Shown: piece after piece, positions 1 through 38,574 of the stretch
Layout of the letters: each line of letters starts with the position of its first letter
Position numbering within the stretch: position 1 is the first letter of the stretch
Assembly (NCBI GenBank): GCA_947259715.1
Contig: CAMYNR010000167.1
Span: 37,282-75,855, forward strand
Length of the DNA: 38,574 nucleotides
Direction: 5' to 3'
From: an uncultured Desulfuromonadales bacterium
GTDB taxonomy: Bacteria > Desulfobacterota > Desulfuromonadia > Desulfuromonadales > Geopsychrobacteraceae
Notes under the pieces: model-generated
Told to the model about the DNA's origin: nothing
The model's input: only the letters and a program-made list of their open reading frames with translations
Databases searched by the model: none
Translations under genes and position numbers: made by a program

Positions 1-2
1 AC

Positions 3-218
3 TGCATGATCTGCGGCAAAGGGTTCAAAACCCTCTCCCGCCACCTGAAAACCTCTCACGAAATGACCGCCTCTGAATATCGCAAGCAGTTCGATATCCC
101 TCGCAGCCAGTCCCTGGCCGCCAAAAGCTATTCAGAACGCCGGCGGCAGATGGCAGTCGATCGTGGCCTGGCAGACAACCTGGCCAAAGCCCGCGCAGCC
201 AAGGGTAAAAAGAAATAG
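3..218 (+). CDS. MucR/Ros-family zinc-finger transcriptional regulator, C-terminal part (5' truncated by window edge)
   Basis: Translation C-M-I-C-G-K-x-F-K-T-L-S-R-H-L-K-T-S-H-x-M-T-x-x-E-Y-R matches the Ros/MucR zinc-finger signature; the frame stays open to the window start. Confidence 0.85.
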   Translation, partial: CMICGKGFKTLSRHLKTSHEMTASEYRKQFDIPRSQSLAAKSYSERRRQMAVDRGLADNLAKARAAKGKKK

Positions 219-240
219 GCTTAGCTCACCAGCCCGCAAA

Positions 241-284
241 AACAACAAGAAAGGCGACCTTAAAGGGTCGCCTTTCTTGTTGTT
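241..284. terminator. Bidirectional rho-independent terminator between convergent genes
   Basis: Perfect 19-nt inverted repeat AACAACAAGAAAGGCGACC / GGTCGCCTTTCTTGTTGTT with a 6-nt loop and flanking A/T tracts, between the + strand MucR fragment and the - strand DUF2914 gene. Confidence 0.85.
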
Positions 285-297
285 TTCCCTTTATAAA

Positions 298-684
298 CTA
301 TTCAAGGGTAAATGCAACCTCGGTGAGTTTCTGCTCTTCTGCATCCAAAATGAGCACCCGCCATTGCCCCGCCCACTGCGGTAGAAACCGCTTGGACGAA
401 TAGGTGCGCCAGTTGCTCGAACGCACCGGCAATGTCACCCTGGCCAGTTCGTCACCCTGATACAACCAGACATGAGTGACCTCGGTCTCTTCCTGAGCGC
501 CGATGATTCTGGTAAAGCAGAACAGCTTACCGTAATCAGCAGGATAAGAGCTGATGGAGTCGATCGGCATCTGATCAACAATCGCTGTGGTAATTCTGGC
601 CTCTTCAACCTGAAGCTCTGTTGCGCCGGCCCAAGATCCACACCAGGTCATGGCGAAAAGTATCAATACCATTCTTTTGAACAT
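298..684 (-). CDS. DUF2914 domain secreted protein
   Basis: Signal peptide MFKRMVLILFAMTWCGSWAGA, then 'RITTAIVDQMPIDSI...KLFCFTRIIGAQEETEVTHVWLYQ...SSNWRTYSSKRFLPQWAGQWRV', as in DUF2914. Start set to the internal Met of the 298..726 ORF. Confidence 0.75.
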   Translation of the reverse strand: MFKRMVLILFAMTWCGSWAGATELQVEEARITTAIVDQMPIDSISSYPADYGKLFCFTRIIGAQEETEVTHVWLYQGDELARVTLPVRSSNWRTYSSKRFLPQWAGQWRVLILDAEEQKLTEVAFTLE

Positions 685-734
685 AAAATTTCCCCCAACA
701 GGCATGAGGCAAGTAATTATAGACATATATTAAA

Positions 735-1904
735 TCATCCTGCCAGCTCCGGCAGAACACTCTTGCCATAGATCTGAGGAAGATTAAAAAACTCCCCCAC
801 AGTTGCGGCAACATCAGAAAACGACTGTCGGGTCCCAAGCTCCCGCCCCTGCTGAAGAGCCTTTTTCCAGACCAGCAGCGGGACATACTCCCGACTGTGA
901 TCAGTCCCGGTTGTGGTTGGATCACAACCATGGTCGGCGGTAATGATCAACAGATCTTCAGTGGTCAAAGCAGAGAATAGCCCCGGCAGCCAGCGATCAA
1001 ACTCAGTGAGGGCCGCAGCAAAACCAACTGCATCGAGGCGATGGCCGTAAAGCATATCAAAATCAACCAGGTTCGTCATGATCAGCCCGGACTCAACCTC
1101 CTCCAGCGCCCGCAGGGTTTCCACCATCCCATGAGCGTTGCTGCGGGTCGGCAAGGCCATTTCCAGACCGCGGCCACTGAACAGATCATGGATCTTCCCC
1201 ACCCCACAGGTGGTTATTCCGAGCTCCTGCAAGCGATCCAGCAGGGTCGGCTCGGGAGGGGCCTGGCTGAAATCATGCCGGCCCGCCGTGCGTCGGAAAC
1301 TGCCGGCACCCTCACCGACAAATGGTCGGGCGATGACCCGACAGACGTTGTAGGCTAAAAGAACCTGCTCCATATCCTGACAGAGGCGGTAGAGCTGTTC
1401 AGGAGGAAGAACCTGCTCATGAGCAGCGACCTGAAAGACTGAATCGGTGCTGGTATAGACGATCGGCCGGCCAGTCCGCAGATGCTCCTCTCCCAGCTGG
1501 CGAAGGATATCAGTTCCGCTGGCGGCGAAATTACCAAGCGGTCGGCAACCGGCCAGCCGGGTAAAATGGTCGATCACCTCATCGGGGAAACCCATTGGAA
1601 AGGTTTGAAAGGCCTGCTTGAGCCTGACCCCGGCGAGCTCCCAATGACCGGTGACGGAATCTTTCCCCGGGCTTTGCTCAATCATCCGCCCATATCCGCC
1701 CCGTGGCGTGCCTACCGCCGGTACTCCGGCAATCTCTGCCAAGTGGCCAAGCCCCAGTCGGGCAAGGTTCGGTAGTTCCAAGCCACCGACCGCAGCGGCC
1801 ACATGTGGCAGAGTGGCCGCCAGAGCATCGCCATAGGCCTCTGCGTCAGGCAGGGCGCCGATACCAACCCCGTCTAAAACGATCACAACAGCCCGCTTGC
1901 CCAT
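735..1904 (-). CDS. deoB: Phosphopentomutase
   Basis: MGKRAVVIVLDGVGIGALPDA..., GKDSVTGHWELAG, ITADHGCDPTTTGTDHSREYVPLLVW; start overlaps the deoC stop (TAATG). Confidence 0.95.
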   Translation of the reverse strand: MGKRAVVIVLDGVGIGALPDAEAYGDALAATLPHVAAAVGGLELPNLARLGLGHLAEIAGVPAVGTPRGGYGRMIEQSPGKDSVTGHWELAGVRLKQAFQTFPMGFPDEVIDHFTRLAGCRPLGNFAASGTDILRQLGEEHLRTGRPIVYTSTDSVFQVAAHEQVLPPEQLYRLCQDMEQVLLAYNVCRVIARPFVGEGAGSFRRTAGRHDFSQAPPEPTLLDRLQELGITTCGVGKIHDLFSGRGLEMALPTRSNAHGMVETLRALEEVESGLIMTNLVDFDMLYGHRLDAVGFAAALTEFDRWLPGLFSALTTEDLLIITADHGCDPTTTGTDHSREYVPLLVWKKALQQGRELGTRQSFSDVAATVGEFFNLPQIYGKSVLPELAG

Positions 1905-2608
1905 TAACCTGACACCGCTCCGTAGCGTGATTGCCATTGCTGGACAATCTTCAGCCCCGCACTGCTACCGATGCGAGTGGCGCCCGCGGCCAAAAGTGCA
2001 TGACAGAACTCAAGATCGCGGATTCCCCCGGCTGCTTTCACACCAATTTGGCCAGCGGCTGCACGGGCGAGCAAAACGACGTCTTCCTGCGCAGCACCGC
2101 CAGGGCCGAATCCGGTCGAGGTTTTCACATAGGCTCCACCGGCCTGTATGACCAGTTCAGTAGCCTTTTTTTTCTGCTCGGCGGTAAGATAGCAGCACTC
2201 AATAATCACCTTGACCTCGGTTCCCGGCGCAGCCAGCACGATCTGGGCAATCTCCTCTTCGACCTCGGCGAAACGCCCCTCCAGCAAAGGCGCCAGCCAG
2301 ATGACCATGTCAAGCTCCTGCGCTCCGGCCGCAGCCAGCTCCGCGGCCTCCTGAACCTTCTGCCGCAGACCATGGTAACCGCAGGGGAAGCCAACCACGC
2401 TGCCAACCTTCACCTCTGAGCCGTACAGGCAATCATGGACCAGGGGGACAAACGCCGGTGGAATGCAGACCGAGGCAAATCCAGCCTCAACCGCCTCCTC
2501 ACAAAGCTGTTTGATCTGGTCCCGGGTCGCATCCGGCTTCAGCAGCGTATGATCGATAAAGGCGGCGGGATTGAGCCTGGCGATCTCCTCAGGTACGGTA
2601 GTCGGCAT
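1904..2608 (-). CDS. deoC: Deoxyribose-phosphate aldolase
   Basis: FIDHTLLKPDATRDQI..., KVIIECCYLT, YVKTSTGFGPGGA, GVKAAGGIRD. Start could also be at 2620; the 5' end overlaps argJ. Confidence 0.95.
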   Translation of the reverse strand: MPTTVPEEIARLNPAAFIDHTLLKPDATRDQIKQLCEEAVEAGFASVCIPPAFVPLVHDCLYGSEVKVGSVVGFPCGYHGLRQKVQEAAELAAAGAQELDMVIWLAPLLEGRFAEVEEEIAQIVLAAPGTEVKVIIECCYLTAEQKKKATELVIQAGGAYVKTSTGFGPGGAAQEDVVLLARAAAGQIGVKAAGGIRDLEFCHALLAAGATRIGSSAGLKIVQQWQSRYGAVSG

Positions 2609-3782
2609 TAATCTTGACATACTCGTAGGTCAGGTCAGAGGTATAATAGCTGGCTTCAGCACGGCCCTGATGCAGATCGATCGTCACGGTAAATTCATCC
2701 AGCTTGAGCACCTCGGATGCTTCCGCTTCTCGTTCCGGCCCGGTCGATAGCCCGTTTCGCGTCACCGGTACCTCATTGAAGCTGATATCGATCCGCTCCT
2801 GGTCAACCTCAACTCCGGAATAGCCGACCGCGGCGATAATCCGTCCCCAGTTGGCATCCTCGCCGAAAAAAGCTGTCTTGACCAGTTCAGAGGTCGCCAC
2901 GGAACAGGCAGCGGTGCGGGCCTGCTGCTCATCCACAGCGCCGACCAGCCGAATCCGCACCAACTTGGTGGCACCCTCCCCATCGCGCACAATCATCTTG
3001 GCAAGATCGAGGAGGACCCGCTGCAGGGCCTGGCAGAACTCTTCTCCGGCTTCAGATCCAGCTTCGATCTGCTCCAGGCCGCTGGCTCCATTGGCCAGCA
3101 GCAGCACCATGTCGTTGGTCGAGGTATCACCGTCAACCGTGATCGAATTGAAACTCTTCTCCACCGCCGCGGAAAGAGCAGACTGCAACAGTTCAGGCGA
3201 AACCGCAGCATCGGTCATGACAAAGCCCAGCATAGTGGCCATATTGGGATGAATCATCCCGGCCCCTTTGGCAAGGCCGAGAATATGATATTCGCCGCCG
3301 GCCAGTCGACCACGGGCCGAGGCGACCTTGGAATAGGCGTCGGTGGTCATCATCGCTTCGGCCACCCGGGAGGCCTGATCGTTGGCAAGCTGTTCCTTCA
3401 AGCGCGGAATCCCCTGGCTGAAGGGAGCCAAAGGCATCTGCACGCCGATGACCCCGGTTGAAGCCACGGCGATCAACTCCTGGTCGATACCGAGCTCGGC
3501 TGCCAGCAGCCCGCTGGTTTCTGTCGCCAGTTGCAGACCGGGCTGACCGGTGCAGGCGTTGGCATTGCCGCTATTGATCAAAACCGCCTGGCAGCGCCCC
3601 TTGGCGATCCTTGGTTTGGTCAACTGCAGGGGAGCCGCGATCACCTTGTTCAAAGTAAAGGTTCCGGCTGCGTCGGCCGGCTGCTCCGAGTAAATCAGGG
3701 CCAGGTCCAATTTACCCGATTTTTTTATGCCGCTGGCGATCCCGGCGAAACGGAATCCAGCGGGAAGATCGATATGACTCAT
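2589..3782 (-). CDS. argJ: Bifunctional glutamate N-acetyltransferase / amino-acid acetyltransferase
   Basis: GFRFAGIASGIKKSGKLDLALI, INSGNANACTG, KGAGMIHPNMATMLGFVMTDA; full-length 397 aa. Confidence 0.96.
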   Translation of the reverse strand: MSHIDLPAGFRFAGIASGIKKSGKLDLALIYSEQPADAAGTFTLNKVIAAPLQLTKPRIAKGRCQAVLINSGNANACTGQPGLQLATETSGLLAAELGIDQELIAVASTGVIGVQMPLAPFSQGIPRLKEQLANDQASRVAEAMMTTDAYSKVASARGRLAGGEYHILGLAKGAGMIHPNMATMLGFVMTDAAVSPELLQSALSAAVEKSFNSITVDGDTSTNDMVLLLANGASGLEQIEAGSEAGEEFCQALQRVLLDLAKMIVRDGEGATKLVRIRLVGAVDEQQARTAACSVATSELVKTAFFGEDANWGRIIAAVGYSGVEVDQERIDISFNEVPVTRNGLSTGPEREAEASEVLKLDEFTVTIDLHQGRAEASYYTSDLTYEYVKINADYRT

Positions 3783-3784
3783 AA

Positions 3785-5494
3785 CTAAGCCTTCAGCTGA
3801 TTGTAAGTCTGCTCGGTCGGCAGAAGCATGCCGAAGCTGGTGCCATCCTCCTCGACCGGTTCCAGGAAGATATCGCCCTTCATCCGATCGATGACAACCT
3901 TGGCGAGCGCCAGCCCAATGCCAACGCCATGCGGTTTTTCGGTGTCAATGTCGCCCAACTGGGTGTAAGAATTAAAAATAGTTTCCCGTGCATCGAGGGG
4001 AATACTGTGACCGTTATTGAAGATGCGCAGATAAACATATTCCAGGTCATCATGGACCCGAATCTCGGCCTTGACCTTGACCGTACCACCATCGCAATTG
4101 AACTTCACGGCGTTATCGATCAGCGCATTGAAGGCCATGCCGAACTTCTCCTGATCCCCATAAACCTCAGGGAGATCATCCTGGATATCGATGTCGGTGC
4201 TGATCTGCCGTTCGAGCATTTTCTTGCTGTAATACTGAAATGAATCGGCGATCGACCAGGGCACACCGAACGATTTCCAGCGCCAGATCTCACGCTCAGA
4301 CTCGATGGAGAACAGCCGCAGCATGCCGGTGATTAATTTTTCCAGATTCTCCCCCTCCTCCCGCACCTGCTGCAGATAATCCTTAAAATCCTCTTCTGAT
4401 AAGCGGGCAAAGAAGGTCAGAGCCAGATCGACATAGCCCATGATCGAGGTCAGCGGGGTCTTCAATTCGTGAGACAGGTTGCAAACCAGCCGGGTCCGGG
4501 CCCGATTCATCCGCACCAGATCTTCATTGGTTCGTTCCAGGGTCAGGGCTTGCTGACGCAGATGGTTAACCAATTTGAAGTTTTCCATCGCCAACGATAC
4601 CTGATTGGAGATCGCCACCAGCAATTCCTGATCTTCAATATCAAAAGGCTCGCCAGAACGCTTGTTGTTGACGTTGATGACGCCGACCATTTCATCCCTG
4701 ATCTGAATCGGCACCGACAGCAACGATTGATCTTTGTAGCGCTGGGCGCCAACCGGGCCGGCACTTTTGAAGCGGCTGTCCTGGGCAATATTGGAAATCA
4801 GCACCGGCTCGCGGGTGGCCAGGACGTGACCGGAAATCCCTTCACCGCTGGCGACCCGAACAGAATTGATAATGCTCTCGGAAAGGCCACGGGCTGAAGC
4901 GATATGCAGCAATCCGTCCTCTTTGATCAACATCAGGGAAGCGACTTCTACGTCGGCTGAATGAACGATAGAGTCGAGAATCTGATCGAAGAGCTCCTGC
5001 AGGTCGCTGCCTGAGCTGGCGGTTTCACCGATCTGTTTCAACAGAACCAGGTCGGTCATGCGCCGCTGCGCTTCCAGCCGCGCCTGACTCTGGTTCAGGG
5101 CATGATGGTAGGCGTCGAGCCCCTGTTTGACCGCCTCCAGCACCTCCTCCTGGGAAAACGGCTTGACCAGGTAATCGAGAGCCCGTTCGCGCAGTACCTG
5201 ACGCGCGACATCGAAATCCTGCTGTCCGGAGATCATAATCACCTGGATTTCCGGAGTGTGCTGCTTGATCATCCGCAACACCTCGACGCCATGAATATCC
5301 GGCAAAGAGACATCGCAGAAAACCAGGCCGACATTTTCCCGATCGAGAATCTCCGTGACCTTGGCGCCCAGTTCAGACCGGAGCACGCGATGGTCCTGAC
5401 TTTCCAGGATGTCCTGGAGCAGATCGAGAATCAGAGGGACATCATCAACCAGAAGTATGGCGGGGCTTTGCTGATCAATCTGTTCGGTCATCAC
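3785..5494 (-). CDS. Hybrid response regulator - GAF - sensor histidine kinase
   Basis: N-terminal receiver (ILLVDDVPLIL...VFCDVSLPDI...DYLVKPF), GAF-like middle, HisKA (NLSHELKTPLTSIMGYVDLA) and HATPase (NALIDNAVKF, HGVGIGLALAKVV). Confidence 0.9.
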   Translation of the reverse strand: MMTEQIDQQSPAILLVDDVPLILDLLQDILESQDHRVLRSELGAKVTEILDRENVGLVFCDVSLPDIHGVEVLRMIKQHTPEIQVIMISGQQDFDVARQVLRERALDYLVKPFSQEEVLEAVKQGLDAYHHALNQSQARLEAQRRMTDLVLLKQIGETASSGSDLQELFDQILDSIVHSADVEVASLMLIKEDGLLHIASARGLSESIINSVRVASGEGISGHVLATREPVLISNIAQDSRFKSAGPVGAQRYKDQSLLSVPIQIRDEMVGVINVNNKRSGEPFDIEDQELLVAISNQVSLAMENFKLVNHLRQQALTLERTNEDLVRMNRARTRLVCNLSHELKTPLTSIMGYVDLALTFFARLSEEDFKDYLQQVREEGENLEKLITGMLRLFSIESEREIWRWKSFGVPWSIADSFQYYSKKMLERQISTDIDIQDDLPEVYGDQEKFGMAFNALIDNAVKFNCDGGTVKVKAEIRVHDDLEYVYLRIFNNGHSIPLDARETIFNSYTQLGDIDTEKPHGVGIGLALAKVVIDRMKGDIFLEPVEEDGTSFGMLLPTEQTYNQLKA

Positions 5495-5516
5495 TCAACC
5501 TGTCTGTCGCGCTATG

Positions 5517-8207
<2,691 letters not shown>

Positions 8208-8312
8208 TTTTTATATAACTCCAGATAAAGAAGAATCTCAGGGTCTTGGGCGAGGAAAAAAATCTGCCGAGGCGATAATTCAACCTCTACCCAAGGCAAA
8301 AGAATGGCGGGC

Positions 8313-8342
8313 ATCTTAGCACATGAAAAGTTTCATGAACAA
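8313..8342 (-). promoter_or_regulatory. Candidate secA promoter with an operator-like palindrome in the spacer
   Basis: On the minus strand TTGTTC-N18-TGC-TAAGAT (extended -10), with the palindrome CATGAAA-N2-TTTCATG (8322-8337) in the spacer. Confidence 0.4.
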
Positions 8343-8454
8343 GCAATAAAGGGGCTTAAACCGCTGAGATTATCATGCTTTGCAGACCACTCCAGGAGAC
8401 GAGAAAAATATTTCTCGACAGGGAAAATCTTCTTGGCGGCGGACTGAAAAAGGG

Positions 8455-9333
8455 TCAAAGAAATGCTCTGGGATCGATGGGAACCGAATTCAGCAGGATC
8501 TCGTAGTGTACGTGCGAACCGGTTGAGCGACCTGTGTTGCCCACTTCGGCAACCTTGTCGCCACGCTTGACCCTCTGGCCGACCTTGACGACATTTTTCG
8601 AGTTATGCCCATAGAGGGTGCGAAAGCCGTAGCCATGATCGACCATGACCATTTTTCCGTAACTCGCGGAATAGCCAACCCGGACAATCACCCCATCGGC
8701 CGTAGCGACCACAGAAGTTCCAGTGCTGGCCGCAATGTCCAGGCCTTCATGCATACTGCGACGACCCGTATAGGGTGATTTCCGCATTCCAAAATAGGAG
8801 GTCAACCAACCTTTTACCGGCCAGCCTTGGGGAGTTGCCCGATTGATTGAGACCTGGTCGTTGAGCAGATTACGGACATCTTCCTGACTCTGGCGGCGCA
8901 GGTCGATGGCAACCTGCAATTGATTTATGCGCTGCTGAAGATCCCCCAAATCTCTTTCCGACTCTGATTCCGGGATCCCCCCCATGGCGACCGGGGCCAG
9001 GGGAGTCGCGCTCTCCAGCTCGGCCAGCTGCCGCAATCTTGCTTCGGTCGCCGACAGCTCGACCATATCCTGACGCAGGTCATCAATGTTCAAAGCCAGC
9101 AGATTCAGGCTTTGCCGCTGCTCCCCATTAACGACCCGCAAGCGCTGCAATTCAGCATAATCCAGGCTGACCGACCAGTGCCGGTAGAGAAGAAAAGCAA
9201 AGACCCCGAGCAGCAGAACGCAGGATCCCAGCCCGACAAAGAAAAGACTCCGCGAGAGATGAAAACGCCTGATCTGCTGATTGTCATCAGGCACCAGAAA
9301 AATGGTAAAACGCTTGCCCACAGTCTTCCCCAA
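8455..9333 (-). CDS. M23-family peptidoglycan peptidase with N-terminal TM and coiled coil
   Basis: TM helix, coiled-coil linker, then M23/LytM core: YFGMRKSPYTGRRSMHEGLDIAASTGTSVVATADGVI...MVDHGYGFRTLYGH...GNTGRSTGSHVHYEI. Confidence 0.93.
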   Translation of the reverse strand: MGKTVGKRFTIFLVPDDNQQIRRFHLSRSLFFVGLGSCVLLLGVFAFLLYRHWSVSLDYAELQRLRVVNGEQRQSLNLLALNIDDLRQDMVELSATEARLRQLAELESATPLAPVAMGGIPESESERDLGDLQQRINQLQVAIDLRRQSQEDVRNLLNDQVSINRATPQGWPVKGWLTSYFGMRKSPYTGRRSMHEGLDIAASTGTSVVATADGVIVRVGYSASYGKMVMVDHGYGFRTLYGHNSKNVVKVGQRVKRGDKVAEVGNTGRSTGSHVHYEILLNSVPIDPRAFL

Positions 9334-9426
9334 CCGCTGAAACGATTTTCTGAATCTAAATCTATAAAACTATGAGGTTTGCCGGCTTAATGTCAAGGAC
9401 ACAGGACTGCCGAACGACGGAACAAT

Positions 9427-9978
9427 TCAGGTCGTCAGCTTATCCAGCTGTTGCTGATGTGCCTTCAAGGCAGCTTCAACCTGCTGCTGATCTCCTGCAG
9501 CGATCGCTTTCTCCAGCTGTTTGCAGCTGGCTTTTGCTCCAAGGACTGAGCCATGCAAGGACTCCACCGTCTGACTGACGCTGGCAGCAAAATCCTGCAG
9601 GGTATCTTCTGAGCGCAAAGCAATTTTTGTCGTTAAATCACCCTCAGCGACCGACTTTAAACCACGCTCGATGCGAAACAGCGGACCGGCAATTTTCTGG
9701 GGTAGAAACAATGCCAAAAAGCCGCCGCCAAGCAGGCTGACCAGGGAGCCGGCAGCAACCACCGGCAGGAGCAGGTCACTGACCCGACGCAGCTTGACAT
9801 GGGCATCGAAGAATGAACTGACAATTTCCTGACGAGCATAAAAGTAGAGAATAACCGCCGCCAATAGTGCACTGATACAAACGGTGATCAAAACCTGAAA
9901 AAGCAGCCAGCGCTGAAATTCCTGTTTGACTTTCAGATTAAGTTTTTTGCGATTTTTAAATCCGCTACTTGTCGTCAT
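9427..9978 (-). CDS. Two-TM HAMP-domain protein without a recognisable output domain
   Basis: Two hydrophobic helices followed by HAMP-like 'PQKIAGPLFRIERGLKSVAEGDLTTKIALRSEDTLQDFAASV', then a short coiled coil. Confidence 0.75.
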   Translation of the reverse strand: MTTSSGFKNRKKLNLKVKQEFQRWLLFQVLITVCISALLAAVILYFYARQEIVSSFFDAHVKLRRVSDLLLPVVAAGSLVSLLGGGFLALFLPQKIAGPLFRIERGLKSVAEGDLTTKIALRSEDTLQDFAASVSQTVESLHGSVLGAKASCKQLEKAIAAGDQQQVEAALKAHQQQLDKLTT

Positions 9979-10011
9979 AGGCCCTCTCAGAGACGAGTTA
10001 AATCATGATTT

Positions 10012-11196
10012 TCAATAGTCACGATGACAACCGCGACAGAGTTCGCTTTTCCTTTTTTTGATCAACCGATATTCAAGATCTGAACTGTGCGCCGAATGGC
10101 AGGACATACAACTGATGCGGCCATCGGGCAGCAACGGATAGTCGTCGGGTATGATCATTCCCGCTTTCGGAAAGACATTGACAGGGTGCGAGTAGCCACC
10201 CTGAAAACTAGAATGGCATTTATAGCAGACCCGGTTATTGGTATCCAGCTGACTTTTCAGCAGCGGATGGCCGGTACCGGCGGCAGCAACCTGGCTGTCC
10301 TCCTCCACCTCTTTCGAAGCTGGCTCAGTCGGGCGCTCGACTCCCAGCGACAGAGATACCGGCCGATCCGTCTTGAAGATCAGAAGGTAGTTTTGCCCCT
10401 GGCGATAAGCTTCGCTGGTGAGCTGAATATCTTCAGCCTCCCCTCCCTGATATTCTCGCCGTTCCTGCTGCTCCAGGTAGGTCTTCTCAGTGCTGAAGCG
10501 GAAAACTTCAGAAAGAGAGCGATTCCCGAAGAGATCCATACTTGCCACCTGAAACCGGTATTCCCGGTTGGCATCCAGACCCATCAGGATCATCTCGTGA
10601 TTGCGGGTCAATCTTCCGTCAGAACTGGAGGAATCCATACCGTTGAGACCATAAAGCACTTCGGAGTCGCTGAACTCATCTGTCTGCCAGCGAATCGTGA
10701 CTGTGGTTGAAATCCCGCGTCGCACATCGGCGGCCCGGACCCTGGTGATGACCGGAGGCCGCGACTCGGGCTTTTTGCCTTCCAGGGTTGTCAAGGCTGG
10801 CAATGCAAGCGGCTGCAAAGGGGATCTTTCCCGCCCGTCCCAGGCCCTATAATAAAGCGAGCCAACCAGCTTTTCCGCCGGGATCAGGACCCAGTGCTCG
10901 GTAGCAAAACTCTGGTTCCCTTTGAGCCAGGACAGCTGACTCAACCTTTCTTGTTGCACGACTTTTAGCGGCATATTTTTCTTTGCGGCGCCCTGCTCTC
11001 CTACAACATGGCAGGTAGCGCAATTCCCCGAAAGAAATGGCGCATGGACATAACGTTTGGCCTTGCCAGCGTCAATTGCCGGCCGATGGCAACGACTGCA
11101 ATCCACGGCCGGAATTCCAACTGCAAAGACGAGGGATGTTGAACCCAGGCCGGAGATGAAAAACACCAACCAGGCAAACAAATATAGTCTTTTCAA
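10012..11196 (-). CDS. Secreted pentaheme c-type cytochrome with central fibronectin-III-like domain
   Basis: Signal peptide; 5 CXXCH (CSRCH, CATCH, CYKCH, CMSCH, CRGCH) arranged 2+3 around 'PPVITRVRAADVRRGISTTVTIRWQTDEFSDSEVLYG...LDANREYRFQVASMDLFGN'. Confidence 0.88.
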   Translation of the reverse strand: MKRLYLFAWLVFFISGLGSTSLVFAVGIPAVDCSRCHRPAIDAGKAKRYVHAPFLSGNCATCHVVGEQGAAKKNMPLKVVQQERLSQLSWLKGNQSFATEHWVLIPAEKLVGSLYYRAWDGRERSPLQPLALPALTTLEGKKPESRPPVITRVRAADVRRGISTTVTIRWQTDEFSDSEVLYGLNGMDSSSSDGRLTRNHEMILMGLDANREYRFQVASMDLFGNRSLSEVFRFSTEKTYLEQQERREYQGGEAEDIQLTSEAYRQGQNYLLIFKTDRPVSLSLGVERPTEPASKEVEEDSQVAAAGTGHPLLKSQLDTNNRVCYKCHSSFQGGYSHPVNVFPKAGMIIPDDYPLLPDGRISCMSCHSAHSSDLEYRLIKKRKSELCRGCHRDY

Positions 11197-11323
11197 GGGT
11201 TAGCCTCTGCCCATGGGTAAAAAGAATAACTAAAAACAATTTGAATGAATTTTCTCTAACCAATCTAGCAAATTTATTCAATGATCACAAGCTAAGACAG
11301 ATCACAGAATGAGGATTTTTTGT

Positions 11324-11360
11324 TAAAAAAAAAGCCGACTCGAAAGAGCCGGCTTTTTTT
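11324..11360 (-). terminator. Rho-independent terminator downstream of the 11376-12461 cytochrome gene
   Basis: AAAAAAAAAGCCGACT-CGAAAG-AGCCGGCTTTTTTT stem-loop with flanking A/T runs, just 3' of the minus-strand cytochrome stop codon. Confidence 0.8.
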
Positions 11361-11375
11361 CAGGACAGGAAAACC

Positions 11376-12461
11376 TTATAGGCTGTTATCGCCATCCTTG
11401 GTGGTGTGACAACGGAAACATCCGGTATTTACAGCAGCACCAGTGGTGCCGGCTTCCATGCCAGCATAATCCCAGCGCAGCAGATCATCGTAAGGTGACC
11501 CGTGAGCGCGGTGGCAGGACACACAGGTGACGATCGCTTCGGCAGAGTAGTCGGCATTGGCAGCTGCGACCGGATTTGACAGGGCTACCGGTGCTTCAAC
11601 CGAGTAGCCACCAATGCCCAGGCCGTACTGCTGATACTCAGAAGAAGCAGGCAGAGCACGCATATCGATATCGGTCGGGTGGCGCAGCCAGGGGTTGCTC
11701 ATGTTGGTCGAAGGCAGCGCGTTGATCCCTTCAGCGGCGTGGAACTTACCGTGACACTCGGCACAAAGGTAGCTGATCGTGTCGGCCGAATCATTGCCCC
11801 CCTCGTTACGGGCAACGCCCTTGTAAACGTTGTGGTCGGTAGCGCTGTTGGTGAACTCCCAGTCTTCGTCCTCAACACCGACGATGCCGGAGAGGAAGCG
11901 GTAGCTCTTACCAACCGTAGAACCATCCAGGCCGTCAGAAGGCTCGTGGTGGGCACCCTGAACCGCGCCAAAAGTATCGAGCTCATCGTGATCCCCGTGG
12001 CAACCATAGGTCCCGGAACAGGACAGCTGCTGTGCCCAGGTGACGTCGTCGTTGACAGCGCCCGGATGGGTTTCGTCCCAACCCGGAGGGGTCTGACCAA
12101 GGGCCGCATCTGCAATGTTCAGCTCGTCAACATTGTGCCCTTTGGCATCATCGCCGTCGATAACCCACTTAAAAGAACCGCCTGCAGTGGTGTCAGTCCC
12201 ATAAACGGCTCCATCAACCTGAGGAATGACATTTGAGCCATTGTTGGTAATTGTAGCGCTGGCATGACAACCGGTGCAGTTGGCAGCGCGCAGCAATGCC
12301 GATGCAGGATCAGCGCTACCGTCCCAGCGCATAGGCTCGCCATTCTGGCTGTTATGCATGGTGTGACACTCAACACAGGGCGCCCCGGAAATGGCCGCCA
12401 GGGCATTGCCTGCGAACATGACCAGAGCCATACTCAGCAAAATAAACAGTCTTTTTTTCAT
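11376..12461 (-). CDS. OmcS-like extracellular multiheme cytochrome (5 CXXCH + 1 CX5CH)
   Basis: Signal peptide ending ALA; CVECHTMHNSQNG, CTGCH, CSGTYGCH (CX5CH), CAECHGKFH, VTCVSCHRAHGSPYDDLLRWDY, CFRCHTTKDG. Confidence 0.9.
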   Translation of the reverse strand: MKKRLFILLSMALVMFAGNALAAISGAPCVECHTMHNSQNGEPMRWDGSADPASALLRAANCTGCHASATITNNGSNVIPQVDGAVYGTDTTAGGSFKWVIDGDDAKGHNVDELNIADAALGQTPPGWDETHPGAVNDDVTWAQQLSCSGTYGCHGDHDELDTFGAVQGAHHEPSDGLDGSTVGKSYRFLSGIVGVEDEDWEFTNSATDHNVYKGVARNEGGNDSADTISYLCAECHGKFHAAEGINALPSTNMSNPWLRHPTDIDMRALPASSEYQQYGLGIGGYSVEAPVALSNPVAAANADYSAEAIVTCVSCHRAHGSPYDDLLRWDYAGMEAGTTGAAVNTGCFRCHTTKDGDNSL

Positions 12462-12616
12462 TTTAGCCTCCTAGCTTATCTCTTGACTGATTTCGTTTTT
12501 TGTCAGTTTAAAGCAATCAGTTGCCAACCAACGTTTTCATGCCCGCTCACCCGGGGAAGGATTTTATCCATCCTGGCATCAAAGGGTTCGCAGACGACCT
12601 TCCAGCAAATTCCAAA

Positions 12617-13750
12617 TCAAATGCCATCCTTGGTGGTATGGCAGGCAAAACAACCACAGGGCTCTGCCCCCGAATCTTCCACCCCGGCATTACAGTCGTT
12701 CTGGTAGTCCCAGCGCAGCATGTCAGGGTATGGCGAACCGTGAGCCCGGTGGCAGGAGATGCAGGTCACCAGATCTTCACCGGGAACCACATCACTGGTA
12801 ACAGTGCCATCAACAGTCTGCTTGGCGACCGGCGCCAATGGATTATAGGTGGTGTAACCGGAGTATTCCCGGTCCGGATCAGAGGGCAGGACCACATCCG
12901 AAGGATGGCGAATCCAGGTTCCGGCGGCCGAACGCATGCCGTCACCGGCGTTGGGACCATGGTGGAAGCGTGCATGACAGCCGGAGCACATCTCGCCGAT
13001 GCTGTTATTGGCCAGGGTGGTTGCCGTCTGATAGTTCTGGGTGGTGCCCTTGTAAACGTTGTGCTGGGTCGGGCTGGGGTCCTGTTCCCATTTGGGGTCC
13101 TCGACCCCGATCACGCCGTCGGCAGCCAGGTCCTGGAACATGGTATTGCCAAGAAAACGGTACCAACCATCACCTTCGCCGGTCACTCCCGCGACGCCAT
13201 CATCGGCGTGATGAGCCTTATTCGCCAAATGACAACCTTCGCAACCACCAGCGGCGGTTGAAAGAGTGAAATGGCAATTGTAGCAAGTGCTGCTGGTCGC
13301 CACAGGCCCTAAACCGCCGGGTGCGCCATCATCGCTGTGAGCAGCATCGATATCAGCGATACCGAAAACATTATGCCCGAAGGCATCGCCCTGAGAAGCG
13401 ACCCAGAAGAAGTTACCACCGGCCAGAACCGAGTTGCCCGACCCGTTGGCCGGGTATTGCAGACCGCCACCCGGGTTGTAAACCGAGGGAACCTGAGAAT
13501 CGCCGAGAGTGTAAATTGTCTCCGAACTGCCCGGGTTGGAATGGCAGCCGACACAGTCGGTTTTCAGCAGAGTCGGCATTGCGCTCTGCAACTCAACGCC
13601 GCGAAATTGCACCGGCTGGCCATTTTGGCTGTTGTGCATGGTGTGACAATTGACACAGTCACCCTTGACCGCCGCCCAGAGCGGATTTGTCAACAGCATG
13701 GCTAAACCGAACCCGGCCAGAGCCATAACTTTTAAACGCACGATATTCAT
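12617..13750 (-). CDS. OmcS-like extracellular multiheme cytochrome (7 CXXCH)
   Basis: Signal peptide, CVNCHTMHNSQNG, CVGCH, CYNCH, CEGCH, CSGCHARFHHG, VTCISCHRAHGSPYPDMLRWDY, CFACHTTKDG. Start set to the internal ATG preceded by GGAGGTAG. Confidence 0.9.
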   Translation of the reverse strand: MNIVRLKVMALAGFGLAMLLTNPLWAAVKGDCVNCHTMHNSQNGQPVQFRGVELQSAMPTLLKTDCVGCHSNPGSSETIYTLGDSQVPSVYNPGGGLQYPANGSGNSVLAGGNFFWVASQGDAFGHNVFGIADIDAAHSDDGAPGGLGPVATSSTCYNCHFTLSTAAGGCEGCHLANKAHHADDGVAGVTGEGDGWYRFLGNTMFQDLAADGVIGVEDPKWEQDPSPTQHNVYKGTTQNYQTATTLANNSIGEMCSGCHARFHHGPNAGDGMRSAAGTWIRHPSDVVLPSDPDREYSGYTTYNPLAPVAKQTVDGTVTSDVVPGEDLVTCISCHRAHGSPYPDMLRWDYQNDCNAGVEDSGAEPCGCFACHTTKDGI

Positions 13751-13764
13751 CCTAACTACCTCCG

Positions 13765-13787
13765 TATTGCCGCAGCCTGCAGCAATA
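13765..13787 (-). promoter_or_regulatory. Leader hairpin next to the Shine-Dalgarno of the 7-heme cytochrome
   Basis: Minus strand TATTGCTGCA-GGC-TGCGGCAATA: 10 bp stem with one G-U and a 3-nt loop, 1 nt from GGAGG. Confidence 0.6.
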
Positions 13788-13846
13788 TAGATAGACGTCA
13801 ACAGAACTCTTAATCAATTAATCTTTCAGGGTTCAGGGGGAAAATT

Positions 13847-13877
13847 GGCAGAATTAATAAATTTAAAAATTTCTGCC
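13847..13877. promoter_or_regulatory. AT-rich inverted repeat in the largest intergenic gap of the cytochrome cluster
   Basis: GGCAGAA-N17-TTCTGCC, 7 bp arms, in an AT-rich ~220-nt gap upstream of the 12617-13750 gene. Confidence 0.35.
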
Positions 13878-13973
13878 TTAACCTAATGAATCGTCAGGCA
13901 ATAATCAACCAAAAATAAATTAATTATTTTCTAATCCTGACTACTCAACTCATTAATTTTGTTATCTTTCCTT

Positions 13974-15371
13974 TCAATCCAGAAGAACAATAGCAGTTCC
14001 TTGACCAGCCAAGGGAACTGTTTTTCGCAAGAACTGCCCCGGCAGGTCGACGACCGACAGTTGCGGCTGACTCGCGCTTAACACATAAATGGCCTGGCGC
14101 AGTTGCGAAACCGCCATCTCGGAAGGCGAATCTCCGGCAGGGATTCTGCGAAATGAAGTCTCTTGCCCCGGCACCAGCACCGAGAGGGTAGCCCCGCGCT
14201 GATTGCTGACATACACTGCTTGCGGGCTGACCGCAAGCAGTTCGCTCGGCTTGAGTCCGACCGCAACCCGGGCCAAGAGCCTGCCGGTCTGATACTCATA
14301 ACTGGCGACAATATTGGCCGCCTGCTCAACCACCAACAATGAGCCTGCGGTGTAGAGCAGATCGCTCACCTGCTGACCGACTGGAAAGGTTTTCTGCACC
14401 GCTAGGGATCCAGCACTCAAGATACTGATCTGATGGGCTTTCGGCGCAACAACCGCCAGACGCTCAGGGACCTCCGGGATAAGGGCAATCTGCTCAGGTC
14501 GATAACCGACCCGCTGCTTGGCGAGGACCGATCCGGTCGCCAGATCGACTTTTAACACCAGACTGCTGACGGCGTCGGTGACATAGGCATTGCTTCGATC
14601 CGCGCTCAACACAAAGTGTTCCGGAGCGACTGTCCCCGGGAGCGCAATCTGCCCAATCAGCCTGGCTTTGATGCAATCATAAACAAAGATTGAGCGGTTG
14701 CCGGGGCTTAACACGTAAAGCTTGCGCAAGCGTGAATCAAGCTGTAAGTCACCGATCGGACCGGGCACAGCAAAGGAGGCGACAACTTTATTATGATCGG
14801 TCCGCAGCAGGTAGACCGTCGCCAGGTTCCGGCAGGCGATATAAGCCAGGCCGGTGCTCAACTGGATCCGCTGCGCCCAGGCAGAAAACCTCGGCCGGGC
14901 AAATGCGCCCTGGCCCCGCTGACTCTCCAGTGACCAGTCAACAAACAGACAGCGGCTCTGTTGGCTTTCCAGCAGCAAAGGCTCAGCCAAGCTCAGTTCA
15001 ACCATCTCGCTTCTGCCCTCGGGGGCCACCGGCAAGCCATCGATCGACAAATCCTTCAGCTGAAAACGTATCCGGCGATGTTCCCCTGTCGGCGCCAGGG
15101 CGACGCCAAGCAGCTGTTGCCCACGGCTTTTCTTTCCATCGACCTGGACCGGCGCAATCCCCAATTCGACCCAGACACCATCCTTTTGGACGGCAAGGTT
15201 TTCAAGTATAAAGCGCCCTCCACCAGAGGCTGTTCCAGAAGAGGAGAGGTAGACCGTCAGCAGGGCTTGCCCTTCGCTTGGGACAGGCTCATGCAGCGGT
15301 TGCAGCTGAGGTACTGAACAGTTGCAGAGCAGCAGAAAGCTCAGCATAAATATAAGTCTGGTCAATATCAT
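13974..15371 (-). CDS. Lipoprotein with DUF4382-like N-terminal region and YVTN-type beta-propeller
   Basis: Signal with candidate lipobox LLLCNC; C-terminal repeats such as 'KLYVLSPGNRSIFVYDCIKARLIGQIALPG', 'NAYVTDAVSSLVLKVDLATGSVLAKQRVGYRPEQIAL' and 'AVYVSNQRGATLSVL'. Confidence 0.78.
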   Translation of the reverse strand: MILTRLIFMLSFLLLCNCSVPQLQPLHEPVPSEGQALLTVYLSSSGTASGGGRFILENLAVQKDGVWVELGIAPVQVDGKKSRGQQLLGVALAPTGEHRRIRFQLKDLSIDGLPVAPEGRSEMVELSLAEPLLLESQQSRCLFVDWSLESQRGQGAFARPRFSAWAQRIQLSTGLAYIACRNLATVYLLRTDHNKVVASFAVPGPIGDLQLDSRLRKLYVLSPGNRSIFVYDCIKARLIGQIALPGTVAPEHFVLSADRSNAYVTDAVSSLVLKVDLATGSVLAKQRVGYRPEQIALIPEVPERLAVVAPKAHQISILSAGSLAVQKTFPVGQQVSDLLYTAGSLLVVEQAANIVASYEYQTGRLLARVAVGLKPSELLAVSPQAVYVSNQRGATLSVLVPGQETSFRRIPAGDSPSEMAVSQLRQAIYVLSASQPQLSVVDLPGQFLRKTVPLAGQGTAIVLLD

Positions 15372-15410
15372 AATTCCCTTTACAGGAGCCTCCACAGTCT
15401 GCACCCGCGG

Positions 15411-16781
15411 CTAGAACGTCCTGCGAACGCCCCCTTCTGGTGCCGGTATCCGTTTGCCGTTCGGCAAGATTCCCGGGTTCTCGGCGTCGACATAGCTGCC
15501 ATGCCCATGGCAATAGCCGCAGCCGATCGCCTGCACCTCGCCAGCTACGTCATGACAGCGAACACATTGCGTGCTGTCGCCCGGCGGATAGGGTCGATCC
15601 GCGGCGCTATGGTGCACGGTCTCCCAGCGATTGATCTGCTGGCTGTTGCCGCTCCCCGCGCTTGCAGCATCATCAGCATGGCACTGTCGACAGAGGTAGC
15701 CCAAGGAGGTCGATCCGCTGCCCGCACTGACCTTGCCCCGCAAAGCCGAACCATTCACGCCGCGGCGAATCAGGCGGGCATTCTGCGACCCATGCGGCTC
15801 GTGACAATCGCTGCAGGCCAACAGATAATCGACAAACTGATGACGCGGATCGTCATATGGGGCGACCGCTTGCAAACTTTGAGTAAAGGCATTCATGCCA
15901 TGCTTATCACCTGAAAAGGGGGAATCGCCCCCCTGGGCCGCCCAATCAACCCGCACCACCGACCTTGCCAGGGTCGTCGAGTAAACCGGCTCTGCGTGGC
16001 AACGCAGACAGAAGCTGTTGTAATCCGGAAGTTGCGAACCATCCGCGAAAGCGACCTGAACGCCACCCGGCTCATAGCCGCCGGATAGACCGGCCGACAG
16101 GGGAGGCTGATAGCGACCAGCATATCTGGCCATGGTTTCCTCGGCCTGGTCACCCCAGAGTTCATCCGGCTCATCCGGTAATGAGATGGCACTGAATTCA
16201 GGGTTTGCCACATGGGCGCGGTTGCGTCTGGCACGATGGGAGTTGTGGCAGGCGCTGCAAGGTGATGAATCCTGGCCAAACCCCGGAAAACGCTGGGCAT
16301 AATTCCAGATGTCATAAAGATTATGGTAGGAACTCTCCAGGCCACCAGCCGGCTGATTGAAGGCATCCAAAATCGACAGCGGTCCACCGGTCGTCAATCC
16401 ACCAAAATTGCGCGAATAGTCAAAATTGCCCATCGCAGCGGCTCCTGCCTGAAGAGAACCGACCGAGGTATGGCAGGAAAAGCAGAACAGGTCATCCTGC
16501 TGATAGGGACCAAGCTGGCGCTGCCGGTTGAAGTTAACCGCATACAGTGAAGTCCCTTCGGCTTGTCCAATAGATCTGGCCAGCGCTTTGTCATGGCAGT
16601 GGCCACAGCTGCCGGTGGCTCGAGGCGCACTGCGCTGCCCGGTCTGATCGAGACGCCTGACCCCGAACTGCGGATCGCCGTGGGCCGAGTCCCGGTAAGA
16701 TCCGGCCTGCAGACTGCTCAGCGGAGCTGTTATGGCAATCAGCAGCAGACTGATGATAAGGCCGTTGATGGATTTCCTCAT
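15411..16781 (-). CDS. Secreted octaheme c-type cytochrome
   Basis: Signal peptide; 8 CXXCH (CGHCH, CFSCH, CSACH, CLRCH, CSDCH, CRQCH, CVRCH, CGYCH). Confidence 0.9.
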   Translation of the reverse strand: MRKSINGLIISLLLIAITAPLSSLQAGSYRDSAHGDPQFGVRRLDQTGQRSAPRATGSCGHCHDKALARSIGQAEGTSLYAVNFNRQRQLGPYQQDDLFCFSCHTSVGSLQAGAAAMGNFDYSRNFGGLTTGGPLSILDAFNQPAGGLESSYHNLYDIWNYAQRFPGFGQDSSPCSACHNSHRARRNRAHVANPEFSAISLPDEPDELWGDQAEETMARYAGRYQPPLSAGLSGGYEPGGVQVAFADGSQLPDYNSFCLRCHAEPVYSTTLARSVVRVDWAAQGGDSPFSGDKHGMNAFTQSLQAVAPYDDPRHQFVDYLLACSDCHEPHGSQNARLIRRGVNGSALRGKVSAGSGSTSLGYLCRQCHADDAASAGSGNSQQINRWETVHHSAADRPYPPGDSTQCVRCHDVAGEVQAIGCGYCHGHGSYVDAENPGILPNGKRIPAPEGGVRRTF

Positions 16782-16784
16782 CGG

Positions 16785-17852
16785 CTAGTCCTTACTGGTA
16801 TGGCAGGCAGTGCAGCCATCGTTGCTGTTGAGATAATCCCAGCGCAGCAGCTTGTCGTAGGGGCTGCCGTGGCTGCGATGGCAGCTGACGCAGGTGACGA
16901 TCGTATCTCCCTGAAAACTGACCTGGACAAGGGGATTACTGACCACCGTGCTGGCGACCGGCACATCGACCCGATAACTCTGATTCGGCCCGCCGTAGCC
17001 ACGGACCTCATCCCCCGGGGCGGCATTGCCCAGATCGTATTCAACCGGGTGGCCGAACCAGTTGCCGGCCCCGCCGCTGTGGAAATCGTTGTGGCAACGC
17101 ATGCAGAGCGAGCTGATGGTCGAATTATCCATGCTTTGATCGACCCCTTTGTACTGGTTGTGAGCGGTCAAAGTCGGCGTTAATTCCCATTCCGGATCTT
17201 CAAACCCGGCAACCCCGATCAGCATGCGAAATCCTTTGGCGGGGACAGTGCCCGGATCGGTCAGGGCGCCATCCAAACCTTTATGATGGCCGCCAAAGAT
17301 CGCCGAAGCGGGGCTTTCTTTGCTGTGGGTACCATGGCAGCCATACACCCCGGCGCAGGTGACCTGCTGATTGACCGGCCAGTTCCCGTTCCCCGGGGTG
17401 CTGCCATCCGCCGCCGACAGGCTGCCGTTAAAACCGGGCGGCAAAGTTAAAAAGGGATCAGTACTGGCCAGGCCAGTGACATTATGCCCCTTGAGTGGGT
17501 CACCACTGGCCACCCAGTAAAAGTTTCCACCGGCCAGGGTATTGGTATTCTCTTCGGTTCCGGTGGCGGCATAGATCGGGGCGGTAGTTGACATGACGAA
17601 GGGGGTTTCCCCGCCCGCGTTGACGCCGGTATGACAACCGATGCAATCGGTATTCAGCAGGGCGTCATAGGGCCCCTGATCGCCCCATTCCTGCATCGCC
17701 TGGCCATCCTGACTGTAATGCATCGTGTGGCAACTGATGCACTTGCCGGTCACCGCCGCTTGCACCTGCGGCACTGCCAACAGCAATCCGACAACGGTAC
17801 AGAGGGACACGATTGCTTGCAGGAGATCTCGGATAGATCGGTATTCAGCCAA
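16785..17852 (-). CDS. OmcS-like extracellular multiheme cytochrome (5 CXXCH + 1 CX5CH)
   Basis: Signal peptide ending VQA; CISCHTMHYSQDG, CIGCH, CAGVYGCH (CX5CH), CMRCHNDFH, VTCVSCHRSHGSPYDKLLRWDY, CTACHTSKD; same layout as the 11376-12461 gene. Confidence 0.9.
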   Translation of the reverse strand: MAEYRSIRDLLQAIVSLCTVVGLLLAVPQVQAAVTGKCISCHTMHYSQDGQAMQEWGDQGPYDALLNTDCIGCHTGVNAGGETPFVMSTTAPIYAATGTEENTNTLAGGNFYWVASGDPLKGHNVTGLASTDPFLTLPPGFNGSLSAADGSTPGNGNWPVNQQVTCAGVYGCHGTHSKESPASAIFGGHHKGLDGALTDPGTVPAKGFRMLIGVAGFEDPEWELTPTLTAHNQYKGVDQSMDNSTISSLCMRCHNDFHSGGAGNWFGHPVEYDLGNAAPGDEVRGYGGPNQSYRVDVPVASTVVSNPLVQVSFQGDTIVTCVSCHRSHGSPYDKLLRWDYLNSNDGCTACHTSKD

Positions 17853-17878
17853 GAGACAGACCTTTGTCCAGAAAGAGG

Positions 17879-18772
17879 TCAGCGGGAGAAAATTTCGACC
17901 CGCCCGCTGCCTTCATCGACCACGCAGAGTCGCTCCTGCCAGTCAAAGAGTAAATCCGCACCATTCCACAGCTGGCCGGGCCGCTTGCCTTTGCCAAGAA
18001 AGGAGAACTTCTTCTCTCCATTGCGAGAAAAAACAACAACTGTCCCGGCATGCCGGTCAAGCAGATAGAATTGGCCGGATCGATCGACTTCCAGTGCAGA
18101 CGGAAACTCCAGGCCGGTAAGCTTGATCCGCTTTTCGACCTTGCCGGACAGGTCCAGCTGGAACACGCTGCTGGTCAAGGTATCCAGGCCCCAGAGTCGG
18201 TCATCACCAAGTTTAAAATCGGTAAAACCCTTGAAACCGGCATCGCCGGAAAAGCTTTGCACAACCTTGAGGTTGTCATCCAGCCGCACCACCTGCCCCT
18301 TCAGCCGGTCAAGGCCATAGAGCCGGTTGCGGCTGTCGACAGCTAACCTGGAGAGGAAAAGTTTACTGCCATCGGCATGCCGGGGGGTAAAGCGGCGGAC
18401 CTCCTTTTCACGTGGATTGATATAAAGCAGCTCATTGCTGGACCGCTCAACCACCCAGAGGCTACCGGTACCGGTGCGCACCATGGCCACCGGTCTCTTC
18501 AGCTGCCCTCCGGCGGTAAAGGCGCTGAGAAACTTACCCTCCTGATCAAAGGACACCAGTTGCCCGGCGGCGGCGTCAACCACGTAGTAGCGTTTGACCT
18601 GAGCATCGACCGCCACTGCCACCGGCTGTTCGAGACGCACGCCGGAGTCTTTCTGCGGCAGCTGGCGTAACGAAGACCAGGATCCCCCGGCCGCCAGAAC
18701 CAGCTCACTCCCGCCGAGCAGGGCGAAAAAAACCCCCAGGCTCAGCGCCATTTTTATCGAGTACATGTTCAT
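17879..18772 (-). CDS. Secreted NHL-repeat beta-propeller protein
   Basis: Signal peptide; repeats 'QPVAVAVDAQVKRYYVVDAAAGQLVSFDQEGKFLSAF', 'FPSALEVDRSGQFYLLDRHAGTVVVFSRNGEKKFSFLGKG'. Start set to the internal ATG after AGGAGA. Confidence 0.82.
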   Translation of the reverse strand: MNMYSIKMALSLGVFFALLGGSELVLAAGGSWSSLRQLPQKDSGVRLEQPVAVAVDAQVKRYYVVDAAAGQLVSFDQEGKFLSAFTAGGQLKRPVAMVRTGTGSLWVVERSSNELLYINPREKEVRRFTPRHADGSKLFLSRLAVDSRNRLYGLDRLKGQVVRLDDNLKVVQSFSGDAGFKGFTDFKLGDDRLWGLDTLTSSVFQLDLSGKVEKRIKLTGLEFPSALEVDRSGQFYLLDRHAGTVVVFSRNGEKKFSFLGKGKRPGQLWNGADLLFDWQERLCVVDEGSGRVEIFSR

Positions 18773-18788
18773 TCTCCTGAACCTTTTC

Positions 18789-19958
18789 TCAGTAACTCTG
18801 ATGACACTGCACGCAAAGCCCGCGCTCACCGCTGCCATGGAGGAAATATTTATACATGGTCCCCGAGTTGGCGTCATGGCAGGTCAGACAGTCAACCTCC
18901 CGGCCGTTACGGGGGTCGATCACCCCCTCGCCCTGGGGATGGGTAAATTCCCCATGCAGGTCATGACAGCGAGCGCAGACATTCTGCCCATCGATTAACA
19001 TGGCCGGGTTGTCTCCGCCGTGCCCATAGTGACAATTGGAGCAGCTGCTCCAGTCCTGATGCTTGTGCAGCATCTTGTCGCGTTTGGCAAAGGTATCTTC
19101 ATGGCAGCCACGACAGACCGCACCTTCATTGGTCGGCAGCAGACCGGGCCGGTCACCCACATGGGGGTTATGGCAGAGGGTGCAACTGTTTTCCGCCCCA
19201 CCGACACCGAGATGGCTGTGGACCTTATTGAAGCTGTCGAGGGTCTGCTGGTGACAATCAAGGCAGAGGTTACTGCCGCCCTGCCCGGCATGACACGCCT
19301 GACAGTTCTTCTCGGCAAACGGGGCATGGCTGACCGCCCGCAGCAGCACCGCATCGGAGCCGCCATGGGGGTTGTGGCAGCCGAGGCAGTCGAGCGGTTG
19401 CAGATTGCGCCCCAGATGAGCGGACTGCAGAGCCTGACTCGGCTGATGACACTCGAAACAAAGGGCACTGCCGGAGTTTTTCAGCAGCCGGTAATCATCG
19501 CCGGCATGGGCGCTGTGACAGGCATTGCACTTGCCCTGCTGATAAGGTTTATGCGCGACCTTAAAGGTCTGCTGAGAGGACTCATGACAGCCATAGCAAA
19601 GATCGGCGCCGCTGGCTTTTAACAACCCAGAGTTGCCCGATGCATGGGGCTCATGGCATTCGCTGCAGCGGCCATCCTTGACCGGCTGATGGGGCACGGC
19701 ACTCGCCTTGACCCGCTGTTCCACCGATTGATGGCAGGAGTAACAAAGCTGTTCTTCCTTGTCCAGCAGCAGGCCGGCGTGTCTTGAGACATGCGGGCTA
19801 TGGCAGCGGTCGCACTGCTGACCGGCGACCGGCTGATGCACCACCCGCCCCTTGAACTTGGCAGCGTCGTGGCACTGGTAACAATCTTTAGCCAGGACCG
19901 TCAGCGGCAGACTGAGCAGCGCCAGGGTCATGAAGAGATATCGGATCATAGGCATCAC
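18789..19958 (-). CDS. 16-heme paired-CXXCH c-type cytochrome
   Basis: 16 CXXCH motifs counted in 389 aa, in repeating H-x-P...CxxCHxPH...LL...LCxxCH units; signal peptide. Confidence 0.93.
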   Translation of the reverse strand: MMPMIRYLFMTLALLSLPLTVLAKDCYQCHDAAKFKGRVVHQPVAGQQCDRCHSPHVSRHAGLLLDKEEQLCYSCHQSVEQRVKASAVPHQPVKDGRCSECHEPHASGNSGLLKASGADLCYGCHESSQQTFKVAHKPYQQGKCNACHSAHAGDDYRLLKNSGSALCFECHQPSQALQSAHLGRNLQPLDCLGCHNPHGGSDAVLLRAVSHAPFAEKNCQACHAGQGGSNLCLDCHQQTLDSFNKVHSHLGVGGAENSCTLCHNPHVGDRPGLLPTNEGAVCRGCHEDTFAKRDKMLHKHQDWSSCSNCHYGHGGDNPAMLIDGQNVCARCHDLHGEFTHPQGEGVIDPRNGREVDCLTCHDANSGTMYKYFLHGSGERGLCVQCHQSY

Positions 19959-21931
19959 TGACCTCCCGGATGACAGGGAGTGCAGTTCCCATTGGCAAAA
20001 GGTTCATGTTTGACCGGCAGGGTCAGAGACGCATCCGGTCCGCCGTGGGGGTCATGACAGCTAAGGCAGCTGTCCGCAGACGGCAGCAGATTGTTGTGCG
20101 CCAGAGTCAAGGCATTTGGGCTGATATCGTGGCAATCGCCGCAGAGTTTTGCATCAGCCTGCTTCGCCCGGCTTTTTTGCGGAGCGTGAGGATCGTGGCA
20201 AGCCTGGCAGTTGCCCTCGATGGCCGGTTGATGGCCTTTGCCTTTGTCCCAATAGCGATCGACCTCATGACAGCTCAGACAGAGCTGCGGCCGTTCCTGC
20301 AGCAGGTAGGCGGGCTCGTCGTTGCCATGGGCATAATGGCAGACCGCACAGTTCTGATGCGCCGTTGGGGTGCCCGGCTGAACCTTTTGCGGGGCATGAC
20401 AGCTGACACAGAGTTCGCCGGCGGCGCCGGTCAGCAAAAACGGCTGCTCACTGCCATGGGGATAATGGCAGAGCTGGCAGCGCCCCTGCTTGAAGGGCTG
20501 ATGTCGATTCGGTTGCTGACGCTCGGTTTCAATAGTGCCATGACAGCTGCCGCAATTCTCGGCCCCGCTCTTGATCAGCAGTTTGGCCTGATCGGAGCCG
20601 TGCGGGTTATGGCAAGCGGAACAGCTGCCAGCGACGAAGGGACGGTGCAGGCTGGGCTGCACCAGGGTCTCGCCGACCAACTCATGGCAGTCGGCACAGA
20701 GCAGCCGTTGCTGCTGCTTGAGGATCCCGGCATGCAGGCTCTCGTGGGGCAAATGACAGCTCAGGCAATCGCCGGCACTGGCCGGCTGATGCTTGACCCG
20801 TTGACGCTTGGCATAATCAGCATGACAGTCTAGGCAGAGCTGGTTGCCAGGCTTTCGCAGCAGCGCCGTCTGTCCAGCAGCAGGCAGATGAGGCGCATGG
20901 CAAACCAGGCAATCCCCTTTTTCGGCGGGGGCATGCTGATGACCGGAACCTTCTGCCGGGGCCTCGGGACCAAAGCTCTTGAATTGATGACAATCAAAGC
21001 AGAGCTGCTGCGGCAGCTTTTTCAACATTCCGGAATGATTGCTGGCATGCACCTGGTGACAGCTGGTGCATTCTCCGTTGGTTGCCGGGGCATGGGCTCC
21101 GCTGGCAGCATAGCTTTTCAGCTCGGCCGCATGGCAATCGACACAGAGTTGATCAGCGCTGGCATTGACTGCAAAGGGTTGTCCACTGGCGGCCGGCTGA
21201 TGACACTCCTGACACTGCCGATTTGCCACCGGCTGATGAACGGTATTTTTCAGCAGCTGCTGATTATCGGCCGAGTGAACATTGTGGCATTCGCTGCAGG
21301 ACGACTTGACCCCATAACCGCCATGCTGGCGGACAAAGGCTTGATTGTCGATTTGATGGCAATCCTGGCAGAGTTCGGTCTCTGCTTTGATCAGCAGCTT
21401 GGTCACGCTTGAGCCATGGGTTGCATGACAGGTGGCACAGCCCTTCTCCAATGGCGCATGCTTGAATGCCTGATTGAACGGTGCGCGCTCATGGCAGGCA
21501 AAGCAGCTCTCGTCCCGCTCAGCAGAGAGCAGATACTTTTCCGGGGCGTTATGCGGCTGATGACAGAGGTTGCATTCGCCCTGCTTGACCGGTGGGTGGA
21601 TTTCCGTCGCTGCTTTAAGCTCTGCGGCCAGTTCGGTATGACAGAAAAAGCAGATATTCGGCACCGGCGCTTTCAGGTAGGCTCCGCCAACCAGGCCGTG
21701 CTTGCGATGACAGCCGGCACAATCACCTTTGGCCACCGGCTGATGGACCACACCGGCAGAAAACTTTTCCTGATATTCGTTATGGCAATCCAGGCAGGAT
21801 TTGCCGCCTTTGGTTGGCGGGGCGCCAGGCGCGCAGGCACTCAGCAGGACAACCACGAGGACTGCAGCAGCTGCCAGCAGCCCGCTGTGAAATACTTTCC
21901 ATTTATGATTCATTGCCTGTTTCTTCCTCAT
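19955..21931 (-). CDS. 26-heme paired-CXXCH c-type cytochrome lipoprotein
   Basis: 26 CXXCH motifs counted in 658 aa; lipobox LLSAC; repeated 'H(Q/A)PxxxGxCxxCHxPH...LLxxxxxxLCxxCH' units. Alternative start 21913. Confidence 0.93.
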   Translation of the reverse strand: MRKKQAMNHKWKVFHSGLLAAAAVLVVVLLSACAPGAPPTKGGKSCLDCHNEYQEKFSAGVVHQPVAKGDCAGCHRKHGLVGGAYLKAPVPNICFFCHTELAAELKAATEIHPPVKQGECNLCHQPHNAPEKYLLSAERDESCFACHERAPFNQAFKHAPLEKGCATCHATHGSSVTKLLIKAETELCQDCHQIDNQAFVRQHGGYGVKSSCSECHNVHSADNQQLLKNTVHQPVANRQCQECHQPAASGQPFAVNASADQLCVDCHAAELKSYAASGAHAPATNGECTSCHQVHASNHSGMLKKLPQQLCFDCHQFKSFGPEAPAEGSGHQHAPAEKGDCLVCHAPHLPAAGQTALLRKPGNQLCLDCHADYAKRQRVKHQPASAGDCLSCHLPHESLHAGILKQQQRLLCADCHELVGETLVQPSLHRPFVAGSCSACHNPHGSDQAKLLIKSGAENCGSCHGTIETERQQPNRHQPFKQGRCQLCHYPHGSEQPFLLTGAAGELCVSCHAPQKVQPGTPTAHQNCAVCHYAHGNDEPAYLLQERPQLCLSCHEVDRYWDKGKGHQPAIEGNCQACHDPHAPQKSRAKQADAKLCGDCHDISPNALTLAHNNLLPSADSCLSCHDPHGGPDASLTLPVKHEPFANGNCTPCHPGGQ

Positions 21932-23546
21932 GCAATTCCTGGTTCAGCTTTTTCCATACTGAACGATTCAGCTTAATGGTAGAACGATCTCGCAACTGCT
22001 TAACCAACCCTGCGCGCTGCTCCTGAAAACGATCCGCCTGCAATTGATTCTTGATCTGCCCCTTGACCTTCTCCAGGGGAGCGACCTCAGGTTCTCCCTT
22101 GCGGACCAGTTTGATAAACAACAGGTTGTCGCCATCCTTCACTCCGGCACTGACCTGTCCGGCGGAGAGCTTCCTGACCTCGGCCTGAACGACCGGCTGC
22201 AAATGCGCCAGGGGAGTTTTCTCAATTTGAATTCCAGCAGGGGAGATCGGCTCCATGACTTTAAAGAAATCTTCCCCCGATTTAATCCGTTTTTCCAGTT
22301 GTCTGGCCAGCTTCAACTCATTGGTTTTGACGACTGCTAATTCCACCATTCCCTGCCGTGAGTACTTATCCTGATGCTGCCGGTAATAGGCTTCGATATC
22401 GGCATCGCTCACCTCAACCTGTGGCTGGATCACCAGAGCTTCCAATTCTTTGATAAGGCGATGCTGAGAATAGAACTGAAAGGTGTGCTTGAGGGGCGGC
22501 TCTTCTTCATACCGCCTGGCCAGAGCTTCCATGCCGGTCAGGGTCTGAACCAGCAGATCGTTGACAATCCGCTGTTTTGCGTCCTCAAAATTTTCAGCGG
22601 ATTTAGTGGAATGACTGCGTTTTTTCCGTGATTTGACCACAGCTTCATAAATAAAGCCGGCGGGAACTTCCGTTTTGCCGATGATCACGGCTTGCTTGGA
22701 TTTAAGTTCATCATCTATGCCATCTGGTTGAATTGCGGCGATAACTTCATCATTGACCTGAACATTGTAATCAGCTTTAAGCTTTTCCAGCAGCTGGTAG
22801 GTCAGCTCGTATTCCTGCTGCTTTAAGGAGTCGCGGATCAGTTTCTGTTTGATGATTTCAAAGTCCGCCTCATTCCCCTCGCCCCGATCAAGGACCTCAA
22901 TGAAATACCAGGAATGGCCGAAGCTGGCCGGGCCTCCCGCTTCACCAGGTTTTAAGCTCATGGCCAGGGGTTGCAAGGATTCAGGAATCCGGGTGTAGCG
23001 CATTGGGCCGGTCGCCTCCATCTGCTCAACAACTCCCTGAAGGCCAGCTGTTTCGACGACCTGATCCAGTGGGGTGCCCTGGTCCATGTATTTCTTGATT
23101 TCCTGCGCCTGCTCTTCGTCAGTGACCGCCAGCATGCGCAGATTCAGGATCGGGGTGTAGCCCTCTTTGTACAGCTGCCAGAGTTCATCCCGGGTTGGTA
23201 TGGTTTTGCGCGCATCGACCTCTTCCCCCTTCAATTGCATCAGGGCCCGGACTTTCAAAAAGACCTCAAGCTTTTTCCGGTAGCTGGGGCTGTCCTGCAA
23301 CTGCATATCTCTGGCCTCCTGGGCCAGCAGCATCCAGTCGATGAATTCATCAGGGGATTCCTGTAAATTCATACCCGGTTCGCGCCATTCGCGCCACCAG
23401 TGCCGATAATCTTCCGGGGTAAACTCTACCCCATTGATGGTAACCAGCTCTTTGCCGCCAAACAATGCAGAAGCGTTGTCGACAGAGCTCAGCAGAACCA
23501 GCAAGGTGAACAAGCTGAAACAAATCGTTTTGATCTTTATTGACAC
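21903..23546 (-). CDS. Secreted parvulin-type (PpiC/SurA-like) peptidyl-prolyl isomerase with two modules
   Basis: Signal peptide, SurA-like N-terminal helical region, parvulin-like segments around 'ILNLRMLAVTDEEQAQEIKKYMDQGTPLDQV...FGHSWYFIEVLDR' and 'MVELAVVKTNELKLARQLEKRIKSGEDFFKV...GDNLLFIKLVRK'. Confidence 0.8.
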   Translation of the reverse strand: MSIKIKTICFSLFTLLVLLSSVDNASALFGGKELVTINGVEFTPEDYRHWWREWREPGMNLQESPDEFIDWMLLAQEARDMQLQDSPSYRKKLEVFLKVRALMQLKGEEVDARKTIPTRDELWQLYKEGYTPILNLRMLAVTDEEQAQEIKKYMDQGTPLDQVVETAGLQGVVEQMEATGPMRYTRIPESLQPLAMSLKPGEAGGPASFGHSWYFIEVLDRGEGNEADFEIIKQKLIRDSLKQQEYELTYQLLEKLKADYNVQVNDEVIAAIQPDGIDDELKSKQAVIIGKTEVPAGFIYEAVVKSRKKRSHSTKSAENFEDAKQRIVNDLLVQTLTGMEALARRYEEEPPLKHTFQFYSQHRLIKELEALVIQPQVEVSDADIEAYYRQHQDKYSRQGMVELAVVKTNELKLARQLEKRIKSGEDFFKVMEPISPAGIQIEKTPLAHLQPVVQAEVRKLSAGQVSAGVKDGDNLLFIKLVRKGEPEVAPLEKVKGQIKNQLQADRFQEQRAGLVKQLRDRSTIKLNRSVWKKLNQELHEEETGNES

Positions 23547-24121
23547 TTAGCAACTCCCTTTTCAATCCAGTCGGTAATAATTTCTTGAGACATCCTGGCC
23601 ATCAGGCCAGTTATGGTTGTCACATTTCCAAAATGCATCGCTCTGCGATACTCATCTCCCCAGCGATGATGCAAACTCTGCAGGACCAGTTGGCCGCGCC
23701 GCACATCATAAAGTTTCAGCTGCATGGCGACAACCGGCACCGCGCCCGGACCCCGGCCAAGGTCCATGCCGACCTCGGTCAGTCGGCCTTGAACCACTGC
23801 ATCGATCTGCAGCTTTTCCTGCAGGTCGGCATAGTGAAAAGATTCCAGCAGATCGCCTGGCAGCAAGCGGTGCCGGAGCCGGAACAGACTGACGTTCCCT
23901 TCCGGTTGCACCTCAAAGCGGCCTGAGTTAACCAGGGCGCCATGAAAAATTCGCTGGCCGGTCACACCGGCCTGGTCCGCGCGGGTCCAGTTGTCGAAGG
24001 GCAGCACCGCGACCCGGCAGACGCTTTCCGGCTCTGCGTTCGCCATCACCCGGGTCTGCAAAGCCCCCTGCCCGGCGCAGCCGGTCAGCAGGAGGAAAAG
24101 AAAAATAGCAAAGCTTCGCAT
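23537..24121 (-). CDS. CsgG/GNA1162/LpoB-like lipoprotein
   Basis: Lipobox LLTGC; 'CRVAVLPFDNWTRADQAGVTGQRIFHGALVNSGRFEV...QIDAVVQGRLTEVG...MQLKLYDVRRGQLVLQSLHHRWGDEY'. Confidence 0.68.
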   Translation of the reverse strand: MRSFAIFLFLLLTGCAGQGALQTRVMANAEPESVCRVAVLPFDNWTRADQAGVTGQRIFHGALVNSGRFEVQPEGNVSLFRLRHRLLPGDLLESFHYADLQEKLQIDAVVQGRLTEVGMDLGRGPGAVPVVAMQLKLYDVRRGQLVLQSLHHRWGDEYRRAMHFGNVTTITGLMARMSQEIITDWIEKGVAKCQ

Positions 24122-25614
24122 CAGAAATCCGGCACCCAGGACTCGGCCTCTTGCTCTTCGACGGCCTGCTGTTCAACTTTCATCAACAATTCTTTACGGG
24201 CAATCCGGCGGCGGTTCCCAAGTTCGTCAACCCCGTCGAAGCTCAAGTAAACGGCATTCTCATCGCCAAGCGGTTTAAACTCTGTTTCTGTCGGCAGTCG
24301 CTCCCCGTCAACCTGTAGCAGGATCTTTCCCTGGCCCGATTTCAGCTGCGCCTGCCAACTGCGCAAAGAGAACTCGGCGCTGACCTCATTGAGACTGAGA
24401 AAATACTTGCCAGCGCGCTGACTGACCCGCGCTTCAACCAGCGGCGCGTTGCGCTGCATGACGACTTGCCGGGTAGCGCTGGAGCGGTTTCCGGCCAGAT
24501 CCCAGACCTGCAGGGTAATCTCGTAGGGACCATCGGCCAGATAAAAACCGTCAGCGCCATGCCCTTCCCAGACCAATCGCTCCGGCATGTCGCCTTCATA
24601 TTCGTTACTGACCAGCAGCAGGCCGTCCTCGTTGCGAATCTCCAGGCCCCAGCGCCCCATCGGCTTTAAGTCGGCGATCCGGGGCAACAGCAGCAAGCTG
24701 TCGCGGAACACCCGACGACCATCGATCTGCTGACCATTCTTCAGTTCGATGGTCAACCCGGGCGGATTATTGATCACCTGGTATGAGGCGATGTTTTCCA
24801 CCCGCTCGGCGAAGCGACCGCTGCCCCACTCGAGGATTAAATCGATCGGATACTGCCCTTCCTGCTCCGGAGCAAACCACTTCCCGGAATAGATACCGGT
24901 GCGCGGATTGGCCTGCAGCAGACTGCGTCCCGCTTTGCTCTCAGCGAAAATCCGGGTTGGCCGGGCATCGAGAAAGCGGATCTTCAGAGTCGCGTCGATC
25001 TGCTGGCGCCCCTTGACATAGGCAGGAAACAGCTGCATGCCGGTCAGCTGGTAATCGCGCCGGTCAGGCACCCCTGTCTCTGCCACCTGCCCCTCCAGGC
25101 GGAGCAGTAATTGGTCCAAAAGGGGGCCGGACAGATCATCGATGGTCTGCGGCTGTCCCAAGGCCAGGAAAGTCACCTTCTCAGCTAAGCTGGTGGCCCC
25201 GGTCTCTGACCAGATCGGCATTCCGGTGACCGTATCCAGAGCGGTAAAGGTCAGCCCCAGCTGTGGATTGTCGCCACCGATTTCAGTGATAGTGCCCAGC
25301 AGGGCGACGACACAGCTCAGGTCTTTACCGATCTTCTTAATCAGAAAGCTGTCCAGGTAGCTGAAAGAGCGCAGCTTATTGGCGCTCATGAACTTGACCA
25401 CCTGGTCCTGAGGCACCATCTCCACCCCGAGCCGCTGGAGGGAGTTGGCGACAACCTGGGTGAATGGCAGATTGATCCCATTCACCCCTTGGCTGAAGTC
25501 AGCCATCGGCAGCAGCGCGACCCGCTGGGCCTGGGCGGGAGCATTTGCCAGACCGAGCAGCAGAATCGAGCAGACAGCGAAATGCAGTGCTATGCGCTTA
25601 ACAGCAATCAGCAA
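24121..25614 (-). CDS. Secreted protein with CsgG-like N-terminal domain and C-terminal beta-rich (FlgD/Ig-like) region
   Basis: Signal peptide; 'RVALLPMADFSQGVNGINLPFTQVVANSLQRLGVEMVPQDQV...CVVALLGTITEIGG...FTALDTVTGMPIWSETGATSL', then beta-rich segment with 'DGPYEITLQVWDLAGNRSSATRQVVM'. Confidence 0.68.
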   Translation of the reverse strand: MLIAVKRIALHFAVCSILLLGLANAPAQAQRVALLPMADFSQGVNGINLPFTQVVANSLQRLGVEMVPQDQVVKFMSANKLRSFSYLDSFLIKKIGKDLSCVVALLGTITEIGGDNPQLGLTFTALDTVTGMPIWSETGATSLAEKVTFLALGQPQTIDDLSGPLLDQLLLRLEGQVAETGVPDRRDYQLTGMQLFPAYVKGRQQIDATLKIRFLDARPTRIFAESKAGRSLLQANPRTGIYSGKWFAPEQEGQYPIDLILEWGSGRFAERVENIASYQVINNPPGLTIELKNGQQIDGRRVFRDSLLLLPRIADLKPMGRWGLEIRNEDGLLLVSNEYEGDMPERLVWEGHGADGFYLADGPYEITLQVWDLAGNRSSATRQVVMQRNAPLVEARVSQRAGKYFLSLNEVSAEFSLRSWQAQLKSGQGKILLQVDGERLPTETEFKPLGDENAVYLSFDGVDELGNRRRIARKELLMKVEQQAVEEQEAESWVPDF

Positions 25615-25617
25615 CGC

Positions 25618-26190
25618 CTACTCCTCGATGGTCCCCAGCAGCCGCTGAGCGAGTCGATAACTCACCTGGTTGATATCTGCGCCGACAAAGCCGAACATGC
25701 GGTTAAAGGTGCTGTAGCCGGTTTCGCTTCCGGAACTCTGCCAGATAATCTGACCGGTTTTCACATCGATCAGGCGCAAGGTGGCGGCGACCACCGGATA
25801 GCTGTAATTGCCATTCTGCCGCTCACTGAAATCCTCCACCGCACCGGCGATATAGGCCTGGACGCTGAGTTCCTGGCCGAGCCGCTGCGCAGTGGCGAGA
25901 TCGAGGGTTTCCTGATCCTTACGCACCAGTTCTTCGCGCAGAAAGCGTTGCGCCTCGCCCTTCTCCACCACCTCAAAGAGACCGCGGCGGAGAATTTCCG
26001 TGGTCACCGCATCCTGAAACCGCTCATGAGCAAAGGTTTCGTCGGTGTGGTTTTCCAGCGGCAGAACCACTACCCGCTTTACGTAGCCTAGCCCCAGAGT
26101 CTCTGCGGCATAATGCGCCGGACCGGACCGGGCGCAGCCGGCAATGCCCAAGGTCAGGAGCAGCAAAAGTAAGACCAGGTATCTTTGCAT
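25618..26190 (-). CDS. CsgG/GNA1162/LpoB-like lipoprotein
   Basis: Lipobox-like LGIAGC; 'VKRVVVLPLENHTDETFAHERFQDAVTTEILRRGLFEVVEK...VQAYIAGAVEDFSE...ATLRLIDVKTGQIIWQSSGSETGYS'. Confidence 0.7.
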   Translation of the reverse strand: MQRYLVLLLLLLTLGIAGCARSGPAHYAAETLGLGYVKRVVVLPLENHTDETFAHERFQDAVTTEILRRGLFEVVEKGEAQRFLREELVRKDQETLDLATAQRLGQELSVQAYIAGAVEDFSERQNGNYSYPVVAATLRLIDVKTGQIIWQSSGSETGYSTFNRMFGFVGADINQVSYRLAQRLLGTIEE

Positions 26191-26276
26191 GTCATTCACC
26201 CTCTTTCCAACAAGATTTATCCGCTTTAGCGTACTCTTGGTTCTCGTCACTCATATCTCTCAAAACGCCCCGGCTC

Positions 26277-26307
26277 GCGACCTCAGCGATTTTCCCGCTG
26301 AGGCCGC
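26277..26307 (-). promoter_or_regulatory. Intercistronic stem-loop between the beta-barrel gene and the CsgG-like block
   Basis: Minus strand GCGGCCTCAGCG-GGAAAAT-CGCTGAGGTCGC: 12 bp stem with one G-U, 7-nt loop, no U tract. Confidence 0.6.
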
Positions 26308-26322
26308 AGCCAAAGTCCCGGA

Positions 26323-28422
26323 TCAATAATTGGCATTCACGGTTGAAGATAAAGCCCAGCTGTCGCCACCTTCGGAGGAGATGAAGCTGCCGGTCGTCTG
26401 CCAGGACAGATGCCGGGTGATCAGCCAGCTCAGGGTCGAATTGTACTGCTCGCTCTCTTCATCGCCAAATTCATAGGCCAGACCGAAAATCGCCTGAAGC
26501 TTACGGGAGGCGAGCAGGGTCGCATTGCCAGCCAGAGTATTCTGGTTGGTCTCTTCGTCACGATTGAAACTGCCGCCGAGCTGCAGGACATCCGACGGGC
26601 GGTAATTGACGCTCACCCCATAACGGGTTGAGGCATCGCTGATGTCCGCCTCATCAACCGGTCCATCTGTGCTGTTCTCAACATAGCTGGCATTCAGATT
26701 GACATCCAGCTTCGGTGACAGCCGGGCATTGGTATTGAGAGTCACCCCCATGGTCGTCGTCTCGCCGCCGCTCTGGTTTTCCGTGCGGCTCCAACTATTG
26801 AGCAGGCTGGCAGTCAAATCTGGATAGATGATCGCGTTAAAGATCGCGTTGACCGAGTCACTGGTGGTTTGCCGGGCAGCGCCGTCGTCCGATTCGGTCC
26901 GGGTATAGCCGAGGGAAAAATCCAGCGTCCGGAGCAGGGCTGTGTTCATCGAAGCGGCATAGCTGCGGGTATTGCGATCTTCGGCATCCTCGATCTTATC
27001 GATGCTGTCACTCAAACTGAGAGTAAAACTCAGCCGCTCGGTCGGAAAATAGCTGGCGCTGATCGATTGATTCAGCTGTTCGCTGTCCGGACCGCGGTTC
27101 TGCTCATTGTCAACCCGGCGGAAATTGTAGCTGACCTGCCAGCGTTCATTCGGCCGGTAGGTCAGGCCGATTTCGCTCTGGTGGCTGATGCTGGTCCGGC
27201 GAATGCTTACTCGCGGCGCGGCGGAGGTGCTGATCTCACCCGCCTCAATCTCGGTGACAAAGACCGGGTCAACCGAAACAATGCTAATATCGGAAACCGC
27301 TTTGACAAAGCGGCTGTTGGCAGTATTCAGCAGGTCAAGAACAACGACGGTGCGAAAATTGTCCAGCCGGTAGGTGGCGGGGATATTCGCCACCTGGGTC
27401 CAGCTGTTGCCATCGTCACTGGTATAGACCCGCCAGGAAAGCAGTCCTTGCAAGGCCAGGCTCAGCTCCCGATCCAGCAGAATCTGCAGGCGATCGACGG
27501 GTTGAAAATCAACCTGAACAGCAATATTCTGACTCAGCTGACTGCCGACTATATCAATCCCCGCGGAGGTGATCTCATCATTATCATTCAGCGCGCCGTT
27601 GCCTGCTAAGGTCCCATTGGCCGGGGTATCGTCCCCGCCCGAGAAAGCAAAGGAGATACTGACCGGCAGGAGAAAATCTCCCCCACCCGTGTTCGGCGTT
27701 TCAGTGACGGTTTCATTGTCCCGATACTGTTGGGAGGCGAAGACCGTCAGCGTTTCTGCGAAAAAGCTGCGTGAGTACTCCAACTGAGCCAGGTGCTCGA
27801 TGTTTTCTGTTGACGAGCCATCAAGCTGATCATCGGTCGTCGCGCTGCGAAAATCGTAGAGCATGGCAAAGTCGGACCACTCGTGCTCAATACTGCCGCC
27901 AAAATCGATCGATTCGGTATCCACCTGGCGTGGCGAACCGTCATCATAATTGTGACCCTGGTTAAAAAAAGCGCGCAGGGCAGGCCAATCCTCTTTCAAG
28001 GTGAAAAATGTCCCGCCCCAGGAATTGTCCGTGGTCGAGGGCGAGCCCTCCCGATTCACCCGATTCTGCGAGGCGCTCAGACCCAGGAAGAACAGGTCAT
28101 TCCGCGTATCAAGGGCAATCGATGGATTGATCGAATCGGTGTCGACCCCCTCCGACGGCAGATTTTCGTTGTAGCGCAGTGAGCCGGACAAGGTCATGAA
28201 CTGGCTCAACTGCTTATTGTAGTTCAGGGTATAGCTGTGGCTGAACTGCGAGGTCGACTCGATATCGCCACCGGTCTCCCGATAGGTCCAGTTCCCGGTA
28301 AACCCGAGCGGATCCCCGGCCTGCACCGGAATCGCCAGGGCCAATAGCAGGCACAGCCAGCAACCGAGCGGCAGCAAGCGCAACGCGGGATATGTGTCAG
28401 AACTGATCTTCAACATCGGCAC
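26323..28422 (-). CDS. Outer-membrane beta-barrel protein with a discoidin/F5-8C-like insertion
   Basis: Signal peptide, many alternating amphipathic strands (e.g. 'LTASLLNSWSRTENQSGGETTTMGVTLNTNARLSPKLDVNLNASYVEN'), C-terminal NANY; central 'LLSWRVYTSDDGNSWTQVANIPATYRL...NSRFVKAVSD'. Confidence 0.78.
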   Translation of the reverse strand: MPMLKISSDTYPALRLLPLGCWLCLLLALAIPVQAGDPLGFTGNWTYRETGGDIESTSQFSHSYTLNYNKQLSQFMTLSGSLRYNENLPSEGVDTDSINPSIALDTRNDLFFLGLSASQNRVNREGSPSTTDNSWGGTFFTLKEDWPALRAFFNQGHNYDDGSPRQVDTESIDFGGSIEHEWSDFAMLYDFRSATTDDQLDGSSTENIEHLAQLEYSRSFFAETLTVFASQQYRDNETVTETPNTGGGDFLLPVSISFAFSGGDDTPANGTLAGNGALNDNDEITSAGIDIVGSQLSQNIAVQVDFQPVDRLQILLDRELSLALQGLLSWRVYTSDDGNSWTQVANIPATYRLDNFRTVVVLDLLNTANSRFVKAVSDISIVSVDPVFVTEIEAGEISTSAAPRVSIRRTSISHQSEIGLTYRPNERWQVSYNFRRVDNEQNRGPDSEQLNQSISASYFPTERLSFTLSLSDSIDKIEDAEDRNTRSYAASMNTALLRTLDFSLGYTRTESDDGAARQTTSDSVNAIFNAIIYPDLTASLLNSWSRTENQSGGETTTMGVTLNTNARLSPKLDVNLNASYVENSTDGPVDEADISDASTRYGVSVNYRPSDVLQLGGSFNRDEETNQNTLAGNATLLASRKLQAIFGLAYEFGDEESEQYNSTLSWLITRHLSWQTTGSFISSEGGDSWALSSTVNANY

Positions 28423-28472
28423 AGCAGATCGTCAAACCCATCTCTCAAAAGACCAAGCAGCAATAAACAAAA

Positions 28473-29267
28473 TCAGTTCACCAGATTGTGCGGGCCAATA
28501 TGGCAATGGATGCACTGCGGGTAGGTTTCATGCAGTTCGTCAAAATGCGGCTGTCCATGACAGGTACGACATTTGGGAATGACCTTGTGCTGAAACTTGT
28601 GGCAATACACACAATTGAACTGGTGGTGTTTGGTCCGATTCTCCGAAAGCAGCACCGCCGGCCCGGGATGACAGGAGGCGCAGAAAGAAACCGGCACATT
28701 GTTGTCGTAGGCCACCTTCAGCGGCATGTGCGGACGGTGGCACTCAAGACAGTTGGCATAGCTCTGTGAATCCTGGTGCGGCTCGTGGCATTCCAGGCAG
28801 GTCAGAAATTGACCATGCTGCTGATGGCACTCCTTGCTGTCGAGCACCGAATGATTGCTCGGATAATTCAACAACTCCTGCCCCTGGTTGGGGTGACAGG
28901 TCATACAGGCAGGTCGAACCTGCGAAGCCCTGGCGAAATCGATATTCAACGGGCTGTGCGGCCGATGGCAGTTCAGACAATCCGGCGAACTGAAATGGGG
29001 ATTGCCGCCTGACTCATGGCACAGAGAGCACTCGGGGATGGCGTTGGCGCCCCGCGGCGGATGCTCCTGATGGCAATCAGTACAGCCGATGGCATCGCGG
29101 TGCTGTCCGCCAGCGGCCTCGATCTCGGCGATCTGACTGCTATGGCACTTTTGGCAGTCACTTGGCAGCAATTCCGGCGCGGCAGCAGCGCTCGCCACCG
29201 CTCCGGCAGCAAAAGGCAGCAGCACCAGTGAGACAAGCAGAGAGCTGGTTATGAAAAAGCTTTTCAT
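28473..29267 (-). CDS. Secreted 11-heme c-type cytochrome (plus one SXXCH variant motif)
   Basis: Signal peptide MKSFFITSSLLVSLVLLPFAAGAVASA; 11 CXXCH counted; extra S-K-E-C-H in register. Start set to the internal Met of the 28473..29354 ORF. Confidence 0.9.
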   Translation of the reverse strand: MKSFFITSSLLVSLVLLPFAAGAVASAAAAPELLPSDCQKCHSSQIAEIEAAGGQHRDAIGCTDCHQEHPPRGANAIPECSLCHESGGNPHFSSPDCLNCHRPHSPLNIDFARASQVRPACMTCHPNQGQELLNYPSNHSVLDSKECHQQHGQFLTCLECHEPHQDSQSYANCLECHRPHMPLKVAYDNNVPVSFCASCHPGPAVLLSENRTKHHQFNCVYCHKFQHKVIPKCRTCHGQPHFDELHETYPQCIHCHIGPHNLVN

Positions 29268-29289
29268 CCTCGTTGACCTTTTCCCACGG

Positions 29290-31191
29290 CTAAATCCGAT
29301 CGCGGCGATCGCGCGGATGGCACTGCATACAGACCTTGGCGACCCTCTGGCCATGACACTTCACGCAGAAATCCACCTTGATCACAGCTGCCGATTTGCC
29401 CTGAATAGTCGGGGCCGGCGCAGCGATCCGTTCCGGCGTGGCTGCGGCCGCAGTCGGCACAGGCAACAGAATTGTTTGCGCGTCCTGGCGCGGCGGATCT
29501 TGCGGCGCAGGAGCAGGCAAATCTTTCTTACTGGATTGAATTACAGCGGCACGAGCATTCGAGCGTGGCAGGGCGTGAATTGCAGAATGAACCTGGTCAT
29601 TTGGCGGCGCTATCTCAAAGAGCTGCTCTCCCGCCATTTCTTCCAAACTGGGGGTAACAACTTTGCCATCGGGGTGAATTCCTCCAGAATCTCTCGCTAG
29701 GCCTGACTTTCCTTCGTCAACTGGCTCAGCAACCGGTTCTTTCACGGGCAAAGCCGAGTCGGTAGCAGCACTTTGCGTGCTTTTAATTTGCAAATTATCT
29801 GCCACCGGTTCTCCGCCGGTTGACGCTGGGGTCTCCGACTGGGCAGCGGGAATCCGCAACTCGGTCGCCTCACCGCGGGTCTTCAGCAGAGCCGGCAGCA
29901 GCTCTTCGCTGCGCAACTGCTCCGCAACGCGATATCCTTCAAGGGGATCACCGTAGGGTCCCACCAGAACTTGCTGCCAGACCCCGCGGGCGCCACGATC
30001 GAGGGGTTGAATATGGACCGGGTAACCTTTGGAGCGCAGCTTATCGGCCAGCTGCTGAGCGCTGCTCTCATCGCGGCTGATCGAAGTCAGCACCAGATAA
30101 TCGCCTACCGCATCAGCCTGCAAATCGACATCGATATGCCCAATGGCGATCAACTCCGCTTCGGCGACCGGTTCTGCAGCGAAAGGCTCAGGCCGACCAG
30201 CCTGCCCGGCGATCCTTTCTCCTGGCTCGCCGTAAATCGGCGGCAGGCCGCCAACAAATTCAAAGACCTGAATCCGATGATTAAAGGTGTCTGCAACCAG
30301 CAGACGTCCCTGGCCATCAACGATAATGTCGTTCGGATAGTAAAACCAACCGCGCCCCTGCCCGAGGCCGCCGATTTCGAACAGATATTCGCCGCTGACA
30401 GCGTATACCGATACGGTGTGACGCTGATAATCGACCAGATAGACCTGGCGACGAAACTCATCGATAGCGATCCCGCGGGGCCGCGATAACTTACCCGGCT
30501 CCCCCCCTTTTTCGCCAAATTTATAGAGATAGCGTTCGTTCTGATCGTAAACGTAGACGCGGCCCATAGATTCACTGACAAAGTAGAGGCGGCCGGCGCT
30601 GTCGATGTCGATGGCCAGAATTGACGCCTTTTCTTTAACCCCCAACACTTCGTCAAGGGGCTCAATGGTGCGCAGATAGCGGCCTTGCGGATCAAGCACC
30701 ACGACCCCGCTGCCATTCTGGCCGACAACATAAAGATTTCCCGTGGTACCAACCACCATCGCCAGCGGGGAAAAACCGGGCAGGTTGGGGAAATAAATTT
30801 TTTGTCTTGGCAGAAAAGCGCCGTCGTAGACGGCAATATGCGGCCTGGGTTCAGTCTCGCTGGCGCCAAGGCAGACATAAAGCTTGCCATCCTTGAGGAA
30901 ACTGCCACTGATGCTGTTAAGGCCGCGACCGGCACCGATGGAGAGGTAGGGGAAAAAATCGGCGGTCAACACCACCAGCTTGTTTTTCAAAGGGCTGACC
31001 AGATAGATTTCATCTTCCAGCGGATCGTAAGCGAGGGAAGCGGGAAAACGGATCGGCAGGCCGGCCTCATCCTGGGTGATCAGTTTGACCGAGCGTATCG
31101 GTCTGACCTGCAGATTTTCTGTCCAACCTGCCGCAGTCGGCGAGCAGAACAGCAGGCAGAGCAACACACAGCCCAGGCGATAGACGGACAT
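29290..31191 (-). CDS. NHL beta-propeller - SPOR-like - C-terminal diheme fusion protein
   Basis: NHL repeats ('LSRPRGIAIDEFRRQVYLVDYQRHTVSVYAVSGEYLFEIGGLGQGRGWFYYPNDIIVDGQGRLLVADTFNHRIQVFE'), SPOR-like 'DYLVLTSISRDESSAQQLADKLRSKGYPVHIQPLD...WQQVLVGPYGDPLEGYRVAEQL', C-terminal CVKCH/CMQCH. Start at ATG 31191 after GGGGGAG. Confidence 0.85.
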   Translation of the reverse strand: MSVYRLGCVLLCLLFCSPTAAGWTENLQVRPIRSVKLITQDEAGLPIRFPASLAYDPLEDEIYLVSPLKNKLVVLTADFFPYLSIGAGRGLNSISGSFLKDGKLYVCLGASETEPRPHIAVYDGAFLPRQKIYFPNLPGFSPLAMVVGTTGNLYVVGQNGSGVVVLDPQGRYLRTIEPLDEVLGVKEKASILAIDIDSAGRLYFVSESMGRVYVYDQNERYLYKFGEKGGEPGKLSRPRGIAIDEFRRQVYLVDYQRHTVSVYAVSGEYLFEIGGLGQGRGWFYYPNDIIVDGQGRLLVADTFNHRIQVFEFVGGLPPIYGEPGERIAGQAGRPEPFAAEPVAEAELIAIGHIDVDLQADAVGDYLVLTSISRDESSAQQLADKLRSKGYPVHIQPLDRGARGVWQQVLVGPYGDPLEGYRVAEQLRSEELLPALLKTRGEATELRIPAAQSETPASTGGEPVADNLQIKSTQSAATDSALPVKEPVAEPVDEGKSGLARDSGGIHPDGKVVTPSLEEMAGEQLFEIAPPNDQVHSAIHALPRSNARAAVIQSSKKDLPAPAPQDPPRQDAQTILLPVPTAAAATPERIAAPAPTIQGKSAAVIKVDFCVKCHGQRVAKVCMQCHPRDRRDRI

Positions 31192-31368
31192 CTCCCCCCA
31201 GTTTTTTCTCTGCAGATTTGAGATCATTCCGGCAAAACCCAATCCAGTTTGAAACGCGGCAATTACTTACCAGGACAGCTGTGGAGGCAAAGATACACCT
31301 TTAAAGCCGGGCATTATTACACCATGCTGGCATACCTTTTGGTTTTTTCCCCTCAATAGAGCAGACCC

Positions 31369-31824
31369 CTATGCGGAGAGGTCGATGGCCAGGGCAAATT
31401 CATCACAATCAGGAAACTTCACACATTTCACGCAATCTCCCCAAATTTTTTGCGGCAGCTCCGACTTTTCGATATCGTGAAATCCCAGACGCTTGAAAAA
31501 ATCGGGCTGGTAGGTCAGCGCGAACACCCTTTTCAAACCCATCTCACGGGCTTCCGCCAGGCAGGCCTCGACAATCTTTCGGCCGACCCCTTTGCCCTGC
31601 TGCCCCTGAGCGACAGCCAGCGAGCGGACTTCGGCCAGATCTTCCCAGCAGATGGCCAGAGCTCCCACCCCCAGCACCTGACCAGCTTCTTCATAAACAT
31701 AAAAATCACGAATCGTATCGTAAATATCGGCCAGCGAACGGCCAAGCAGTTGCCCATCTTTGGCGTACACCAGCAGCAGCTGATGGATGATACGGGCATC
31801 TGAAATACGGGCATGACGGATCAT
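31369..31824 (-). CDS. GNAT N-acetyltransferase, short ArgA-type
   Basis: IRHARISDARIIHQLL..., EVRSLAVAQGQQGKGVGRKIVEACLAEAREMGLKRVFALTYQPDFFKRLGF, as in short-form N-acetylglutamate synthases. Confidence 0.82.
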   Translation of the reverse strand: MIRHARISDARIIHQLLLVYAKDGQLLGRSLADIYDTIRDFYVYEEAGQVLGVGALAICWEDLAEVRSLAVAQGQQGKGVGRKIVEACLAEAREMGLKRVFALTYQPDFFKRLGFHDIEKSELPQKIWGDCVKCVKFPDCDEFALAIDLSA

Positions 31825-31844
31825 AAAGTGTTCTCCTGCGAGTT

Positions 31845-33521
31845 TCAGCCGGCGATGCGTGCGGTAGAGCCGACAATCAATTCCCGGGCGTGCTCCAGCG
31901 TACGCTCGCTGATCTGCGCACCACCCAGCATGCGAGCCATCTCGGTCACCCGCTGGTCGCCTTCAAGCAGAAACAGCCGGGTTGTGGTTCGCCCGTCAAC
32001 CTCATCTTTAGCAACCTGATAATGATGGCTGGCAAAAGCAGCGACCTGGGGCAGATGGGTCACACAGAGGACCTGAAACTCTCCCCCGAGACGACTTATT
32101 TTTTCGCCGACAGCGGTGGCCGCCTCTCCCCCGATCCCCGCATCGACTTCATCAAAGATCAGGGTCCGCACCCCGTCCCCCTCCGGGGCACTGCGTTTGA
32201 GCGCCAGCATTATCCGGGACAGCTCCCCGCCAGAGGCGACCCTGGCCAGCGGCTGGGCTTTTTCCCCGGGGTTGGCCGCCAGATAAAACTCCCCTTTTTC
32301 CATTCCATCGGCGGCGGGCTCAGCAAGCGACTCGAGACGCATGCTGAAACGCGCCTTCGGCATGGCCAGCGCAGCAAGTTCGCCCTCGACCGTTTTGGCC
32401 AGAAGCTCAGCCGCCTGTTGCCGCAGGTGGCTCAGCTCTTCGCCAACGCCCCGCAACGCCGCGGAACTTTCAGTGAGCTGTTTTTCCAGCTTGGCGCGCA
32501 GCCCTTCGACATCACTGAGTTCGGCCAGCTCCGCCTCAATTTGCTCTTGATAGGTCAGCAGCTCTTCGATACTTGGTGCATATTTGCGCTTCAGACCGGT
32601 CAGAACTGCCAGCCGTTCCTCAACCTGCTGCTGGCGTTGCGGTTCAAAATCGAGCTTATCGGCATAATCCCGCAGTTGCGCGGCGACATCTTCCAGTTCA
32701 TAAAGACTGTTGCGCAGGGTCGTCGCCAGAGGCGAAAGCTGGGGATCGATCTGCTGCAGCGCCTCAAGCTGCTCAGCGAGCTCCCCAAGCCGTTCGCAGA
32801 CAGCGCCCTGGCCGGCATAGAGATTCTGGTAGCCGCCGCTGCTGGCCGCGGCGAGCTTTTCGGCATGCTGCAGCAAAGCGCGCTCCTGCTCCAGTTCGAC
32901 ATCTTCCCCTGCTATCGGCTTGGCGCTGGCAATCTCCTGCTGCTGAAACGCCAGCATATCGAGGCGCTGCTGACGCTCCCGCTCGGCTGTATCGAGGGCC
33001 TGAAGGCGCTGCTGAAGCTGCCGCTGCTGCTGAAAAACCTCTTGGTAGGCTGCAAGCTGCGGCTTTAATCCGGCAAAGTTGTCGAGTAATTCCAGGTGGG
33101 TCTCGGTGCGCTGCAGATGCTGATGTTCGTGCTGGCCATAAATATTGACCAGCCGGCTGGTGAGCTCGCGCAGCTGTGCGAGGGTGACCAATGAGCCATT
33201 TATGAACACCCGGTTTTTCCCGGAACGGGCGACAACCCGCCGGACCAGCAGCTCACCACTGTCTTCCAGGTCAAGCTCCAACAGCCGCTGCCGCACCCAG
33301 CTTTCCGCCTGCAGATCAAAAACCGCCTCAACGGTTGCTTCCTCAGCGCCGGTACGGATGACGTCACCGCGCGCACGACCTCCCAGCAAAAGATTGACCG
33401 CATCGATAATGATCGACTTGCCAGCCCCGGTTTCACCGGTCAGGACATTAAATCCGGCAGCAAAGCTGACATGCAGGCTGTCGATAATCGCAAAGTTCTT
33501 AATGATGAGGTCAGTGATCAT
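31845..33521 (-). CDS. recN: DNA repair protein RecN
   Basis: MITDLIIKNFAIIDSLHVSFAAGFNVLTGETGAGKSIIIDAVNLLLGGRA...FDEVDAGIGGEAATAVGEKI...VLCVTHLPQVAAFA. Confidence 0.97.
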   Translation of the reverse strand: MITDLIIKNFAIIDSLHVSFAAGFNVLTGETGAGKSIIIDAVNLLLGGRARGDVIRTGAEEATVEAVFDLQAESWVRQRLLELDLEDSGELLVRRVVARSGKNRVFINGSLVTLAQLRELTSRLVNIYGQHEHQHLQRTETHLELLDNFAGLKPQLAAYQEVFQQQRQLQQRLQALDTAERERQQRLDMLAFQQQEIASAKPIAGEDVELEQERALLQHAEKLAAASSGGYQNLYAGQGAVCERLGELAEQLEALQQIDPQLSPLATTLRNSLYELEDVAAQLRDYADKLDFEPQRQQQVEERLAVLTGLKRKYAPSIEELLTYQEQIEAELAELSDVEGLRAKLEKQLTESSAALRGVGEELSHLRQQAAELLAKTVEGELAALAMPKARFSMRLESLAEPAADGMEKGEFYLAANPGEKAQPLARVASGGELSRIMLALKRSAPEGDGVRTLIFDEVDAGIGGEAATAVGEKISRLGGEFQVLCVTHLPQVAAFASHHYQVAKDEVDGRTTTRLFLLEGDQRVTEMARMLGGAQISERTLEHARELIVGSTARIAG

Positions 33522-33552
33522 AAATTTCAGCCATCAGCATCCAGACAGATGA

Positions 33553-34410
33553 TCAGCGCTCCCCCCAACTCAGCTTGGTGCGCAAAATTTCAAAATAATC
33601 CTTATTGGGGCTAACCACCAGGTGGGTCCTCGCTTCGGAGCGACTGACCTCAACCACATCACCTGGCAGGAGCTTGCGCCCGACCTGACCATCTGCGGTA
33701 AAAAAGACCACGTCGTCTTCGAACTTGACCTCGATCCGGATCAGCGATTTGCTCCAGACCACAATCGGCCGGTTGGTCAGCATATGGGGGCAAATCGGCG
33801 AGATTACCAGGCTGTTGATTTCCGGAAAGATAATCGGACCGCCGGCAGCCAGGTTGTAGCCGGTCGAACCGGTCGGAGTCGAGATAATCAGGCCATCTGC
33901 CTTGTAGGTCGAGAGATGTCGGCCGTCGACGCTGGTGGCCATGTCGATGATCCGCGCCAAGGCTCCTTTGTTGATCACCACATCATTGAGGACAGTATAC
34001 TCACCGACAACCTTGCCGTTACGCCGGATCCTGGCATCAAGCATCATCCGCTCTGAGGTCTCATAGTCGCCTCGGACCAGACGATCGAGCATTTCGGGCA
34101 GCTCCGACTGGGTGACCTCAGTCAAAAATCCGAGCCGACCAAGATTGATTCCCATAATCGGTATGCCGCGATGCCCGACCAGGCGCGCAACGGAGATCAG
34201 GGTCCCATCACCACCAAGAACAATAATCAGGTCGACAATATCCGGGATCTCTTCAGCGGCATAGCCGTTGATCTGACCTATCAGTTCAGCCAAACTGTCT
34301 TCCAGCAGGACCTCAATCCGGTCTTTTTTCAACCGCTCGCACACTGCCAGCGCAATCTGCTCAGCATCCGGATGATTTTTTTTCGCGAAAACCCCGACTT
34401 TTTTCAGCAC
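33553..34410 (-). CDS. nadK: NAD kinase
   Basis: VLKKVGVFAKKNHPDAEQ..., LIIVLGGDGTLISVAR, GINLGRLGFLTE, ADGLIISTPTGSTGYNLAAGGPI. GTG start inferred; an in-frame ORF extends to 34518. Confidence 0.93.
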   Translation of the reverse strand: MLKKVGVFAKKNHPDAEQIALAVCERLKKDRIEVLLEDSLAELIGQINGYAAEEIPDIVDLIIVLGGDGTLISVARLVGHRGIPIMGINLGRLGFLTEVTQSELPEMLDRLVRGDYETSERMMLDARIRRNGKVVGEYTVLNDVVINKGALARIIDMATSVDGRHLSTYKADGLIISTPTGSTGYNLAAGGPIIFPEINSLVISPICPHMLTNRPIVVWSKSLIRIEVKFEDDVVFFTADGQVGRKLLPGDVVEVSRSEARTHLVVSPNKDYFEILRTKLSWGER

Positions 34411-34606
34411 CTGTCCACCCTGTTTTCTGTGACCACGCAAGGCCGTTGCCCACCGCGCAACGACGATCATATCCAATTGGCAATAAACCCCTGAGAAGTA
34501 CCACAAAGCATCGCTCAAAGTCTATCGCTTTCAACGACTTAGAGAGTTGTTATGAAGGCCGTCGCATGCTAGATTGACCACTCAACATTCACACAGCGAG
34601 AACAGC

Positions 34607-35926
34607 ATGGATCTCTTCGAGCAATCCTCCCGAAACAGCGGCAATACCCCCCTGGCAGAACGGATGCGGCCGCACGCACTTGACGAAGTGGTCGGTCAGC
34701 GACACCTGCTGGGCGAAGGCAAACTGCTGCGCCGACTGATTGAAAACGATCAGCTCAGTTCGGTGATTTTCTGGGGACCGCCGGGGACCGGCAAAACAAC
34801 CCTGGGGCAGGTGATTGCCGGCAGCACGGAGAGCCGCTTCGTGTTTTTTTCCGCCGTCCTTGGCAGTATCAAAGAGGTGCGCGAAATCCTTGCCGAGGCA
34901 AGGCAGCAGCGTGCCTATCATGGCCGTAAAACCTTATTGTTCATTGATGAGATTCATCGCTTCAACAAAGCCCAGCAGGATGCATTTCTCCCGGCGGTGG
35001 AAAAAGGTGAAATCACCCTGATCGGCGCCACCACCGAAAATCCAAGCTTTGAAGTGAATTCCGCTTTGCTGTCTCGTTCACGCGTGTTCGTCCTGGAACC
35101 CCTCGCAGAGGAGGATCTGCTGCTTTTATTGCAGAGGGCGCTGACCGACCCGCGCGGACTTCATGACCAGCAACTTGAACTGAATGAGGACGCAGCAGAT
35201 TTTCTCGCCGAACAGGCCGATGGCGACGCCCGCATCGCCCTGGGCGCCCTGGAAGTGGCCGCAGCGGCGGCCAACGATGGCCGCATAGATCTGTCGATTG
35301 CTCAGGAAGCACTGCAGAAAAAGGCGCTCCTTTACGATAAGGGCGCGGAAGAACATTACAATGTAATTTCCGCCTTTATCAAAAGTATGCGTGGCAGTGA
35401 CGCCGATGCCGCCCTGTATTGGCTCGCCAGGATGCTCGAAGCGGGTGAGGACCCGCTGTTTATTGTTCGCCGCATGGTCATCTTTGCCTCAGAGGATGTC
35501 GGCAATGCCGATCCGCGCGCCCTGCAGATTGCCCTGGCGGTGCAGCAGGCGGTACACTTTGTCGGCCTGCCGGAAGCGCGCATCAACCTGGCCCAGGGGG
35601 TCACCTACCTGGCCACGGCGCCGAAGAGCAATGCCAGCTACGCCGGTATCAATCAGGCCCAGGCCGAGGTGCGCAAATCGGGGGCCTTGCCGGTGCCAAA
35701 ACATATCCGCAACGCGCCGACCAAGCTGATGAAGGAACAGGGTTACGGCAAAGGATATAAGTACGCCCACGAATATGAAGGTGGCGTTGCAGCCCAAACC
35801 CACCTGCCTGACAAATTAGCTGGAACGACCTTCTACCAACCGACCGAGCGTGGCTATGAAAAAACGATTGGTGAGCGCATGGCGTATCTGAAAAACCTAC
35901 CGGCTGCGCCGAAGAGAAAAAGCTGA
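34607..35926 (+). CDS. rarA: Replication-associated recombination protein A (AAA+ ATPase)
   Basis: [78 protein letters not shown]; MgsA/RarA C-terminal domain. Confidence 0.95.
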
Positions 35927-36010
35927 AGGGATTTCCGCCTGCCGGAACAGTCCACGGCAATGTCGGCAGGACCGAGCAACCCTTGCTGAATTGACCGGAA
36001 AGAGTGCTCG

Positions 36011-37108
36011 TTAAAACATAAACCGCCGCATACTGACGCTCATCAATAACCCGACCCCGATCATCGTGGTGACCATACTGGTGCCGCCGTAAGAGAATAG
36101 CGGCAACGGCACCCCGACCACCGGCAGCAGGCCGATCACCATCCCCAAGTTAACGACGATATGCCAGAAAATCATCGCTGTGACCCCAATGGCGAGGAAC
36201 ATGCCGAACCGATCCGAGGCGCGCCGGGCGATGTAGATCCCCCAGATAATCAGAAACATGTAGCAGAACAGCAAAACCGCGCTGCCGCTGAACCCCCACT
36301 CTTCGGCAAACACCGAAAATGCGAAATCGGTATGCCGTTCCGGCAGGAAAGAGAGTTGCGACTGGGTGCCCTGCAGAAAGCCCTTGCCGGTAAAACCACC
36401 GCTGCCGACAGCAATCTTCGACTGGATAATATGGTAGCCGCTGCCAAGGGGGTCTGCTTCTGGATTTAGAAAGGTCAGAATCCGCTGTTTCTGGTACTCA
36501 TGCAGGCCAAACCAGCCGCCGACTGCAGCCAGCATGCCCATCAGGCTCAAGCCAAACAGGGTTTTACGCTGCAGGCCGGCAAACAGCAGCATCGAGCCGG
36601 CAATAAAGATGACCATCAAGGCGGTGCCCAGGTCAGGCTGTTTGAGGATCAGCGCCACCGGAACCAGCACCAGCAGGGCCGGTTGCCAGAGCTCAGCGAG
36701 GCTGAAACCGAGGGGATGGGCGGTTCGACCAAAGCATCTCGCCAACATCAGAATGATAATAATCTTTATTACTTCACTCGGCTGCAGATTAAAAAAGCCG
36801 AGGTTGATCCAGCGGGTTGCGCCCATGGAGGTCTTGCCCAGCAGCAGGACAAACACCAGCAGCCCAATGCTGATGATGTAGCCGTGAATGGCAAAATGTT
36901 CGAGATGGCGATAATCGAAACAACAAACCAGCAGAGCCAAAAACAGCCCGCCACTCAGCCAGAGCAGCTGCTTCACGTAGAGCGGGGTCCCCCCCATGTG
37001 CCAGTTGGCGGTGGCGCTGAACAGATTGGCGATACCGATCCCGGCAACAGCACAGACCGTTAGCAGCAGAACCAGATCAAAGTGGATAATCAGACGGCGA
37101 TCAAACAT
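36011..37108 (-). CDS. rodA: Rod-shape-determining SEDS glycosyltransferase RodA
   Basis: Multi-TM SEDS protein; 'QPSEVIKIIIILMLAR', 'LKQPDLGTALMVIFIAGSMLLFAGL', 'PLFSYGGTSMVTTMIGVGLLMSV'; overlaps the upstream PBP2 stop. Confidence 0.95.
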   Translation of the reverse strand: MFDRRLIIHFDLVLLLTVCAVAGIGIANLFSATANWHMGGTPLYVKQLLWLSGGLFLALLVCCFDYRHLEHFAIHGYIISIGLLVFVLLLGKTSMGATRWINLGFFNLQPSEVIKIIIILMLARCFGRTAHPLGFSLAELWQPALLVLVPVALILKQPDLGTALMVIFIAGSMLLFAGLQRKTLFGLSLMGMLAAVGGWFGLHEYQKQRILTFLNPEADPLGSGYHIIQSKIAVGSGGFTGKGFLQGTQSQLSFLPERHTDFAFSVFAEEWGFSGSAVLLFCYMFLIIWGIYIARRASDRFGMFLAIGVTAMIFWHIVVNLGMVIGLLPVVGVPLPLFSYGGTSMVTTMIGVGLLMSVSMRRFMF

Positions 37109-38574
37109 CAGTCAACCTCTCTGCCCGCCAACTTCAGGTAGCCCTCAAGCAGTGTCTTGGCGACCGGTCCGGCAGCACTGCCGCCATGTTGGCCATGCTC
37201 AACCACCACCGCCACCGCAATTTCCGGATCATCGGCCGGTGCATAAGCGACAAAGAGCGCGTGCGGCCGGAACCGGTAAGGCACCTCGCCATCGCTATCC
37301 AGCTCTTCCTCTTCATCCGACTTCCGCCGCACCACCTGGGAGGTTCCGGTCTTGCCCGCCACCAGATGATCCTCCAGCTGGGCGATCTGGCCGGTGCCGC
37401 GCTGCTCGTTGACCACGGCAACCATGCCATCTTTAATCGCTTTCCAGGCTGCTGGAGAGTACTCTGCCTGGCGAATCACCTCGACCTGCGGTGCGAACAG
37501 AGTCTCCCCCTGCCAATCTTCGATTTTGCGGATCAGTTGCGGCTGCAAGACCTTGCCGCCGTTGGCCAGCGCGGCGGTCATCACCGCCAATTGCATCGGC
37601 GTCGCCAGGACGAACCCCTGACCGATTGAGGCAATCACCGTCTCCCCGGCATACCAGGGCTTGTTATAGCGGGCCCGTTTCCATTCCTGGGTCGGGATTA
37701 CGCCACTCTTTTCTCCGGGCAACGGGTAGCCGACCTTGGCACCGAGACCGAACTCTTTGGCCGCGATCGATAGCTTGTCGATCCCCAGCTCCAGGCCGAC
37801 CTGATAAAACCAGACATCGCAGCTCTCGCGCAGGGCTTTTTTCAGATCCATCTTGCCATGGCCCCACTTTTTCCAGCAGCGGAAACGCGCCCCGCCCAGG
37901 GCATAGCTGCCGTTGCAATAGACAGTTCTCTGGGGAGTCGCCAGCCCTTCACGCAGGGCGGCCAGAGCCACCACCATCTTGAAGGTTGAAGCCGGGGCGT
38001 ATTGGCCGGCGATCACCTTATTCTGCAGGGGATGGCGCTTGTCTTCAAGCAGCCCCTGCCATTCATCACTGGCAATGCCCCGGGCAAAGAGGGCCGGATT
38101 AAAGGTTGGCCGGCTGACCATGGCCAACACTTCACCCGTCCGCACATCGATGGCGAGCGCAGCTCCGGACTGATCGCCGAAGGCCTGATCGGCGATCGCC
38201 TGAAGCTCTCGCGACAGGGTTAAATAGACCTTATTCCCCGGCCGGGCGGATTGCATCTGCAGTTGGCGCAACAGCTTGCCCTTGACATCCACCTCAACCA
38301 GCCGCTGCCCTTTGGCTCCCTTCAGATACTCTTCGTACTCCCGCTCGAGAGCGGTCTTGCCCACGTAATCGCCCGGCTGGTTGTCGATGAAATGCTCTGA
38401 CTGCAACTCTTTTTCGGTAATTTCCCCCAGATAGCCGATCAGGTGGGCCGCCGAACCCTGCTCCAGATAGTCACGCACCGGCAGGACCTCAGTCAAGACC
38501 CCCGGCAGCTCGACGCTGTGCTCCTGCACCCGCTCCATCACCTCCCGGCTGACATCGGTTGCCAGCGGAACCGG
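37108..38574 (-). CDS. mrdA: Penicillin-binding protein 2 (N-terminus beyond window edge)
   Basis: AHLIGYLGEITEKEL, APASTFKMVVALAAL, GKTGTSQVV; frame open to the window end, adjacent to rodA. Confidence 0.93.
   Translation of the reverse strand, partial: PVPLATDVSREVMERVQEHSVELPGVLTEVLPVRDYLEQGSAAHLIGYLGEITEKELQSEHFIDNQPGDYVGKTALEREYEEYLKGAKGQRLVEVDVKGKLLRQLQMQSARPGNKVYLTLSRELQAIADQAFGDQSGAALAIDVRTGEVLAMVSRPTFNPALFARGIASDEWQGLLEDKRHPLQNKVIAGQYAPASTFKMVVALAALREGLATPQRTVYCNGSYALGGARFRCWKKWGHGKMDLKKALRESCDVWFYQVGLELGIDKLSIAAKEFGLGAKVGYPLPGEKSGVIPTQEWKRARYNKPWYAGETVIASIGQGFVLATPMQLAVMTAALANGGKVLQPQLIRKIEDWQGETLFAPQVEVIRQAEYSPAAWKAIKDGMVAVVNEQRGTGQIAQLEDHLVAGKTGTSQVVRRKSDEEEELDSDGEVPYRFRPHALFVAYAPADDPEIAVAVVVEHGQHGGSAAGPVAKTLLEGYLKLAGREVD

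Follow-up and report, generated by a model that had tools for sequence, protein, structure and literature searches.

Operons that combine 26-heme and 16-heme cytochromes, a PPIase and a six-bladed propeller were reported by Skennerton 2017 (PMC5539420), whose account of them already set a Geobacter/Anaeromyxobacter clade apart from a Desulfuromonas clade and pointed to one genome with two copies. Murali 2023 (PMC10553843), in its treatment of these genes, described the block as oet, with an oetABI ‘DIET’ cassette, and the papers that cite Shen 2025 relate that the osc block of Geobacter is tied to the folding and secretion of OmcS nanowires; where later literature turns to the block, it names it osc or ‘nanowire secretion’. 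The functions of OscD-H used below are those that later papers state for Shen 2025. We analysed a window of 38,574 nucleotides from an uncultured Desulfuromonadales bacterium, in which the ordered block barrel-lipoprotein-CsgG-like-PPIase-26-heme-16-heme-NHL of the osc/oet operon is present (Table 1). Clusters of this kind, with the osc/oet core block, are already published. What we add is a second osc lineage, its coexistence with the canonical one in six genomes, and a CX5CH motif in the substrates of this lineage.

The cluster comprises 16 genes, g9 to g24, each on the minus strand. From g24 to g12 they overlap or lie no more than about 75 bp apart, and gaps of 155-180 bp precede each of g11, g10 and g9, in agreement with the original prediction of a one-strand island with short or overlapping junctions. 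Its count of nine multiheme proteins with 85 CXXCH motifs was reproduced exactly (5, 5, 7, 8, 5, 16, 26, 11 and 2 per ORF, from position 10012 upward), and all remaining ORFs listed in the window contain none. Missed by such counting is a sixth, non-canonical CX5CH site in each of g10 and g14. Promoter- and terminator-like patterns around g9-g11 were close to shuffle level, and an Rfam search for riboswitch control gave no match in the window. A recent foreign island is unsupported, because the GC content does not stand out and the same genes flank the locus on both sides in a same-genus relative (G085).

Table 1 Features of the cytochrome cluster and its neighbour g8, in window coordinates.
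Feature	Coordinates	Strand	Description
g24	29290..31242	-	six-bladed NHL propeller with SPOR domain and a diheme tail at the C-terminus; start probably near 31188
g23	28473..29354	-	11-heme cytochrome; likely start near 29267
g22	26323..28422	-	large outer-membrane beta-barrel; discoidin/CBM32-like insert at about residues 249-399; OscE/OetI equivalent
g21	25618..26250	-	LpoB/CsgG/GNA1162-like lipoprotein; OscF equivalent
g20	24121..25614	-	497 aa; N-terminus distantly GNA1162/CsgG-like; OscG-related
g19	23537..24121	-	lipoprotein, g21 paralogue; OscG-related
g18	21903..23546	-	parvulin-type PPIase/periplasmic chaperone; OscH equivalent
g17	19955..21931	-	26-heme cytochrome, lipobox LLSAC; OscI equivalent
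g16	18789..19958	-	16-heme cytochrome; OscJ equivalent
g15	17879..18877	-	NHL propeller, last of core block; likely start near 18772
g14	16785..17852	-	putative filament cytochrome, type A; 5 CXXCH + CX5CH
g14 CX5CH motif	17334..17357	-	CAGVYGCH (residues 166-173)
g13	15411..16781	-	8-heme cytochrome; optional companion
g12	13974..15404	-	beta-propeller, homologue of the pre-barrel propeller (OscD position) of Geobacterales; downstream here
g11	12617..13801	-	putative filament cytochrome, type B; 7 CXXCH; CYNCH at heme-3 site
g10	11376..12461	-	putative filament cytochrome, type A; 5 CXXCH + CX5CH
g10 CX5CH motif	11997..12020	-	CSGTYGCH (residues 148-155)
g9	10012..11196	-	5-heme cytochrome, fibronectin-like middle
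g8	9427..9978	-	HAMP-like membrane protein, travelling companion of g9

Among the accessory proteins that had been proposed, the single parvulin (g18, 59 bits to PF13145), the three propellers (NHL in g24 and g15, YncE/PQQ-type in g12, with g24 also bearing the diheme tail) and the outer-membrane barrel (a confident large beta-barrel in the AlphaFold2 model of g22, pLDDT 83) were all recovered, with domains called at Pfam/NCBIfam cut-offs. The proposal of three CsgG/GNA1162-like proteins held in part. It is clear for g21, which scored above the Pfam cut-offs of LpoB, CsgG and GNA1162 (26.5 against 20.8 bits for CsgG, and higher still for LpoB), and it extends to g19, which has no Pfam match, by paralogy with g21 (33% identity). 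It is weak for g20, which also lacks a Pfam match and gave marginal matches only (GNA1162, E=0.07); a search for g20 in viral contigs found no match. In Desulfuromonadales relatives the cluster likewise begins with an NHL gene homologous to g24, and g23, whose relatives are mostly 12-heme proteins, is possibly of the 11/12-heme OmcX-related kind that figures in the operon descriptions of Skennerton 2017.

With the osc cluster of Geobacter sulfurreducens (GSU2493-GSU2504), the window shares the propeller, barrel, lipoprotein, CsgG-like, PPIase, 26-heme, 16-heme and NHL genes, and OmcS-like cytochromes adjoin the kit in both. The original prediction of an ‘own export and assembly kit’ was therefore right, although the kind of kit had already been published. 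The window differs from the G. sulfurreducens cluster in belonging to a separate phylogenetic lineage and in several details: the propeller g12 has moved downstream, the OscG position is expanded to g20 and g19, most substrates come after the block rather than before it and carry CX5CH or seven CXXCH, and g9, g13, g23 and g24 are extra. The core is also that of the 26-/16-heme operon and oetABI (Skennerton 2017, PMC5539420; Murali 2023, PMC10553843), and the taxa involved have a matching spread (Desulfuromonadales, Geobacterales, Desulfobulbia and Thermodesulfobacteria); the operon descriptions in these two papers make no mention of CX5CH or of a link between substrate type and cluster lineage.

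Gene-neighbourhood analysis, the check that had been suggested for co-conservation, found the eight-gene core (in order: barrel, lipoprotein, CsgG-like, lipoprotein, PPIase, 26-heme, 16-heme and NHL) together in 43 related loci across several classes. A real gap in the block occurs in one of the 43; the other missing core genes fall past the end of the contig or of the fetched stretch. The heme numbers 26 and 16 are kept across these loci and are found exactly in the window. Gene content beyond the core varies, as might be expected if cytochrome genes without a common function had come together by chance or within particular lineages, but the co-conservation of the core contradicts such an origin: its order recurs across the 43 loci, and again in the canonical lineage apart from them, in differing genomic locations. 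We regard it as extremely improbable.

Canonical loci were taken to be those of Geobacterales, identified by an OmcS that shares 73% identity with the OmcS segment in the PDB, and G. sulfurreducens is not among them. These clusters contain the same block in the same order, and HMMs built from window-type proteins match every Geobacterales core gene, in order. Trees of OscE, OscF, OscH and OscI each split window-type from canonical proteins (SH-aLRT 100), and the window-type core proteins form a sister lineage to the Geobacterales cluster rather than being nested within it; the sequences of Skennerton 2017 and Murali 2023 were not placed in these trees. This phylogeny places the window in a second osc lineage, apart from the OmcS/Geobacter lineage. 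The filament cytochrome candidates divide along the same lines as the cluster lineages, and both lineages are found, one copy each, in six genomes (G023, G031, G037, G077, G085 and G189).

The candidates had been described as ‘OmcS-like’, and a g10/g14 profile indeed matched OmcS over positions 35-347 of 367 (E=6.3e-23, with the next best match at about 0.01). This near-full-length homology to OmcS (PDB 6EF8/6NEF) retains CHTMH and most heme sites. In contrast to the six CXXCH that define OmcS, however, g10 and g14 (type A) have five plus CX5CH at heme 3, g11 has seven, and type A carries the clade-specific invariant histidines H189, H190 and H231. By sequence, the g10/g14 cytochromes are a family separate from OmcS, so that the description holds for homology and not for family or heme-3 motif. 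OmcE (7tfs) matched the profile over a short stretch only (E=0.023). OmcZ has eight hemes, including one at a CX14CH motif, and OmcE has four; the window cytochromes differ from both in heme count. The second histidine of CHTMH, which we take to be His16 of OmcS, the inter-subunit ligand of heme 5, is present in 100% of type A and 94% of type B proteins. One ligand of heme 505 is supplied by the neighbouring subunit (PMC6584659). Wire formation is not to be assumed for OmcS homologues, as cautioned in remarks on them in PMC12977616, and the AlphaFold2 model of g14 was too poor to serve as structural support (pLDDT 54.6).

CX5CH is found in all 76 type A proteins, in 74 of them as CxGxxGCH, with both cysteines and the histidine kept throughout, and in none of 18 type B or 50 canonical OmcS/T/C proteins. 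Its position is that of the OmcS heme 3 site, where the type B protein g11 has a canonical CYNCH whose CH falls in the same columns. Thirteen histidines are kept in 100% of the 76 type A proteins and one more in 97%, which suffices for six bis-His hemes. It is likely, on these patterns, that CX5CH is a real sixth heme site of type A and carries a covalent heme. Heme 3 might instead have been lost in type A, the cysteines being disulfide-bonded and H173 acting only as the distal ligand of a neighbouring heme: MAFFT aligns H173 with OmcS H147 and not with the proximal H144, and CX5CH or CXXXXXCH is unmentioned in the literature searched, which did not include Shen 2025 and Baquero 2023. Such a loss would nonetheless break the OmcS-like heme chain, and the CYNCH of the paralogue g11, the invariance of the three motif residues and a histidine count above the need of five bis-His hemes all argue against it. 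We consider it rather unlikely.

We find it quite likely that the locus is an osc/oet-type operon of the second lineage, encoding the machinery for folding, exporting and anchoring polymers of extracellular cytochromes; its products are probably protein filaments that conduct electricity, which it assembles and exports. Under this proposal, g10, g11 and g14 would be secreted into the periplasm and acquire their hemes, and the parvulin-type chaperone g18 would aid their folding, by analogy with OscH. The barrel g22 and lipoproteins g19-g21 would then pass the cytochromes across the outer membrane, as their OscEFG counterparts suggest, and polymerisation would proceed head to tail as in OmcS, each subunit presenting its conserved CHTMH histidine to its neighbour. 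The 26-heme lipoprotein g17, 16-heme g16 and 11-heme g23 may charge or anchor the filament base, which the propellers g12, g15 and g24 may shape or dock. When the organism’s own MAG (77% complete) was searched with NapC/NirT for a possible inner-membrane quinol oxidase, no clear candidate emerged: one 181-aa match exceeded the cut-off, and a weak match fell within a soluble multiheme cytochrome.

The wiring of filaments to the cell surface, part of the original prediction, stays a conjecture: two readings exist of the barrel and the 26-/16-heme proteins, as a conduit in the relevant part of Murali 2023 (PMC10553843), which interprets the barrel and the periplasmic and surface cytochromes in this way, and as part of an assembly machine in Shen 2025 as cited. 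The block could, then, be mainly a trans-outer-membrane electron conduit (porin, 26-heme lipoprotein and 16-heme cytochrome, the oetABI reading), with the small cytochromes as surface reductases or shuttles rather than filaments. As in MtrCAB, a large outer-membrane barrel lies beside multiheme cytochromes, and g17 bears a lipobox. The g22 barrel is as large as MtrB, and MtrB (6r2q_B) is among its fold matches, with the longest alignment (463 residues) among the VIA matches listed and the highest TM-scores among the Foldseek matches listed. Its Z of 16.4, however, is tied with ushers and porins and fails to separate MtrB from these and other barrels. In contrast to MtrCAB, g22 has no profile match to MtrB among solved structures, and the DmsE/MtrA-type cut-off is passed by the repeat-rich g17 but by neither g16 nor g23. 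Porin-cytochrome conduits do not usually come with a PPIase and LpoB/CsgG-like lipoproteins, and the papers citing Shen 2025 report that the same block controls OmcS folding and secretion in Geobacter. We hold a conduit to be unlikely and favour the folding and export machine.

More tentatively, and with somewhat less than even confidence, the locus may represent a second class of cytochrome nanowires that evolved separately and occurs across the phylum, with its own osc-lineage machine, sometimes beside the OmcS class in one cell, and with heme 3 held by a previously undescribed CX5CH attachment. If so, cells with genomes such as G023 and G085 would operate two systems for assembling nanowires, each with subunits of its own, and since the two stand side by side, export specificity could be tested by substrate swaps between the paralogous machines. 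Plain CXXCH counts would under-count type A proteins by one heme, and a covalent heme at CX5CH would widen the known acceptance range of the cytochrome c maturation system. CxGxxGCH together with five CXXCH would offer a simple marker for the class, including in sulfate-reducing relatives with proposed interspecies electron transfer.

Translation of the window bore out the heme inventory of the original prediction, with 85 CXXCH motifs in nine minus-strand ORFs (5, 5, 7, 8, 5, 16, 26, 11 and 2) and none in the other window ORFs examined. Domain searches likewise recovered a single parvulin (g18) and the three propellers, comprising NHL repeats in g15 and g24 and a YncE-like fold in g12, and the AlphaFold2 model of g22 is a confidently predicted large beta-barrel. 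Three CsgG/GNA1162-like proteins had also been proposed: g21 has a curated LpoB/CsgG/GNA1162 match and g19 qualifies as its paralogue (33% identity), but g20 shows only marginal GNA1162 similarity. Gene ends overlap or nearly touch along the tight run from g24 to g12, and a gap of 155–180 bp precedes each of g11, g10 and g9.

Features of the cytochrome cluster located on the window (minus strand)
Feature	Position	Description
g22 inserted beta domain	26323-28422, residues ~249-399	weak resemblance to CBM32/discoidin folds
g24	29290-31242	NHL propeller, then SPOR domain and diheme tail
g9 and g8 pair	9427-11196	5-heme cytochrome (g9) and HAMP-like membrane protein (g8)

The domain inserted in the g22 model is possibly a surface carbohydrate-binding part. 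Among relatives, only G151 has two CXXCH in its g24 counterpart; the remaining counterparts end as plain propellers. The g9 and g8 pair also occurs downstream of canonical osc clusters in three comparison genomes (G085, G031 and G107).

A search with an OmcS segment from the PDB led to Geobacterales-like genomes whose OmcS reaches 73% identity; there the order runs NHL, OmcS, more hexaheme proteins, propeller, barrel, lipoprotein, CsgG-like protein of ~390 aa, PPIase, 26-heme, 16-heme and NHL. This order matches the osc operon as two later papers give it. The eight-gene block GSU2500-GSU2493, in which GSU2495 has 26 hemes, is tied there to OmcS maturation and secretion (PMC12977616); folding is attributed to OscH, secretion to OscE/F/G and morphology to OscD (PMC13194489). 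The core had been reported before, once as a 26-heme/16-heme/PPIase/six-bladed-propeller operon (PMC5539420) and once as oetABI, a cassette that has been linked to interspecies electron transfer (PMC10553843). Since the window core matches these descriptions, the prediction of a self-contained filament locus recovered a published kind of cluster; its interpretation was mostly right, but the kind was already known (osc, the 26-/16-heme operon, oetABI). In some canonical clusters, the protein at the OscG position is enlarged to about 1140 aa (G037, G077 and G020; loci L160, L161 and L162).

We compared 21 loci found through g20, 15 named MAG loci found through a PPIase alignment and 20 stretches from other parts of the phylum. 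The expected co-conservation was evident: the order barrel, lipoprotein, CsgG-like, lipoprotein, PPIase, 26-heme, 16-heme and NHL was maintained, and heme numbers of 26 and 16 were nearly invariant, with g9 to g14, g23 and g24 varying in presence. Across 43 loci with the window-type PPIase, absent core genes lay beyond the contig end or fetched stretch, save in G179, the sole real gap, which has no neighbouring barrel. Strong window-type PPIases (E<1e-77) occurred in 29 of 277 genomes of the class, all in the window's taxonomic order. Of 395 genomes sampled from the phylum, 33 have type A (g10/g14-type) or type B (g11-type) putative filament cytochromes at E<=1e-50, the majority of them outside the class. 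The 2.54 Mb single-contig genome G313 encodes type A and type B proteins as a pair, and the stretch fetched there lacks a core block (L189).

When the 26-heme protein, the PPIase, the lipoprotein and the barrel were each placed in a tree of their own, a branch with SH-aLRT 100 split window-type from canonical sequences every time. Six genomes (G023, G031, G037, G077, G085 and G189) have both kinds, each as one complete or almost complete cluster, and the two are therefore paralogous systems retained side by side. Skennerton 2017 had already distinguished Geobacter and Desulfuromonas clades, which we relate to our trees by description only, and had noted one two-copy genome (PMC5539420).

The putative filament cytochromes partition by cluster type, in sets collected by similarity that are not independent draws. 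Type A proteins have five CXXCH (73 proteins) or six (3), and all 76 carry a CX5CH motif, as CxGxxGCH in 74; this motif is absent from the 18 type B proteins, mostly with seven CXXCH, and from the 50 canonical OmcS/T/C, nearly all with six. In the cytochrome tree, type B and canonical proteins form supported clades, and one origin is needed for type A, whose own branch is weak (54). The CX5CH falls at the OmcS heme 3 site (CSSCHDPH), where type A reads C-A-G-V-Y-G-C-H; type B has its CH in the same columns and its first Cys three residues nearer, giving the canonical CYNCH. The simplest reading is a heme-3 site shifted in register. In addition, thirteen type A histidines are kept in 76/76 proteins and one more in 97%, twelve being needed for six bis-His hemes, and those kept include H189, H190 and H231, which canonical proteins lack. 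The motif could instead represent a disulfide or a lost heme. We found no use of CX5CH or CXXXXXCH in the literature searched, where other notations might escape.

Homology, gene order and conservation suggest how the cluster may work. By homology, g18 would aid folding of heme-loaded subunits, which g22 and g19–g21 would export. In fold comparison, the predicted g22 model gave its longest alignment among the matches listed with MtrB (463 residues), at a Z of 16.4 tied with ushers and porins, a comparison that does not separate an MtrB-like conduit from an usher-like exporter. Subunits would then polymerise with the CHTMH histidine, present in 100% of type A, as inter-subunit ligand, by analogy with His16 of OmcS. 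In OmcS, a neighbouring subunit supplies one heme-505 ligand (PMC6584659). The 26-, 16- and 11-heme cytochromes g17 (which carries a lipobox), g16 and g23 may feed electrons or anchor the filament, and the propellers may shape or dock its base, as their homologies suggest.

The source MAG is 77% complete, and same-genus relatives include G175 and G085. The flanking genes, named from their translations, are housekeeping (recN, nadK, secA, argJ, deoB and deoC), and in G085 the same genes flank the cluster on either side. Cluster GC is not conspicuous, and neither GC nor the G085 flanks gave any sign of a recent mobile island. Another cytochrome-propeller pair lies on contig C54 of the same MAG (L207), where a soluble multiheme cytochrome adjoins an NHL propeller lipoprotein. 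As judged from sequence, the locus adds a second lineage of osc clusters, which has a putative substrate family of its own and a heme-like motif that is non-canonical yet strictly conserved.

Follow-up and report, generated by a model that had tools for sequence, protein, structure and literature searches.

A CX5CH motif at the third heme position of a clade of OmcS-like multiheme cytochromes

The closest solved relative of the proteins described here is OmcS of G. sulfurreducens. In the OmcS structure all 12 axial heme ligands are histidines; the subunit's own chain supplies 11, and the neighbouring subunit supplies the twelfth, at heme 5 (PMC6584659). Solved cytochrome wires have been described as homopolymers (PMC11936953), and OmcS is the only one of the four homologues in G. 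sulfurreducens for which wire formation is known (PMC12977616); the respiratory role of OmcS wires is disputed (PMC11077965). That loci of this kind can hold several OmcS-like paralogs is already known, as multiple omcS paralogs beside such a gene block have been described (PMC12977616, PMC5539420, PMC10553843). The same literature describes the SEEP-SRB1 operon, composed of genes for a 16-heme cytochrome, a 26-heme cytochrome, a peptidyl-prolyl isomerase (PPIase) and a six-bladed propeller protein (PMC5539420), proposes that the OmcS-like cytochromes of such cassettes are nanowires (PMC5539420, PMC10553843), and connects a block of similar composition, next to omcS in Geobacter, with the maturation and secretion of OmcS (PMC12977616, citing Shen 2025).

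We analysed a window of 38,574 nucleotides from an uncultured Desulfuromonadales bacterium, in which three OmcS-like cytochromes are encoded on the minus strand: P1 (11376..12461, a 361-residue precursor behind an AGGAGG ribosome site), P2 (12617..13750) and P3 (16785..17852). An earlier note on this DNA had placed three open reading frames (ORFs) at these ends, and the coordinates confirmed them. The ORF of P2, which contains CVNCHTMHNSQNG, extends over 12617-13801, and the ATG at 13750, which lies behind GGAGG, is a more likely start than the TTG at 13801. P1 contains CVECHTMHNSQNG and has CVECHTMHNS at its mature N terminus; P3 contains CISCHTMHYSQDG. Judged by eye, the first motif of each protein probably lies about 6-7 residues past the signal-peptide cleavage site, and the mature chains of all three open, as the note had proposed, a few residues ahead of CxxCHTMH(N/Y)SQ(N/D)G. 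Its further proposal, that the later sequence elements follow the order seen in OmcS, held for P1 and P2, and P3 departs from it slightly, with FRML for YRFL, FGHP for (I/L)RHP and CHRSHGSPY for CHRAHGSPY. Pairwise identity is about 40-43% among the three proteins and 26-30% between them and OmcS.

The three proteins differ in their heme-binding motifs. P1 and P3 each have five CxxCH motifs and one CX5CH motif, and each contains exactly 12 cysteines, all of which are used by the six C-Xn-CH sites. P2 has seven CxxCH motifs, with a CYNCH...CEGCH pair where OmcS has one CxxCH, so that its third site is doubled. These motif counts had been left out of the earlier note. Two unrelated genes sit between P2 and P3, encoding a beta-propeller-like lipoprotein (13974..15404, minus strand) and a locus-conserved cytochrome with eight CxxCH motifs (15411..16781, minus strand).

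Homology to OmcS extends along nearly the whole chain, as had been suspected. A phmmer search with P1 alone against the PDB found OmcS at E=3e-4, and a profile built from 85 family members found OmcS (6ef8/6nef) at E=1.6e-26 as its sole full-length match; the remaining matches were partial and to nitrite reductases. Positions 5-307 of the profile align to OmcS residues 7-350, spanning the first to the fifth heme site. We then placed the proteins in a 132-row tree of homologues taken from GTDB genomes and relatives. OmcS-type rows form their own side of the tree (support 100), and P1, P2 and P3 fall on the other side; none of the three has six CxxCH motifs or groups with OmcS, which sets them apart from OmcS orthologues proper. 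Each clusters with its own orthologues (support 99 for the P1 orthologue clade), and hence each is an old lineage maintained in its own right; the divergence of the paralogs proposed from the window is real and predates that of the genus. By hand count, about 34 of 396 genomes sampled from the phylum have strong family matches (E below 1e-60). Neither the window's genome (77% complete) nor the relative G003 (99% complete) yielded an OmcS-type match. True OmcS-type genes, in a separate cluster of similar composition, are present in Malonomonas rubra (G004), G041 and G054.

The genes upstream of P3, all on the minus strand, form a block that recurs across genomes. P3 adjoins, as in most related loci, a gene for an NHL/six-bladed propeller protein (17879..18877), which is followed by genes for a 16-heme cytochrome (18789..19958), a 26-heme cytochrome (19955..21931) and a secreted PpiC-type peptidyl-prolyl isomerase (21903..23546; PF13145). 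These are the four core genes of the published SEEP-SRB1 operon (PMC5539420), and in the window they are contiguous at 17879-23546, as expected of a conduit operon; the 26-heme protein matches GSU2495 in size and heme number (PMC12977616, PMC5539420). Beyond them lie two locus-conserved genes, for a small secreted protein or lipoprotein (23537..24121) and a secreted protein with a weak Ig-like match (24121..25614), then genes for an LpoB/CsgG-like outer-membrane lipoprotein (25618..26250; PF13036, PF03783), an outer-membrane beta-barrel protein that is a candidate pore (26323..28422; weak matches to PF13505 and NF041027), a cytochrome with 11 CxxCH motifs, whose relatives beside true OmcS genes have 12 (28473..29354), and a protein combining an NHL propeller, a SPOR domain and two C-terminal CxxCH motifs (29290..31242). 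The order barrel, LpoB/CsgG-like lipoprotein, two secreted proteins, PPIase, 26-heme cytochrome, 16-heme cytochrome, NHL protein, CX5CH-bearing OmcS-like cytochrome, 8-heme cytochrome and lipoprotein is shared by dozens of loci, a large number of which belong to Desulfobulbaceae. At the other end of the locus, P1 orthologues are followed by a 5-heme cytochrome with a fibronectin/PAP-N-like domain (10012..11196, minus strand, in the window), and this tail of P2, P1 and fn3 cytochrome recurs in relatives, M. rubra included. The P3 orthologues are those fixed beside the NHL gene, and in many genomes a P3-type gene is alone in the locus.

As a whole, these data are best explained, with a probability that we put at roughly 0.5, by a set of OmcS-family subunits that carry six hemes in P1 and P3, by way of CX5CH, and seven in P2, and that are served by the outer-membrane block. 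P1, P2 and P3 would be secreted OmcS-family multiheme cytochromes, most likely building blocks of extracellular filaments with stacked hemes, or else of a short stack at the surface. The surrounding block, with its 26-heme and 16-heme cytochromes, PpiC isomerase, propeller, LpoB/CsgG-like lipoprotein and barrel, would make and connect them. The third heme of the stack in P1 and P3 would be attached through C-X5-CH, in which case each of these proteins would still hold six hemes, whereas P2 would hold seven. Neighbouring subunits would be joined by the histidine of the HTMH motif.

This last step draws on a motif that is specific to the family. Of 130 family members, 117 have CxxCHTMH as their first motif and 124 have a histidine at the position in question; among 1,996 CxxCH sites in other multiheme ORFs of the same loci the motif does not occur once, and we therefore rejected a chance origin. 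In OmcS the neighbour's ligand to heme 5 is, we presume, His16. The claim that its equivalent is kept held for all three proteins and for 121 of 125 aligned family rows. At least 95% of the aligned rows keep each of the equivalents of OmcS His16, H110, H247, H257 and H335, and five of the six CxxCH motifs of OmcS are kept in the alignment. Five of the six candidate non-motif ligand histidines of OmcS are thus conserved, and the equivalent of the sixth, H147, has been replaced or merged with CX5CH. The HTMH histidine of P1, P2 and P3 is, by analogy with OmcS, the best candidate for a ligand that joins subunits, and homology together with this specific motif makes both polymerisation and the inter-subunit bond plausible.

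Alternatively, P1, P2 and P3 could be monomeric cytochromes of the cell exterior or outer surface, acting as terminal reductases or as partners of the barrel conduit, in which the HTMH histidine serves a heme of its own chain. We consider this somewhat unlikely, although several observations fit it. The looser pattern CxxCHxxH occurs at 807 of the 1,996 CxxCH sites in other multiheme ORFs, and because it is so common, a histidine three residues past a motif proves little alone and is not by itself a sign of polymerisation. The family also has eight conserved non-motif histidines, two more than six hemes require, so the histidine count can be satisfied without a bond between subunits, and we rejected it as proof of inter-subunit ligation. 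In addition, OmcS stands alone as a known wire among its G. sulfurreducens homologues (PMC12977616). Against a monomer, the full CxxCHTMH motif is confined to the family, the closest solved relative polymerises, and the gene neighbourhood resembles that of omcS (PMC12977616).

The altered third heme site of P1 and P3 had been overlooked in the earlier note. The motif of P1 reads CSGTYGCH(G) (11997..12020, minus strand; precursor residues 148-155) and aligns with the OmcS heme-3 site C140-H147; that of P3 reads CAGVYGCH(G) (17334..17357, minus strand; precursor residues 166-173). Ninety-two aligned rows carry CX5CH, with the consensus C-[ASG]-G-x-x-G-C-H-G. All 92 rows share both cysteines, the histidine, the glycine before the second cysteine and the glycine after the histidine, although this final glycine was part of the rule by which rows were selected; the other inner glycine is found in 90 of 92. 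In the tree, CX5CH rows, including P1 and P3, form one clade of 88 rows (support 94) that spans Desulfobacterota, Nitrospirota and Aquificota. Within these loci the spacing is also particular to the family: the nearest upstream cysteine is at n=5 for 94 of 829 CH sites in the family, compared with 0 of 2,148 in 163 other multiheme ORFs.

We found that the relatives of P2 vary in spacing at the same place. P2-type sister sequences have a first C-Xn-CH, followed by a CxxCH directly before an invariant HH. In the first of these motifs n=2 is the commonest spacing (18 rows); n=3 and n=4 account for six rows each, and n=5 and n=6 for a single row each. Three further P2-type rows have a lone CxxCH in the third-site region. 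The C-H adjacency is constant at the third site across all spacings from n=2 to n=6. One sequence, L089, has CX5CH (CGGVNACH), whereas the rest of its small clade has CX3CH and CX4CH. In the MAFFT alignment the CH of CX5CH falls on the second of the two P2-type motifs, and its counterpart could be either of them. Because CX2CH to CX6CH occur at the same site in relatives of P2, these comparisons make it probable that CX5CH binds heme. Cytochromes c3 offer established examples of CX4CH heme sites. In the OmcZ filament, heme 1 is on a motif with 14 residues between its cysteines (PMC9473688).

The main alternative is that the two cysteines form a disulfide that closes a beta-hairpin, with the histidine acting as a distal ligand equivalent to OmcS H147; heme 3 would then be lost, leaving P1 and P3 with five hemes. 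Consistent with this, a gapless profile alignment places CAGxxGCHG on OmcS CSSCHDPHG, so that the histidine of CX5CH falls on H147 and not on the proximal H144; H147 as a post-motif histidine is itself unconserved in most CX5CH members. The AF2 model of P1 (mean pLDDT 77.7) has the CX5CH cysteines in a confidently predicted beta-hairpin (strands 124-127 and 131-134, block pLDDT 91-92), unlike most of its canonical CxxCH motifs, which lie in short helical turns, and the loop glycines are nearly invariant, as in a tight turn. Against a disulfide, the CH stays adjacent while the spacing in relatives ranges from n=2 to n=6, CX5CH appears in L089 amid CX3CH and CX4CH relatives, and loss of the heme would leave a gap in a stack whose other heme sites and eight non-motif histidines are kept. 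We regard the disulfide as unlikely.

The AF2 model of P2 (mean pLDDT 63) was too poor to use beyond the helical state of its two tandem CxxCH motifs. A Foldseek search of the AF2 model of P1 against the PDB gave no match; Foldseek and DALI are reported to return only close homologues even with OmcS as the query (PMC9473688), and because of this blindness we did not count the result as evidence either way. A heme lyase dedicated to CX5CH was not apparent: three Cytochrom_C_asm genes are present in the window's genome and the same number in G039 and G049, in which we found no family member, though gene counts of this sort leave room for such an enzyme.

On balance, we favour the reading that CX5CH is a genuine and undescribed c-type heme motif, fixed at one position of the stack in a large, multi-phylum clade of OmcS-like nanowire subunits that CxxCH counts misread as five-heme proteins. 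A search of the open-access literature, which lies mostly outside subscription journals and covers these two spellings of the motif, found no paper for CX5CH or CXXXXXCH, and the spacing appears previously undescribed. Improbable by comparison is a mixed filament of P1 and P2, or one with a distinct base or tip, beside P3 as the main wire: the recurring order of P2, P1 and fn3 cytochrome, the fixed place of P3 orthologues beside NHL and the separate, old orthologue groups would suit it, but a P3-type gene stands alone in the locus of many genomes and solved cytochrome wires are described as homopolymeric (PMC11936953).

Heme at CX5CH would extend the spacings accepted for covalent heme motifs and would mean that the standard maturation machinery tolerates a spacer of five residues; searches for CxxCH would then miss one heme per protein across a widespread clade of candidate nanowire cytochromes. 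If heme is absent there, the bacteria would keep a gapped OmcS-like stack, a point of direct relevance to electron transfer along the wires. The genes are carried by a cultured bacterium, Malonomonas rubra DSM 5091.

Two papers describe arrangements with the same four core genes and the same neighbourhood as the window, namely the SEEP-SRB1 operon (Skennerton 2017, PMC5539420) and the OetABI/OmcS-like/OmcX cassette (Murali 2023, PMC10553843). The passages searched in both hold no remark on a CX5CH site. Murali 2023 gathered cytochromes through a CxxCH word search (PMC10553843), so the CX5CH site would have been undercounted there. The loci of OmcT, OmcJ and GSU2501 in Geobacter resemble this one in having several omcS-family genes beside a secretion or conduit block that includes a 26-heme cytochrome, but those proteins are reported as hexahemes (PMC12977616). 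In the Malonomonas relatives, true OmcS-type genes form a separate clade with a similar cluster of their own, and both kinds are found in one genome. OmcZ, too, is a nanowire cytochrome in which a motif longer than CxxCH holds one of the hemes (PMC9473688); it differs from P1, P2 and P3 in showing no homology, in the longer loop of that motif, which lies at the subunit interface, and in having only intra-subunit histidine ligands. OmcS of G. sulfurreducens (6ef8, 6nef) shares with the three proteins its motif order, N-terminal HTMH, CHRAH block and terminal CxxCH. By contrast with OmcS, P1 and P3 have CX5CH and P2 a doubled CxxCH at the third site, and the family has an additional invariant HH and a conserved HN histidine and lacks CHxPHG.

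OmcS-family paralogs are expanded outside Desulfobacterota, in the Nitrospirota loci L070, L076, L073 and L040. These metagenome-assembled genomes (MAGs) carry three or four tandem OmcS-family genes per locus, nearly all with CX5CH, the C-X5-CH motif that replaces the third CxxCH heme site. In L083, a stretch of 20,168 bases, four OmcS-family genes lie on both strands, with NHL-type genes in between.

Orthologues of the window's cytochromes P1 and P2 are also present in L025 (JADFVC010000113.1; G005:C9), from a MAG whose public record bears the name 'Chloroflexi bacterium isolate C2.bin.19'. This MAG is ranked in the window's genus, and it looks as if either the public name is wrong or the bin is mixed.

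Behind P1 orthologues we found a recurring five-heme cytochrome gene, represented in the window at 10012-11196, whose product is interrupted by a fibronectin/PAP-N-like domain. Another window gene (29290-31242) encodes a single polypeptide in which an NHL propeller is joined to a SPOR domain and the C terminus bears two CxxCH motifs; this protein is possibly a peptidoglycan-bound electron-transfer adaptor.

P2 (12617-13750) has 16 cysteines versus seven CxxCH motifs. C328 and C340 (mature-chain numbering), near the C terminus, both lie outside any CxxCH and could form a disulfide.

The OmcS-family proteins of L095, L096 and L099 (5744-6658) have six canonical sites, because a single canonical CxxCH precedes the invariant HH pair. 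These proteins are possible intermediates between the OmcS-type and CX5CH forms.

Follow-up and report, generated by a model that had tools for sequence, protein, structure and literature searches.

The window analysed here is a 38,574-nt stretch of DNA from an uncultured Desulfuromonadales bacterium (contig CAMYNR010000167.1, positions 37,282 to 75,855), and it encodes three paralogues of one multihaem cytochrome family (P0001, P0002 and P0003), all on one strand. Two of them belong to class A, whose members carry C-x5-CHG at the position of OmcS haem 3, and one (P0002, directly upstream of P0001) belongs to class B. The features are as follows:

11376..12461 (-): P0001, OmcS-like class A cytochrome of 361 a.a., with a signal-peptide-like start, five CXXCH motifs and one CX5CH
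12363..12377 (-): haem 1 motif CVECH of P0001, then TMH (H36)
12264..12278 (-): haem 2 motif CTGCH of P0001
11997..12020 (-): CSGTYGCH (C148-H155) of P0001, CX5CH at the OmcS haem-3 position, codons TGT TCC GGG ACC TAT GGT TGC CAC
11946..11954 (-): AHH (H171, H172) after the CX5CH, candidate distal ligands; HH invariant in class A (85/85)
11751..11765 (-): haem 4 motif CAECH of P0001, then GKFH
11511..11525 (-): haem 5 motif CVSCH of P0001, then RAH
11406..11420 (-): haem 6 motif CFRCH of P0001
12617..13801 (-): P0002, class B paralogue with seven CXXCH
13271..13285 (-): CYNCH of P0002, site 3a (spacing 2 to 6 in relatives)
13229..13243 (-): CEGCH of P0002, site 3b, just before AHH
16785..17852 (-): P0003, second class A paralogue, five CXXCH and one CX5CH
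17334..17357 (-): CAGVYGCH, the CX5CH of P0003, absent from the initial annotation
17879..31242 (-): same-strand cluster encoding NHL propellers and several multi-CXXCH proteins
21903..23546 (-): PPIC-type PPIase within the cluster
26323..28422 (-): outer-membrane barrel protein within the cluster

The initial annotation had described P0001 as having five CXXCH and one CSGTYGCH, and this is what we find (residues 148-155, at 11997-12020 of the minus strand). It had also counted six potential sites as in OmcS; the count holds if the CX5CH is included, but P0001 is not a protein with six CXXCH motifs (it has five). The mature part of P0001 contains 12 Cys, all within the six motifs. In P0002, CYNCH and CEGCH both sit in the region matching the CX5CH.

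Domain searches add some detail to the neighborhood. P0003 matches TIGR01904 (the NCBIfam CxxxxCH/CxxCH domain) with 28.9 bits (cut-off 27), the best stretch being residues 319-353, away from its CX5CH. The barrel-like protein has a weak match to NF041027 (GSU2204 family; 30.6 bits, with the cut-off at 350), and a multihaem protein at 10012-11196 has a match below cut-off to PF16656 (purple acid phosphatase N-terminal domain) between its CXXCH-containing parts. Class A and class B genes adjoin on one strand (<600 bp) in 24 of the 43 loci with a class B gene (e.g. L001, L004, L009, L012, L082 and L085, as well as the 12617-13801 gene of the window), and the adjoining proteins may be partners. 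Locus L012, which encodes a class A protein, belongs to Malonomonas rubra DSM 5091.

Conservation of the CX5CH motif

We collected relatives of these proteins, starting from one genome scan that yielded 78 loci. Further searches were positive for 35 of 98 relatives, for 46 of 297 genomes from the phylum at E 1e-10 and for 36 of 277 from the class at E 1e-30; no relatives were found on the viral contigs searched. A profile search over 202 loci returned 270 matches, and removal of 68 duplicates and eight short ones left 194 distinct proteins (six short ORFs were also dropped in an earlier count). They comprise 138 class A proteins, 45 class B proteins and 11 others, all with CXXCH at the site, of which nine are OmcS-like or more distant and two are intermediate. 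One protein counted as class A (L058, CCVEEGCH) is ambiguous, with a spacing of either four or five.

All 194 proteins have C-Xn-CH at the haem-3 place, and none has lost the site. The class A pattern is nearly always C-x-G-x-x-G-C-H-G, with a Gly before the second Cys in all 138 and a Gly at X2 in 135, and HH follows it in all 138. In the non-redundant set (124 rows), C148, G153, C154, H155, G156, H171 and H172 are invariant in 85 out of 85 class A rows; the Gly and HH played no part in defining the class, as the two Cys and the His partly did. The joint conservation of two Cys and an adjacent His, as expected of a c-type CXnCH site, is thus observed in 85/85, partly by definition. Both codons are used at each of the key residues among the 138 genes: C148 is TGT in 85 and TGC in 53, C154 is TGC in 71 and TGT in 67, and H155 is CAT in 83 and CAC in 55, so silent changes have occurred while the residues remained unchanged.

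CX5CH arises in 121 out of 100,000 shuffles of the non-CXXCH residues of P0001, and a single CX5CH in one protein is therefore only moderately surprising. For the family, chance can be dismissed, because the motif is kept in 138 of the 194 distinct proteins and is found in none of 180 further ORFs from the first 146 loci that carry four or more CXXCH (those ORFs contain 16 CX3CH, 10 CX4CH and one CX1CH). A sequencing or frame error as its source is ruled out: the P0001 ORF is uninterrupted, and 138 proteins have the motif. Its conservation throughout a large family suggests that the CX5CH works as a haem site.

Homology to OmcS and variation of spacing

In OmcS all six haem sites are of the CXXCH type. 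The class A profile matches OmcS of Geobacter sulfurreducens (6ef8/6nef, a hexahaem filament) over residues 7-349 of 6ef8_A with an E-value of 4.2e-27 (3.2e-4 for P0001 alone), and the two share six sites in order, the CHTMHNS start and the CHRAH block. The profile lays QLTCAGTTGCHG on OmcS QLHCSSCHDPHG without gaps and places C148 on the first haem-3 Cys, which supports the initial assignment of the motif to the ordinal position of OmcS heme 3. In the same ungapped HMM alignment, H155 is paired with the second His of OmcS CSSCHDPH rather than with the proximal one. The CX5CH at site 3 and the HH further on are both class A features that set it apart from OmcS, and the conserved His of class A HNxY has no His opposite it in the OmcS HMM alignment. 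A CXXCH with surroundings like those in class A is found in two proteins of the outgroup, L074 and L075 (FGCANCHDASGGHHGG and FDCIDCHGAVGGDHHG, respectively), and in L075 SYRFL follows further on, as in class A.

A tree of 120 rows was built with the columns of the CX5CH site left out (midpoint root, for drawing only). The OmcS-like rows, together with L074/L075, branch outside the rest; class A is a grade in which class B is nested, in a clade of 34 (SH-aLRT 98) that also includes two class A rows. The A, B and other labels change at least three times on this tree. From the tree and the context we take site 3a of class B (rather than 3b) to be the counterpart of the CX5CH, the alignment itself being ambiguous. 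The spacing at site 3a is two in 26 proteins, three in eight, four in eight, five in two and six in one (n = 45), and it changes at least 11 times over 32 tree rows.

Spacing varies at another site as well. An extra, seventh site before haem 4 is found in 26 out of 138 class A proteins (L047, L015, L051 and L171 among them; 10 of the 138 rows, which have no HNxY anchor, were left unscored), with a spacing of two (10 proteins), three (four), four (eight), five (one), six (two) or seven (one), changing at least five times over 12 tree rows. At both sites plain CXXCH alternates with stretched forms among near relatives, with the Cys and the CH always kept; this is the strongest argument that the stretched sites of the family still take haem. 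Unlike these other stretched sites, the class A CX5CH itself is fixed in length.

A haem site or a disulfide hairpin

Taken together, the sequence comparisons make it quite probable that haem c is genuinely attached at CSGTYGCH, which would be a CAGCH-like motif lengthened by three residues. The two thioether bonds would be carried by C148 and C154, H155 would be the proximal ligand, and the distal ligand is likely to be one His of the HH that comes next. P0001 would then be a six-haem, OmcS-like extracellular cytochrome, which may polymerise, and a haem in the haem-3 place would leave no gap in its chain. His residues are available for this: the proximal His at 33, 66, 155, 237, 317 and 352 are each kept at ≥94% in class A, as are further His at 36, 109, 171, 172, 210, 241, 261 and 320, so that the six proximal and eight further His suffice for six bis-His haems with two left over. 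H36, the second His of CHTMH, is a His in 81 of 85 class A rows and would be the likely haem ligand across a subunit interface.

Attachment could be carried out by the ordinary ResB/CcsA (System II) machinery. The genome of this bacterium (77% complete) encodes two ResB and CcsA pairs, on contigs 153 and 69; a third CcsA-domain protein sits beside a hemA-like gene and is probably HemX. A CX15CH site is known to be served by a dedicated lyase, CcsA1, and the initial annotation had proposed looking for such an enzyme: none is encoded in the window, which is on contig 167, the CcsA/ResB matches of the genome being on contigs 153, 141 and 69. In five out of 78 loci the flanks of a class A gene contain a CcsA gene, a number that may be slightly above background. 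Together with its absence near the window, this indicates that a dedicated lyase is not a general feature of class A. The five loci (L016, L026, L042, L055 and L070) have the CcsA-like gene within a few kb of the class A gene, four of them with a ResB-like gene.

The predicted structure raises the main alternative. In the AlphaFold2 model of P0001 (84 sequences; pLDDT 76, pTM 0.78) the CX5CH forms a beta-hairpin of strands 146-149 and 153-156, with a block pLDDT of about 94 and the two Cys on opposite strands; most of the CXXCH sites are at short helices. A hairpin can keep two Cys at roughly the distance they have in CXXCH, and it can also hold a disulfide; neighboring C and H residues in a strand face opposite sides. 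A cross-strand disulfide without haem is thus, as far as the model goes, the principal competitor. No PDB chain was matched in a Foldseek search with the P0001 model, and OmcS and OmcE themselves are described as matching only close homologues in structure searches (PMC9473688). The P0002 model is poor (pLDDT 53.8) and was excluded from the evidence.

If class A had lost the haem, C148 and C154 would be bonded to each other, H155 would be the distal ligand of a neighboring haem and P0001 would have five haems. The confident hairpin suits this arrangement, as does the alignment of H155 with the second His of CSSCHDPH; a fixed spacing of five with Gly at X2 and X5 is as expected here as it is for a haem site, 59 of 170 family members have one to five spare Cys outside the motifs, and the eight conserved non-proximal His exceed the need of six haems. 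P0001, however, has no Cys outside its motifs, and relatives with three, four, five or six spacers always keep the CH. Class B, nested in class A, has plain CXXCH at apparently the same site, so that haem would have to have been lost and then regained, and a missing haem 3 would presumably break an OmcS-type chain. We consider a disulfide in place of the haem unlikely.

Nothing in the sequence forbids a haem held by a single thioether (C154-H155), or one held without a covalent bond, C148 being free or serving another purpose, and single-Cys attachment occurs in some eukaryotes; but C148 is as invariant as C154 (although it partly defines the class), which makes this arrangement quite improbable. 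The initial annotation had left two options, a new attachment spacing or the loss of a heme, with a gap in the wire as the result. The second, in the form of a degenerate, non-functional site, has the unusual spacing in its favor and is scarcely credible given invariant residues in 85/85 rows, no site lost and no degenerate version among 194 proteins, and key class A codons that have changed silently but never by replacement. The first of the two, a haem site of new spacing, is the option that fits the sequences best.

Comparison with known cytochromes

The motif is kept across a large bacterial family, and standard motif searches miss such a site. If haem is bound at the CX5CH, a CXXCH count falls one haem short for many OmcS-like cytochromes, and their electron path is gapless; if it is not, a large class of 'nanowire' homologues is without haem 3, and OmcS-like conduction cannot be assumed for them. 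We lean, with some reserve, towards a broader statement: that haem c is attached in a whole OmcS-type clade at a hairpin motif of fixed length (C-A-G-x-x-G-C-H-G, CX5CH), that attachment tolerates every spacing from two to seven at homologous sites, as a rule with no dedicated lyase nearby, and that haem counts and wire models based on CXXCH only are wrong for this clade. The family is a natural series of spacings (two to seven) at homologous sites, in which the tolerance of attachment is directly testable.

Either outcome touches DA_402 of Desulfurivibrio alkaliphilus, the leading candidate for the wire in sulfide-oxidising iron respiration, which is up >100-fold on iron oxide and is predicted to form an OmcS-like filament (PMC12545173, Nature 2025). 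Both published DA_402 primers match one ORF (L203:12914-14320, genome G290) with six CXXCH and CAGAKGCH, which makes DA_402 a class A protein; it differs from P0001 by an extra CXXCH before haem 4. The same genome encodes other members: two of class A (L203:14680-16035, CAGSMGCH, and L204:16480-17685, CATATGCH) and one of class B (L203:793-1914, with seven CXXCH). In its passages on DA_402, PMC12545173 predicts seven motifs as CX2-5CH, of which six were aligned with OmcS and one was set aside as having no paired His. On that count the CX5CH must be among the seven; it may or may not be the motif set aside, and we have reckoned this possibility as a point against a CX5CH haem. The same passages do not single out the CX5CH, its conservation or its chemistry.

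Predicted sites of this kind are thus already in print, as CX2-5CH in the DA_402 passages of PMC12545173 and as CX3-15CH in the motif counts of PMC4245776 (Shi 2014). The remark in the initial annotation that no demonstrated CX5CH heme was known still stands among openly licensed PMC papers, and in that literature we found no account of the strict conservation of CX5CH or of the spacing series.

Several known systems share features with the present one. Cytochrome c3 has CX4CH haem sites, and these, like the CX4CH of TIGR01904, are moderately stretched likewise, in a different family and with a different spacing. In the oet cassette of syntrophic sulfate reducers (OmcX, OmcS-like and Apc2a), OmcS-like genes lie beside a porin-cytochrome conduit, according to the sections of PMC10553843 that describe it, and the cluster in our window likewise encodes multihaem proteins and a barrel protein; the cytochromes there were identified by searching for the word CxxCH, which would leave a CX5CH site uncounted. 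The Pcc outer-membrane cytochromes, for which the relevant part of PMC4245776 counts CX3-15CH as haem motifs, also combine atypical spacings with extracellular electron transfer, but they are different proteins and the sites are motif-count predictions. OmcZ, as described in the structural passages of PMC9473688, offers a stretched site in a filament cytochrome that was shown by cryo-EM: a loop of 14 residues separates the two Cys of haem 1. The fold of OmcZ is unrelated, the loop is a long one at an interface, and only one site is involved.

Follow-up and report, generated by a model that had tools for sequence, protein, structure and literature searches.

How folded, heme-loaded cytochromes cross the outer membrane for nanowires is an open question. 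It is posed here by three adjacent genes, called F, GN and GC, in a 38,574-nucleotide stretch of DNA from an uncultured Desulfuromonadales bacterium (the whole stretch analysed, referred to as the window). They stand in an operon of the order outer-membrane barrel, F, GN, GC, parvulin, 26-heme cytochrome, 16-heme cytochrome and NHL protein (Table 1), and a first, sequence-only reading had seen in them a possible curli-like exporter for cytochromes. Our analysis points to F, GN and GC as the three PelC-fold subunits of a machine of the Osc type that exports OmcS-like cytochrome filaments across the outer membrane, a reading to which we assign a probability of roughly 0.7.

Table 1. Genes of the operon and its surroundings, in window coordinates
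Feature	Positions	Strand	Basis
NHL-repeat protein with SPOR domain	29290..31242	-	NHL 1.8e-11, SPOR 1.9e-6; first gene of syntenic block
Multiheme cytochrome	28473..29354	-	11 CXXCH in window, 12 in most relatives
Outer-membrane beta-barrel, OscE-like	26323..28422	-	OMP_b-brl 7.9e-6, below cut-off
F: PelC/LpoB/CsgG-fold lipoprotein, OscF-like	25618..26250	-	Pfam, PDB profile, lipobox, 55/55 osc-like loci
GN: exported protein, PelC-like domain, orthologue of OscG N-terminal half	24121..25614	-	hhalign, AlphaFold, VIA, tree
GC: PelC-fold lipoprotein, orthologue of OscG C-terminal half	23537..24121	-	AlphaFold, VIA, tree
PpiC-type parvulin, OscH-like	21903..23546	-	Rotamase_2 7.8e-16, synteny
26-heme lipoprotein cytochrome, OscI-like	19955..21931	-	26 CXXCH, synteny
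16-heme cytochrome, OscJ-like	18789..19958	-	16 CXXCH, synteny
NHL-repeat protein, GSU2493 position	17879..18877	-	NHL 4.3e-6, synteny
OmcS-like cytochrome, likely cargo	16785..17852	-	5 CXXCH + invariant CX5CH; family profile
8-heme cytochrome	15411..16781	-	Heme motifs; no close PDB relative
Beta-propeller-like lipoprotein	13974..15404	-	Family HMM matches OscD-position protein of Geobacter-type operons; weak Pfam propeller match
OmcS-like 7-heme cytochrome	12617..13801	-	CHTMHNSQNG start, SCHRAHGSPY end
OmcS-like cytochrome	11376..12461	-	5 CXXCH + CX5CH; phmmer OmcS
5-heme cytochrome, fibronectin/purple-acid-phosphatase-N-like middle	10012..11196	-	Motifs, Pfam

Fold of F, GN and GC

The genes nearly touch, with spacings of 3, -1 and -10 bases from F through GN and GC to the parvulin gene. 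F encodes 210 aa as listed; its true start is probably an in-frame codon near 26190-26202. GN (497 aa) carries a PelC-like domain at residues ~28-180, followed to residue ~480 by about three Ig/FN3-like domains that the sequence-only reading had missed, and GC comprises 194 aa. The motifs on which that reading relied can be found in all three genes: a start motif (VVVLP, VALLP and VAVLP in F, GN and GC, respectively), a middle motif (GAV, GTI, GRL) and a strand motif (DVKTGQIIW, DTVTGMPIW, DVRRGQLVL), the last of which lacks its T and W in GC. The two clear lipoboxes it had noted are indeed present, in F (AGC) and GC (TGC); GN carries an ordinary signal peptide instead. With a simple pattern, lipoboxes were detected in most F and GC sequences (22 of 25 and 19 of 23, respectively) but in only 2 of 25 GN sequences.

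Two smaller features concern the termini. Cys35 and Cys193 of GC are kept in 22 of 23 aligned sequences and likely form a disulfide that ties down the C-terminus at the first strand. The end of GN is a conserved W(V/S)xDF tail (WVxDF in the window) behind a low-confidence linker, possibly a docking peptide.

F passes the Pfam cut-offs of LpoB (7e-13), CsgG (4.8e-6) and GNA1162 (7.7e-6), the three families to which the genes had been compared. Its CsgG score of 26.5 bits stands against a curated cut-off of 20.8 (a figure reported for F only), and it passes for GNA1162 only barely, at a borderline 26.0 against 25.9. GC yields a single sub-threshold Pfam match (TolB_N, 0.006), and the PelC-like part of GN none. 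When alignments of the orthologues (A1, A2 and A3) were compared as profiles, hhalign gave probabilities of 99.8 for F and GC, 98.5 for F and GN and 98.7 for GN and GC, which settles the homology of the three. In a PDB profile search, PelC was the best match of each (F, 6e-9; GC, 1e-5; GN, a weak 0.0018). The AlphaFold model of GC (pLDDT 88) matched PelC with a Z score of 16.7 in VIA, compared with at most 11.6 for CsgG. For the GN model (pLDDT 85.6), a Foldseek query with the whole protein returned a list filled by Ig/FN3 proteins, and VIA exposed the PelC-like domain: residues 28-179 matched FlgT (Z 13.7) and PelC (Z 12.4).

The profile searches, together with the predicted structures of GN and GC, confirm that all three proteins have the CsgG/LpoB/GNA1162/PelC fold, and the earlier assignment of three adjacent genes to the CsgG/LpoB superfamily is upheld. 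The nearest solved relative of F and GC in both fold and sequence is PelC (PDB 5t0z, 5t11, 9h80) rather than CsgG; for the GN domain, PelC is tied with FlgT. LpoB, GNA1162, the TolB N-domain and FlgT share the fold superfamily, but they score below PelC for F and GC and have unrelated functions.

This ranking bears on what the proteins might do. They could be regulators similar to LpoB or TolB, acting as monomers that reach through the peptidoglycan and open or license the wall for the machine; LpoB is the top Pfam family of F, and the first gene of the block encodes a SPOR domain, a peptidoglycan-binding module elsewhere. However, LpoB reaches only 0.017 in the PDB profile search in which PelC gives 6e-9 for F, F lies far below the NCBIfam LpoB equivalog cut-off (47.6 bits versus 110.55), and the operon itself encodes no peptidoglycan synthase. 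We regard this role as improbable.

We judge about equally improbable that F, GN and GC themselves form a curli-like channel with CsgG-type hairpins, leaving the barrel to do something else. CsgG belongs to the same superfamily as F, which passes its Pfam model, and it secretes the subunit of an extracellular filament. Yet the fold of GC spans 162 residues, compared with 208 in the membrane form of CsgG; PelC spans about as many residues as GC or fewer. The shortfall of ~46 residues has the size of two hairpins, and the GC model has no room for the two transmembrane hairpins per subunit that are a trait of CsgG; this speaks against a pore that inserts itself in the manner of CsgG. The window also encodes a separate, dedicated barrel, although a barrel was a criterion in counting the 55 loci described below. 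A viral structure search returned only distant CsgG-like and LPS-assembly-like matches. The analogy to a curli pore is therefore better replaced by a PelC collar under a separate barrel.

An Osc-type operon with OmcS-like cytochromes

In PMC12977616, the omcS-companion (osc) cluster of Geobacter sulfurreducens is presented as the 'nanowire secretion' cluster of OmcS. PMC13194489 assigns OscE, OscF and OscG to secretion, OscH to folding and OscD to morphology, and equates GSU2501 with the hexaheme OscC, GSU2495 with OscI and GSU2494 with OscJ. GSU2495 carries 26 hemes (PMC2996986) and GSU2497 is listed as a lipoprotein (PMC3495685). What OmcS filaments do physiologically is a matter of dispute (PMC11077965, PMC13194489). 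The letters D to H used here (propeller, barrel, F, G, parvulin) were assigned by counting along the gene order. OscEFG is reportedly described as channel-like in the abstract of Shen et al. 2025. GSU2881-2887 was considered as the counterpart cluster and rejected, as the papers point to GSU2493-2504.

In the rest of the class, the related operon consists of hexaheme cytochromes, a propeller, a barrel, F, one longer protein, a parvulin, 26-heme and 16-heme cytochromes and an NHL protein, and matches GSU2501-GSU2493 nine-for-nine in gene order. The window has barrel, F, G, parvulin, 26-heme, 16-heme and NHL genes in this same order, with OmcS-like cytochromes and a propeller nearby. OscG is not one protein here but is split into GN and GC; the window thus holds a variant of the Osc-type operon, not Geobacter osc itself. 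It differs further in that the Ig-like domains of GN lie behind the PelC-like domain, in its upstream genes (the NHL-SPOR protein and a 12-heme-type cytochrome), and in the downstream position of its OmcS-like cytochromes, which have either 5 CXXCH plus a CX5CH motif or 7 CXXCH. HMM comparisons link the barrel to those of Geobacter-type operons (2e-29 to 1e-65), and the C-termini of its relatives show the usual aromatic ending of outer-membrane proteins. Pfam found no TPR in it, and no solved barrel clearly resembles it by sequence comparison.

A profile built from the 16785-17852 cytochrome together with 12 orthologues finds OmcS (6ef8) with 1.4e-13 over most of its length, and more weakly the filament cytochrome entry 7tfs (0.0039). 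The cytochrome at 11376-12461 finds OmcS on its own with phmmer (3.2e-4 over residues 27-334), and that at 12617-13801 has start and end motifs in common with the other OmcS-like cytochromes. Single-sequence searches with the cytochromes at 16785-17852 and 15411-16781 gave no OmcS match, and a search with that at 10012-11196 gave no relevant match. The matches and common motifs indicate that the operon encodes its own OmcS-like proteins, which, judging from sequence, are likely the export cargo. A C(A/S)G(T/V/L)YGCH motif (CX5CH) is invariant in all 13 members of the 16785-17852 family (alignment A4), and it is also present in the 11376-12461 protein. It aligns with the third CXXCH of OmcS and may be a non-canonical heme site, bringing the number of hemes to six.

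These neighbours help in weighing two other roles. The barrel and the 12- and 26-heme cytochromes might do no more than move electrons as a porin-cytochrome conduit, with the PelC-like proteins as a scaffold that seats the cytochromes. A barrel with large cytochromes does resemble porin-cytochrome clusters, and this barrel weakly matches the GSU2204 family. We nevertheless find a conduit alone unlikely, since the operon also encodes OmcS-like cytochromes and a parvulin and since the Geobacter cluster has been linked to OmcS secretion. Electron conduit and protein export are in any case compatible, not exclusive, functions. Polysaccharide export of the Pel kind would fit the finding that no solved structure is closer to F and GC than PelC; with cytochromes, NHL and propeller proteins as neighbours and no Pel synthase, deacetylase or TPR barrel among the operon genes, we give it hardly any weight.

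The conserved operon bears out the link to filament cytochromes, to a parvulin and to an outer-membrane barrel. Cytochrome export, as the sequence-only reading had proposed, is right in substance and agrees with the published osc cluster, for which it is already known; the curli-like half of that proposal gives way to PelC as the nearer relative. What is added here is the split form, the tandem architecture of OscG, the relationship to PelC and the invariant F-GN-GC triad. The literature searched, in which the primary osc paper (Shen et al. 2025) is represented by papers that cite it, contained no statement of these four points, and among the papers listed for OmcS together with CsgG, PelC, LpoB or TolB none linked them.

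Distribution and order of the three domains

A contig scan with F returned eight named loci, and one with GN no relatives. Of 136 genomes in the order, 32 contain relatives of GN; across the phylum, 395 genomes were sampled and 105 of them carry F-like genes. In the order, the block reads, with few exceptions, NHL, 12-heme, barrel, F, GN, GC, parvulin, 26-heme, 16-heme, NHL, OmcS-like, and the operon order is kept across order, class and phylum. The F gene of one locus (L063) is 80% identical to that of the window.

OscG of the fused kind proved to contain two PelC-like domains in tandem; in all 19 fused-type loci compared, the best match in the window is GN for the first of them and GC for the second. 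In a maximum-likelihood tree of 140 domains, F (100/95), GN (99/89) and GC (99/91) form separate clades, each of which is divided into both operon kinds. One locus in the tree, L061, bears the label of the first search yet belongs to the fused kind by the later locus count. Because each clade holds both kinds, the triplication of the paralogues must predate the split and fused operons. By sequence, then, GN and GC are orthologues of the N- and C-terminal halves of OscG. The window layout may have arisen by fission of OscG, or the Geobacter layout by fusion.

All 55 osc-like loci counted in the order, class and phylum (those with a barrel and a large cytochrome) contain F, GN and GC in that order, 33 as split and 22 as fused genes; one has an extra F. 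F or GN served as the query with which these loci were collected; the presence of the query domain is therefore biased, and only the remaining domains count as free evidence. F-like genes at cytochrome-free places (L144-L146, L152) occur without GN and GC. The machine thus consistently carries three distinct PelC-like domains, and it extends through the phylum with varied OmcS-like cytochromes as likely cargo.

Several loci depart from the common layout. The genomes G075 (L035, L107), G108 (L043, L112) and G125 (L036, L106) each hold both a split and a fused operon, which suggests two machines for different cytochromes. In the long fused OscG proteins (760-1152 aa; L102, L107, L112), Ig/PKD-like domains precede both PelC-like domains, the opposite of window GN, where they follow. 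L139 (G330) combines two F-like genes with a fused GN-GC in one operon. L143 (G425) pairs F-like and GC-like genes with a cytochrome of 1049 aa and 42 hemes, and neither a barrel nor a parvulin was matched within 20 kb; it is perhaps a different system with the same fold.

A possible collar beneath the barrel

PelC offers a structural precedent for the arrangement of these domains, and through it OscF and OscG gain both a fold and a model. In PelBC, 12 PelC subunits sit on one 16-strand barrel and are held there by their acyl chains, by Asp119 of the D-loop and by the stalk and TPR region of PelB (PMC12141448). Both systems place lipoproteins beside an outer-membrane barrel gene. PelC, however, is one gene forming a homo-12-mer, whereas the window has three paralogous domains and no Pel genes.

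The most likely mechanism of the Osc-type export machine follows these lines. F and GC would be anchored by lipid in the outer membrane, on its periplasmic side, and GN, with its Ig arms, would be soluble. Together they would assemble into a hetero-oligomeric collar seated on the OscE-like barrel at its periplasmic rim, much as PelC sits on PelB. To this collar the parvulin would hand the folded multiheme cytochrome, after which the subunits would cross through or beside the barrel and polymerise outside. Cytochromes of the 26-, 16- and 12-heme types would wire the filament to the periplasm. The split form would do the same job as the fused one.

That F, GN and GC assemble into a hetero-oligomer, as the sequence-only reading had suggested, is plausible, and the invariant triad adds weight to it. 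A more specific version, which we offer tentatively, is a pseudo-symmetric collar of exactly three ancient, non-interchangeable PelC-fold domains in the order F-GN-GC, breaking the symmetry of the ring to seat an asymmetric, folded, heme-loaded cytochrome under the OscE barrel. Four copies of each domain would give the 12 subunits of the PelC ring (4 x 3 = 12), and three copies the nine of CsgG (3 x 3 = 9), to name two conceivable stoichiometries. The naturally split genes allow every domain to be deleted, tagged or expressed on its own, which makes such a hetero-ring directly testable.

The contact with the barrel may not be that of PelC in every detail. PelC docks in part through the TPR region of PelB, for which Pfam gave no counterpart in the barrel here. 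At the place aligned with the docking Asp of the PelC D-loop, 20 of 25 F sequences carry Tyr, so that the docking chemistry would differ; the invariant Gly of the D-loop is kept in F.
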